Assembly (NCBI GenBank): GCA_030272155.1
Contig: CP126203.1
Coordinates: 3,348,001 to 3,412,000 of the forward strand
Origin: Tetradesmus obliquus
Lineage: Eukaryota; Chlorophyta; Chlorophyceae; Sphaeropleales; Scenedesmaceae
Length of the DNA stretch: 64,000 nucleotides
Direction of reading: 5' to 3'
Of this stretch, positions 1-64,000 are shown piece by piece. The notes beneath the pieces were generated by a model. That model saw nothing but the letters and a program-made list of their open reading frames with translations, did not search any database and was not told the origin of the DNA. A program made the translations under genes and the position numbers. Every line of letters starts with the position of its first letter. The stretch's first letter is position 1.

Positions 1-172
1 ATGAGGCAAACAACAGCTCAGGCATGTGCCTGTCAAGATGCAACGAATGCTGGAACAGATGCATGTGTGATGAGCAGCAGCAGCAGCAGCAGCGGCCAAG
101 TCACCGCACAGCCGGAGCTGGAGCCACCGCCTCAGCCTCAGCCTCAGCAACAGCAACAGCAGCCTCAGCCTT

Positions 173-207
<35 letters not shown>

Positions 208-1631
208 TGACTCACCGCAGAGCCGGAGCTGGAGCCTCCCGGCACCCTGCCTGGTGCTGCCACGTTGACTGGCGTGCCGTAATGTGCATTCTGCCCCATG
301 AGGCTGTACGCCAGCTCATCCATGTGTGTCTTGCCTACCACCTGCAGCGTTGCACGCAAAATGATTAGTAATGCTGTCCCGTGCGTTCCCATGCCATGCC
401 ATGCTGTTCTGTGCTGTGCTGTACTGTGCTGTGCTGTGCTTTCCCATGCCATGCCGTGCTTTCCCATGTCATGCCATGCCATGCTGTGTTATGCTTTCCC
501 ATATCATGCTGTGCTTTCCCATGTCATGCCATGCCATGCTGTGTTGTGCTTTCCCATATCATGCTGTGCTTTCCCATGTCATGCCATGCCATGCTGTGTT
601 GTGCTTTCCCATATCATGCTGTGCTTTCCCATGTCATGCCATGCCATGCTGTGTTGTGCTTTCCCATATCATGCTGTGCTTTCCCATGTCATGCCATGCC
701 ATGCTGTGTTGTGCTTTCACATGCCATGCTGTGCCTTTTCATTCCATGCTATGCTGCGCTTTGTTGTGCTGTCCTGTTCTAGCATTGCTGCCGATGCTCA
801 CCACTGCTCCTGCGTCCAGCAGCGCTGCCACAGGCGGCGCCGTGACGTCTGCAGTGGGGTGCGTCTGCAGCCATGAGGGACTGCCAAAGCCGGTTTTGTG
901 CCCGGCAATCTGCACAACGAGCAGAAAGATAGACAATAGTTGCATTTGGCCAGGTGCACAGTTGTTGCAAGTGCTTGGTGCTCAATTGACAAATGCATTT
1001 TGGTTGTCAAAGACCTGCTGCGGGATGTGTCTGCAGCCATGAAGGGCTGCCAAAGTCGGCCTTCTGTGCCCGGCAATCTGCTAGCCGGCAGAAAGGCGTT
1101 GGCTGCTTTTGACCGGATGCAGGGCTGTTACACTGTCGCGCTTGGTGCCCAAACGTTGCAGCTAGCATCAGCTGCCACAACGCCAAAACAACAACATACT
1201 CGGCAAGGCTGCATTCCCGCCAGGTTGTTTTGCCGTTGTTTGCTTCACAAAGCTTCCCCTCACGTCATAGAGGTTCTTCACAGCCAGCGTGAGGCCTGCC
1301 AGAGACCCTGAGGCCATGCAATGCATTCAGAGCCAGGCCCTACTTCATGCTGCAGGTTCGCACTCACAACTTCTGCCTGCTGGCTTGTCTTTGCAGACTT
1401 TGAGTCCGTCATGTCGTACAGTCGTCACTGCATACCACCGCGGCAATAGGGGCAGTCATGCGGAAATGCAGTACCATTTTCATGCCATGCTTGCACCAGA
1501 AAGTTGAGCTGGCAGCGTCACTCACATCATACAGGTCCTTCACAGCCAGCGTGAGGCCAGCCAGGGGCCCTGAGGCAGCGCCCTGCAGCGTGAACTGCGA
1601 GATGAAGCAGCCAGTGGGGTCTGAAGCGTCT

Positions 1632-1690
<59 letters not shown>

Positions 1691-2078
1691 TCAAGGCGGC
1701 TGCACCTATTGGGGTGATTGTTGTCAGTATGATGCGGCGCCGACAGCTGCCAAGCAATTACTGTCATGGCAGCTGTTGAACAACTGCTGCACCAGCGGCC
1801 GCAGTTGCTGCAATCAAGCGCATATCATAAACGAGCTGCAAGTCCTTTGCTGATTACTGCTTTGCATTGGTTGTCCCAGTATTCAGGTGGTGGTGGTGCA
1901 AACAACAGCACCTGCAGGTGCTATGCTGAAGCACCCTTTGCCTTATAATCATACCTGCAGCAGCTGCCATGGTCCTTACAGCCCGCCATCTGTGGGCCAC
2001 GTGGCGCACTGGTGAAGCCAGCACAGCACGCCTGCTGGCGTTCAGCCCTGCTGTAGCGCGCTGCTGCAAACCCAGCAT
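1..2078 (-). CDS. AMI1/Toc64-like amidase signature protein, 5' part (runs off the left edge)
   Basis: Four exons are visible on the minus strand: 1955-2078, 1526-1629, 802-909 and 216-341, all with GT-AG borders and matching phases, giving 154 codons. The first exon reads as an Arg/Ala-rich organelle transit peptide starting at MLGLQQRATAG. Next come DPTGCFISQFTLQ and LAGLTLAVKDLYD (catalytic Lys of the amidase Ser-Ser-Lys triad), then GHKTGFGSPSWLQTHP, then GKTHMDELAYSLMGQNAHYG and the amidase signature GGSSSGSA. This order is that of plant AMI1 (indole-3-acetamide hydrolase) and the amidase domain of Toc64. The C-terminal half, including any Toc64 TPRs, lies outside the window, so the two cannot be separated. 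The start was chosen because the ATG opens the frame that joins exon 2 in phase. A 55-bp minisatellite and three boundary echoes lie in its introns. Confidence 0.82.
99..130 (-). repeat. Boundary echo of amidase exon 4 3' end
   Basis: This stretch repeats the last 30 or so bases of exon 4 and its donor (real copy 211-245). Read on the minus strand it gives GGSSSGCA followed by a GTGACT donor-like site, against GGSSSGSA and GTGAGT in the real exon. Confidence 0.8.
174..206. repeat. (CAG)n microsatellite
   Basis: About eleven CAG units on the plus strand, just downstream (in gene direction) of the donor of amidase exon 4. A shorter CAG run sits in the same place beside the echo of that exon at 99-130, so the run appears to have been duplicated with the junction. 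Confidence 0.9.
440..720. repeat. 55-bp minisatellite in an amidase intron
   Basis: A 55-bp unit built of ATGCCATGCTGTG and CTTTCCCAT words is repeated about four times almost perfectly, with degenerate flanks from about 370 to 770. Because 55 is not a multiple of three, each frame cycles through all three readings, so the Cys/His/Met-rich ORFs across it are not evidence of a protein. Confidence 0.92.
1022..1090 (-). repeat. Boundary echo of amidase exon 3 5' end
   Basis: A diverged copy of the acceptor and first 65 or so bases of exon 3 (real copy 846-915). It keeps IAG at the start but is shifted by small indels, so it cannot code for the same segment. Confidence 0.82.
1258..1318 (-). repeat. 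Boundary echo of amidase exon 2 3' end
   Basis: A copy of the last 50 or so bases of exon 2 with its donor (real copy 1519-1577). It still translates to LAGLTLAVKNLYD followed by GTGAGG, with the catalytic-region KD changed to KN. Confidence 0.85.
1632..1690. repeat. (CAG)n run before amidase exon 2 acceptor
   Basis: About 19 CAG units on the plus strand, which is CTG on the sense strand of the amidase gene. The run ends two bases before the TAG acceptor of exon 2. Confidence 0.92.
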
Positions 2079-2559
2079 GGTGACGCAGAGTGCCTGGGTA
2101 CCACTGCTAACGATGCAACTCCTTCTTGCTCTCCGCCAGCTCGCAGAGAGGGCAACTGGGCAGGAGTGAAGCACCTTGCTGCTGCAGTCCACATCAACTG
2201 TGCAACATGACGTTCAGCAGGTGATAGACGCTTGTCGACGGCTCATTGGTCAGCTTGGTTGAAAACAATCAAACTGATCTTTAGGATCGACACGTTCCTG
2301 ACTGGTAGACAACAAGGGCTTTGAGCTTGTTACCAGCGCTCGGTCGGTTGTCGCTGTTGCGCGGACTCACAGGCCATCCCAACCTCAGACGGTGTCCTGG
2401 ATTCTTATAGTTTAGCTGGTTACGGTCGATAGGCGTTATGCATATGCATATACATATGTAGCAGACACCTGCTTCTTGATGCTGTCTAGCACACTTCCCA
2501 TACAATCCACCACAGCAGATACATAACTAAAATCTCTTTATGCTTGACAGAGAAGCAGC
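2079..2559. promoter_or_regulatory. Divergent intergenic region, amidase / DUF2256
   Basis: The 480 bp separate two start codons on opposite strands, so both promoters must lie here or overlap the genes. An AT-richer stretch with TATGCATATACATATG lies at about 2439-2457. No other gene is seen. Confidence 0.5.
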
Positions 2560-3077
2560 ATGTTGGCCCGCAGCCTGAGCAGAGCTGTGCCGCATCACCC
2601 AGCAGCTGCAGGAGTGGCACATCCAGTAGTGGCCAGGCTGGCAGCATCCGTGCCACTCCGGCATCGGGAAAGCACTGTATCTGTAGTAGCAAAGAAAGGC
2701 AGCAACAAGACAAAAGCACCGAACAAGGCCGATCTACCAAGCAAAGTGTGAGTGTATTTGGTGGACATGCGCCTGCAGGCTGGCTGGCAGCACCTGCACT
2801 ACTGGTCACATTGAGCATGCTCCCACACAGCAGCCACAGCGATGCACCTGCAAAAGAATCACGCACAGCAGCATGTTGGCATCTTCATCAGGCTGTTCGG
2901 CTTCTGAAGTCCTTGCAGACTTCAGCTGCTCCATGCTGGCAGCTGTTGCGCTCCCCCACCCCCATCCTGTGCAACACATCCTTTCACAGGCTGTCTTCTG
3001 CCTCTGTACAGGTGTGTGACTTGCGGGCGGCCTTTCACATGGTAGGCAGCAGTCCAGCCTGTTTCCTTGACTTAGGG

Positions 3078-3144
<67 letters not shown>

Positions 3145-3825
3145 GCCTGGTCTGCCTAATGTCAGTCAGCTCGCTGCACAGCCTCTCCTGCAGCTGCCAT
3201 GAGCTGCAATACTCATCATTTCTCTGCACAGCCCGGTAACAGGCCGGGCCGCTGTATCTGGTTGACAGCTGGCAGTGCTGCAGCAGGCGGCAGCAGCAGC
3301 GAATGGTGTATCACCGCACAGAAATCCTGCAGTTCTCCCACCATGTATCAGTGTGGCTGGCGACTGGGATGTTATTACAGGTTGGATTGCATTTGCACGT
3401 CAAGCAAGCATGCTACCGTCCACCTCTGTTTGTTGCACTGGGCGCCACAGGCGGAAGAAGTGGGAAGCAGTATGGGAAGACGTCAAGTGAGCTCAAGTCC
3501 GCTCACCAGCCGTGCTTCAGCAGCAGCAGCAGCAGCAGCCGCCCAGCCTGCACAGCCTGTTGTTCAGCTGAGATTGCTCAATTTCAATGGCTCTGCATTT
3601 GAAGAGAACACCACCAGGCAGCTGATGCCTAGCTTAGCATCTCTTCACTTGACAAAGCATCTGCCTGGTGTATTTGTTATGGCAGATATGCATGCAAGGC
3701 GCATCCGGAACAGTAACACCAGCATTGTTTCACAGTGTTGCCGCTGCCGTTGCCGCTCATGCTGCAGGTACTGCAGTGACAGGTGCAGGTCGCAACGGCC
3801 CAAGGACGGCACCCTGCCGCAGTAA
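2560..3825 (+). CDS. DUF2256 small zinc-ribbon protein
   Basis: Four exons (2560-2747, 3012-3041, 3451-3486, 3768-3825) join in phase to 103 residues. The N-terminal 50 or so residues are rich in Ala, Arg and Ser and look like an organelle presequence. The rest is the DUF2256 core: LPSKVCVTCGRPFTW, then RKKWEAVWEDVKYCSDRCR. The two CxxC-like pairs (CVTC and CSDRC) are the expected zinc ligands. Family members are short proteins of bacteria, cyanobacteria and algae with no established function; in bacteria they are often near photolyase or cryptochrome-like genes. The 30- and 36-nt micro-exons hold most of the conserved core, so simple ORF calling misses this gene. Intron 2 carries a CAG run of about 64 bp. 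It is divergent from the amidase gene. Confidence 0.88.
3079..3142. repeat. (CAG)n run in DUF2256 intron 2
   Basis: About 21 CAG units on the sense strand, 40 bp after the donor of exon 2. Confidence 0.95.
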
Positions 3826-4526
3826 CTGCACATGTACGGCATAACAGGTCTTGATAGCCCTTCACAGCAGCCCTAGGCAGGTGGTTATAGGTTGTCCCAG
3901 CAGCAGCCCGTGGCGCAGCATCGTCACCTGACCAGGCGAGCCTGGCCAAGACGCGGCGCTAGTTCAACTGCAGCAGTGATGATGCTGTAAACCTCTTCGT
4001 AGCTGGCAGCAGCTGCCGCACAATTGCGCCACACGCTTGAGATGGTGGCTGTGTCGCATTGCTCGTGTTTGTTGCGTCAGTCCTCATTCAGGCCGGAGCT
4101 CAGCTGCTCAGCAAGTCAGTGCAGGCCGCATGCTGAGACCTCATCGTCGCGCTGGAAGGTGCAACTTGCAGGCAGTGCTGCAGCGGGCTTGTGCAGATCA
4201 GTAATTGCAATGTGGAGATCAGGTGTAGTTTGCTGCACTTGCTGTTAGCCTGTGGCTGGTCTCTGCTGATGTGGCAGTTGTGCGGAGTCAGCAACAGAAC
4301 CACTAGGGTTTGCTGCAAACCCAGACTTGCCAGGCCGCTGTCTATGCAGTCAGGGAGCTGCAAGATGCTCCGGCTACTAGCTGGTGATGGTGGTCGTTCC
4401 GTGCTTCTTTGACAAAGTATTGCCCGTTTTCACGCCAGCACTGTCACCTGCTGTCACCTCTTCCTATGGCAAGCTCCTGATCGCCCGGTCGATTTAGGAG
4501 ATCGACGTTCATCATCAACTACTAGC
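3826..4526. other. DUF2256 3' flank and PEX16 5' flank
   Basis: A TGTAA polyadenylation-type motif at 3986-3990 lies 161 nt after the DUF2256 stop. The rest holds no supportable gene; PEX16 transcription should begin here. Confidence 0.5.
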
Positions 4527-5009
4527 ATGTCGCTGCTGCGAAGCTACAAAGGCTTTGTACGGGCGCACCCAGGCTTGGTGCTGAACGCTGAGCGACTGCT
4601 GCACTGGGTGGCTTGGAATCCCGAGCGATTCTCCGGCTCCGAGTACGCTTACGAAGCCTTTAATGCTGCTGTGGGGCTGCTCGGGATCTACAACGAGAGC
4701 ATACTCACAGAGCACCCGGAGTACAATGCCACCGTGGCCAAGTACGCCTTATGGCTTGCAGCAGTGGAGCAGGTGAGTTGCAATGCACTCATCTACACAG
4801 TGTGATAGTTTACATGCCTGGTAGAAGGGCATGTGCGTCAGAGTGCAGCAGCTCAGCAGCAGGAGTGGTGCTACTGTTGTTGAGCACCATGGTGTGCAAC
4901 GCCCTACACCTCTGCTGCTAGTAAGCTACAGCTCAGCGGTTATCTTTGCAGGCTGTTATCCGTTGACGGATTCGCTGCCTAATCAGTGCTGATGCATGCG
5001 CTGCCTGCC

Positions 5010-5047
<38 letters not shown>

Positions 5048-5576
5048 GCTTGCTGTGCTGTGCTTGTATCCCTGCAGGTGCAGACACTGGTTGAGCTGCG
5101 AGCCATTCAAATGGAGCAGCGCGGAAAGATGAGCAGATATGGACCCCTGATGGCCCTGGAGCTTGTCAAGTAAGCAGCGCTGCTGTTGCCATCATCATAG
5201 CCTGGTGCACACGCAGTGCTTAATATCACAAATACTTGCAGCCGGCTGCTTAAGCACCTTGTGCATGCAATGCTTGCTACTGCACAGCTACCGCATGTTG
5301 AGCGGGGCCAATGCACATAGTGATAACATGCGCTGTCTGGTGCGATGGCCGCTTGCAGGACGCTGCTGCGGCTGCAGCTGTGGCGCAGCAGCAAATGCAG
5401 CCTGGCACTGGAGGCAGTGTCACGCGAGGACCAGGAGCAGCACGAGTGCGAGCAGCAGCTGAAGGACCTCCTGCAGGTGGGGCGCTGTGTTGCATATACA
5501 GCAGCAGCAGCAGCAGCAGCATGAGTGCGAGCAGCAGCTGAATGACCTCCTACAGGTGAGGCACTTTGCTCAGTTC

Positions 5577-5609
<33 letters not shown>

Positions 5610-6296
5610 CCAGCTGCAGCAGAAAGATTTGCTGCAGGTGGAGCCACCCGCGGAAGTTTGCTGAAACTACAATACTTACCGAGGCAGCTGCAGCAGCAGC
5701 AGCGCCATCATCAGTGCTTTTCAACCAATACAAACATCAACACATTGCATGCTGTTGCACATTGTATGCAGGCTCTCGCGCGGCTGAGGCAGCGCTACAG
5801 CAGCGATGAGATGGCCGCGCCCTCGCCAGAGCAGCTGGCATGGCAGCAGCAGCTGCTGCAGGAGCAGCGCGTGCGCGCAGCAGCCATTGCACCGCACAGA
5901 CCTCCTGCAGCATGTGCAGCAGGCGAGCTGGCACGTACATCTGGTGCAGCTGGATCTGGCGGCGTTGCATGCGGCAGCAGCAGTGGGTGCCTTGCATGTG
6001 GCGCTGTGGGCGGTGGTGTGCGGCATCAGCAGGATAGCAGCAGCGACAGCGGCCTGCAGCAGCAGCAGCAGCAGCAGGTGTGCCAGAGCTGCGGCAGACA
6101 CATCCCTCAACGTACCAGCAGCAGCAGCAGCGGTGCTGGTGCTGCCAGTCAGCTGCCTCGAGTAGCAGAGATAGTCCCTGCAGACGCTCCCAATGCAAGC
6201 CATACCAGCAGCAGCAGCGGCAGTAGCAAGCTCAGCATCGGCTGGTGGCGGCGCATCACTGGACTGTATTCTAGCAGCAGCAGGGCCTGCAGCAAG

Positions 6297-6342
<46 letters not shown>

Positions 6343-8225
6343 GCAGCTGCGCAGCAGTGCAAGCTGCAGTGGCAAGCACAGCAGGTGCAGTGCATGGCAG
6401 CTGGGGCCCTAGCACAAGGGAGCCGTATGGCAGGCCTGCTACCTCACACTGCTGCCCAGCTGGCAGCAGCAGCAGCAGCCTGTTTGGATTCGGCACCGGC
6501 AGCAGCAGCCAGCACCGGCAGCAGCAGCAGCAGCTGAAGCTGCAGGCGCTGCCGTGGTGCCTGTGCAGCAGAGATGATTCCATTGGGCACTCAGTACTCA
6601 AAGCAGGGGAGCTATTGCACCTGATGCGGCCGCTGCTGTATGTTTACCTGCTGAAACGCTATGGTTTAAGGTCCTGGAAGCCCTGGGTTTTGTCACTAGG
6701 GTTTGACCTGGCGTCGGGGTACGGCCTTCACACTGGGCATGCCATCCTGTGCCACAGCAACGCCAGCAGGTGGCCTCCGGGCAGTACCCTGTACAGCCTG
6801 GCACTGCTGCGCAGCCTGAGCAGCAACAGGTGAGTTTTGGTTTGTTGCAGATGGAGAAATGCTGGCTATGCGTATTGTAGAGTCGCTGGGAGTAGGTATG
6901 CTAGGTTTTGGGTGCTGTCATCGTGTAGCAGGATGGTTTTGCCCTTCGCTCAGCTTCGGCCTTGTGTGTGCGTCAACTCAACGGCTGTTTGCATAGTGCT
7001 CAGTTCATACATGTGCCTAGTGTCGAGTGGCTTGCAGTGCTCTGGTTGTGTGAACTAAGCAATTGTCACACTGCTGCTTTTTCTGCTGCTGCCGCTGCTG
7101 CTGCCAGGTGGTCGCATGGTGAGCAGGCTGAGCTGCTGGGGCGGCAGCTGCAGCTGCTGCGCTACCTGCTGCGCAGCCCCTGCTACGACGCAGTGACGCG
7201 GTGAGCGCCTGACTGCATGCATTTGAAGGTTTAGACATCTTGAAAAGAGTAATATGTAGGTGCTTGGGAGCGCATTTACATTAGATTCAGCATGCGGCGC
7301 ATCATGACGATGTGCCGAACACTGTATGGACTGACACCCAGCACGCGGCGCATGTACGTTGGATTCAGCACGCATGCGCATATGCATGGCAGCATTCACA
7401 GTATTGCCTGAGTCCCCTCTTGGCTCCTGTTGCACTGGCATTAGTGTGAGCTAATGATCTTGAGTCATCATTAAGATTGCGTACCGACGTTAGCACACAC
7501 ACGTGCTCAGCGCATCATCATCATCATCATCATCATGACGATGCGCCAAACACTGTTTAAACTGACACAAAGCACGCGGCGCATATACATTGGATTCAGC
7601 ACGCATGCGCATAGGCATGGCAGCATTCACAGTATTGCCTGAGTCCCCTCTTGGCTCCTGTTGCACTGGCATTAGTGTGAGCTAATGATTTTGAGTCATC
7701 ATTAAGATTGCGTACCGACGTTAGCAAATACACGTGCTCAGCGCATCATCATCATTATCATCATGACGATGCGCTGAACACGTGTATGGACTGACACCCA
7801 GCACAAAGGCAGCGCTGGGCTGGTGAAGCCCATGCGCAGTGGCGCCATCGTGCGCCGCCGCTGGGCCGCGGTCCAGGTCGCTGTCGCTATGGCGCAACCT
7901 GCCCCTCCCCACTCTCTCCCTCTCATCATCTGAAATAGGAGCATTCAACCTACCAATTAGGCCGTAGCAGTAGTGCCATCAGCCCCGCGATCAATAGAGC
8001 TTGTTCTTGTCCATGGGCGTCATCTTTGCATCTATCAGGCATGAACTGCTGCTGTTATGCTCCTGCTGCTGCTGTTCCTGCTGTTGCTGCTGCTGGGCTT
8101 GCAGGCGGCTGTTGCAGCGCATGGTGACCAGCAGCCGCTGGCTGCCTGGGCTGTCCAGCCTGGCAGAGTTTGCCTTCAACATGGTGGAGGGCATGCAGTC
8201 CTACTACACATACGTGGAGTGCTGA
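4527..8225 (+). CDS. PEX16: Peroxin-16 (peroxisomal membrane biogenesis)
   Basis: Six exons (4527-4772, 5078-5169, 5359-5476, 5772-6829, 7108-7200, 8105-8225) give 575 residues. The N-terminus SLLRSYKGFVRAHPGLVLN, the helix SEYAYEAFNAAVGLLGIYN, the block LRSWKPWVLSLGFDLASGYG and the tail YLLRSPCYDAVTR followed by NMVEGMQSYYTYVE match Pex16. That integral membrane protein recruits peroxisomal membrane proteins at the ER and peroxisome. Plant Pex16 is about 360 residues. The excess here is a Gln/Ser/Ala-rich insert of about 250 residues in exon 4 (about 5810-6540), encoded by CAG-rich DNA. The conserved parts flank the insert in one open frame. Exon 3 is followed by two echoes of its own 3' end, and the last intron has a 231-bp tandem repeat. 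Confidence 0.87.
5511..5637 (+). repeat. Two boundary echoes of PEX16 exon 3 3' end
   Basis: The last 45 bases of exon 3 with its donor (5432-5482) are repeated at 5511-5561 and, more degenerate, at 5581-5640. The first echo preserves GAGTGCGAGCAGCAGCTGAA and a perfect GTGAGG donor, better than the real GTGGGG. Confidence 0.85.
7290..7800. repeat. 231-bp tandem repeat in last PEX16 intron
   Basis: A unit of about 231 bp starting near 7341 recurs from 7572, with partial units on both sides, about 2.2 copies in all. Each unit includes a short ATC/CAT run and the word TTGGCTCCTGTTGCACTGGC. No coding is apparent. Confidence 0.9.
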
Positions 8226-8801
8226 GCAGTTGCCGTTGCCTGACATTGGGGCGGGCACATACAGCGGCGCCGCCTGGAGCAGCAGATGGCAGCGGTCTGC
8301 AGCAATGACAGCAGGCAGCAGCAACTGTGTGAATATGAAGGGTATCTGCGTTAGCCTACCAGCGACCCTTCGCAGTGAAAAGGTCGCGGTGTTGTTGTTT
8401 TCGGAGCTTTGTAAACGTATTCGCGTATCATGAACGGTGCATCAAGGTGATCATTTGGATGCCAGTCCACTGAGAACAGCACTGAGTGCAGACATGCGGC
8501 GCCATTAATCAGCCATGGTGGGGCATCAGTTATGCCATAGATGTGCTTACTAAGTGTGCAGAAGACTTTTATTGCAGATGTATCCCATTCTGCTTACTCG
8601 TGGATTGATTGTCAGGCCTGCCCTGGGTTGAGGTCTCGGTGATGGCGGGAGAGCTCGCTGCTGTAGGATAGATGCATGGGCAGACGCATCACCGAAGAAA
8701 ACTGAATACGTATATACTTGAAATCCTTGTCTGCGTTCCGAGTGCCTATCAGGCCGTGTTCGGGTTGTGGCCGATTGTTATCCTGCTCAGCATTCCATGC
8801 A
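8226..8801. other. PEX16 3' flank and DNAAF4 5' flank
   Basis: No further gene is visible in these 576 bp. The open frame from 8718 to 8801 upstream of the DNAAF4 ATG probably belongs to its 5' UTR. Confidence 0.5.
8410..8414 (+). terminator. TGTAA polyadenylation-type motif after PEX16
   Basis: TGTAA lies 185 nt after the PEX16 stop. TGTAA is the usual chlorophyte polyadenylation signal; its placement here is plausible but not proven. Confidence 0.45.
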
Positions 8802-11800
8802 ATGCCGCTTACGCCTGTATACACTTGGACCGAAACTGAAAGTAGTGTTCGGATTACAGTAGATGGGGTGCCGATCAAGGACCAGAGCCAGCTGTTCTGC
8901 TCCGACAGACTGGTCAAGTTGAATGCCCCACCCTACCTGCTGCTGCTGGACTTGAAGGCACCTGTGGACGATGACCAAAGCACCGCAACTGTGTTGCATG
9001 GCCGCAAAGTGGTGTTTCAGCTTGCCAAGGTGAGGCTCGAAAGACCAAGGTGTCAGCATGGCACGTGTTGCCACTTGCGCTTCTCTGGACACTGGCAACT
9101 GTAGCTAAGGAGCAGGCCTGTGCAGCAGGCTGCTGACAGCATATGTGATGTGCAGCTCAAGTTCCACACTATCAAGGCATCCTGCATACTGCTGGTGCAG
9201 TGGAGCTGACGCATCTAAGTGGCCTTTGCTTCACCCACTTGCAGGCAGAGCCAGGCCTGTGGGGCACTCTAACAGCAGAGGGAGAAAAGAGCACCATCAA
9301 GCAGCAGCGCGATGAGTCTGTACAACGAGCACATGAGAAGCAGGTGGCTGCACAGCAGCAGCGGCTGGCAAGGAAACAGCAGGAGGAGAGGTGAGTGGCA
9401 AAGTCGGCTGGGGTGGTGGCTAGACGGTGTCACACACGACAAATGTGCCTACCCAGACTACCCCTGTACATGCGTCTGGTGCAGGCAACCTGCCACGTGC
9501 ACTTCCCTGCTGCTTGTCAATCCATGCTTTATGTTTGCTCGCTGCACAGTGCACAGCACAACCATGCAGATGCCCGCATGGAGGTGCCAGCATGATGGGG
9601 GACCTATTGTGCGTTGGACAGCTGCAGTCAACCTGCGGTTTTGCTTGGTCAAAGGCGGTTGACCCTCGTCTCTGCTTGCTTGTTTGACTTCCTGCAGGGC
9701 TGCCGTTGACCGCCACATCGCACACGATCGCGCACAGCGTGAGAGGGTTGAGCAGCTGAAGGAGCAAGAGCTGCAGCAGGAGAGGCAGCAGCTGCATCAG
9801 TGGCAGCAGCAGCAGCATGCTGCTGATGGCGATGAGTCAGACTATGAAGATGACCTGGCAGGGGAAGAGGAAGGGCACACAGAAGCAGCAGCAGATGGCT
9901 TGCAGGACTGCAGCTTGCAGGAAGCCATGCCAGATCATCCTGACTACCATGGCAGGGGCTGGAGGCCAAGCACAGCAGCAGAAGGGCAACACAGCCAGCC
10001 AGATGAAGAGCTAGAGCAGCGGCAACAGCTGCACCAGCAGCCAGGCAGCAAACACAGCACATGCCTGATCACACAAGCAGGTGCAGAAGCACCGGAGCTT
10101 GTGACACTCACAGCTGCTGGAGGCAGCAGCAGCAAGCCCACCTCTGTCATAGATGCCCTGCTGTCCGATGCAGCAGCTGCAACTGGCCAGGGACATGCGG
10201 GCAGTGCTGACAGCAACACCACCACAACCTCTGGAGCAGGAGCATGCAGCATGTGGGGCGCAGACAGCAGCTCTGCAGCTGCTGCTGCTGGCAGCAGTGA
10301 CCAGCTGCTTACAGTGAGAAGCAGCAGCAGCAGTGGCAGCGCCAAAGCCACACCAGCAGCAGCAGCAGCAGCACCACGGGCTAAGCCAGCCCCGCCTGCC
10401 ACGCCGCCTGCGCCTGTGCGCTGCAGGGCAGCGCCTGTGGCTGTGAGCTTCACGCAGCTGTCGACGCCGCACCTTCCTGCAAGGGAGCAGCGGGAGGTTG
10501 AGCTCAGGGACATAAAGCGACTTGCCAAGGTGCGCGTGCATGTGTGTTCTGTGTTGTGATGCAGCGCCCACACCGCGCCAGTGCAGTTTGAACAAAACAT
10601 GATGTGATGCTGTGTTGGCAGTGCAGCAGTGCTTGCACCTGGCGCAGTGGCAAGGATATGATGTGGGGCAGTGGTATGTCCAGCTGCTGGGTTGCTACAG
10701 CAACCGCAACCGACAGTATCAACTCACCCTGCTGCTGGGTTGCTACAGCAACCGCAACCGACAGTACTAACTCACCCTGCTTTGTTACATGTGACCTTGC
10801 ATATCGTATTGATGCTGCTGCCTTGCAGGCTGACAGCCTAGATGTGTCAGAGCGGCAGCCGGCCTTCCTCAAGGACAAGGGCGATGCACTGGCAGCACAG
10901 GGCAACTTCAGGTATGAAACACATAACCCCACCCTGGTGTGCGGCGCGCAGGCATTTGCAGCAGCTTGCCATGGACAGCACTGCATGATAGTAGATATCT
11001 GCGCCACTAGAGCATGTGATTTCCGAGGTGCGCTGCTGCCTTTGCTGCAACACTCACACACCACCATGGCAGCATGCTGCCGCCAGCCAAATCGGATGTC
11101 TGACAGGCCATATCCTCCATGCACTGCATGTCCCGACGCAGCATCCTCACACGTGCCCCATTTCATATCCGTCTCTGCTTGCAGGGGTGCAATCAACGCA
11201 TACACGCGTGCACTGGAGCTGCAGCCAAAGCAGCCTTCACTCTGGTCAAACAGGGCTGCATGTCATTTGGCCCTGGGCCAAGCAGCAGAGTGCCTGCAGG
11301 ACAGTGATGCTGCTGTGGAGCTGCTGCAAGCAGCACAGCAGCAGCTGCAGCAGGCAGCAGGGCACCCAGGAGCAGAGCAGGAGGTGCTTGCTGGGCTGCT
11401 GCCAGCTGCTGCTGCTGCTGCAGCTGCAGCTGGTGCTGGTGGGGCAGGGGGTGCCGCAGAGCAACAGCCAGCAGAACTGGGTGAACTTGAAGCTGCTCCA
11501 ACATCAAGTGAGCAGCAGGTGCAGCAGACACATCTAGAAGACGCGGCTCTTGCTGCCTCTGCTGTACAGCAGCCAGGTGCAAGCAGCGGCGGCAGCAGCA
11601 GCAGCAGCAGTGACGTTGGGGCAGCTGGCAAGCTGCAGCGGCAGCTGGCAAAGGTGCTGGCACGCAGAGCAGCAGCACATGTGGAGCTGATGCAGCTGCA
11701 GCAGGGATGGGAAGACCTGCAGCAGGCGCTGAGGTGGGGCTCTTGTTCTGTCCTACAAGCATTTGCGGTCAACCGGTGCAGCAGCCAGCAACTCGTATGT

Positions 11801-12794
11801 GTCATGTAAAGGTCCACAATATCATGCGCAACTGCAACAGCATGCATATGCCCGGGCAACGTTTGCCACTACCCCAGCGTAAGCATAGCTGGGGGCTGTT
11901 GAACATTTGCGCGTTGTGTGCCAGCATTGTGTAGTTAACTCAAGTTGCTTCACCACTCTGTTGCCAGAAGACCTTCGTTTGGGTGCATGTAAGCAATCCA
12001 GCGGTCTGCTGATGATGTGCCCAAACACTGGCTGCAGGTACGACCCTGGCAATGCGCAGCTGCAGGCCGATGCTTTGGAGCTGGCTGCGGCGCTGCAGCC
12101 GGACTCTGCCGCAACAGCAGCCTCGCTGAAGGAGCGGGCCGATGCTCGCTTCAAGGCAAGGGACATTGAAGGAGCTGCAGATGCCTACACAGCACTGGTG
12201 CAGATGCTGCAGCAGCAGCAGGCTGTTGCATCAGCAGCTGTGGGGCAGGACGAGCAGCATCAGCAGCAGCAGCAGCAGGAGCAGGAGGTCACGGCTCAGC
12301 TGCTGGCTGCACTAAGCAACAGGGCTGCGTGCTGGCTTTCTCTTGAGCAGTACAGCAGGTGCATTGAGGATTGCCACGCAGCATTGACACTGGCACTTGC
12401 AGAACCACATGCTACACGGGTTGCAGGAGCCATGGCAGCTGCTGCAACTGCAGCTGCAGCCAACAGCACAGCAGCGGCTGGCGGGACAGATGCTGCTGCC
12501 GGTGGACAAGCTGCTGCAGCTGAGCAGTATGTGCTGCACCTGCTGCAGCAGCGGTCGCCACAGCAGCTGCTATCACTGCCATGTGCGGGCCCTGCACGTG
12601 TGCGATCCACTGCGCGGCTTCTGAGCCGGCTAGCTATGGCGCACAGCTGTTTAAAGAGTGTGCAGCACGCAGTGCAGCTGTATGCGTATGCGCAGCAGTG
12701 GTGGCTTGCGGTTGGAGATGAGCAGAGGGCAGCAGAGATGGCGGCAGACGAGCAGAGGCTGCAGCAGCTGCTGCCAACTACTCAAGCCGCCTAG
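8802..12794 (+). CDS. DNAAF4: DNAAF4/DYX1C1-like dynein axonemal assembly factor
   Basis: Six exons (8802-9029, 9245-9390, 9698-10529, 10829-10911, 11185-11733, 12038-12794) join in phase to 864 residues. Residues 1-76 form a CS (p23-like) domain: MPLTPVYTWTETESSVRITV, then SQLFCSDRLVKLNAPPYLLL and KAPVDDDQSTATVLHGRKVV. A charged helical region rich in Glu/Gln follows. The C-terminal TPR repeats begin at KDKGDALAAQGNFRGAINAY and include a later repeat ERADARFKARDIEGAADAYT. CS plus TPR is the DNAAF4 architecture (Chlamydomonas PF23), a cytoplasmic HSP90 co-chaperone for axonemal dynein assembly. The protein is about twice the human length (420 aa) because of Ala/Gln-rich inserts between domains. 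The ATG at 8802 is preferred over 8718 because it begins at the usual CS start. Its presence implies flagellated cells or a retained flagellar gene set. Confidence 0.85.
10677..10775 (+). repeat. 46-bp direct repeat in DNAAF4 intron 3
   Basis: Two nearly identical 46-bp units carry GCTGCTGGGTTGCTACAGCA and ACCGCAACCGACAGTA. They are not a copy of a neighbouring exon. Confidence 0.85.
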
Positions 12795-14244
12795 ATCGCC
12801 GCGGTACTGCGCCAGCATTGGCAGCAGTGCTAGTGTTTTTGGATCCCCTGCGCACTTGCAGTTGTGCATGGTAAATGCCTAAAACTGTCATTTCAAATGA
12901 GTGCGGCACTTGCTGCCACAGCATTGGCAGCAGTAATAGTGGTTTTACATCTCGTGCGCACTTGCATGTGTGCAGACTGCACCTGAAAGGTTGTGCTCTT
13001 TCAACTGTCTGCCGTTCAAGCGCTGCTTGATGCAATTGTTGCAGGCCTTGGCATTGCACTAAGATCATACATACTTCCAACACATTTTGTGCGGGAGCGT
13101 CTAGCTGAGTATCTCAATGCGACCTTGTTGTCATCATGTTACCCTTTTTGGGGATAGCAACATCGCCAGCCTGGTGCTTACTGTCACCAGACAGCGCAGC
13201 CTTAAAAGGTTCCGCCTACCACCACGATAAAACAGTGCTAGGAACGCTTCCAGAGACAACCCACTGGAAGCAAACATCTGTACCAGCCTTCAACCTGGAC
13301 TGACAGGAACAGATGTATGTGCGTTGAACAACGACACGGGCCTTCACACAAAACATGCAGTGGTGCAAACGCCCCACCTACTGCAGATGCAGCAGACAAG
13401 CGCGTTTGCTGCTGCTGCTCACTTTGCAAGCGGCTACGCCACTCACCGCAAAGGCCCTCGAAAACAGTATATGCAACTACTTACACACACAGCAGGCACA
13501 ACACGCAGCAGCCTGCCTTTCAGCAGCCACAGCCCACCACAATACCAAAAAATCCACAAAGCACAGCAAAGGCAGCAGCAACAAGACGGCTGCTGTGCAC
13601 TCTGCTGCGTCACGACGATCCTACAGCAGCACGTCGCCTGACTCATCCAAGCCAGGGTGTATGCCACTTTCCCGTGCACAAAACGTGCCTCCTACTTTCG
13701 CCTCGAGGCATCCAGCCATGAGCACACGTGCTATATGCAAATGCCACATGTCCGAACACAAGCACTCTTTCCGCTTTCTGCTCTGAAACCGACAGCAGCC
13801 ACTATCCACAGTAGCTGCAGCTTTACACAACTGCAGCAGCCCTGAACAGTGCTGCTGCACCACCTTCACCTGCAAGCATCAACACTGCTAGCACAGCAGC
13901 TCGCTTGACCGACAAAATCAGCATCCGCAACTGTGCAGGCATGCCGCAAACGCAAACTCAACACTTGCAGGCAACTTCGCAGCCACACCAACGCGCCAGC
14001 ACCGCAATGCACCCTGTTGGTGCAGCGTGAACAACGCGGTACACCGCACCGCCCTCAGCACACGCTGCCAGACTGCATCGCAGCGCCGCCCCAAAGCACC
14101 AGCAGCTGCAGCCACAACTCCAAAGCTGCTTAAGACCAGGAGAAGAGCTGCAAGATGAAGCCCTCACCACCCAGTCCCGCCACCTTTGCAGCACCAGCTG
14201 TTGCTGTGCATGCCGCCAGCAGCATGCTGCAGCACACCCGCCGC
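12795..14244. other. Convergent 3' flanks of DNAAF4 and H+-PPase
   Basis: This 1.45 kb lies between two facing stop codons. An imperfect 70-bp duplication (12801-12871 and 12902-12975) follows the DNAAF4 stop. Possible H+-PPase polyadenylation motifs (TTACA on plus) lie at 13823 and 13481. The A/C-rich ORFs at 13317-13845 show no family features and look like long 3' UTR. Confidence 0.55.
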
Positions 14245-17200
14245 TTAGGCCGAGGAGAAGAACTGGAAGATGAGTCCCTCGCCGCCAGCGATGTTCACAA
14301 AGAAGGGTGCAAACACCAGGCTCTCCACCGCCATGAGCTTCACCAGGATGTTCAGGGAGGGGCCGGAGGTGTCCTTGAGGGGATCGCCCACAGTGTCACC
14401 GATGACTGCGGCCTTGTGGCAGTCGGAGCCCTTGCCGCCCAGCTCGCGGGCGTGCTCGGATGCACCAGCCTGCGTTAAACGAGAAGCAAAACAGCAGCCA
14501 GGGGCAGTTGGTGAAGTACTAACAAGCGTACTTGTGACAGTCAAGCCCTGCCGCGCAGCTCGCGCGTGCTCGCATGTGTGCCGGGCCGACGCATGAGTGA
14601 GGCACGTGAGTAGCAGAAACGCAAGATTGAGTGGAAGGCAGAGCCCAGAGAACCTGCTGGGCTAAGAACGTGACTGCTAGCAACAGGATATGAGACGTGT
14701 AGCACACGAGCACCACTGTCGCGTGACACCTGCTTGGATGATTTGAGCATGGTGGCGCTATCTGGGGCCAAGGATGCACTTAGATTATATATATTGTGCA
14801 CAGCAGCAGTGTCATACACGCACACAGAGGCGGTAAGGTGCAAGCCACGCACACAGAGGCGGGGAGGTGCAAGCACCTCAGCTCTGGCTGCCACTCTGGA
14901 GTTCTAACTAACTTCATGCAGCGGGAGCTGCTTGCAGCTTCCTCTGTGACCAGGTGTTAATCGTGGCGCACGCTGCATGAACACACCATGCAACCCCTCT
15001 ATCCCAATTCCATGCACACAGCAACCACTGCAGCTGCACGCACCTCAATGTACTTCTTGGCGTTATCCCAGGCCCCGCCGGTGTTGGACATGGACACAGC
15101 CACCTGCACGCCAGACACCAGGCCGCCTGCCAGCATGCCTGCCAGGGTGCGGGTGCCAAACAGCGCACCAGCGATGATGGGGGACAGCATCACCAGGGCA
15201 CCTGCAGCACGACAACAGCAGCAGCACGATAGTAAGGCAGGGGCATTTATGAACAGCCACACCTCATAAGTCGCCAAAAAAGAGCAACATGCAACTGCGC
15301 CACCACGTGCTGCATCACCTGTGCAGCCGACAGCCCAGGCTTGTCAACTCTGCCCTTGAGTATTGCACCCCACGGCAACTGCTTCACCACAGTGTGCTCA
15401 CCAGGCGGGATCATCTCCCTCTAGGGAGGAGTTTGTAAAATCTTCGCGCAGCGGCTGTTCATTCATAGCAAACCAGAAGCGATGCAGGGGTGAACTGCTT
15501 GATTACAAGCTTGATTACAAGCTGCTTCTGTACTGTACTCACCAGGGGGGATCATCTCCCTCAGGGAAGAGTCTGTGGAGATTTTCACGCAGCGGCTGTA
15601 GTCGGGCCTTGCGGTGCCCTCCATGAGTCCGTTGATGGTGTTGAACTGCCTGCGCACCTCCTCCACCATAGCCAGAGCGGCCTTGCCGACAGACTTCATG
15701 GTCATGGCGCTGAACCAGTAGGGCAGCATGGCACCCACCAGCAGGCCCGCAAACACCTGCAATAAGCAGCAATAACAAGCATTTCAGATATTTCAAAGGA
15801 GACGACAGGTGAGCCAGTGAAGCGGGGCATTCAATACACACCACATACACAGCGACGCGCGTGATGAAGGCTGTGAACAAGAACATCCATGAAACCTGGA
15901 CATCATTGTCATCACTAACATAACAAGTACTGCACCTTGGGGTCCAGGATGGAGGACTCGAGCAGGTCGATCTTGGCCCAAGTGATGTAGGCACCAAACA
16001 GCGCCAGCAGCATCAAATGAAAAATCGCACCAAGAAACACCAACACACCTTAGGGTCCAGGATGGAGGACTCCAGCAGATCGATCTTGGCGCGTGTGATG
16101 TATGCACCGAACAGCGCCAGAGACACCAGGGCAGCGGAGCCGATGGCAAAGCCCTTGCCAATGGCAGCGGTGGTATTGCCGGCAGCGTCAAGGGCATCGG
16201 TGCGCTCACGGATGTCCTCGCCTGCGGTTCAACCATTCAAACAAAGTGACATGTTACTATTCCATGACAAGTGACAGCAGGGGATCAAGGGACTGACAGT
16301 GCGCCAACTCACATTCAAATGCTCAGATAAAGATCCAGGTGCAGGCGCACGTCTTGTACGTTCCACCTGCTGCTGTTGCTGCTGCATCACGTTTGCCGAA
16401 TCTCTTCAGTGCCGCCGCCCGTCACACGCCCAGCTGCTGCTTTTCAAAACCATGTCAAACAACTCCGGGCACTCACCCATGCCAGCCATCTCAGCGATAC
16501 CGCCAGCGTTATCAGAGATAGGGCCATAGGCATCGATGGCCAGGCCAGAAGACAGCGTGGCAAGCATGCCCAGGGCAGCGCAGGCGATGCCGAGCATTCC
16601 TGCGAGGCTGTTTGCGATGTAGATGGTGATGGCCATCACAAAGCAGGGGATGATGCAGGACTTGTAGCCCAGGGCAAGGCCAAAGATGATGTCAGTGGCG
16701 GGACCTGTGCGGCAGGCATCAGCAACGTCCTGCAAGCAAACAAGTAAACAGCATGCAAATGAGTGTCAGGCCTGCACGGTAGTAAACATGTTATGCGGCT
16801 GCTGCGCAGCTGCAACACAGCGAATGAACCCCGCAGAGCAGGCAAACATCACAGCAGTAAGCAAGGACGAAGTAGCAGTTGCTCGATAGCAGCACCCAAC
16901 AGCCTTAGCATCAGTAAAGCAACTGGCAGGACCCTGGCCCCTTCAGGTTTGCACACTTTGCGCACACATACACACCTGCACGGGCCTGTAGCGGTTGGAT
17001 GTAAAGTACTCGGTCTGCAGGCCGATGGCCAGGCCACCCCACAGGCCGCATGCCACGCACACAAACATGTACCAGTTCTTGACTGACTTGTAGTCGTACT
17101 CCTTGCCCTGTGTCCTGCTGGGCACTGGCAGCTCAAAGGTCTCTGGCAGAGACACCAGGGCCAGGCCAAGAGCAACCTGTGGGAAGAATAGGGAGGGAAG

Positions 17201-19627
17201 CATAGGATGAAACAAAAGCGGGAAATAGCATCAGTACAAGAGCTCTGCAGCATGCATGAGGGCATGAAGGGTGAAAAGCAGCCATGCCAGCTGACACCTA
17301 GCTGGCAGCAACGGGAAGGAGAGCAACACGCTGTGCACAGAGAAAGTACATGCCAGCACAGCTGCTGCTGTCCATCCTGCAACCAAACACTCGCTGCCAC
17401 ACTTTCTGCCGCCGCTCTTGCTGCTGCTGCGCTGGGTCAGTTTGCGCAGCAGCCTTGCTACAGATGCGTTTACTAAATCATATCATATAAATGTTTGACA
17501 TAAACTCACAGGGGTCATCAGCACGGTGGAGATGATCAGCTGCATCTTCAGGGTGTGCTCAATCTCGCTAATCTGCTTTGCGGGCTTCAGGTCGGTGGCA
17601 ATCAGCGTGGTCAACATGCACACCAGGATGCCGGTGGCAGACACCATGAGGGGGAACATCATCGCGGGCCAGTTGTGTGTGGTGCCAAGCTCGGAGACAG
17701 CAGCCACAACCAGCGCAGCGCATGTGGACTCGGCGAAAGAGCCGAACAGGTCGGCACCCATACCAGCGATATCACCGACGTTGTCGCCCACGTTGTCTGT
17801 GTGCGAAGCAGCAGATGACACGCAGCAGAAGCAGCAAAAAAGACGTCAGCGAAGCAAACAAACAGCAGCACATGCTTACACGCTATCACCAGCACACAAG
17901 CGTACACATACAGCGCTGGTCAGGCAGTCACCGAACCAGCACGGACAGCTGCACACTGCAATTCAAACCATGTTATAACACACCTGCAATGACAGCTGGG
18001 TTCCTGGGGTCGTCCTCAGGGATGTCCTTCTCCACCTTGCCCACAAGGTCAGCGCCCACATCAGCAGCCTTGGTGTAGATGCCGCCACCCACACGGCCGA
18101 ACAGAGCAATGGAGGAACCGCCCAGACCGTAACCGGTGATGGCTTCAAACACGCCTTTCCAGTCATCGCCGTAGGCCTGTGGACGGGACGTTTTAAAACG
18201 CGAAACAAGTTGAAGAGTATGCATATGCTTGTGAGGAAATACGTCACAACCGTGACTGGCTGCAGCTGCATGCAGCGACTTGCAGGATGTAAAAAGCAAG
18301 GGTACTAACGGAGGGCAAAAGCAGCAAGAGCACACGATATCTAATTCAGTGCTCCCGCACACATAAAGTCTGCTGATGATCCTGCTGGGTGAGGCAGACT
18401 TGTACACAGATGCAGAAGCTCATGTTGCTGCTGCAGATGCTGCTGCTGCAAGCGTACTGCACGCTCACCTTCTGGAAGAGCACGATCGCAATGAACAGGT
18501 TCAGCAGGCCAAAGCCTGCCAGCATGAAGCCCATCACAGCACCGGAGCGGAACGCTGCAGCAAATATAACATACAAACAACAGCAGCGTGGAAAACAATG
18601 CAGGACGTCAGCAAACAGGCAGCGGAAGGAGCATATGCATGTCCAGCAGTACAGGACAACAGGCAGCAGCAGGACAGGACAGCAGACCTCAAACACAAAC
18701 AGCTGGCACACAAGGAAGATGCAACGCAGGTAGCCACAAGCAGATAGCACGGATTACTGGTGTCAAACAGCAAGCATCTCGACACACAAGCATTTAAGGT
18801 CCTGTCGGAAAGGATGACATCGTGAGCGCCGACACCAGCGTAACCCACCACACATGAATGCGGGAGCAATGCCCTTCCTGGCCTCCAAAGCAGTCCTGGC
18901 GTTGGCATAAGTGGCAATCTTCATGCCCACATAGCCAGACAGGATGGAGGTAGCTGCACCGAGCACGAAGGCAATGGAGGAGAACAGGCCGTTGCGGACC
19001 TCGTCTGCACGGGTGCGGCCTGCCTCTGGGGTGATAGAGCCCAGGAGAGCGAAGATCAGCACCGCCATGATCACCTGCAATGGCATGCAACCGTGCCACC
19101 GTGAGTGGTTACCCCTGGCGCCACGTCGACCCTGCTGCTGGCTGCTGCAGCGCCCCCACTCACCATGAAGACGCCCATATAGCGATACTCGGTGAAGAGG
19201 AAGGAGTTGGCTCCTTCACTGATGGCCTCCTGGATGTCTGCAGCTTTCTGCACCACCTGCACTTGCACGCAGCACAAGGCGTGATCTAGCAGCTCGGCGA
19301 AACTGCTGCCTTCCTCGAAACATGGATCAGCAAGGAAGCAGCCTAAGCATCACAACACCGCACCTCATCGTCGCCACGCTGCTCCTCCTCTAGCAGATAC
19401 TCCCGGCCATTCTGAGAGCGGAACACCGACTGGCCTGGTGTCATGGAGATGGCTGACACCCGCTTCCAAAGCCATGCACCGAAGATGATGGCCAGCACGG
19501 CGGATACTGCAGGAGATCGAAAGGAAAGCTGTCAGCTGAGCGTCCATCTACACCTGCCAGCACTTGATCTAGGCACCGCCCACGCACCAGGGATCAGCAC
19601 CGTGGGCACAATGTCCGGAAGTATCAT
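14245..19627 (-). CDS. Vacuolar-type H+-translocating inorganic pyrophosphatase, type I
   Basis: Thirteen exons (19588-19627, 19364-19506, 19164-19256, 18849-19074, 18469-18554, 17984-18176, 17510-17796, 16976-17176, 16477-16729, 16049-16221, 15543-15756, 15044-15201, 14245-14469) sum to exactly 764 codons, the normal plant size. The enzyme couples PPi hydrolysis to proton pumping at the vacuole or acidocalcisome. The PPi/Mg site is intact: [39 protein letters not shown] and, near the C-terminus, [29 protein letters not shown] has Ala at the position that separates K+-dependent type I pumps (Ala) from K+-independent ones (Lys). About 16 hydrophobic segments are expected for the family. The short first exon starting [13 protein letters not shown] is the least certain part; an in-frame upstream ATG exists at 19732. 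Three introns near the 3' end carry echoes of exons 10, 11 and 13. Confidence 0.93.
14530..14582 (-). repeat. Boundary echo of H+-PPase exon 13 5' end
   Basis: A diverged copy of the exon segment coding [17 protein letters not shown] (real copy 14419-14466). It retains EHAR-like and CHK-like words out of phase. Confidence 0.75.
15396..15460 (-). repeat. Boundary echo of H+-PPase exon 11 3' end
   Basis: A copy of the last 60 or so bases of exon 11 plus the donor (real copy 15537-15601). A 2-base insertion and several substitutions break the frame, but the GAGATGATCCC and GTGAGC border are kept. Confidence 0.85.
15930..16008 (-). repeat. Boundary echo of H+-PPase exon 10 3' end
   Basis: A copy of the last 73 or so bases of exon 10 and its donor, 113 bp from the real one (16043-16121). 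It still reads [20 protein letters not shown] without a stop, with Arg to Trp as the only residue change I see, but it has no acceptor of its own. Confidence 0.92.
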
Positions 19628-20596
19628 GTTGATACCCGGTTGCTGTATGTGAGCAGTTGCTGTGTTGGGCGTGTGCAGGACACCTGATCTGTCGGAATAG
19701 TGGTTGTTGGATGCTACACGGTCATCAACCAATGCGAGGAGACAACCCCGCCACCAAAGAGAAACTGGGGAAGCAGCGCAAGGTCACTGGCTTATGGATT
19801 CGGCTGATGTTGCAATGACAGCTGGAATAACGAGCAGCTAACACAGCAACGTGACAACCGGCAGAGGCTAGCTGAGGTTGATTTCAATGTGCTAACGTGC
19901 CTGACATCATTTGATTCTTTGATCGTGCAGTGCTGGAAGCTCTGCCATATCTATACAACACGTGTTCGAAAGATTCCTGCCCAGCGTCCCTACATAGGAG
20001 CACTGCACGGTGCATTGAACGCTGCTGCTTCAAATTCTCATTACAGATAACAGACTGTTGCTATCTAGTGATGCCGACATATGCAGGCGGTACAGAGTGT
20101 CAGTACTGGCATGACTCTCGAGCCGAGATTGTGAGACAAGGACCTGTAAAGCGCTGGGCTCGTGCTGCACAGGTGACAGATTGCACTTGTGAATACTGTT
20201 TTGTGCTGCTGGTCGGCTGGCACCAGCAGCAGGACGGATTGGGTGGCGGTTGGTCAAAGGACTGGCTGCAAAATATCTGCCCACCGCTAAGTATCCATCA
20301 CCAACTGTATGAAGGGTTGCAGCGCAAACTGCCAACAATAACAGCGACCCTGTGCGCTCCTGTCTCAAATTCGGCACCGCATTAGCAAACATACCCTGCA
20401 TCACGACCACCTGCAAGCCAGCAGAGTCGGTGCGTGTGCATTCATTGCACAGAAGACTGGCGTCAGACTTTCAACATGTGCTGCAAGTCCTGCAGCATGA
20501 TCCTGCCATGATAGCAACAGTAAGCAATTCCTAGGACACTGCAGGTGTGCCCAAAGCGTCATCTGCGCGCAGAAACACCGTGTCTGCAACAACCGC
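19628..20596. other. Region between SDR 3' end and H+-PPase start
   Basis: Both genes run leftward, so this holds the SDR 3' UTR (TTACA at 20041-20045 is a possible polyadenylation motif) and the H+-PPase promoter. No gene is supported. Confidence 0.5.
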
Positions 20597-23500
20597 TTAT
20601 ACATTAAACCACTTCTCTTTCGGCAGCTGTGGGGCTGATGGGCTGGACACTATCTCCAGCACCATGTTGGCAGCTGCGGGCTGCTGCAGTGCCGCCACCA
20701 AAACCTCAGCAACCTGCAGTAGGCATGGCACGCAGCAGGCGGCAGCAGCGGCAATGGCAGGAACATGTGCGGAGGTGAACCAGCAGGGATGAGCAACGGT
20801 GCTTGCTTGCTAACAAGTAATCGCTTGCTTCACAGTGTTGCAGAGCAAGGTGCAGCTCTGCACGAGTGTCAGGCCTCCAGCAAGTACCAGCCTGGACCTG
20901 AGGTCGTTAAGCATTCGATCAGCTCCTCTGCCGACTGCTCACCGCCTCATCACCTTTGCGACCGCAGCGCTACAACCCAGCAGGAGCATTTTTTTTGCAT
21001 CAATCGCTTTGTCAGCATGCAGCAGCAGCAGCAGTGCTGTCAGTGTCTCCGCTGACGGCTCGCACAAGGCCGCTGTCAAGCCCACACAGGCTGTCCTGCA
21101 TCGACACAATCAGCTGCCGCATCTGCCGCTGCTAGCCATCTCTTGTGTAGGGTCTGCACCTGGCATTCACCACAGTGGAGACAGCAGCACAACCCAGCAA
21201 AATCAAATATACCATCTCCCATTTCATCTACACAGCAGCATGCTGCGCAGCGCTCACCGTGTCTCTGCTGATGGCGCGGCCAGGGTCGCTGTCAAGCCCA
21301 CACAGCCTTTCCTGCATTGCACGGCACAATCAGCTGCCCCACCTGGCGCTGCTAGTCCCCCTCTTATGTAAGGTCTGCACCTGGCATCTCGCCACCATGG
21401 AGACAGCAGCGAAACCCAGCGACATCATATATACCAGCTTTCATTTCCATATTTGCGTAGCAGCAGCACTCACCGTGTCTCTGCTGATGGCGCGGCCAGG
21501 GTCGCTGTCCAGCCCAAACAGGCTGTCTTCCTTGGACACAATCAGCTGCCCCACCTCGCTGGCCGGCTCGCTGCGCAGGCCGCCCGGCCTCACGATGGTG
21601 TAGCGCAGGCCTGAGGCACGCAGGTAGCGCTCCGCAGCCTACATAACACAAAGAACGAACCGCATGCAGCACGGAGAGACACTGAGGCACAGGAGGCTCG
21701 ACGATGTACAGGTGAAGGGTGGCCTGGCCTGACAATGATGTAGCGCAGGCCCGAAGCGCGCAGGTAGCGCTCCGCAGCCTGCAGCATGAAGCAGTCAGCG
21801 CAGCAGAGACACATCAGGTTTGGTTGCTATGTGAGGCAGTGCATGGGCCGCCTGGCCTCACAATGGTGCAGCGCAGGCCCGAAGCACGCAGGTAGCGCTC
21901 GGCAGCCTGGCGCACAGCAAGAAACACAGCAGCCACACATCTCAAGTTTGGTTGTTTTGTGACAATGTGCATGGGCCGCCTGGCCGCACGATGGTGTAGC
22001 GCAGTCCTGAGGCACGCAGGTAGCGCTCCGCGGCCTGGTGCACAGAGCGAAACACAGCAGAGACACATGAGGTTTGGTTGCTATGTGAACATTGTGCACT
22101 GGCCGCCTGGCCTGACAATGGTGTAGCGCAGGCCCGAGGCGCGCAGGTAGCGCTCCGCAGCCTGCGGCATACAAAGGTGTTTGTTTTATATACAGAACAG
22201 CATGCAGCACAGAGAAAGACTAGGACACAGAAAGCTTGTTGGAAAGAGGCGCAGGCCGCCTGGCCTCACAATGGTGTAGCACAAGCCTGAGGCGCGCAGG
22301 TAGCGCTCCGCAGCCTGGTGCATAAAGCAAAAAACACAGCAGAGACAAATCAGTTTTTGCCATTATGTGAATATCTTCCTGAAAGCCTAGGCCGCCTGGC
22401 CCATGGTGCTGCAGCGCAGGCCTGAGGCGCGCAGCGCTCCCCTGCCTGGTGCATGGAGACAAAACACAGCGGAGATTCCCAGACCAAACAGATTTGGTTG
22501 TTAAGTGAAGATATGCGGCATACAGAGATGTTTGTGATGTAACAAAGAACGGCATGCAGCACGGAGAAAAGACTAGGACACAAAAGGCTTGATGGCAAGG
22601 GGCGCAGGCCGCCTGGCCTGACAATGGTGTGTAGCGCAGGCCTGAGGCACGCAGGTAGCGCTCCGCAGCCTGGCGCAGTCAGACAAGCAACGCGCAGCAG
22701 ACATGTACAAGTAACAGAGCACGCTTGCTGGCGTTATTGAAATTGCGGGTGAGACAAAATGACACAAAGAATGTGCAGGGAGAAGCGCGGGTCAATGCGC
22801 CGCCCTGCATCCTTGAAATTGAACCTGGGCAGAGGTTTGTCTTGCAGCCAGCTTGTGACGAGTCCAGAAATTACAGAGTGTACAGAGATTGTGACATACA
22901 GTGAGCCAAGATAAGAAGTGTGACCAGCCCACCAGCAGCTCACCAGCTGGTGATCCAGCACACCACCCAGCAGGTTGAGGATCTTTCAGCAAAAGCGTGA
23001 CCAGGCCAGTTGGTGTGACATGCAGCGGAGCCGACGGAGAAGCGTGACCAGCCCACCAGTAGGGCCCGCACGCAGCTCACAATCACATATGAAATTAAAT
23101 TGATTCTTACACTAGATGCTCTCTCTAGTTTTGGTGAACTACAATGTTGAACATTGTTGTAGCTCACCAGCTTATGATCCAGCACGCCACCCAGCAGGTT
23201 GAGGATCTTTCAGCAAATGCGTGACCAGGCCAGTTAGTGTGACATACAGCGGAGCCGACGAAGAAGCGTGACCAGCCCACCAGCAGGGCCTGCACGCAGC
23301 TCATTAAATTCGTGATGAAGATTATGTTGACCCTAAACAGTAAATTAATCACTTTCATTCATTTCATATGATTGATAATAGGAAAATCAACTAATGTAGT
23401 AGCTCACCAGCTTGTGATCCAGCACGCCACCCAGCAGGTTGAGGATCTTGTAGTTGGGGTTGTTCTTCTGGCCCACTGCTGCTGCATTGGTGAGCAGCGA

Positions 23501-24524
23501 GGACAGCAGCACGAATGTGGAGACGCCCCGAGCCTTTGCAGCATTCACCAGGTTGATGGTGCCCTGCAGAACAAAAGGAGAATTTTAAGCAGCATCACAG
23601 GATGAGTCAAAGTAGGCATGACAAGGTGTCAGGTACAGCAGTGAATGTTGGCATGATACCAAAACTGTGCTGGCGGCGTGCAGCAGCGGGGTGCATGCAG
23701 CAAATCGGCCACAGCTGGGACTCTAAGGAGGGTGAGTGCATGAGCAGCCTACCAGGTCTATTGTGTGCTACTGTACATCCTTTCTGCAGGCAGCCACAGC
23801 CACCCCGCAACAGGTGGTGGCGACTCACCTTTTCATCCACTGAGGCAACCTTGAGAGGGTTCACGCCTGAGAAGCCTGTGGCGCAGATGACTGCCTGCGC
23901 GTCACCAATGGCCGCCTCAAGTGACCTGCAGCCAACATATGACAAATTTCCTGACAAACCCCAGAACACCGTCAGGCACATACTGTACATGCACATAATC
24001 ACTGTGTGGCACAGATCACTGCCTGCGCGTCACCAATGGCCGCCTCAAGTAGCCTGCAGTCATCACAGTCGACACCTCAGTTTGGCTGACGCTGCAGTGC
24101 GCAGCTGCACACACAACCGTGCCAGGCACACATCAGTACATGCACAGGCAGGCTGTAGGGTCACCAATGGCCGCCTCCAGCGACCTGCAGTCACACAGTT
24201 GACACATCGATCTTCAGACTCCAGGAGCCGTATATATTTGTCCTTTCACACCTCAACTCGGCCACCTGCTAACAATGCTCGCAGCACTGCCAGGCACACA
24301 TGGCACATGCAAAGGAAGCCTGCGGGCTTTCAGGGGCAGAAACGGTCCTTGAACCTGCACTGCCTCTCTCACACTGTCTCTCACACTGTTAAAAAACAGA
24401 AGCATTCTTCTTTGAGTTGATGCAGCCCCGCCAACTCACTTGAGGTCCTTCGTCACATCTGCCTCCACTATGCTGATGCCTGCGTCAAATGCAAAGCCCA
24501 GGGACTGAGCCTTGCGGACGTCCT

Positions 24525-24557
<33 letters not shown>

Positions 24558-25890
24558 CAGGCAGGCAGAAAGCAAGCAACCCCTCAGATAACAAGGCACA
24601 GCTGCTACAGCAGGGCCCCGCTGTTGCTGCACATTCTGGCGCAGGTGCCACCCTGTACAGCCAGGCAGGCCTCCAGCAGCAGCAGGCGATACACTCTGCA
24701 TGCCAGCTACTAAACCTTCACAAAATGTACAAAAGTACAGCAGCAGGCACCTGTGTCAAGGTCCTTGCACGCATCATCATACAGGCCCCTAGTACAACCA
24801 GTTGCAACTTTTTTCTGCTCAAACAACAAACAATCCAGGTGCACCAAGTGCCGGTTCCAGCGGCAGCAGCACCACACGCACTCACCCTTACTCCTGCGCG
24901 CACTTTGTAGCCTGCTGCCCTCAGCTGCTGCACCACTCGCCTGCCCGTGTTGCCGGTGGAGCCAGCCACAAACACCTGCAGCAGCGACAAGCCAGATAGC
25001 CATAGGTGTTCACCTTCTGGGCAGCTGTTGATGAGGCCAGGTTGCAGGTGTGCTGTATTGGTACAGGCACAGGTACAGGCACAGGGAAGCAGGCTTTCTG
25101 CATGCAGCTGCTGCTTGCTTGCACGGATGGCCCTGCCAACAGGCTTAGGGATGCCATGCTCTTGCTGCAGGAGGATGTTGGCAGATGCAGGTCACAGCGC
25201 GCAAGCAGCACTGCTGCTGCATTGTGGACTCTGCTGTGGTGCGAGGTGTGCGCGTGTATGCTTTTGCTTTGCCCTGTACATGCAACAGGTGCGCCTGCAG
25301 TATGACAACACGACATTCACATGGTCTTATGCCTGTCACGCGCCGTATAAGCAAATTTGTGTGGCTTGCAGCCATGTACATTCTGTTACAGACCTCACCG
25401 TGGTTATTTCTGGTGTGTCTGCTAGTGCAGGCAGCTGCCAGGCTGGCAGCAGCTGCCCTGCAGCTAGCAGGCCCAGCAGCAGTGTGCGGCGGTCCACAGC
25501 ACCTAGCCCTGTTGCTGCTGCTGCTCCTGGTGCATCTGGTGCTGCTGCTGAGGGTGCTGCATGCTGAGTGCAGCGGGCGGTGGCCTGCGCTCGCTAGGTT
25601 GCGCAACGCGATGTGAATTGGTACAGCAGCAGATGCAGATGAGGGCAGTGCGCATTGGTGAGGACAGACATACACAGCTATGCGCATGCACTGCAGACAA
25701 ACGTTGCTGTGCGTGTTGCTGTTGACAACAGGCAGACAGTGCAAAGGAAATTTCTCCTGTAGGGATGCACAAAACAGCGGCTTACCAGGTGGGTACGAGG
25801 GAGCCCAACAGGCACAGGCTTGCAGGCAGAGTGCCCGCAACGCCGCAGGCAGGGTGTAGCAGCACTGCTGAAGGGCGCAATGACGTGCAT
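20597..25890 (-). CDS. Plastid NAD(P)-binding Rossmann-fold protein (atypical SDR, At2g34460-like)
   Basis: Eight exons (25786-25890, 25399-25584, 24886-24975, 24440-24522, 23829-23925, 23408-23563, 21474-21638, 20597-20713) give 332 residues. The dinucleotide-binding motif is VFVAGSTGNTGRRVVQQL. It is followed by ADVTKDLK, GDAQAVICATGF, NLVNAAKARGVSTFVLLSS, LRYTIVRPGGLR (the YxxxR variant typical of atypical SDRs), ISRDTVAEVLVAAL and a short C-terminus. The order matches the plant plastid protein At2g34460, a distant relative of Tic62; its substrate is not known. Exons 1 and 2 give an N-terminus with a twin-arginine thylakoid-like signal (RRTLLLGLLAAG, then ALAD). These two exons rest on splice phase rather than homology. 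Introns 4 to 7 hold the densest set of exon-boundary echoes in the window. Confidence 0.82.
21040..21350 (-). repeat. Two echoes of SDR exon 7 3' end with flanking intron
   Basis: The 3' half of exon 7 with its donor and about 120 bp of intron is repeated about 216 bp away (21252-21350) and again further on (21040-21130). Identity falls with distance from the real exon. CACAATCAGCTGCC is kept in all three. Confidence 0.9.
21735..22675 (-). repeat. Array of seven echoes of SDR exon 7 5' end
   Basis: The acceptor and first 50-60 bases of exon 7 (AAERYLRASGLRYTIVRPGG, real copy 21579-21638) recur at about 21735-21780, 21858-21909, 21978-22038, 22102-22162, 22255-22316, 22385-22442 (degenerate) and 22616-22674. 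Spacings are about 120-230 bp. Most keep a CTGCAG acceptor, while the real exon uses TATGTAG. None continues into the second half of the exon. Confidence 0.95.
22937..23225 (-). repeat. Two echoes of SDR exon 6 3' end
   Basis: The last 45 or so bases of exon 6 (coding KILNLLGGVLDHKL) with its donor recur at 22937-22990 and 23160-23215; the real copy is 23402-23452. Following intron sequence (ACCAGGCCAGTT) is shared between the two echoes, showing a unit of about 225 bp. Confidence 0.92.
24010..24196 (-). repeat. Two echoes of SDR exon 5 5' end
   Basis: The acceptor and first 40 or so bases of exon 5 (real 23885-23925) recur at 24012-24058 and 24158-24196, each with the CTGCAG-type border and GGCGGCCATTGGTGAC. 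Confidence 0.9.
24524..24555. repeat. CTG run at SDR exon 4 acceptor
   Basis: On the sense (minus) strand a CTG run of about ten units leads directly into the CAG acceptor of exon 4. Confidence 0.9.
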
Positions 25891-26934
25891 TGTAGCTATT
25901 ACGTTCGTGGTAGTGATTGCGATGACGTTGAGTAGCAGCAGGTGCCTCAGCAGGTACAAGCAGGAGAGGCCAGAAGAGAGCAGTGACCAGCAATGACAGC
26001 AACGTCGAGGAGACAAGTTCACTGCACTGCTGCCGGCGATGAAGAGGCTGATACACCAGTGTATGACGCGTAGATGAGCAGTGATCTGCGTACTGAGAGA
26101 CGCACTGGGTGCACGAAATCAAGCCCTGATCGCAACGCGAATAACAAGGGCTTTTACCGGAAGCGAACCAGCACAGCACCCAGTCCCCATTCGTTCCCTC
26201 TACATAAGTTTCACACAAACTTCACTTAATGCTGCATGCAAACACCGTTTCCTGTGCTTGTCAAGCAGTACAGTCTGCCTGTACAGCAAGCTGACCAAGG
26301 AGGAGCAGTTGCCTACTGTGTGCGTTTGTAAAGAGGTAGGGTTGCTTCCATGTAGCCAGTTCAGCATAGTTGAAATGCATGGGCATGGGCCATGCCCCAC
26401 TGCAGACTGAGCAGCAGCAGCAACAACAGCAACAGCAGAGAGCTGTGAGCGTGGGATGCTTGATATCAGATATTGATACCTGATCAGCGGCCAGGGGCAG
26501 TGCATCTCCCATCATTAGCACCAGCACTGCAGCGGCGCACCAACAGCTGCCTGTATCTGCGCTTTGTGCTGCACACACAGCGCAAAAAGCGCTACAGAAA
26601 CGCAATCACGCATACTTTCATCCGACCATGCATGACACAATTCCCTCTCATATCACCAGCAGCGCACATGCTGCTGTGCGCTGTCACTGTTGCCTCACCC
26701 ACACTCTGCCGCCTGACACTTGCAGGACACTGCTAAAAGCAAGGTGCAACAGCGCAGCTCGAGCGCCTGCAGTAGGCAGTCAGAGCAGAGGCAGTCAGCG
26801 CAGTAGCACCAGCCAGCTAGCAGCAGCTTCAGGAGCAGCCAGCGCAACACCAGGCCCTGCCCTCCGGGATCAACTCAGCCCCTCCCCTCACGAGGCCAGC
26901 TGGCATACATACAGCAGCAGCAGCAGCAGCAGCC
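25891..26934. promoter_or_regulatory. Divergent intergenic region, SDR / membrane protein
   Basis: About 1 kb between two divergent start codons. No gene is supported; a CAG run forms the probable 5' UTR of the gene at 26935. If the SDR start is the in-frame ATG at 26022 the region is shorter. Confidence 0.45.
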
Positions 26935-27561
26935 ATGCAGCGCAGCAGCAGGAAGCCCGCAAACGTAGCAGACCAGCTGCTTGCAGATGACCAGCCGCTA
27001 GATGCTGAGGAGCAAGCTGCTGTCATCGCAGCGCTAGAAGAGCAGCAGCTGCAGCACAACCGCACATTCAAGCTGGCCTTTGGCTGTATATCTGGCGCCC
27101 TTGGCACCTTCTTCCTGCATGCGTCGCTGCAGCAGCAGCTGCACCCGTATGAGGTGCGGTTCACTGGCGAGCTTAGGCCAGTCACAAGCAGCGCGGCGGT
27201 TGCAGGAATGCTTTTCCTGCAAGGGTTAGGCCTGCTGACGGCTGCTGCAGCGCTGGTTAAGGAGCTGCCGCGGAGAGGAGACAGGGAGAGGGCATGCATG
27301 CCTGCAGGAGTGCAGGTGCAAATGCTGCTGGGCGCTGCAGTGCTGCTTGCAGGATTTGGCGGCATCTATTGGAGTGGTGCGCTGTGGGCCAGTGTGCGGA
27401 AGTATGGCTGGGATGTTGGTGCTAAGTGGGAGCTTGCGTGGCTGCCGCTGCTGCCTGCTGGGGTGTGCCTGCTGTGCTGCTATGTGGTGCACAGCATCCA
27501 GGGGACTGCAAGGGATGTGCAGAGGCTGCGGCACTTGCAGTATGATTTCAAGAAGGTGTAG
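26935..27561 (+). CDS. Unrecognised four-TM integral membrane protein, single exon
   Basis: This is an uninterrupted 208-residue frame starting at an ATG 15 nt after a CAG run. The first 45 or so residues are hydrophilic and acidic. Four hydrophobic segments follow, at about residues 45-65, 88-112, 125-148 and 160-182: LAFGCISGALGTFFL, AAVAGMLFLQGLGLLTAAAAL, MLLGAAVLLAGFGGIYW and WLPLLPAGVCLLCCYVV. The tail is basic and ends DFKKV. I do not recognise a family. Codon choice and the lack of low-complexity frameshifts support real coding. Its lack of introns is unusual next to its neighbours. It is divergent from the SDR gene with about 1 kb between them. Confidence 0.65.
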   Translation: MQRSSRKPANVADQLLADDQPLDAEEQAAVIAALEEQQLQHNRTFKLAFGCISGALGTFFLHASLQQQLHPYEVRFTGELRPVTSSAAVAGMLFLQGLGLLTAAAALVKELPRRGDRERACMPAGVQVQMLLGAAVLLAGFGGIYWSGALWASVRKYGWDVGAKWELAWLPLLPAGVCLLCCYVVHSIQGTARDVQRLRHLQYDFKKV

Positions 27562-28791
27562 GGCAGCAGCTGTATGTGGCATGTGCACGTGTCAGGCTGG
27601 TACATCACGGCTGGATCTGCACGGTATGGTGCTGGCATGTTGTAGTTTGGTCTTTGCAGTACACTGGTTCAATGGACTGGACCGTTAAGATCTTACAGCC
27701 AGCAGGTTCCTGATTGAACAAGACACCCTCCAGGCACCTGGTGAGGGCTGGAGCACGTGCAAGGAAACCATGCCGGTGAATCGTTCGCAGTCAAGCCGCG
27801 AGGAAGCTGAAGACGCATTCTAACAAAAATGGAAAATATACAATTCGAAGGGGCTGGGGGCGCTAGTGATCGGCGCAGGCTTCTACACAGTGACGCGCAG
27901 AATGACATAGAAGGATGACAGCTTGCATCTACACAGAAGCTGTCCATACGCTGGTGCCTTGCCTTTTTGCGGTTGATCAGAGCCATTGGTGGCGGTATAC
28001 GTGGCTAAGGAGCATTACAGAGGAAATTCACGTCCAGCTGCGTCGAGTGTCCTTGCTCCCAGCCACAGTTTGGCCACCTTGTGTTTACTAAAACCTTAGT
28101 TCTTCACGTTCTGAGCTGGCTGAGCGTGATCGGACTACAGTTCGTTTGCTCCGTGTGCCTCTCGGTTGACAACCACCGCTACGTCTGGAACAGAGCTGCT
28201 CAACACAGTTCTAAAGTCTGTCTAGTTTCTTTCAGCCGAAGAAGCAGGCGAGAAGTCGGTGAGGAGCATCGTGCGTGGGGTCACTCTGTAGCTGTGCGCG
28301 GAAATATTGTTCTGTTTTGCACATTATAGTTTATAATATGTCCTTTATGCTGAGCCATCCCTGCCATAGGCTCATGCATACCCGTTGCAAGCCGGCTTGG
28401 TTAGCGCGTAGCGCTGCATGCTTGGTGTTGATTTACAGCAAGGCCTTCCCGCATCCCACCCTTACAGCATGTATATTATGAAAGCGTGGGGGATGGCAGC
28501 GTTGATCGCCGGAGGATTCCTCTCCTTTCCTCGTACAATAGCACTTTGCAGCAGCAGCACACGTCCCACCAATGTGGACGCTCTGCCAGCCTCTCACGTG
28601 CATCGTACCTCGACGTCCTCTGTTCACCTGTCAACAACATGTTTTACTGCGTCCTGAGCTCCTGCCACTGCTTGTTCTTTGCTGCTGTGCAGCGGGACCT
28701 TCCTGCAGCTGCTCCGAAGCTTCTCCAGCAGCGCAGCAGCAGCAGCAGCAGCACAAGCACAGCAGCAGGGTTGAACTAACCAGCTGCAACC
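27562..28791. other. Intergenic, no gene seen
   Basis: 1.2 kb between the membrane protein and methyltransferase 1. A CAG run at 28731-28755 is probably in the methyltransferase 5' UTR. I see nothing else. Confidence 0.45.
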
Positions 28792-31504
28792 ATGCCAGAC
28801 ATCACAACAGGCGACTCCATGGAGCCTGGCATGACGCTCTGGAGCCAGAGCGATGCCATCAGCATGATCCGCTCAGACAAGCTGAAGGCAATCAGCGGCA
28901 AGGCCGGCTCAGACATCAGCGTCACTGCCAAATGCAGTGCAGCCGCCACCCCTGAGCCGCTGTCTCCTGCAGGGCCTTTGGAGCACACAGGTATGTCTAA
29001 TGCTTGAAGGTGCCAAGATGCCGAACTCACTGTGTCCGACTTGGAGCATCAGCCCTGGGGTATGCTGGTCCAGCTTTGCTTGAAGGTGCTCAGCGTTGCA
29101 TTTACTGTGTGTAAATCTGTCCTTGTACACAGACGAGACGCCATCCCCCAAGTCAACTGAGGCAGACGAGGCAGCCGAGTTTCACCAGATCTGCCACCAG
29201 GGCTGGGCGTGGAGCTGGGCCAACCTGCGTGTGAAGATCTACCGCTTCACCATCCTCATCATCAAGCAGGTGTACCTCATCTTCATGACGCTGTCCCTGC
29301 CCACCAACCACCTCATGGTGAGCAGCAGCTGCAGGCGGGAAGGCAGAAACACTGTGCCAGCATCACAGCAATCCATGCGCAGCAGCAACTGGTGTGTGGA
29401 TGCTGGTCATACGCAGCAGGTTGCCGGGCACTTTGCAGCAAAAGCATCCTTGGTTATGCTGATGTCGTGCCTTGCAATATGCTGCCGTGCTTGCCAGGTG
29501 TGCCGCCAGCGCTAGCTCTGTGACTAATGGCGCCTCACGTTGCTGCTGCTGCTGCTGCTGTTGCTTTGTGCAGCTGACCTTCCGCACGCTGCCACGCGAC
29601 TTTGACGAGCCGCACCACAATGCAGACCACCTGGCAGCCAAGTTCAGGAACGCCATCATGCCGGCACGCGGCAAGCTGCACGATCAGCGCAGCAGGCTCA
29701 TCAAGATCAACAGGGTGAGCTGTGGATGGGTGCCTTGTAAGCCAGCGCTGGAGTGTAACAAAAGTGGAAGCAGCAGAAGATCAGCCACCAAGCTGACCAG
29801 ATGCATTTTGCTGCATAGGCTTGGCTGCATGCTGATAACAGTTGTGGCAGTTGTGCGGGAAGTCATATGACGCGTCATTGGCCACTTCGCAGCTAGCTGC
29901 ATGTCACCTGTTACTGACGATACTTTTGTCCGCCTACCTGCCGCCCCTGGCGCTCCTCCTGTTGTTATGTAACATGTCATATGACAGTGGTTCCTGGAGA
30001 TGCCGTTCCTGGGCATCCCCGGCATCGTGCGCTTCATTGACGTGCGCACACAGTGGTTTGATGAGGCGATGGAGCAGGCCTTTGATGACGGCATCCAGCA
30101 GGTATGTTATGTTATTGTTACAGTTATGACAACTTATGACAAGTTATGTTATGTTTTGTTGGCAGCGTGTGGGTGCTGCATGCGTGTGGGTGCTGCATGC
30201 GTTGAGTGTGTGGGCTTTGGTGCAAACCGCAGCTGTGCAAGAAGAAGTGCCGGAACATGCAGATGCAGTAGAGCAGACGCACGGTCAGCTGCAGCGCTCG
30301 GACTGTGTTGCCTTTTCAAGTGCATGCCACTCTCTGACCATGTTTTTCGCTGCTTTGCAGGTGGTGGTGATTGCAGCGGGCTATGACACGCGCGCGTACC
30401 GCCTGAGCAGGCCCGGGGTCAAGTTCTACGAGATCGACCTGCCCCATGCCAGCAAGAACAAGCAGGAGCTGGTGCGCAGCCTGCTGCCAGCAGACAAGGT
30501 GAGCCTGCCGCAGCTTGGCAAGCGCTGCTGCATAGAAGACAAGGTGAGCCCGCAAGCACTGCTGTAATTCTGTGGCGGCCGCTGCAGCAGTAGAGTAATT
30601 AAAGCCGCCAGCAGCTTGCGGTGGCATTGCATGGTTTGGATGCCAAGACAACACACAAATGACAACAGGAACACAGCGGTGATCATACATAACATGTATT
30701 GACCTTTTTTGTGTGTATGCTGCCGCGCTTGTGTCCGCTGTGTGCTGCCGCTGCGCAGTACCCTCGCCCCGAGTTTGTGGCTGCTGACCTGTCCAAGGTG
30801 AAGCTGGCTGACGCGCTGGCGGCAACAAGCTTCGACCCAACCAAGACCACGCTCTTCACAGCAGGTGCGCGCAGCAATAGGCAGGCGGCAGATGCACCAA
30901 TGACATGCCTCTGAACAGTAGTTGACAAAGCACTGTATGCTGGCTGTGGAGATAAACAGCATTGCCTTCGTCTGCATTACCTTGACATCCAAGGTCGGAG
31001 GCATTGCAGAAAGCTCAGCCAAGTGTCTTGAGCATGGGCTTGCTGATGTTTAAACTGCATCTGAGTTCACCATGACAGTCACCATGCTGGTGTTGACAAA
31101 CCTTGCCGCCACTCCTGCTGCTGCTGCCGCCTGCAGAGGGCCTGCTTTACTACCTGCCGCCCGCAGCGGTGCAGCAGCTGCTGACCTGCGTCAGCACCAT
31201 CAGTGCACCCGGCAGCCGCGTCATGTTTGACTTCCTGAACCTCTCAACCCTCTCCGGCGAAGTTTGGAACCCTGGGTTTGAAACCTTGATGCTGTCAGTC
31301 TGGAACAAGGGCGAAGTGATGTACAGCGGCATCGATGAGAGGCCCGAGGCAGTCGAGAAGCTGCTGCGCCTGTTCGGCTTCCACACGCACGAGGTGCTGT
31401 CAGCGCGAGACATGGTGAAGCGCTACATGCCGCATGTGCAGTGGGGGACACACCCACCCACAGTGAGCCCCTACTTCAGCTATGTGTGCGGAGAGAAGCT
31501 GTGA
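28792..31504 (+). CDS. SAM-dependent methyltransferase 1, leucine carboxyl methyltransferase superfamily
   Basis: Seven exons (28792-28990, 29133-29317, 29574-29714, 29988-30101, 30361-30498, 30759-30864, 31137-31504) join to 416 residues. The SAM-binding motif AAGYDTRAYRL corresponds to GxGxDTRxxR of the LCM/TIGR00027 group, and KFYEIDLPHA is the following acidic strand that binds the ribose. Other family blocks are GIPGIVRFIDVRTQWFDEA, FVAADLSKV, EGLLYYLPPAAVQQLL and FDFLNLSTLSGEVW. The N-terminal 65 residues are a poorly conserved leader. The middle segment YLIFMTLSLPTNHLM is hydrophobic. The family includes the PP2A Leu methyltransferase, TYW4 and many bacterial enzymes that modify small molecules. 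Nothing here fixes the substrate. It is the first of three tandem paralogues. Confidence 0.85.
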
Positions 31505-34127
31505 AGTCAGCAAATGCAGAACGCGAGTCTGCAGGATGTGTGCAGGATGTGCGTGTAGGTTTGTGGTGCTGAGGCCTGCTAGCATCAGCGGCGGACTGCA
31601 GCAGCAGCAGCAGCCAAAGCTAGCGGGCAGCGTGGGCTGGCCCAGCAGCGGCGGGTGGTTGGGCAGCTTTGCAGCATGTTTGTTGTGTGCAGGGCTTGCT
31701 TCCTGGCACCGGAGCTGAGGCGCTAGCACTGGCGTTGGACTGCAGGAGCAGCTGCAGCATTCAAAGCTAGCTGGCAGTGTACGTGGGCTCAGCAGCGGCA
31801 AGTGGTTGGGCAGCTTGCAGCATGTGTTTTCTGGGCTGCAAGGTGTTCGCAGCACCTGAGCAGCTGTACTGGACATCCTGTGATGTTCTGGGTGCGTTGT
31901 GTGACTGCTTGTGCAGATTGGGAGCAGCAGTTGCAGCGGCGGTGAGCAGTTGCTGGTGTCAGGGGTCAGGGTGCTGTGGTTCTGTTCTGTGCTGAATCTG
32001 CTGTAAGAGTTTATGTAAAGCTGCCTGGCAGTGGGTGGCTGTTTTCCTGTTTCTGGCGTGTGCTGCCTTGGATTAGGTGTACTGCCGGACTGCTAGCGTT
32101 GTGCTTTGACAGGGCGTCCGCTTGACTAGTACTCGGGAAGATGCTGGCTATCACAATCACACCATATTTCATTGATCCTGGTTTGATTTAATGCTCTGCC
32201 ACGCTTGTTTCAGCGCCCAGCTGCTTGCAACCGTGGCAAGTTGGCTGCGGGCGCTTTGAAACGAATCAGGGCATTGTTCTGCACAAAGCAACACTGGCCA
32301 TTGAAAGTCATGGCAGCATGTTTGGTTCAGGCGCTGAAGCAGCGTCATGTTGCAGGGGGCTGTAAAGTGTGCAATAGCAGGTGTTGTGTGCGGCGTGTAC
32401 CCTGCCGTGCTGTGCGTGTGATACTACCAGGCACAGCTGGGAGCAGCATTGTGTGTATGTCTTTCTGGGAATGGTGCGTTTGACTAGAGGGGCGTTACCA
32501 GCAGCAGACACTTGCACTGGTTTGCAGGAAACACTTGCACTGGTTGGCAGCAGCATGGTTGCGCTGATGTGTTTCTCCTGGTGATGTTTGTGCTGGATGT
32601 AGCAGCGGCGAGTTCTTTGCTGCGGCTGCTGCTGCGGCTGCTGCTGCGGCTGCGGCTGCTGCTACCCAGGTATGACTGGCGTTGACTTTGTACATGGGAG
32701 CGCTACGACCTGCTGTTGTTTGAGCTGGTGTCTGTAGCCCAGCTGCAGCAGCTGTGGGATAGCGCACTTGCACCTGCAGCGCGCCCGTGCCGGCATGACA
32801 TTGTGCATGTATAGGAACGAAGTTATACATCCACCATGTGCTGAGAGCATTGTTTGGTGTCATGCCTAGGGCTTCAGACTGTGGGACTATGGCATTGTTG
32901 GGCGTGAGGGGACCTCAGCGCGACAATGGTTGCATTGCGCTGCGATCGTTCTGCAGTTGTTTGGCTGTGTCACAATCCGGCGTGTACATCTGCTGCAATT
33001 GTTGCTTGGCTCACCAACGTAGCTGTGCTTTGGGGCCATGTGTACACCGTGCCAGCTAAGCAAACTGCTGGTCATGCACGTAGCAGTAAGTTGAGAATCT
33101 GCTGCCGACATTAGTGTGGGCCTGTTTTCCCGCTAATGTAGCCCACCTAAACAGCTCAGGCTGAGCACAGCAGGGGTGCAGGGGCGTGCTGTCAGATTTG
33201 TGAGCATTGCCTGTAACTGTTATGCCGGCTAGTACCACTGCCACCAGCGTCGCTCTGCAAGGCCACATGTGTCTGTGACTTTGAAGTTGGGCTGTTGCAG
33301 GGTATGGGACTCCAGAAGTGGCCAGCTGCAAGGACTTCCTGCTGCTGCTGCCTGACAGCTGCATCCGGTTCTATACACTCGTCCTCCAGGTTTGTCGTAC
33401 ATATAAAGCAGCTATACCGGTAGTATGTTGTTCGGTGGTGTTCCAGCTGGCACTGCAGCGGGTCGCGCAGTGTGCGAGCCCCCGTGGGGATCATGTGACT
33501 GCATTATTCATCGGAAGCTTTTCTTTTGAATTATCTTTGACGTCTTGGCTATCCCTGCTCACAGCGGAAGATCATGCAATCCAATCGAATATTTGTAGTG
33601 CTTGCCTGTTGCCTTGGACTGCACAGCGACAGCAGGTGCAGCAGCGCCCGGGAATAGGAATCGCCTGTGTTATGCCTTCGCTCGATCTCTGTGGTTGTTC
33701 AAGAGCACTCAATTTTCCAGCCGACTGCCGAACGAGTCAAAAGTGCAGCAGCTTGCACCTGTACCACCAGCCCAATTGGTCTTCGAGCTGCGACGGCACC
33801 CAAGGACTTCACTCAGTGTTCTTAAAACTATCTTTCAACGTCCTATAAAACAACTCGCACGTCTGTTTGGTCAGCTTACGACATACCCGCTGTACTAGAT
33901 CTGCACCAAGGTTGAAAGAGGTCGAGGTGAGCAGAGGGATACCCGCATACGTCGGCCAACGCTTCACGACAAACGCCAGCTCTCGGAACTGCAACAGCTT
34001 CCAGCAGTGCTGATTGCTCAAAGAATGGCAGGCACGCTCGTGACGCACCGTGTGCCATGCACCATGTTGATGCAGGGGCATTCCACCAACAGACAGACAA
34101 GTTTGTTCCTGCAACCACCAAGCCAAC
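31505..34127. other. Intergenic between methyltransferases 1 and 2
   Basis: 2.6 kb without a supportable gene. An imperfect duplication of about 105 bp follows the stop (31575-31680 and 31718-31822). A TGTAA motif at 32002-32006 may be the polyadenylation signal. GCTGCGGCT repeats lie at 32616-32665. Confidence 0.5.
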
Positions 34128-36165
34128 ATGGCCCCAGCAGTGACTGTGGACGTGACATTGACTCAAAGCAGCAGTTACAGAGCCTCGAAAGCAGAGACGT
34201 TCCGGCTCACAACACCCGCGCAGATTGACAGACATGTGAACAGAGCAGCAGCAGCAGCACCTGCAGGGGCGGAGGAGCAGCAGGAAGCAGCTGTCCTGCA
34301 AGCAGCCAGCAGCAGCAGCTCCCTGCAGGACGCTGGGTTTGACCAGCTGTGTAATGACGGCGCTGCCTGGACCTGGTCAAACTTTGTGGTCAAGCTGTAC
34401 CGCAACACGCTGGGCTTGCTGAAGCAGCTGTACCTCATCTTCATGACGCTGTCGCTGCGCACCAACCACCTCATGGTGAGCAGATGCAGGCGGAATGGTG
34501 TTCATCATGTTTCGTATCAAACCTGTGGCAGCAGCATGTGTTTCTTGGCTGCGCCTGGCAGCACAGGCAGATCACATGTCCTCAGGCTAGCCAGGATGAT
34601 GCTTCAGCAGACCGGCAGCTGAGGGAATGTCTAGGCATCTGCTGCATGTCATAACCTTGGACGAAAGCACGTGTTGCCGCTGGGCCCAGGCATGCTGCTA
34701 TGCACACAGGTTGCACCTGGTTTGAACACCCCCTTTGAAACTCATAGTCTGCCAGCGGTTAGTCCGTGACGCACAGGTGACTCATAGGTGATTCATAGGT
34801 AAGCGCCAGCCGCTCGGCAGTGGCAGCAATGCACACACACCATCAGCGCCCAGCTCCAGCTGAAGCATCTGCGTCTCTGCTTGCCGCCTGCCGCTCTCTC
34901 ACATTATTGTTGTTTGTGTGCAGCTGACGTTCCGCACCATGACGCGTGATTTCGATGAGCCCAACTGCAATGGCGACTTCCTTGCAGCCAAGTTCAGGAA
35001 CGCCATCATGCCAGCACGCGGCAGGCTGCACGATCAGCGCAGCAGGCTCATCAAGATCAACAGGGTGAGCTGGGAACTTTCATTTGGAACGCAGCGCGCA
35101 TTTGCAGATGTTAGCTTTTGGTGTGTTGCTGTGCATGTCTTCTCAAAACAAGCCATGCTGGCTTGCACACCGCTGCCATGAAGTTGCATCACATGACATG
35201 ACTTGTCTGCAGCTGCATCCTATCAGCAAATCTGGTGGCAATCGCGCTCATCTATGCTTGCTGTGCCTTGCAGGATGCCATTGAGTTTCCCTTCCTGGGC
35301 ATCCCCGGCATTGTGCGCTTCATTGACGTGCGCACGCAGTGGTTCGACGAGGGCGTCACAGCAGCCATGGACGATGGCATCACGCAGGTGGGTCGCTGGT
35401 GTGTCATTCAATTGTTGTGTGTGAGTTGGGGAGTTTGGTGGTTCTGCCAGCCAGCACTGTATTGTTGCAGATGGTGGCAGAGGCTGGGTGCGCTGGCAAT
35501 TTGGCAGTGCCACTGCCGCACGGTGCGGCTGTACACAGCATTGTGCATTACTGCATGTTAGATTACTGCATGTTAGATGATGTTGTCAAGTTCAATTTGA
35601 AAAGGACACACGGTGTGTTGCGCGCATGTGAGTCGTCGCACTTCATGTAGCTTTCCACGTCTGCTCAGCAGACGTGGCAAATTACATGAAGTGCGACGAC
35701 ACACAGCAGTGCTGTGGCTGTTCGGTAGCATGCTGCAGCGATGCTGTGCCACTTTTGGCTGCAGCCGTTTGCAGACCCAACACAGCTGCTGTTCTCAACA
35801 GGAACCCTGCCCCTGCATCCTCTTTTGCATGTGCAGGTGGTCATCATCGCTGCAGGGTATGACACGCGCGCGTACCGCCTGAGCAGGCCCGGGGTCAAGT
35901 TCTACGAGATCGACCTGCCCCATGCCAGCAAGAACAAGCAGGAGCTGGTGCGCAGCCTGCTGCCAGCAGACAAGGTGAGCCTGCCGCAGCTTGGCAAGCG
36001 CTGCTGCATATAGAAGCGTTATGGTTGCATGTTGATATTGGCATCTCAGACATTGCAAGCAACAAGCACGTGGTGAGGCTGCAAGCTCTGCTGCTTGCAT
36101 GCTATAATGATGGCAAAAAACGGCATCTGTGTGCATCTGCACGGCTGTACATTGGTGTTGGTGCT

Positions 36166-36210
<45 letters not shown>

Positions 36211-37121
36211 CACTGTTGCACGGAAAACAGTGTTTGATACACGCATGGCAACCCAGCTTGCTGCGGTAAGATGTGGCAGCTGACTGCTGTGCTGCGGCAC
36301 GTGCACAGTAGAAGGGATAGACCATGAGGATAGGCAGCACAGTACTGTTCAAGCATGTCTGAAACAATCCTGCTGATGCCGCTGCTGCACTCGCACGCGC
36401 TGCTGCGCCTGTGCAGTACCCTCGCCCCGAGTTTGTGGCTGCTGACCTGTCCAAGGTGAAGCTGGCTGACGCGCTGGCGGCAACAAGCTTCGACCCAACC
36501 AAGACCACGCTCTTCACAGCAGGTGCGCGCATGTACAGCACAGCTGGTGCAGCAGCAACACGTAGCAATTATGTTTACATGTGACTGCTTTGCAGCAGCG
36601 CAAGCATGCACAGCATACAATGGTTTCATGTGCATGCACCATTACTGTGCACACGATCAGGCGCTCTCAGCTTCCTATGTCACTGCACTGCTCTGCTTGG
36701 ACTCACTACGTGCTGCTGTACACTGCTACTCCTGCTGCTGCTGCCGTCTGCAGAGGGCCTTGTGTACTATCTGCCGCCCGCAGCGGTGCAGCAGCTGCTG
36801 ACCTGCGTCAGCTCTAGCAGTGCGCCAGGCAGCCGGCTCATGTTTGACTTCCTGAACCTCTCGACTGTGCGCGGCGACGTATGGCACCCCGGATTCGAGA
36901 CGCTGCAGATCTCTGTGTATAACAAGGGCGAGCGCATGTACAATGGCATCGATGAGAGGCCCCAGGCGGTGCGGCGGCTGCTGTCGCTGTTTGGCTTTGG
37001 CGGCTGCTGCGTGTCAGGGGCACAGAGCATGGTGAAGCGCTACATGCCGCATGAGCAGTACTGCAGCAGGCCTCCTACAGTGAGCCCATATTTCAGTTAC
37101 GTGTCTGCAGTAAAGGAGTGA
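34128..37121 (+). CDS. SAM-dependent methyltransferase 2, paralogue of 28792-31504
   Basis: Six exons (34128-34475, 34924-35064, 35274-35387, 35837-35974, 36417-36522, 36754-37121) encode 404 residues. All family blocks are present: AAGYDTRAYRLSRPGVKFYE, FVAADLSKVKLADAL, EGLVYYLPPAAVQQLL and FDFLNLSTVRGDVW. From exon 2 onward the intron positions match paralogue 1. The N-terminal exon is a different, Gln/Ala-rich leader fused to WTWSNFVVKLYRNTLGLLKQ. Exons 4 and 5 are almost base-identical to exons 5 and 6 of paralogue 1, while the first and last exons have diverged, which points to gene conversion. Intron 3 contains a 69-bp hairpin and intron 4 a CAG run. Confidence 0.85.
35632..35700. repeat. 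69-bp near-perfect inverted repeat (hairpin) in methyltransferase 2 intron 3
   Basis: Arms 35632-35665 and 35667-35700 are reverse complements over 34 bases with three mismatches and a one-base loop. The outer arm is GTCGTCGCACTTCATGTA. Confidence 0.93.
36168..36210. repeat. (CAG)n run in methyltransferase 2 intron 4
   Basis: About 14 CAG units on the sense strand of the intron. Confidence 0.92.
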
Positions 37122-40100
37122 AAGGTGTTTCAAGAGTCTGCAGGCAGTTGGAGTGGCTGTGGTAGAGATGTGCAGCACGAAAGCGTGCTGGTGCAGTTGC
37201 AGGCGGAAAGGAGTGCGGGCAGCAGTGCCTGGGGAGTGGTAGACGTGTTGTCAAAGGTCCTGCAAAGCAGCCAACAGAGTGCACTGGTCCAACGCAGGAA
37301 CAGGCGGTAGCAGCACTCTGCAGGCTGTGGGGAAGGCAGGCGGTTGGGAAGGGGGGTCTGCAGTGATGTAGTAAGGGTGCTGGTGCTGTTGCAGGCAGCA
37401 AAGAGTGCAGCCAGCAGTGCCAGGATGAGGCAGAAGTATCACTCAGGGTTGTGCAAAGCAGCCTGCGAGGTGTGCTGGGCTAGTGCAGCAGAAGGCAATA
37501 GTAGTGCGCTGCAGGCTGCAGTGCACGAGTCTGTAGAGTCTCCAGTAGTGCGGCAGTTGTTGTGCTGCTGATGTATCCGAGGCTAGACCAGTCCATCCTC
37601 CTGCAGGCTGCTTGCGGCCAGCTGCGCAGTACTGCTTTGTTGTTGTTCCTGCAGACATCCTGCAGACATCCTGCAGACATGGCACGGGCTGGTTGGAAGT
37701 GCAGCAGTGTAGCGGGGCTTGTTGTGCTACAGGTTGGGAAGTACAGCAGTGGAGGACCACATTGCTCTACAGGTTGGAAGTGCAGCAGTGTGGTGTGATA
37801 TGTGGCAGTACAGGTCCTGCTGCTGCGCTTGCAAGAGAAAGTGCATCAAGCCAGCAGCCCATAGTTATACCCCCGCAGTGGCTTAACGAAGCACATGTCC
37901 TTTGGAGCTTGTACATGCAGCACACAATTCATAGGAGCCAGTTGCAGAAGTTCTGCCAGTTGTGCCTACAGGATATGTTACATCGTGGCGTGCGCATGCG
38001 TGCACGCATGTCTTTGGCTGCACTCAACAGTGCCAGAGTCGGGCTGAGCTTACTGTTATCTTGCTATGTACTACAGTATCATCGTACCGGTTGCTGCAGC
38101 GGCTGATTGCCGTGTCACCACTAGTTGACTCCGTCTTTGAAGAGTTTCTTTGTGTAGCGAATTGTTTTGTGCCGCGCTTGTGTCGCAGAGCTAGAGCTGT
38201 CATGCAGCTGTCGCGCCGTGCAGGCTTCATTTGATTGTTCCTGCAAGCTTTTGGTAGCTTGCTTCACGGGACCTGTTCGCACAGGATGTGCATATGCAGC
38301 GCACCAGTAGCCTTGCTTGTCAGTGTTTGGGCAACTCGCATCTGATGCAGTGTGGGGTGCTGATGCAGTTGAGGTGCAGAGAGCCTGATGTACACCTGAT
38401 GCAGGCTGCAGGCTGAATCCTCATGCTTTGGGTGATGTTTTTCTTCACATCATGTTCAGTCACAGCCTGTGGTGGGCTGCTGCCCATACTATGCCATACT
38501 ATGCATGTGCTAGACAGTCTACAGAGTGTTTGTGGGTGTTGGACAGAACTGGTTGACAAGAGAACTTCGCTAGTGCTGTGGCCACTGCATCCACACGCCT
38601 GCAAGCAGCTGCTTGCTTTGTGCACAACATCACGAATGGTGGTCTGCTGATGCGTACAATTCCTGGCCTGTACAGCAACAGCTGAGCATCTGCGGCCAGG
38701 TGCTTCAAGCATCCCAGTGGGATGCCACAGGTGCGCAACATTGATCGGGTTGCTGGAGTCACTGACTCCAACTGGCAGTTGCAGCAGACTGTCCTTTTGG
38801 CGGATGCCCAAATGCTTGCAATGCCACGCCAGCGCTAGGACGGCTTGGTGCAGCAGCAAACGGTGTGCTGCATTGGTTACGTTACATCATGTTACGTTAC
38901 ATCTTGCACTCCATGGCATACATTTGTTGTGATAGGGAGTCCATGACATACATGGGTTGTGATAGTGAGGTTCATGGCAGCACAAGCAAGACAAATGCTT
39001 GCCAAGGCAGGCGTGTCCGCACACATGGGCAAGGCATGTAGTACATGTGTGTGTACACGTGCGCCTAGTATGTCATGATAAGCAGTGCTCGCAACCCCCA
39101 TGCTGTTTTCACGCTTAGAAGCGCATGTGCTTGTTTGTCAGAATAAGCATACCTACATCACGCATGCTGGTCTTGACAATTAAAGCAATCGGTAGTAAGT
39201 GCTTTCACAGCGTCAGTATGTGCACGCGGCTAGCTGCAAAAAGATGCGCATGGGTAGCCGGTGCCCTGCAGCTTCCTCGATGCTGCTGATGCTTCTTGTA
39301 GCAGTAGTCCTGCCTGTCTGCTGTGTGTCTGCTGTGCGTCATGCAGAGTGGCGGCACTGCGATATTTAGTCACTTAGCATCAGCAGCAGAGTTGGCATGA
39401 GGGCGGGTGGTCGGCTGTGGTAGGTGATATGCACGCATGCAGCGTCTGTTTTGACTGCCTGAAATGGTATGGGCACCTACGGACACGCCCTTTGGCAACG
39501 GGCCTTGTGTGCTATTGCTGTGAGCTTGTAAACAGTCCTGTCGACTGCCACCAGCAGAGCTAACACAGCCTGACATGCGCCTTGCTTGACACATTGCAGC
39601 ACACTGATGTCTGCAGAGCCATGTGCTATATGTGCTGCTCACAAAGAACATTCCTGTGTTGTTGCCACCCACCAAATTTCAACCCATAGTGCCTTGCATG
39701 CTTTTGCATGCCTGCAGAGCTGTACCCTTTTGCATGAAACATGGCTGCCAGGTTGAGCAGCTGTGGTGAGAAGGTCCTTCTTATGATAAGAATATATAAC
39801 GCTCTCTGCCGACGAAGTATGATGCAATGAGGCATGCACATGCTGCAGCTGTACTGCTACATCAGTACAGCAGTACAGTCTCACCTAGGATCTCCATCAC
39901 CGGTGGCTGCCAAGACCGCTGATACAAGATTTTGTTGAACAGCAGCTGCTGTTTTTTTCAGCAGCTTGCTGATGGTGCAGGGCACGGCACTGCATGCATG
40001 CACATGCACATGAGGGCCGTTGCAGCCCACTCCGTAGTGTGTGAAGTCCAAGACAGCACACCAAGCTTGCCTGGGACAGCAGATCCTGCAGCTCATGATC

Positions 40101-40969
40101 GGCAAAAGCCACAACAGCGGTAGCTCTGATGAATTTTTCAATGTTTCGGACACCCAGGTGTGATAAAGGGTGCCGCAGGTGCAGCATCAAATGTGCTAGG
40201 GATCTCGGCACCCCAGTTCCGGCATGCTGCGAAGCAATGCCTGGCTCAAATTCGCCGTTACGCATGCTCCGTAAGCAGATACACGAACAATGAAGGACCT
40301 TTGGGTGCCCACGTTGCCGTTTGGGCGCCAAACCCAGTTTGGGCCCAGTGACAGGAGTGACCCAGAGTTTGGTGCCTCGGAACGTCTTCTGTCGCTGGTG
40401 ATATTTAATGTTGCAAGACGGCTGCGTTCATTCAAACGTCTAAACACCGCACAACAGCAGTTACACATACTTGCCCGCTCGTTGCTTCAGTCTTGATCGT
40501 GAGGACAACGCAGCATCAAGCCTTCGTGGATCAGCAGATTCGGTGAACTACAGATACTCGAACCATTTGACACTACGTCGCCAGCAGGTGTGCCTCGGAG
40601 CCATAGGTTCGCTTTCAAAGCCCGTGACAGCACCATTGCAACGCTGTAGCGTGCCTGCCTTTGAAACTTTAGCACCGTCCGTCATCTGAACCCAGCTGTT
40701 CTCCCGTCGCTAGGCAGCTTGCATACGTTCAGCAGCTGTGGGACCCACTCGACAGCTGCCCACTTACAGGTGTATCGCCCCATTGGCCCTTGGCAAGCTC
40801 CCCAGCGTGCCTACACCTGTATCGGTGTTTTCCGCAACCTGTCTCGCCTGCAGGAACACGGAAGCAGTCTTCTCAGCGTTGCCTTTGTATCTCAAGGTTG
40901 TCTGGGAGAGGCTGACTTGCCAGCACATCAGCACCCAACAGCAGCAGCTCCCACAGCACAGCCAGCACC
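37122..40969. other. Intergenic between methyltransferases 2 and 3
   Basis: 3.8 kb, no supportable gene. Imperfect tandem copies occur after the stop (37137-37300 resembles 37310-37470) and at 37655-37795, where GGTTGGAAGTGCAGCAGTG recurs. The rest is plain, low-coding sequence. Confidence 0.5.
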
Positions 40970-41786
40970 ATGGCTGATGTTGCACTGGCAGCAGCGCCTG
41001 CAGGCATAGACGACATCGCGCGCTCAGCAGCAGCACGCAAGGACAGCGGAGACCAGCACAGCGCCTTCCACAAGATAACAGAAGATGATGCAGCAGCGCT
41101 GCGCGACAACAGTGACAACCAGCTTGCAGGAGACCTGCCTGCAGGAAAGCTCGCCAGCCTGGTTTCCGGGCCGCTGCTGCACTCAGCAGCAACCATCAGC
41201 GACCTGGACACTGTGCGCGACGTGCCGTTTGACCAGCTCTGCCACAGCGGCAGCAAGCTGACCAGCAAGAACATATTCAACAAGCTGCTGTTCCGCTACT
41301 TCCTCACACCCATCAAGTAAGCATGTGTACCGCCTGTATGCAGACAACACAAGATATCTACAACAGATATTAGTACAGTACATCAGCTGCACTGGGGCTA
41401 GGCTCACCATGTTCAGCTTGCTGTGATGTGCATATCGAGTGCTGGTGCACCTGGAAGACATTCTTTATGCGAGTGGCAGCACGCAAAAGCCAACCCAAAA
41501 ATTGCGGCCCGGCCAGCATAAAGGGCTACAGCGCAGCACTAACAACACTGCGGAGTAGACGATGCAATTCAATGGCTGGCATGAAACCAGCGCGCCTCAC
41601 TGTGTATACACAACATGCAACATACACTGGCATGCAGCGAGTACCCATGCGTGCTTTGTGCCTGCTGCTGCCTGCAGGGATGTGTACCTGCCCTTCATGA
41701 CCTGGGGCCTGCCAACAAACTTCCTGATGGTGAGTCATCGTGAAGTTCAGCATGAAGTGCAGCACGGCAGATCCCTGCTGCTTGGC

Positions 41787-41848
<62 letters not shown>

Positions 41849-43021
41849 ATGTCTCTTGACGCCAAGCAAACTCCGGCCGTCATCATAGACCCTGGCACAC
41901 GCTGCAGAGCTGAAGGTCAACGCTGTGCTGCTGCTGCCACCGCCGTTACGTAATGATCTGCCGCGCAGCTCACCTTCCGCACGTACAATCGTGACTTTGG
42001 CCTGCCCAACCACAACGACGACAACCTGGCTCAAGACCTGCGCGACACGCTCATGCCAGCACGTGGCAAGCTGCACCGGGAGCGCAGCCTGTTCCTGAAG
42101 TTCAAGACAGGGTTGCTGGACACACCCTACCTGGGCATCCCTGGCATCGTGAACTTCATTGATGTGCGCACGCAGTGGTTTGATGCGGCCGTGAAGAAAG
42201 CGATCGCAGACGGCATCACACAGGTGGGTATCTTTCAATCTATGCTATGTTTATGGTATTCTATGTTCTGCTGGTGCTGTTTTAATGCGGCTGTGAAGAA
42301 AGCAGTTGCAGATGGCATCACGCAGGTGCGTCACTTTTGCGTCATGTTGTGTGGTGATGCAGGCGGCGGTTTGATGCTGCGTTTGGAGGTGCGCGGTTGC
42401 AGATGGCATCATGCAGACGTGTTCCTTTGCTTTGTTGTTGGGTGCAGGCGCAGGCGTCTTGGGACGGGACAATAGCGACTGCGCTGTACTGCTCTTGCTC
42501 CTGTTGTTGCTGGTGCTGAGCAACGATCCTGTCCTTGCAAACTGCCTTGTGTGCAGGTGGTCATCATCGCCGCGGGTTATGACACGCGCGCGTACCGCCT
42601 GGGCAAGCCTGGAGTGAAGTTCTACGAGATTGACCTGCCGCATGCCAGCGAGACGAAGCAGCAGCTGGTCAAGAAGCACATGCCAGCAGACAAGGTGAGG
42701 ATTTCACGCCGCGCAGCATGTAGGAGTGTTGCACTGGTTGGTTTGCAGTGTACATTTGTTGCTGGTGCTGTTGCTTGCCGCATGCCAGCGAGACAAAGCA
42801 GGAAGGTGAGGTTTTGACAGCGCGCATTGGCGCAGTGGTTTCCTGTGTTACCAGTGTTGCTGCTCAGTGGCAAGGGCTATCAAATTCAATGGCAGCAGCA
42901 ACCACCAGCATACCTAAACAGCGCCCTGCAAGCGGTTGTTGTCTTCCTCAGCACCCGCCAGTTCAGGCAACCTGTGGTGTGTGCAAGCTCTATGCTTGGT
43001 TGCTGACAAATCTTCCGCCGC

Positions 43022-43057
<36 letters not shown>

Positions 43058-45349
43058 AGTACACATGGCCAGAGTTCATCGGCGCTGACCTGTCTAAGGT
43101 GACACTGATGGACGCACTCAACAAGAGCAGCTGGGACAGCACCCGCAGGTGAGATTTTCCTGCTCACATCCCTAACGTTGCTGTTACTGCTGCTGATTAA
43201 TCTTCTACTTCCTCAAGCACATCGCTAGCTGCGCAAATCGCAGCCTGCTTGTGATGAACGCCAGCAATGTGTCAGATACTCAGGATACTTGAAGGAGTTG
43301 CGGGGCTCTGCAGCATGCTCGCCACAGCTGCTGTTTGCAGGCAGCGCCACTCCTGCGGTCAGCAAAGTTTTGCCATGCAGTACGGCTGTGCTTGACATAT
43401 GAACCACAGCGCAACCTGCAAGCTACTGCCTCGCATCACCAAATCGCAGCATCTGCTGCATCCATTCCAACCACCGCAAGTATGAAGCACGTAACATACA
43501 TACTAACTACATATGACTTGTTACACAACATTGTCACAACCCGCAGGACCATGTTCATCATCGAGGGCTTGGTGTACTACCTGCCCCCGGAGGCCTTCAA
43601 GAAGAGCCTCACAGGCATCAGCGAGTCAGCAGTGGATTTTCTGACATGTGACACATCACCAACCATAAATTGTTACATAACATTGTTACAAACTGCAGGC
43701 CATGTTCATCATCGAGGGCCTGGTGTACTACCTGCCCCTGAGGCCTTCAAGAAGAGCCTCACGGGCATCAGTGAGACAGCAGCGACCTTCCTGACATATA
43801 ACATGTCACTAACCCTAACATGTTATGTAACATTGTTACAAACTGCAGGACCATGTTCATCATCGAGGGCCTGGTGTACTACCTGCCCCCGGAGGCCTTC
43901 AAGAAGAGCCTCACAGGCATCAGTGAGACAGCAGTGGCTGGCAGCCGCCTCTTCTTCGACTTCCTGCACCTGGATGCGCTGTCCAACGAGATTGTGATGC
44001 CGGGCCTGGAGACGCTGCTGGTGGTGAGTAACACGGTTTGCTGCACTTGAATACATGCTTGCTCTTTGTCAACTGGGTGGTGTTTATACTCACGCATTGC
44101 GGCCCAGTCACATTGCCATGTGCTACTTTCCTTGCTGTGCCGCCTGCAGTCAGTGTGGAACAAGGGCGAGAGCATGTACAGCGGCATCGACCACCGCCCC
44201 GAGGCGCTGCCGGCTGCTGCACGGTGCTAACATCTGACATGCTGCCGTCCCTTGCCTTGTCCCGTGTCCACGCTGCTGCAAACCAACCTGGGTCTCCGTC
44301 AACCCCAAGCTAAACTTCTCACAGTACTGTGTGGTGTGTTCGCTCATGCTTTTTTAACCATACACATGTTGCTGCATTCTATGCATCCCTTCTTCCCCCT
44401 GCAGTCGGTGTGGAACAAGGGTGAGAGCAATCTCACATGTACAGCGGCATCGACCACCGCCCCGAGGCACTGCGCAGCCTGCTGCAACGTGCTAACATCT
44501 GACACGCTGCTGTGCCATCCCTGCTTTTCCATTCGCAGTCGGTGTGGAACAAGGGCGAGAGCATGTACAGCGGCATCGACCACCGCCCCGTGGCGCGTGC
44601 CGGCTGCTGCAACGGGCTAACATCTGACATGCTGCTGTGCCATCCCTGCTTTTCCATTTGCAGTCGGTGTGGAACAAGGGTAAGAGCATGTACAGCGGCA
44701 TCGACCACCGCCCCGAGGCGCTGCTGCAACGTGCTAACATCTGACATGCTGCTGTGCCATCCCTGCGTTGCTGTTTGCAGTCGGTGTGGAACAAGGGTGA
44801 GAGCATGTACAGCGGCATCGACCACCGCCCCGAGGCGCTGCGCAGCCTGCTCAAGAAGTTTGGCTTCAGGCTGCACGAGGTTATGGACGCGCAGGACATC
44901 AGCCGCCGCTACCACCCTCATGTGCAGAGCTGGAACCCGATCAAGCCTCACGTGGCGCCCTTCTTTGGCTATGTGGCGGCTGAGAAGGTGGGAAATCAGG
45001 TTCACGCACCAGTGTGGTGCGGTCAGGTTGATTCTATATTGTATCAGGTTATATCTGGTATGTACCAACAATCATCACAGGCGTTTAGTTGTCTTCTACG
45101 GTTTTTACAGCAAGGACCAGGGGCATATGATCTGGGAGACGCGTCTGCATTTTTATGTTTTCTGTGTCGTCTCCTGTGTTGCATATCTGCTGGAAGGGAA
45201 TCCCAAATCACAATCATGAGCAGCATTAGAAGTGTGTGCGCATCACGATGAGGTTGTTCTCTGGCTGATTTGTTCTGTTCTTGGTTCTGCGGTGTGTGCT
45301 GCTGCAGGTGATGGCACCCATCAAGAGGCAAGAAACAATCAGGGAATGA
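40970..45349 (+). CDS. SAM-dependent methyltransferase 3, diverged tandem paralogue
   Basis: Eight exons (40970-41316, 41678-41729, 41969-42223, 42557-42694, 43060-43148, 43849-44023, 44781-44987, 45308-45349) sum to 435 codons. Motifs are AAGYDTRAYRLGKPGVKFYE, FIGADLSKVTLMDAL, FIIEGLVYYLPPEAFKKSL and SVWNKGESMYSGIDHRPEAL. The leader exon is unlike the other two. The third exon corresponds to two exons of the paralogues, while their last exon is split into three here, so intron positions have changed. Introns 3, 4, 5 and 6 contain repeated partial copies of the neighbouring exon ends. Exons 6 and 7 were assigned to the most downstream, full-length copies; use of upstream copies cannot be excluded. 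The final 13-residue exon is supported only by phase. Confidence 0.8.
41788..41848. repeat. (CTG)n run in methyltransferase 3 intron 2
   Basis: A CTG-rich run of about 60 bp interrupted by CTA and TTG, 120 bp before the acceptor of exon 3. Confidence 0.92.
42282..42416 (+). repeat. Two echoes of methyltransferase 3 exon 3 3' end
   Basis: The last 45 bases of exon 3 with donor (real 42178-42229) recur at 42282-42331 and, broken, at 42368-42416. The first reads NAAVKKAVADGITQ with a GTGCGT donor. Confidence 0.9.
42770..42812 (+). repeat. Echo of methyltransferase 3 exon 4 segment
   Basis: CCGCATGCCAGCGAGACAAA recurs from exon 4 (real 42638-42660) and is followed by a GTGAGG donor-like site, but the 3' part of the exon is missing. 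Confidence 0.75.
43023..43059. repeat. (CTG)n run forming the acceptor of methyltransferase 3 exon 5
   Basis: About 11 CTG units run directly into the CAG acceptor, so the microsatellite is itself the 3' end of the intron. Confidence 0.92.
43500..43795 (+). repeat. Two echoes of methyltransferase 3 exon 6 5' end
   Basis: Units of about 150 bp hold the intron end (ACATTGTTACAAACTGCAGG) and the first 80-85 bases of exon 6, coding FIIEGLVYYLPPEAFKKSLT. Acceptors lie at 43546 and 43699; the full exon begins at 43849. Both echoes break off at the same point, just after GISE. Confidence 0.95.
44145..44745 (+). repeat. Four echoes of methyltransferase 3 exon 7 5' end
   Basis: The acceptor plus about 70 bases coding SVWNKGESMYSGIDHRPEAL recurs with starts near 44150, 44405, 44539 and 44664 before the full exon at 44781. 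Each breaks off at the same place into GCAACGTGCTAACATCTGAC intron sequence. The first copy would end with a stop shortly after, giving a truncated alternative C-terminus. Confidence 0.95.
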
Positions 45350-48300
45350 GCTGCTGCTGGTGCGGCAAAGAGCCAAACCACTGCTGCTGCAGTCAAGCTG
45401 TGCTGCTGCAAGCACAGCAGGAGCCATAAGCAGGATCTACAGCAGCAGCAGCATGGTGAGCAGGCAGCATCTTGTAAGAAGTGCAGCAGCTATGCTGGCG
45501 GGTGCATATGCTGGCCAGCTGTAGCGCTGATCGGTGCTGCTGCTACAGCTGGCGGCGAGGGTGAGGGCGACAAGTGCTCAGCTGCAGCTGCATGTGCAAG
45601 CGCAGCAGCAAACAGCAGGGGTTGGGGCAGACATGCCATGCAGCATAGTGCAGCAGGGGGCATGTCAAGGGTCAAATGTGGCTACATCATCAGCACCATT
45701 GTGGTTTTAAGTAAGCCACAGCAACATCGCCACCTTTGGTAGGGAGATTACGTGTTGGGGCTGAGTTTGCTGCCACACAAAGGCAAGGTTGTGCCTGTTG
45801 TGTTTGTGCACGTGTGAGAAGTGTTGTCGGGGATGTGCTTGGGCTCAGCATTTATTGAAGATTGTCTTTGTGTACACTTGCTTGTCGCTTTTGTGCAATA
45901 AGTGGGTTGCTGTAGATGGGGAGCCAGGTGTATCAGCCAGGTGCAGCAGCAACGCAGTTGTGCACATTACACTGTTGGTAGTGGCTGAGGTTGTTCAACT
46001 TGCCTGTAGTGTCTGTAGAGCGTGAATATGCAGATGTTTGGCATGCCTAGTTGGCTGCTTGTTACTGCGGGCGCAGCGTGTGCACAAGGTTTTGCTCGCT
46101 TGCTTGCTTGCTTTCCATGAGCATGTTGTGGCCCTGCATACTGTCAAAGGAAGTAGAGGCATTTGGCTGCGGCATTGCGCTTGCTGTTGTGCCCTCAATG
46201 TGTGTAGCGGTAGCGCTGGGTTGACTGGCTGGTTTGGTGCTTGCTTGTCACCCGTCCAACTGGTGGGGTTATAGTTTACATACGTTGCAGACCTGTCGAA
46301 ATACAAAAGGGAATGGGCGAGACAGCGAGGTGTGCACACGGTATCATCAGTACAGGTACATATGCATAATCTACACACTCTGGTGTTGTATGTTAATAAA
46401 CGTTGCAGACAGCTGTAGTTTGGGTTTGGGTTTGATCGGCTGTGTACATATGTGTCATTGCCTGCCTTTCGTGTGAGGCTCCAGCCATGGATACTTTCCA
46501 TAGCATGAGTCCTGGTGTCACGTGGGTTGTAGTGGTTGAACTTGTGACGGCGTGCACAACTTTGGATGAGTTGCTGCACATGAGGTGGACAGCATCTGCG
46601 GCAGCTGAGCACAGGTGTGTCTATCCAGTATCCCACGTTTTACAGGTGTCAGTTGCTAGCTCTGGCAGCACTGACTCAACATATCAGTGCATGCTGTGTG
46701 TGTGAGTTTGGTTTGAATGCAGGCTGCATGCAAGTTGCCTACGTTGCAGTGCTGCTGGTTGTGCATACATTACCAGGGTGCGCTGTGCATACTGCGCTGC
46801 TGCATGTCATGCATAGCACCCTGTAAGGCATGCAGCGCTCGTATTGCTTTGCTTGTTGCATCTCTGATTGTGTGTTTGTTCATTTGCGCAACAGCACCAT
46901 TGTCAAAGCCTCGTCAGTCATGCATTGGGCCAGCTTGTGTCTCTTCACATTCCCACGGGCCGCCTATAGGTAGCTACTTCTGTCGTGCACATGTACATGC
47001 GGAGCGTCACTTGTCCAGTTGCAGGCCTGCATGCCATCATCAGTTGTAACCACACATTGTCAAGTATCTGTCTTCACGAGCTCTACCTTGTGTTACTTAT
47101 GCTGACGCTTGGCCACAGTGCTGTACAACAAGCGCCATGCACCGCAGAATCCGGCAGCTGTTGCCTCGTTTATGCCGCCAGAGCACGTGGATGCGTGGGG
47201 CCTGGCACAGCGTGCAAAAGAACAGCAGCCCGGTGATAGTATCCACGCCGCCAGAGCACGTGGATGCGTGGGGCATGGCACAGCGCACAAAAGAACAGCA
47301 GCCCGGTGATAGTATCCACGCCCTGGTGGTAATCATGCGGGCCTAACACAATGCTTCAGCAGGAACCCCATCTGCGCTGCCCCAACAAGGGTCACCGTCC
47401 GACGTGCTGTTTCATGCTCTCCCTTGCATCCCCAGCAGAAAACAGCAGCCGCTGCGGCGCCGCCTCAGCTCAAACAATACGCCACACTGCTGATACGCAT
47501 CATCTGGGTCAGACAAAGCTTGTGAACTGCTAGAAATGCCGCACAGCTCAAAGCCACTCTGTGTACCAAGTCCATAGCCGCTCCTGCGCTGCAGCATGCA
47601 TTGCCACGGTGTGGCACAAATCGCCGCGAGGCTGACCCTGGTCGTTTGCTCAGCGCCAGCATGCCTCATGCATCCCAGCATGGGCATGACTGAGTAAATG
47701 CATGCAGTGCACATGCCTTGCTGTGTCCTGTGACATGGCATACATGCCACACGGGAGGCGATGCAGACAGCTGCCAAATCCATGCTCTAACAGTACTCTG
47801 CTCAACGCAGCACTCGAGTGATTGAGCTTGGGCCCTCATTCCTGTCACAGCAACAGCTGCAGCGTACAGCCACCAACAAATCCACTGCCTGAGGGCGACC
47901 TGTGCGCCCGGCTCTGCATCTCAGCAGGTGCACACGCACAAGGACCAGCGCAAACGCACACGCTGCCTAGACCAGTCTGCAGCTGCACATGCATGTGCAG
48001 AATGTGTGCTGCAGAGGCAACCCTGTGAGCACATGGAATACTGAGCAAGCGTATGGCTACTTTGCTGTTGCAAGGTGTGCACCGCCTGATAGCCAAGGAG
48101 TCATATATATACTGTACATAGGGCCAAGTTTCAGGCAAGAGCCACACATGGAAGTCATACAATGACAGGACACAGCGCATCCTGAGGATGGCATCTGCAC
48201 ATGCCTCTCAACCTTGCCACTGTCCAATGTGACTGACAGTTATGATCAGTCATGCAACATGGTCATGAGGAGGCCGGATGCACCCCTGTCAGCACCTTTC

Positions 48301-48620
48301 GATGCACTCAAGTCAGCCCGCCAACCATGGAACCCACCCAACAACCAGAGTTGTACCCCAATGCAACACCCAAATGCAGCCATACAGCATATGCCCCAGT
48401 GATGCCTCGCATACTAAGGCAATCTTCAACAATCGTGCAAACACCACGCACATTCATGGGTGGTAGGCTGCGCACCGTGGCTGGTTCTGTGGAGTCTGCA
48501 TAACTTTACATGCCCAGAATGCGCCTTTCTATGCACAGCACTAGCCGCCCCTCTTCATGCACCCATAGCAGCAGCATGCCACACCTGCTTGCCATTTGCA
48601 TGCCGGTCACAACATGCCCC
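45350..48620. other. Convergent 3' flanks of methyltransferase 3 and HDAC
   Basis: 3.3 kb with no supportable gene. TGTAA at 45473-45477 (124 nt after the methyltransferase stop) and TTACA at 48506-48510 (111 nt after the HDAC stop on its strand) are good polyadenylation candidates. A tandem repeat of about 68 bp (GAGCACGTGGATGCGTGGGG) occupies 47175-47325. Confidence 0.55.
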
Positions 48621-49958
48621 TCAGTCGTCATCAGGCAGGGCCATGGCAGCTGCTGCCAGCACAGCATCCAGCTTGCTGGGCGGCAGTGCTGCCGCGCCAG
48701 CGGCTGCTGCAGCGGAGGCAACGAAGCTGCCACCCTCAGCACTAACACCACCACCAGGCGCAGGCACAGCCGGTGCTGGTGCAGCAGCAGGTGGCTGTGC
48801 TGCAACTGGCAGTGGTGCAGTGTCTGCTGATGCCGCTGCTGCTGTCACAGCACTTGCTGATGGCGCAGCATTCACAGCAGCAAGCTGCTGGCTGTCTGAC
48901 ACTGCTACTGCGCTGCTGCTGGCAGCTTGCTGGGAGGGAGAAGCGGGCCCTGTTGCTGCTGCTGCTGCTGCTGAAGCAGGACTGCTCCTTCTCCTGGGTG
49001 GCTCTGCAGGCGACACTACAGCTAGCGGCTGCTGCTGCTGCTTGCTTGCTGACCGAGTGGCAGCAGCGATTCCCCTGCTCGGACTAGCTGGCTGACCCAG
49101 TTGCTGCTGCTGCTGCTGAGGAGTGTGTTCACCTGTTTCTGCAGCTGGCTGTGGGCTGTCATCCACCTGGCTGCTGCTTACTGCACTGCCTGTTGAGAGC
49201 CTGCCACCCGCTGCTGCTGCGGCGGCGGCGGGCGGTGGTGTTGTTGGTTCATCAAACAAAAAGGCTACTGCTGCTGCTGTTGCTGCTGGCACTGGCGGCG
49301 CCCTCCTGGCGCCTGCTGCTGCAGTAGTGCGTTCTGCTCCTGCTGAGGGCGCAAGCGCTGCGGGTGCCAGCGCATATGCGAGCATTGTCTCCTCCTTGGG
49401 TGCTTCCACTGCAGCTGCAGCCTGCGGTGCTGGGGCAGCAGCTGTAGCAGCAGCTAAAGCTCCTGCAGCACTTGCTTCACCTAGCTGCTGCTGCTGCTGC
49501 TGCCACCGCTGTTGCTGCTGCTCATGCATTGTGTCTGAAGCTGCTGTACTAGCTGCTGGGTGGGCTGCAGGCACATGGCTGGCTGCTGCTGCTGCAGAAG
49601 CTTCTTCTGCTTGAAGAACTCCTGCTGCTGCTGCTGCTGCTGCTGTTGCTGCTCTTGCTGCTGCGCCTGCTGCCTCCTCCGTGGAGCCTGCTGTGTTTGG
49701 TGCTGCTGCAGTGATGCTGAGAGACCTCAGCAGCCTGGCCAGCCCATCAGCCGCTGCTGCAGCTACGGCAGCAACAGGGCCCTGCGCTGCTGGAGCAGCA
49801 GCAGCTGCCGCTGGTGCTGCTGCCGCTGGTGCTGCTGCCGCTGCTGCTGCCGCTGCTGCTGCCGCTGCTGGAGCAGCAGCTGCCGCTGGTGCTGCTGCCG
49901 CTGCCGCTGCTGCCGCCTCTACTGGTGCTGGTGAAGCAGCCACTGCTGCTATTGCTGG

Positions 49959-49991
<33 letters not shown>

Positions 49992-52900
49992 AGGCCTCTC
50001 AGCTCCAGGCTCTGGCTCTACTGCTGGCGCTGCTGCTGGCGCAAAGGCTGCTGCCAAAGGCGCTACAGGGGCCACATGCACCTGTAGCTGCTGCTGCTGC
50101 TGCTGCTGCTCAGGCACCCCTTGAGCTGGCACATCCCCTTGCGCTGATGACTCTGATCGACTGTTTGCGGCAGCTGCTGCAGCACCCTCAGCTGCAGCTC
50201 CACCACCACCAGCAGCAGCAGCGGCCTTCGCAGCAGCAGCGGCAGCCTTGCGTGCCGCAGCAGCTGCCGCGCGCTTCTCCGCCGCTGCCGCAGCCTTCGC
50301 TGCCCGCTCCGCAACGCCCGGCACCGCCGCCAGCCCGGCTGCTGGCGCCTCCGCTGCGCCTGCCGCTGCCGCTGCCCGCGTGGCGGCACGCGTCGCCCGC
50401 GGCGGCGAGCCGCCGCTGCTGCCACCTGCAGCACCGCTTATGCTCAGCCTCTGCAGCTCCAGCTGGGTGCTGTACTGCTTGAAGCGCTGCTCAAACTTTA
50501 GCAGGGCAGTGAGGCTGCTCCAGTGCCTGCAATGGATCTTGTCGACTTTTGCGAGCACGCCGCGGGTGAACTTGTGCAGCTCGAGTGAAGCTGGCTTGGG
50601 CAGCGGCGGCGGGGGCGCGCCTTGCAGCACAGACATGACTGCTGCAGCGCACTCGCCCACGAGACTGACAGTGATGACGTACAGGCAGCATGGACAGACA
50701 CAGGCAGACAGACAGAGGGATAAGATGGATGTGAGACGGCGCCAATGGGTGTTGGACCATCGTGGCAGGCACACCAGGGAAGCTGGCGCTGCGTACAGCA
50801 ATGATAATCAGCTATTCAAACCAACCCCACCACCTTGCGCCCGGCGTGCTGCTGCAGCCACACAAGGAAAGCTGCCACCAGCCAATCAGCCTCCAAATAG
50901 CCAAACCTACCTGGGCACGTAACCGCCCTCCAGCACCGCTACAACCTTGCCGCCGGCGTGCTGCTGCAGCCGCTGCGTCATGGCCGCAAAGCCAGCCGGG
51001 CTCACACGGCACAGCCCCAGGAAGTCGCCATCAGCAGCATCAAAGCCCGCAGATATCAGCACCAGCTGATGGTGTAGTTGCCACGTGCGCAGGCAGGCGG
51101 GCAGCAGCAGCGGACATGTCATGTTAAGCTGCTGAGACGCACTAGCAGCCAACAGGTGTCAGCACCAGCTGCCGTTTTAGCGACAGCCAGCAGCCAGGCA
51201 GCCAGACAGCCAGTCAGCCAGGCAGGCAGTGGTAGCAGCCGCCGGGCTCACGCAGCACAGCCCCAGGAAGTCGCCATCAGCAGCATCAAAGCCCGCAGAT
51301 ATCACCAGCTGTTGTTGCGGTACGCGCAGGCAGACAGGCAGCAGCAGCAGCAGCGCACATGTCAAGTGAGCTGCTGAGACGCACTAGCAGCCGCTAGGTG
51401 TCAGCAGCCAGCTGTCATTTCAGCAACAGCCTGCAGGCGGGCAGCCAGTCAGGCAGTGGCAGCAGCAGATGTCAGCTGCTTATGAGCTGCTAATGCGCGG
51501 CAGCGCCCGCCCCCCGCCCCCCAAGTCGTCACAGGGCCCAGGCACACCGAGATCCAGTGCGCGGCTACACCGGTGCTGTAACCCGCAGCTGCGCTGCTTG
51601 TAATCTATCAAGCCAGTACAGCAGGATATGTAACTGTTGCAGTGGCTCAAACAACTGAACCCACAACGCTCGTGCCCCAGAGCACTGCGCACCTGCGGGT
51701 CAAACTGCTCGATGATGGGCTGCAGCAGCAGGTCAAAGGCTGCCATGTAGTCTGCGTCCCCCATGCCCTTGCTGCTCCAGGGCACATTCACGTTGAAGCC
51801 TCGCCCATGGCCTGTGCCCACCTCCTCTGCAAACCCGCAGCCCTGCGGGGTGGAGCGGTGAAGCGAGGAAAAACATAGGGTGCAGGGTGGGGCAGATGTA
51901 ACGATGACTTGAACTTGGAATCAACAGTTGTGGAGGTGATGCACGGCAAAGAGCCGACGCAGACATGCAGAAGGACTATCCCCGCAGCGCGTAGATACAG
52001 CTGCTGCAGGGGGATGCAAGCAAGACAGGCATGTCGGGTCACACCGTGCATGGCATGGTGATGCCAGCTGCACAATGCAGCATGTGCAAGCACCCGGCAG
52101 GGCAGCTGGAAAAACTGCGGCAGTCAGATGCTAGCAAACACATGCAAGCTGGGATACCGCATGGCAGCAGCCGGCATCTACAGCAAGTACAGGACGCGCA
52201 GCATGACTGGTTGCACCCTGGCAATGCTGTGCTGCATCACACCTTGGGATAGAAGTTGCCGTCCCTGCGGTGCAGCGATACAAACAGCACCCGAGGGTCC
52301 TGCAGGAAGATCTGCTGCGTGCCATTGCCGTGGTGGATCTGCGCAGGGCAATGCAGGGCAGCATGTGTGGCCAGGCATCAGTAGGCATCAGCGTGACGAG
52401 CAGAGGGGCGGCTACTGATCATGGTGCACACAGCTTGCAGGAAGCATACTGGTATGCAGCGCTTTAGTGACTGCAAGTGCAGCGTCAACCAGCTGGCACT
52501 CTGGCAGATATAGCCTCAGGTCAGCTGGATGCTGTTCAAGCAAGTTTGGCTGAACAAGCAGGTGCAGCAGTTCGGGTGCTAGCGGAAAGTTATGCACGCG
52601 TGCACTCACGTCCCAGTCAAGGATCAGCACTCGCTCCACCCCTGCAGAGCAGCAATGACAGCGCCTTCGTCAGTGCTTTTGGATCCCAGAGAGCAGAATC
52701 TGTCAGCTAGCAGGAGTGTCAGCAGCGCTACCCTCCTTACGCCAACAGCACGGAAAGGACACACGCGCTGCAGACATGACAGCTGCCGCTGATGCGCGCG
52801 TCACTACCCTTGCTAGCAGCCGGCTGCTGCCAAGCGCACCTGGCTGCTCCAGCGCAGCATGCGCCGCCACTGCCACGTTATTGAAGAAGCAGAATCCCAT

Positions 52901-54721
52901 CAGCTCCTGTGACTCTGCATGATGCCCTGGGGGCCGCACAATGGCAAAGGCGCTGCTGACCTGGCCTGACAGCACAGCACACACCGCCTGCAAGGAGGCG
53001 AGAAGGTTAACGCGCATGCAGCAGCAGCACCTTAGTAAGGTCAGCCTGTTTATGCACAGCGCAACATTCCAGAACACCACAGATGTTGAGAACACAGAAA
53101 ATGGTAGTGTTGCAGGCACAGAGTGTTGCAGGAACGTCGATGGGTGTAACAATGGGTCACACCAGCAAGGCACCGCCGCTGGCGCTGCACACCGTGACAC
53201 GCCAACAGCCGGTCACACTGACAGGGGACAACATGCGCGCACAGCACGGTGTGAAGAGCCAACGAGAAGACAGAAGAAGCTCTGCTGTACCTGCACGCAG
53301 CAGCCTGCCGCACTCCTAGCAGCCATGCTGGTGTGCCTGTTGCAGTAGATGTCGCTGCTAATGATAAAGGTGTCACCAACTTGCTCAGCTGGCTGGCCTT
53401 CGGTGGTCACTGGATTGCTGTAGAGCCCATCGACCTGTAACAAGCAGCAGCAGCAGCAGCAGCAGCAACGGCAGCAGCAGCATGTGCCACGTGGAATGTT
53501 AGTCTGTGAGGTATTGCACAGTCGACTGACAGATGATGGCAGTGTCAGCGTGCATGGTCGTTTGAGGGTGCAGCTCTTGTTGCAAGCATACTTGTGAGGT
53601 GGCTGCAACTGCCAAGACCACGCTTGCATGCCTGTGACTGTTGCAAAGACCTTGCAGCTGCAGCAATCGTATTCCTGATCATCCTGCAGCTGCACGTGTG
53701 AGGATCTGAAGCGCGGTGTTGCACACCAGCACAGGACCCAACTTGCACACTTGCACAGTTTAGCACGTGCACAACAACAAACATGTATGCACAGCACCTT
53801 GACCACCAAACCTCACCCTGTCAATGTGTGCCCTGCTGTGACATTTGAGCAGCTCTTCATCAGTTGCCTGCAGAAGAGAGAGCACACAAAAAGACAGTTT
53901 TGTCTCCTCGTGCCGGCAGGTGGCATGCACCTGCTGTCTGACTCAAGACCCAACGCTGCAGAACCGCAGGACCCAAAAGCTACGCCAGGGCGTTGCGTCA
54001 GCAGCAGCAGCAAAAGTCACGAGCTGCATGTGCAGAGGAGGTCAGATGACGAAGAGGGGCTGATAGGCTGAGGTCATCAACTGCTGCTGCAGCTGCTGCA
54101 GCTGTGCTGCGCATGCTCACCAGCTTGGGTGTCAGCCTGGTGCACTTGCTGAGCAACCCTTCCCGCTCCAGCCTGCTGCTGAGCTCCTTGATGCGGTTGG
54201 GGTGCTCAGGATGGCCTGCGCGCTTGCAGGAACAGGCGTATGTGTAAACTGGCTGCAGGAAGGGCATGTGTGGCTGTGCATGTGCAAAAGGCTGGAGCAC
54301 GATGTGCACTGCTTCCATGTCCAGGTGCTGCTGCAGCTGCTGCTGCGTCTTGCCGAATTTACTTGCAGGAAACTAAGCTTGGCAAAGGCATGCTCACGTG
54401 CGCAACACTGCAACGTTTAAACACACCCAGAGGTCGAGAGTGGCAGCCTGTAAGCATGGCCCCACCTTCCCTCATGTGCAGCTCCATGACAGCATCATAC
54501 ACAACACCGCAAGAGCCCCTGGGGGCTGGCATGCTTGTGTTTTGAGCATCTGAAACAGTGTGGGCTTGGCCCTGTCCTAGCTCTGGCAAAGCAGAGCTTG
54601 CATCATCCACATCAGCATGGATGCTGATGCAGCGCTGACTGCTCTTGCTGGGAGCGGCACTGCTGTGCACTTCATGTGGCTCCGAGCTGGATACGGGCTG
54701 TCCAAGAGTGTCAGCACTCAT
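48621..54721 (-). CDS. Class II histone deacetylase with long Ala-rich C-terminal tail
   Basis: Ten exons (54466-54721, 54121-54215, 53817-53867, 53291-53434, 52808-52987, 52610-52633, 52243-52338, 51693-51842, 50911-51065, 48621-50664) sum to 1065 codons. Domain blocks in order are [64 protein letters not shown] plus [44 protein letters not shown] and LEGGYVP. The catalytic His-His pair, the zinc ligands (Asp and His of DWDIHHGNG, Asp of AGFDAADGD) and the transition-state Tyr of EGGY are all present, so the enzyme should be active. After the domain comes a helical segment ([20 protein letters not shown]), then about 570 residues of Ala, Gln and Pro. The junction of exons 5 and 6 is the weakest: it uses an atypical acceptor. 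Class II HDACs are lysine deacetylases of nucleus or cytoplasm. Confidence 0.87.
51242..51312 (-). repeat. Echo of HDAC exon 9 5' end
   Basis: A copy of the acceptor and first 65 or so bases of exon 9 ([16 protein letters not shown], real copy 50998-51065), about 245 bp upstream in the gene. It keeps the zinc-ligand Asp codon. Flanking intron words (GAGACGCACTAGCAGCC) also recur at 51133 and 51377. Confidence 0.92.
53441..53482. repeat. CTG-rich run before HDAC exon 4 acceptor
   Basis: On the sense (minus) strand CTG units lead into the TTACAG acceptor at 53435. Confidence 0.85.
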
Positions 54722-55218
54722 GACTTATCTACAGTAGACAGCTGGCTTGCTTTCCAACGACAAGGCACTTGTAAGGCTGTTGCAGAGGCGCAAAGGCCAG
54801 GGCTACGGCAGCCCGCGCAGCCGGTACAAGCCCAACATAGCAGCAGCATAGCTTAAAACTGCATTTGAATGCTCTTGCGCACTGCCTGGGGCTAGTATTC
54901 TGTTGCCGGTGTCATTCAGGGTTAGTGAGGTTGTCACGGACATTTGAAGCGCCAGCGACAGCGCAACATAGCGACGCCTCGTCCGCAATGCAGGATAAAG
55001 ATTCATGTCGTGTTGCGCTAGCTTGCAGCACAAGCCTCGCTTCACGATGCTGGTATGCTTGTGAGCAACAACAGTAACTGACATGGCCACAACAATGCTC
55101 TGTGAGTACTTCCAGTCCTGCCACAACCCTGCACCATACACATGCTGAGCATACAATTTGAACTCATATCAGCAGGCTTGGATAGCAGGCTACAGAGGAG
55201 GCAACAACCGCAGCTGCA
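54722..55218. promoter_or_regulatory. Divergent intergenic region, HDAC / Gln-rich protein
   Basis: About 500 bp between divergent start codons; both promoters are expected here. No TATA box stands out. Confidence 0.4.
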
Positions 55219-57493
55219 GTGGCAAGCAGCAAGCTTACACTCCAAGGCTTGCAGGCAGTAGCAGGACACCCTGAGGTGCCTGCAGACATGACAGCTGATG
55301 CAGCTGCTGACCATACAGGCCTGAACAGGCTTGACCAGCAGGGAGCAAGCAGCACTGAAAGCGGGAACATATGCACCAACCCATTGCTGGAACAAGATGC
55401 TAGCTGGGCTAGCACTTGTTCTGCTAGGTCTGCAGAAGGGTTGAGCTTTGCTGTCATGCGCAAGCCCAACCAGCAGCACCCACGGTATGATGCTGCCGTG
55501 GCAGCTGCTGAGCAGCACGTGGCTTGCCAACAAGGGCTGGCAGCGGGTGTGTATGCAGATGAATCAAATGCAGGTGCTGCTCAGCAGCAGCGAGAGCAGG
55601 AACGCGCTGCTATATCGCATCCAACACAGCAGCAGCAGCCGCAGCAGCACGATGCCAAACTGCATCCAGTACAACAGCAGCAGCAAGAGGAGGACAAAGC
55701 TGACATAGCGCATGTAGTACAGCAGCAGCAGCAGCAGACAGAGCCGCTGCTGCCGAACCAGCAGGTTGTGCAGGAGCTGCTGCTGTGCCAGCAGCTGCTG
55801 CAGCACCTGGCCTCTCATAACCAGCAGCTGCAGGAGTACCTAGCTGCTGCTCTGGAGGACAAATCTCAACTGCAGGTGAGCTCTACAGGCAGCGTCAACG
55901 CTGCTGCAACTGCAACAGAGTGTGACAGCAGGCCAGGTTGCAGCAGCTTGAGCTACGCAGTTCAATGCACCTGCACTTGCACGCACACCTGACGTGCTCA
56001 CTGCTGAATGCAGCGCACCTGCTTTCCCATGCAGCAGCTCGTACACACACTGGCTGGGCGCTCGCGCACACACACAACTGTGTTTTGATTTGTTTTGACA
56101 TGGCGGTGGCTGCGTGGCGTTCCTGCTGTGTAGCTGGAGCACCTGCAGCTGCAGGTGCTGTGCGAGCACTTGCAGGAAAGAGCGGGAGTAGCCGTGCTTC
56201 AGCAGCAGCAGCAGCCACAGCAGCATGACCCACTGATGCTGCAGCAGCAAATCTTGGTAACCGCGCAGCAGGGGAGTGCACAGGCTGGTGCAGATGGCCC
56301 TGTCATGGGGCAGCAGGCCCCAGCACGACCACAGCAGCAGCAGCAGCAGCAGCAAGGTGTGGCTTCTGTACCTGCACCTGTCAGTGATGCTGCAGCGATG
56401 TTGCCAGGACCTGCACACGATGCGGCGTGTTGCCAGGTGAGGCTGTGACTGAGCTTCCTCATCCGCCTGTACTTAACCAGACACAAGCAGCCTGCACAGC
56501 AGAAAAGATAAGCATGCCATAGGGGTGTCGTATGCAAGCTTTGCAGATCTGATAGGTGTGCTATGCCAAATGTTGAGCTGCAAACCAGACTAGAACGTCA
56601 TCTGCTGACAGCTTTGGTATGCACCGTCGAACAGAAATCCAGGTGCTTTGCTTGATGCTCTGCTGTTCTCTTAATGCTCTGCCTGTCCACGGTGCACACG
56701 TACAATGCAGACGGACGTAGACCAGCACCACAAGCAAAGCAAAGCAGCAGACAAATCCCCCCACAAGCAGAAAGGGCAGCCGCAGTCGCGGCAGCAGCAG
56801 CCGCAGTTGCAGCACCAGGTGCAGCAAGTGCTGCAGCAGCAGCACGTGCATGACCAGCTGCCGCCGCTTATGCATGAGCTGCAGCAGCAGCACAGCAGCG
56901 TCATGGCTAAGCTCAAGCGGGTGCAGAAAGAGCAGTGCAGGCTGCTTGAGCGCAAGATTGAGTGTGACAGGTGCATCAACATGCTGCAGCAGCACTTGGC
57001 AAAGCAGCGGCACAGCAAGCAAGCAACTGCCATGCTGAATATGCAGCCAGGCCACGGGGCAGCAGCAGGTGCAGCAGCAAATTTGTCAGCAGCAGTCGCA
57101 GCTGCAATGCAAGCTGAGCGCAGCTGCGCCAGCACTGGCACGGGCAGCAGCTGCGCAGCTGAGAGCAGCAGCAGCAGTCTTGGCAGCACAGTGAGGAGTG
57201 TGTTGGAGAGCAGCAGCAGCAGCAAAGTCATGTCGAGGCTGCTTGCAGGAGTCGGCAAGCAGCCGGTCAGCCAGCTGCTGCAGGCAATGACGCTTGAGCA
57301 GGCATCACAGCATGGCACGGATGCGCAGGTGAGGGCATGCTGGTTGTTCAAAACATCGCGCCAACTGTGCATGCACTGGAGCCTATGCTAAGGTGTACTT
57401 CCTGCAGTCCAGCAGCAGGCCTGCAAGGCGTCATACAAGTGCTGCATGCTCTGGCTGCATTCCTGACAGCGCAGCCGCCGCCGCTGCTTCAAG

Positions 57494-57532
<39 letters not shown>

Positions 57533-59278
57533 TGCTGCACACCACTGCAGGCCGTGGCTTTTGCAGGTGAGTGCCATTCCATGCAGGCGATGCAGCACTC
57601 TGGCGCAGCACAGCAGCAGCCAGCCAGGAGCGGCTTCCCGCAGCCAGCTGTATCAGTGCAACAGCCGCAGCAGCCAGCAGCCAGCAGCAGCTGTGTCACA
57701 CCTACCTCAGCTGGCACAGCAGCAGCAGCAGCAGCCACACCAAACCCTGCAGCAGCACAGCCCGGCAGTCTAAAAGCTCGCAGGACCCTGCTGCGGCCAC
57801 GCCCACCTAGTGCATCAGCTATTGAAGCTAGCGCGGTGCAAGCAAGCAGCAGCAGCATCACAAGCAGCGCTGCCAGCAGCAGCAGGGGCAGGCAGCCAGC
57901 CTCAATCACAGCAGCAGCAGCAGCAGCTGTGCCTGGTGTGCAGTGTTCAGGGCTGACAGGCATGAGCAAGGCGGTGCAACAGCAGTTGAGCATTGCGTGG
58001 CCGTTCGAGCTGCATTTGGGGGAGGTTGTTTGTGCAGAGCCAACTCAGCAGCAGGCTGAACAGGACAGCAGCACAGGGCCTACTGGGGCAGTGAGTTTGC
58101 GTACATCCGAGCAGCAGCGGCAGGTGAGAGCCCTTGCAGCAGTTGGCAGAGCAGAAATGAGTAGCCTCGGAGCCAGCAGCAGCAGCCTGTTTAGCATAGA
58201 AGCTGGCGCACCAGCAGCACACGCCCGCACGGCAGCAGCAGCAGCAGCAGCAGACGAAACTACAGTGACGGCCACGCCCAATAGGCAGCAGCCACGTAAC
58301 ATGCGTTATGTAGGCAGCTCTGTAAGTGATGCTGCAGGACACAGCTGCGCAAGTGAGCTGCAACAGCACGGGCACACGCCAGTGCTCAGCAGCAGTAGGA
58401 GCAGGAGCAGCAGCCGCAACAGCTCTGGGCGCAGCAGGCGAGCAGCAGAGTGGGTTGCGCAGACACAGCAGGCAGCAGCTGTGACAGCAGGTGTGACAGC
58501 AGCTGCTGGGGCTGCTGGGGCTGCTGCTGCTGATATGCACAGCCAAGGCATTGGCAGCCGCCGGCCTCCTTTGCCGTTTCCGCAGCAGGTCATGTTGCAC
58601 CATGATGCTGACAGGGAAGACGATCTTGAGCAGCAGCAGCCCCAGCAGCAGCAGCAGCAGGCTGACAGCGGTGATGGGCTGGGCTGGCACAGCCAGCGTC
58701 AGCAGCAGCTGCAAAGCATGCAGCAGCCAGCACAGTCACCAGCAGGCCGCCTGCTGGCTCCTGCCTTTGCTGGCATCAGCAATGACGTACAGCAGTCCCC
58801 AGTGGGCCCTGTCACAGTAGAGTCACTCAAGCAGCTGGAGCAGCAGCAGGCAGCCGCAGAGCAGCAGCAGCAGCAGCAGCAGGATGGCCAGGAGATCTCT
58901 CAGCTGACATGGAGTGCCAGCTTCCGCAGCAGCCACTGCGGCAGTGACGGAGCCAGCACATACTTCTACTCGGTGCATACGGCTGCAAGCGAAATCGGCG
59001 GCAGCAGCGCACGCTACGCCAACATCTGGGATGGCATAGGGCAGGATGGTAGCATGTCAGCAGGCTTGTTTGCAGCAATGGGTTCCGAGGACAGGAGTGC
59101 ACTGCTTGCTGCAGCTGCAGCAGCAGGGCGCTGGAGGGGCAAGCGTAGGAGCAGTAGCGGCCAGCCAGCAGGGTATGATGCTGCAGCGCCTTCAGCGCTG
59201 CTGCAGGCAGCAGCAGCACTGCTGCAGGGCAGGGGCAGGGTGCCGCGGCCAAATGTGACGGGGACGGCACTGGAGTAG
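55219..59278 (+). CDS. Gln-rich coiled-coil protein of unknown function
   Basis: Four exons (55219-55875, 56134-56436, 56711-57328, 57587-59278) join in phase 0 to 1089 residues. I recognise no domain. The first exon ends in a leucine and Gln-rich helix (VVQELLLCQQLLQHLASHNQ) that continues across intron 1 into LEHLQLQVLCEHLQERAGV, a coiled-coil pattern supporting the junction. Exon 3 has a basic heptad-like helix (MAKLKRVQKEQCRLLERKIE). The last exon is long, rich in Ser, Ala and Gln, with a less biased patch near the end (STYFYSVHTAASEIGGSSAR, then YANIWDGIG). It could be a structural, RNA-binding or transcriptional protein. The start is the first ATG of the open frame; an upstream exon is possible. 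It is divergent from the HDAC gene. Confidence 0.6.
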
Positions 59279-60491
59279 TGGTGCAGTAAAGTATACTCAA
59301 GAGGCTGTTGCTGGTATGCCGGAATGCAAGTGTGCAGGCAGGGCTAGACAGGACGTACGTGTGCCGGCAGGGCTGCTGGCAGGAATTGATAAAATGTGAT
59401 CAGCAGTTATGATCAGGTTGATCAATTCATTTGTATTATACCCACTGTTTGATGGGCCACTATCAGCTGGTAATCAGCCACTGACGCAAGGGATGACTCA
59501 GCAAATGTGCAGTCATGATCAGGGAGCAGTTCGTGCTGCAGCTGCAGCAGCTGGGCGGAACAGGCACATAGTACAGTGCAGCTGTATCCAGCCAGTTCAG
59601 GGGGTACAGCTGTCAGCAGCGCATCAAGCTGCTTTTGCGGAGAGCAGCAGTGTGGGCTAGCCGCGCTGAAGTTAAGTTGAGGTACTTCACCTGGTGTGAT
59701 CACACCGTGGCACTGGGTGAGCTGCAGCAATTTTATAATCATTTTTTTCGTAACAGCGTTTTTAAACAGCAGATGATTAAGCAATCTAGTATGATGGGAT
59801 GCCAGCAACCAGCTTGGGGCGACAGGATCAGCAGGACCAGCAGGACGTTTGAACAGCCTGATACCCTCAGGTGAAACTCAAATGCATGCTGGCAGCAGCA
59901 CGTTGTTGCGTACCATCCAAATTCATTTGTTTACCGAGACGAAAGGTAAGCATACGCTGGGAATGCTGTGGCAGCGCGTCAAGCCATCAAATTCAAGGCA
60001 GAGCCCGAAGAGCCAGTGCCACGTGGACGCCATCCAGCCTGACCAGCCAACGGACTTGGGCAGCTATTAACAACTTTATTTGCATCCATTGATTGTATTG
60101 TAGCACATGGAGCTGTGGATGACGCACCACACCAAAAGATGCTTTTCTTGATTCCCGATTCCTGTGTTACTTGAGCACCCCCAGCCGCAGTTAGTAAGAC
60201 TATTCAAGACCTAGCGAGTAGGAAACTTCGCTCGTAGGCTCGTAGTGAGTGTTGCGCTTTGCCAGGGACTGATTCACTAACAAAAGGACGCACTGCTGAC
60301 ACTCTTCTTGTGAGTTGCACCCATTGCGGTACCCGGCCTTGTGTGCTGGCCAAGTTGCTTGCCAAGTTTGACAGTGTGCTTTAGGACCACGAACATCAGC
60401 CTGCGCTGTGTACTTGGGAAGCCAGGCTATTGAGTGATCGCTGAGCAGCCACCAGCAGCAGTTTCGGAAGCACGCTTGCCAGCTAGCAGTC
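59279..60491. other. Intergenic, no gene seen
   Basis: 1.2 kb between the Gln-rich gene and the MFS transporter. A cluster of TGATCA words lies at 59397-59427. Nothing else is supported. Confidence 0.45.
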
Positions 60492-62568
60492 ATGGATAGA
60501 GACATCGATATGCAGGATCAGCACAAGCTGCGCCGTCTTTCAGCGCAGGATGCTGTTTACACCCACACACACAAGCAGGTAGGTGCTCAAAGGCTGGCAA
60601 CCGGCTGGCATGCATCAAGGGGCGCCAGCAGCCTCTATCGTATCGTTCCAAAGCTATTGCCGGTGCCACCAAACACTTTCACACCGTTAGAGTCTGTTGG
60701 AATAGTTCCCCGCTCTTTGTAGTCACGTGGTCACGTGTCTGTCGACATCATGGTTACTGGGGTTGTCAGTGAACACCTTCTTACTGTTCCTGGTGCTTCC
60801 CTGCAGCCCACCAGCATGCTGGCGAGCCTATGGAGCTGGTACATCAGCTGGGTGAGCTTCTTTGGGCCAGCAGCAACAGCAACAGGCTTAGCTCTGTGCA
60901 GACAGCGCAGCTCTCAGCACCTTGATTGACGGCATCGCCTGGGATCGTAGCAGCTTGCTTGCAGCTTGCATGCAGCTTGCGTGCTAGATTGTTACTTAGA
61001 GTCACGACAGCCTTTTAGCAGCTGCATAAAGCTTGCGCAGGTAGCGTGTTGGCTGCTTTATTGCTGCAATGCTGCGCCGCAGCATGGTGGATGATGGTGA
61101 CGTGACGGTCACCATCATCACATGTACTCAATGCTGCGCCGCAGCATGGTGGATGATGGTGACGGTCACCATCATCACATGTACTCAATTGGCGCAACTA
61201 ACGTCACCACCATCTGTTGTTGTTGTGTCCTGTGTATGTTTCCTTCTAATGACATGCAGGCCATTCCAGGCCTGGGCATGTTCAGCGAGGCTTACATAAT
61301 CTTCTCACTCGGCCTCACCAAGCCACTGCAAAAGGCCATGTTCCCCACATGCTTCAAGACACACGACGCATGCCCAGAGGCCATCACACACGTGCAGAAC
61401 TACATCCAGCTGTGCGGGATCATTGCCGGTGCGTTGCCATCTCAGACAGCATGGTGCCAGCTGGCCACATATGCATGTGGCAGTTCCTGCAAGCAACTGG
61501 CCTTGGAAACACAGTGACAGCCTGGCGGCGCTGCATATGATGATTGCTCGCAGGGCTTACATGCCAGCATGTGCATGCTGCCACCTCAAAAAGTATCACA
61601 TCTGTTTATTATTAATTGGTTCTACCTGAATGTTGCTGTTTTCGTTGGTGTGGTCTGCAGGTATGCTTGCTTTTGGAGCGCTGGGCGATTACATGGGCCG
61701 CCGCTGGGGCAGCCGCATCGTAGCCAGCATCATGCTCAGCGGCACCATCCTGCTCACCTTCAGCCCGCTGGTGCCCAACCCAGCCACCTTTCTTAACTTC
61801 TACATCTTCGCCGCCACCTGGTGCGTGTTGAACTGCTCAGCTTCCTTGCAGCAACTACATGTAGGGACCTAGTATTTCCAGCCAGCTGCAGCAGCAGCCG
61901 ATGGCAGCACAGCCAGCTGCAGCTGCAGCCGATGGCAGCACAGCGGATGCCCTGGCTTTGACACACTTCTGCTTCTGCACTCATGAAGTCGCAACTCATG
62001 CTGACACATGCTTCACATCAACGATTCTCCTGCAGGTACGGCTTTGGCGTGGGTGGCGAGTACCCCATGGCGTCTGCGTCTGCTGCCGAGCGCAGCCAGA
62101 GCGACGAGGCGCTGCGCCACAGGCGCGGAGAGCAGGTCGTGCTCACCTTCTCGGGCCAGGGCATGGGCAACTTTGTCAACGGCTGTGTCATCTTGATCAT
62201 GATGGCCTGGTTTGGCATGACTGGCCCAACCCTGGACCCCACCAAGGCCCGGGATGTGATCAGCATCCAGTTTGCTGTGGGCGCGGCGGTGTCTGTGTTC
62301 ATGGTGCTGTGGAGGTGGTTCAAGCTGAAGGAGTCAGAGGTGAGCCTGCAACACAGCAGCAGCAGGATAGTAGCAGCAGCGACGGCAGCAGCACGACCCA
62401 ACCTGTGTGTACAGCCATTCTGCACAAGCAGTAGTCGGAGATGGGCAGGCTGGAGATGGGTGCGATGATCTGAGCTTGGGTGCCAAAGCCATGTTTCGCT
62501 TGTAAAACAGTGCTTGCATGCTGTCAAGACACTACCACCACCATCTCAGTGCCTCTGAGCACCCCTTG

Positions 62569-62612
<44 letters not shown>

Positions 62613-64000
62613 CAGGTGTGGGAGGCTGAGAAGCACGACTTTGACGAGATCACTGAGAATGAGCTGCACAAGGGCAAGCGCTTCCTCACCCTCAACGCCT
62701 TTGCCAACTTCTGGTGAGTTTGACTTCCGTTTGACTTTTGTTTGGCTGCGGCCAAGCAGCTACATGCAGGGCCCTTGTGACGATTCAGCCGCAGCCTACT
62801 GGATGTCTGGCCTGCTTTACCACCACCAGCCGCATTGCTGCTGTTTTTACTCATCATTTGTTTTGCCTATCCACATTCAACTTGTTATTTCTGTGCAGGC
62901 CGCGGCTCACCGCCACCAGCATGGCCTGGGTGGCCAACGACTTTGCCTTCTACGGCAACAAGCTCTTCCAGAGCACCTTCATCGCGCTGCTGTACCCTAA
63001 AGCCACAGAGTTTGAGCGCATGCAGTGGACCGTGCTGAACAGCGCAGTGTCACTGATGGGTTACTTCTGTGCAGCTGCACTGATCGACAAGAAGTGGTGA
63101 GTGCGGCTGTCTGTACAGCCCGATGGTGGAGCCGTTTCTCCGAAACGCGTAGCCTAAGCTGTAACGTGCTTTCAGCAAAAAAAGGAGAACTGTGTTGCGA
63201 GCAGTGATAGCCAGTCGATCTAACTCCCAAATCAAAAACCTGTCTGCAGAATTGCATGTGGCCTCTTTGCTGCCTTTGTAAGCTTGCTCAACCAGCTCGT
63301 AGAACACGGCACTATTGTTGCCTTTGGACTGATGTTAATCTTGCTCCTGCTGCTTGTGTGTGAATGTTGCTGCGCGTGTGCAGGTATGGCCGCTGCCGCA
63401 TGCAAAATGTGGGCTTCCTCATGATGTTTGTGCTGTTCCTCATCTGCGGAGTGGCTTTCCCCACCCTGACAGCCTCAGAGGCGGGCCTGCGCGCGTTCCA
63501 GTTCCTGTACTTTTTCAGCAGCTTCTGGAACCAGTTTGGGCCCAACTGCACCACCTGGCTCGTGGCAGGTGAGAAAACACTGCTCCTGAGTCGCGCTGGG
63601 CTGTGCTGGGTTGCGTTTTCAGACACAAGGCAGCAGAGTATTCTCAAAGTCAGCTCAGTTTCACCAAAATCAGCTCAGTTTTACCAAGGATGTCTGTTCT
63701 GTGCTCTGACGCCGCTGGCTGTTCCTGCTGCCACCCTGCACTTTGCTATTTGCAGCCGAGGTCTTCCCCACTGATGTGCGCGGCACATTCCAAGGCATCT
63801 CTGCAGCAATGGGCAAAGTCGGCGCCATCATCGCCGACATTGTGTTCGGCTATGTATCAACCCGGACCACATTCTACATGTCTGCTGCGTTTGGCCTGGC
63901 TGGCGCGCTGGTGACCTGGCTGTTCCTGCCCGACACGACCGGCCTGTCGCTTGATGAGCTGGATCGCATGGCCAAGTACATGCTGAGCAATGAGTTTGAG
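60492..64000 (+). CDS. MFS transporter, PHO84/PHT1-related, 3' end beyond window
   Basis: Nine exons (60492-60578, 60807-60851, 61260-61428, 61661-61820, 62036-62339, 62616-62713, 62899-63096, 63384-63568, 63756-64000) give 497 residues with the frame open at the edge. MFS signatures are FGALGDYMGRRWGSRI (loop 2-3, GxxxDxxGRR) and YGFGVGGEYPMASASAAER, which resembles the GGDYPLSA motif of H+/phosphate symporters. FPTDVRGTFQGISAAMGKVG is the loop before helix 11. The central loop is hydrophilic (VWEAEKHDFDEITENELHKG). The expected place is a membrane, with 12 helices. Phosphate is the likeliest substrate by family, but the loop sequences differ enough that another anion or organic solute is possible. 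Intron 2 has a palindromic tandem repeat. Confidence 0.85.
61067..61190. repeat. Palindromic tandem repeat in MFS intron 2
   Basis: Two units of about 60-66 bp (ATGCTGCGCCGCAGCATGG). Each contains GATGATGGTGAC and its reverse complement, with a one-base spacer in the second unit (61152-61176) and a six-base spacer in the first (61090-61119). GCTGCGCCGCAGC is a second, smaller palindrome. Confidence 0.92.
62567..62615. repeat. (CTG)n run before MFS exon 6 acceptor
   Basis: About 15 CTG units end at the TTCAG acceptor of exon 6. Confidence 0.92.

Follow-up and report, generated by a model that had tools for sequence, protein, structure and literature searches.

Why should the introns of six unrelated neighbouring genes contain pieces of the exons beside them? 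The question is raised by a stretch of 64,000 nucleotides from Tetradesmus obliquus (the window), in which a first-pass annotation pointed to partial exon copies, here called echoes, in the genes for an amidase, PEX16, an H+-PPase, an SDR-like protein, methyltransferase 3 and HDAC. The identities of the six were confirmed by Pfam matches of hand-trimmed predicted proteins, and each gene does carry copies of its own exon ends in an adjacent intron (Table 1). Smith-Waterman alignment gave 20 echoes for 134 exon sides in the window and no match to the reverse complement. The amidase gene has two, PEX16 one, H+-PPase three (one interior), SDR ten and methyltransferase 3 four (one interior); this tally omits the copies of the last methyltransferase 3 exon and the HDAC echo, which are present at places where the gene models break.

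Table 1. Exons and their echoes in the six genes (positions in the window)
Gene	Pfam match	Exon or source	Echo	Region	Strand	Basis or remark
Amidase	PF01425	exons 802-909, 1526-1629		802..1629	-	exon-vs-intron alignment, Pfam
Amidase		source 849-909	5' echo 1015-1077		-	exon-vs-intron alignment
Amidase		source 1527-1576	3' echo 1265-1314		-	exon-vs-intron alignment
PEX16	PF08610	exon 5359-5476, source 5441-5476	3' echo 5520-5555	5359..5555	+	
H+-PPase	PF03030	exon 16049-16221	3' echo 15936-16007	14413..16221	-	
H+-PPase		exon 15543-15756	3' echo 15402-15458		-	
H+-PPase		exon 14245-14469	near-5' (interior) echo 14531-14576		-	
SDR-like, NAD(P)-binding protein	PF13460	exon 21474-21638	5' echo array	21474..22669	-	
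SDR-like			array echo junctions 21778, 21906, 22034, 22161, 22314, 22445, 22669		-	AG before each
SDR-like		exon 23408-23563	3' echoes 23168-23209, 22944-22985	22944..24184	-	
SDR-like		exon 23829-23925	5' echoes 24005-24050, 24160-24184		-	
Methyltransferase 3, LCM-type methyltransferase	PF04072	exon 41969-42223	3' echo 42278-42325	41969..42325	+	
Methyltransferase 3		exon 42557-42694	short interior echo 42776-42801	42557..42801	+	
Methyltransferase 3		exon 43849-44023	5' echoes 43547-43635, 43700-43782	43547..44023	+	
Methyltransferase 3		last exon 44781-44987	four 5' start copies 44150, 44404, 44538, 44663	44150..44987	+	
HDAC, histone deacetylase	PF00850	exon start near 51074 (read by eye)	5' echo 51268-51317	51022..51317	-	

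The PEX16 echo is CAG-rich and was detected only under light masking. The methyltransferase 3 echoes 43547-43635 and 43700-43782 have acceptors and intron tails copied too. The HDAC echo is 90.6% identical to 51022-51074 at a spacing of 246 bp, and a stretch of the upstream intron has apparently been copied as well. An H+-PPase exon without an echo is single copy genome-wide; this speaks against the gene having another, diverged copy and implies nothing further.

The analysis was extended to a sample of 344 kb of T. obliquus DNA, made up of the window and 14 blocks from other contigs (15 blocks). Genes were predicted with a codon model seeded with four hand-read exons; unsupervised training of a gene finder was dropped after it had drifted twice to CAG-repeat micro-exons. 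The codon model places gene ends poorly (HDAC and methyltransferase 3 were both split, and the methyltransferase 3 model terminates on the echo copy 44150-44223, miscalled as an exon), and we have therefore relied on exon edges and not on gene ends. The counts cover predicted genes with more than one exon and a score of at least 10 and, within these, exons with a coding score of at least 5 and no fewer than 30 unmasked bases; 23 predicted exons which were themselves copies were merged into the introns. It should be noted that the masking of low-complexity sequence truncates some of the pair alignments.

Each exon was aligned to its adjacent introns, and the same was done with three sets of controls: the same introns in reverse complement, introns taken from other genes, and random stretches of equal length from non-adjacent introns of the same gene. 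At a score of at least 36, echoes were found on 65 of 365 exon sides, against 0/365, 0/1825 and 0/337, respectively, in the controls. At least one echo was found for 54 of the 201 exons tested. The suspicion that the pattern extends beyond the window was borne out, since 12 of the 15 blocks, the window included, contain echoes.

The copies obey a simple geometry. Among the 52 hits with a score of at least 48, 3' copies lie downstream of the exon in 26 cases and upstream in none, and 5' copies lie upstream in 16 cases and downstream in one; the remaining hits are five full and four interior copies. As the first-pass annotation had it, 5' echoes bring acceptors and 3' echoes bring donors: AG is present in 15 of 17 echo acceptors and GT or GC in 27 of 29 echo donors. 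Its statement that none is a full exon holds for the echoes listed in the window and fails in the whole sample, where 5 of 57 echoes with a score of at least 44 are full. Tandem exon duplication, known from mutually exclusive exons, also puts exon copies beside an exon. In that case a whole in-frame exon with both splice sites is copied, whereas the echoes are mostly partial, would each need an additional splice site, and are spaced without preference for frame (17/16/13 for spacing modulo 3).

Similar pairs within 3 kb are direct in 331 cases and inverted in 11. The middle half of 100 echoes lies 73-265 bp from the exon, and the spacings are commonest at 100-150 bp and become more frequent again near 220-260 bp. 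A 239-bp methyltransferase array, its intron part included, was the one array searched for in the 104.66 Mb genome (simple repeats skipped) and matches its own locus only. Reverse-transcribed or mobile copies, i.e., retrocopies or introners, thus have a practically negligible probability: joined exons inserted elsewhere would be expected of the former and dispersed similar introns of the latter, while the non-adjacent introns of the same genes gave no match, the searched array is found at home only, a single orientation prevails and most young echoes include intron. An assembly artefact is extremely improbable too, and nothing was found in favour of either reading. The echoes differ from their exons by about 9% on average and are thus distinct sequences, and a deposited T. 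obliquus protein, possibly from the same strain, contains pieces of one echo read-through in GCL, described below.

The location, orientation, controls and occurrence in most blocks underpin the model which we consider probable: echoes are leftovers of frequent local duplications straddling exon-intron junctions, the surplus copy being tolerated and then decaying near-neutrally. We infer a duplicating lesion, with tolerance acting as the filter. The duplications would mostly be of 100-250 bp. One across an acceptor would leave a surplus intron tail and exon start upstream, and one across a donor a surplus exon end and intron start downstream. Since one intact junction would remain attached to the remainder of the exon, the cell could go on making normal mRNA, with the surplus copy turned into intron. 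Junction-straddling duplication alone yields the association of 5' copies with acceptors and 3' copies with donors. The surplus copy, splice site included, would subsequently decay almost neutrally, and some arrays may expand and swap sequence by further unequal exchange.

Does the copied unit have the intron half which this model demands? Of the 57 echoes, the 46 whose junction is clear and lies on the expected side could be used. Among the nearest junction echoes an intron-part match was found in 9/13 when the exon part is at least 95% identical, in 6/16 at 90-95% and in 4/23 below 90%; in all, no intron-part match could be detected for 27 of the 46 junction echoes. The exon-only pattern therefore looks at least partly like ageing, and old echoes would presumably have started as whole units. 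In 29 3' echoes the identity on the exon side is 86-95% up to 30 bp from the junction. On the intron side it is 92% over the first 3 bp and has dropped to 44% by 10-15 bp, and similarity in the intron half is lost faster than expected under a plain neutral clock calibrated on the exon half. The spacer could be analyzed in 42 of the 46 junction echoes (spacers of 25-260 bp), and for 27 of the 42 there is no other copy within 3 kb. Of 28 listed pairs with at least 92% identity, nine abut or overlap and 19 do not, the latter having 24-786 unmatched bases between the copies, although masking shortens some of these alignments; three of the 28 span 3, 4 and 12 bp beyond their spacing.

That the duplications are local, and not retrotransposed, was a sound part of the first-pass reading. 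Its other part, that they are tandem, we do not extend to every echo, because a good many copies neither adjoin their source nor include the unit's intron half. Copying of the exon only was provisionally set aside as the general origin, in spite of the non-abutting similar pairs, because most of the clearly fresh echoes include intron.

Duplication could itself be drawn to junctions, e.g., through R-loops or splicing-coupled nicking, or could copy the exon end and splice site with little intron. This would fit the steep fall of identity on the intron side, the spacers without a local second copy and the non-abutting pairs, and it would also fit the placement of duplicates. Among 81 genic duplicate pairs, 57 are exon-intron against 29.7 expected and 17 are intron-intron against 36.3 expected from uniform placement, and seven are exon-exon, where random placement within genes predicts 15.0. 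The exon-intron excess is weaker yet present at 91% identity or more (11 against 5.9 expected, n=18), and the longer visibility of exon copies can explain part of it. By eye, several pairs counted as intergenic resemble unannotated exon ends, so the exon link is perhaps stronger than counted. We nevertheless find a junction-seeking process unlikely, given that older echoes show the exon-only pattern more often and that intron-intron duplications of this size are also present (17 arrays).

The first-pass annotation stated that identity tends to fall with distance. This is at variance with our measurements, which gave a rho of 0.05 (p 0.63, n=100); in same-side echo pairs the nearer copy is the more similar in 18 cases and the farther in 18, with three ties. 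Exchange between copies would presumably occur, and gene conversion between exon and echo may preserve the similarity of the exon half long after the intron half has decayed. Such conversion would be added to the duplication model and not replace it, and we regard it as possible, though not quite probable. In the paralogues MT1 and MT2, exon 6 is identical at 106/106 positions, exon 5 at 95% and the aligning part of the other exons at 79-94%, while the introns have no local match above 29 bp. In the SDR array of seven copies, all four combinations occur at five of ten pairs of shared variable sites, a result which recurrent mutation could also give. Conversion alone would give at most about half of the differences at third codon positions, by an argued estimate, against the 64-71% seen.

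These third-position differences count in favour of the hypothesis that echoes are functional, as alternative exon ends or cassette exons under selection. Pairwise, 215 of 334 exon-echo mismatches (64%) fall at third positions, above the 51% expected for neutral echoes from estimated rates, and 131/185 (71%) in echoes without an intron-part match. The excess survives removal of CpG (12.2% against 3.6%) and of predicted cassette exons. Changes were placed by parsimony in 22 exons with multiple echoes. Third positions make up 28 of 35 changes (80%) on the exon lineage and 29 of 36 changes common to several echoes, against 65 of 156 (42%) of the changes private to one echo (24/47 in the nearest echo, 41/109 in farther ones). 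The same rates predict about 34% for private changes, so that placement removes most, perhaps not all, of the excess. Purifying selection on the echoes was dropped as an explanation because the excess sits on the exon lineage and on variants shared between echoes: the exon is under purifying selection, and echo-private changes are near-neutral.

Functional echoes, which we find very unlikely, would also be favoured by the mostly intact splice sites and by the use of an echo donor in one public gene model. Indels are frameshifting in 15 cases and in-frame in two, at odds with function, as is the spacing without frame preference. A cassette exon would need a donor at the far end of a 5' echo; one scoring at least 5 is present in 3/17 (real donors average 6.9), and four of five 5' echoes inspected have no donor above 2 anywhere up to the exon. 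Nor do read-through isoforms explain echoes in general: read-through is open for 11/46 in the exon frame and for 28/92 in the other frames.

The public gene model is T. obliquus OEZ86_012514 (P0001), a GCL protein in which 49 extra residues correspond to read-through from the donor of the exon to that of its echo. The insert is missing from the other eight aligned proteins, and the pieces of it which we searched for were found at the right places in the present sequence. The suggestion that echoes act as decoy splice sites is thus supported by one case; this model apparently took the echo donor as real, and other T. obliquus models may be similarly wrong. The deposited Scenedesmus acutus GCL protein (P0002) corresponds to the spliced exons and contains no echo, which speaks against functional echoes; the identity is shown as 100%, with one residue differing at a hand-made join. 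Three GCL echoes carry N, F and G at three sites, residues which among the aligned proteins are limited to T. obliquus and S. acutus (P0010 does not align at the third site), and an origin from a diverged allele or species was therefore set aside.

It had been stated that no named process was known which would make such copies so frequent, but relatives have been published. Ma, Lan and Niu (2016, PMC4974935) describe a tandem genomic duplication across an intron-exon boundary of a potato RdRp gene. There a single event gave a new spliced intron, whereas in T. obliquus the surplus junction lies inside an existing intron, according to the gene models, repeatedly and in many genes. In intron gain of the Rogers type, as described in PMC4974935 (which cites Gao and Lynch, 2009, and Hellsten, 2011), an exon piece containing AGGT is duplicated. 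The local tandem duplication and the unchanged peptide are alike; in that case the copied piece is exonic and a new intron arises, whereas the source of an echo spans an existing junction and the intron merely lengthens. Small tandem duplications at DNA breaks, made by Pol alpha-primase fill-in and end joining according to PMC8355091 (where Vaughn and Bennetzen, 2014, are cited for patch-mediated breaks in rice), are likewise direct, local and genome-expanding. The insertions described there are short (<100 bp), unlike the spacings of echoes, many of which do not abut. Titles and abstract openings gave no account of the echo pattern in Scenedesmaceae, and the words intron, exon and tandem are absent from PMC12571836. 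The process thus has known relatives, and the density of echoes looks like the new part.

If about a quarter of the exons in the genome carry decoy junctions, T. obliquus would be a natural laboratory for the choice of the spliceosome between near-identical sites, and would inform on intron lengthening and on the rates of small local duplications. If, moreover, duplication were aimed at junctions or the exon half kept by conversion, the introns would be a reservoir of exon-end variants with apparently functional splice sites, exchangeable with the exon, speeding silent change and feeding the turnover of splice sites; this we think rather unlikely. Intron growth, another outcome foreseen at first, is compatible with a median of 481 bp for the 54 echo-bearing introns against 307 bp for the 237 echo-free ones, with the reservation that longer introns also offer echoes more room. 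Echoes are one candidate cause of the long introns of T. obliquus, for which Table 1 of PMC5966456 gives a mean of 462 bp against 230-302 bp in Raphidocelis, Monoraphidium, Chromochloris and Chlamydomonas.

The window (C13:3348001-3412000) belongs to a genome of 104.66 Mb in 17 contigs, and the sample was extended with 14 blocks of 20 kb, one from each of 14 contigs and every one at 1.00-1.02 Mb. Exons were called with a semi-Markov gene finder seeded with four hand-read exons, which at a score of at least 10 gave 361 exons in 46 multi-exon genes over 344 kb, with clear donor and acceptor profiles. The amidase, PEX16, H+-PPase, SDR-like, methyltransferase 3 and HDAC genes all have Pfam support, as has one transporter. 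CAG/CTG runs are frequent throughout the sample, and low-complexity masking covers 9-29% per block.

The first-pass annotation had claimed that the introns of these six neighbouring genes hold diverged copies (echoes) of the adjacent exon ends, and that these arose by local duplication beside their source, with an unusual bias in this lineage as the inferred background. The copies are real: 20 echoes are found on the 134 exon sides of the window, where no reverse-complement match occurs, and beyond these there are four copies of the start of the last methyltransferase 3 exon and one HDAC copy. Methyltransferases 1 and 2 (MT1 and MT2), the tandem paralogues of methyltransferase 3, have no echoes in their gene models; exon sequence as such therefore does not account for the copies. 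Taking all blocks together, exon-versus-adjacent-intron Smith-Waterman comparison gives a copy at score at least 36 on 65 of 365 exon sides; the controls at this score are all zero (reverse complement 0/365, introns of other genes 0/1825, non-adjacent introns of the same gene 0/337). At score at least 38 there are 100 echoes on 54 of 201 exons; they occur in 22 of the 46 genes and in 12 of the 15 blocks. Locality holds up as well, and in most of the sampled blocks. The three echo-free blocks lie on C2, C3 and C8, those of C2 and C3 being unusual in base composition. Block B03 (L008-L009) has a very uneven GC content, 49% and 68%, and no echoes.

Our best reading, which we consider probable, is that echoes are local duplications straddling exon-intron junctions and that the surplus junction copies are retained because one junction still works. 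At score at least 48, copies of exon ends number 26 downstream and 0 upstream of the exon, copies of exon starts 16 upstream and 1 downstream, and the remainder are 5 full exons and 4 interior pieces. A duplication that crosses the junction must leave just this geometry, provided that the junction copy attached to the exon remains in use. GT or GC is kept in 27 of 29 end-of-exon echoes and AG in 15 of 17 start-of-exon echoes; neutral decay at the observed divergence would also spare most dinucleotides, so the intact sites do not show function. Spacings of local direct repeats in the whole sample rise sharply at about 100 bp and are most frequent at 100-150 bp; they rise again around 220-260 bp and around 360-400 bp, in part because arrays contribute multiples. 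Echo-bearing introns are longer than others (median 481 versus 307 bp, p 1.7e-5), which may be a cause or an opportunity. The type of event is already known from single cases; the density appears new, and no description of it was found in the literature searched.

Several observations do not fit plain tandem duplication. Among pairs with at least 92% identity, 19 of 28 do not abut and have 24-786 unmatched bases between the copies, a count affected by low-complexity masking, which shortens some matches. This lowers our confidence in junction-straddling tandem duplication and lends weight to a duplication process that seeks out junctions, which we still regard as unlikely. Of 46 junction echoes, 27 lack a match to the intron part, and for 27 of the 42 spacers no other copy lies within 3 kb. 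The intron part is recognisable in 9 of 13 cases at exon identities of at least 95%, in 6 of 16 at 90-95% and in 4 of 23 below 90%; the loss reads as ageing, yet it outpaces what the exon part would lead one to expect. Compared with random placement within genes (n=81), exon-intron pairs are in excess (57 versus 29.7 expected) and intron-intron pairs in deficit (17 versus 36.3). Constraint on one side keeps a copy of an exon identifiable for longer; the exon-intron excess is smaller but present at identities of at least 91% (11 versus 5.9, n=18). Rapid intron turnover, junction-seeking duplication or gene conversion of the exon half could cause these misfits.

For gene conversion the support is circumstantial. 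Exon 6 is identical (106/106) in MT1 and MT2 and exon 5 is at 95%, while the other exons are 79-94% identical where aligned and no local match between the introns exceeds 29 bp, a pattern which from the alignments would be exon-limited homogenisation. The SDR array consists of mosaic copies, all four combinations being found at 5 of 10 site pairs.

Coordinates of genes, repeats and the read-through
Feature	Sequence	Position	Strand
LCM-type methyltransferase, first of three tandem paralogues	window	28792-31504	+
LCM-type methyltransferase, second	window	34025-37079	+
LCM-type methyltransferase, third	window	40970-44987	+
Exon 6 of MT1 and of MT2	window	30759-30864 and 36417-36522	
GCL read-through, exon donor to echo donor	L012 (block B05)	3273-3419	
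PEX16 repeat, between exons 7177-7200 and 8105-8183	window	7300-7804	
Amidase minisatellite, between exons 171-341 and 802-909	window	427-774	
Direct repeat in block B03	L009	6096-6372	

Exons and echoes differ by 9.3% in pairwise comparison, and third codon positions hold 215 of the 334 mismatches. This first suggested selection on the echo, an idea overturned when changes were placed by parsimony in exons with two or more echoes. Third positions account for 28 of 35 changes in the exon lineage and 29 of 36 variants common to several echoes, and for 65 of 156 changes private to one echo (nearest echo 24/47, farther echoes 41/109); this last share, 42%, is slightly above the 34% expected from base-specific rates. 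Purifying selection therefore acts on the exon, whose earlier silent states the echoes preserve, and each echo, once formed, decays nearly neutrally. Exon-echo indels are frameshifting in 15 cases and in-frame in 2, no frame preference was found in echo spacing, and read-through from exon into echo is not favoured. The proposed fall of identity with distance from the exon was not borne out, the echoes having no such trend.

The gene for glutamate-cysteine ligase (GCL) on C5 could be compared with deposited proteins. Its spliced exons match the Scenedesmus acutus protein P0002 (shown as 100%) over the full length, the single differing residue lying at a hand-made join of two exons; P0002 has no genome contig in its listing and probably derives from a cloned or expressed sequence. 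The T. obliquus protein P0003 is 99% identical, and P0001 (T. obliquus OEZ86_012514) only 89% because of an insertion of 49 extra residues, absent from the other eight aligned proteins. The examined pieces of this insert fall between the donor of the exon and that of its echo, 147 bases apart in open frame, and the insert reflects an erroneous gene prediction or else a rare isoform. Three GCL echoes carry residues that no aligned protein outside T. obliquus and S. acutus has. These echoes therefore most probably arose, or last exchanged sequence with their exon, in this lineage after its split from Scenedesmus sp. NREL 46B-D3.

Other repeats were noted. The PEX16 model holds a 231-bp unit in 2.2 copies with 91% matches, a fairly recent intronic tandem duplication, and the amidase model a minisatellite of 6.3 copies of 55-bp units with a 20-bp sub-period. 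In block B03 an exact 71-bp direct repeat, its copies 206 bp apart, flanks a 135-bp segment which by eye looks tRNA-like.
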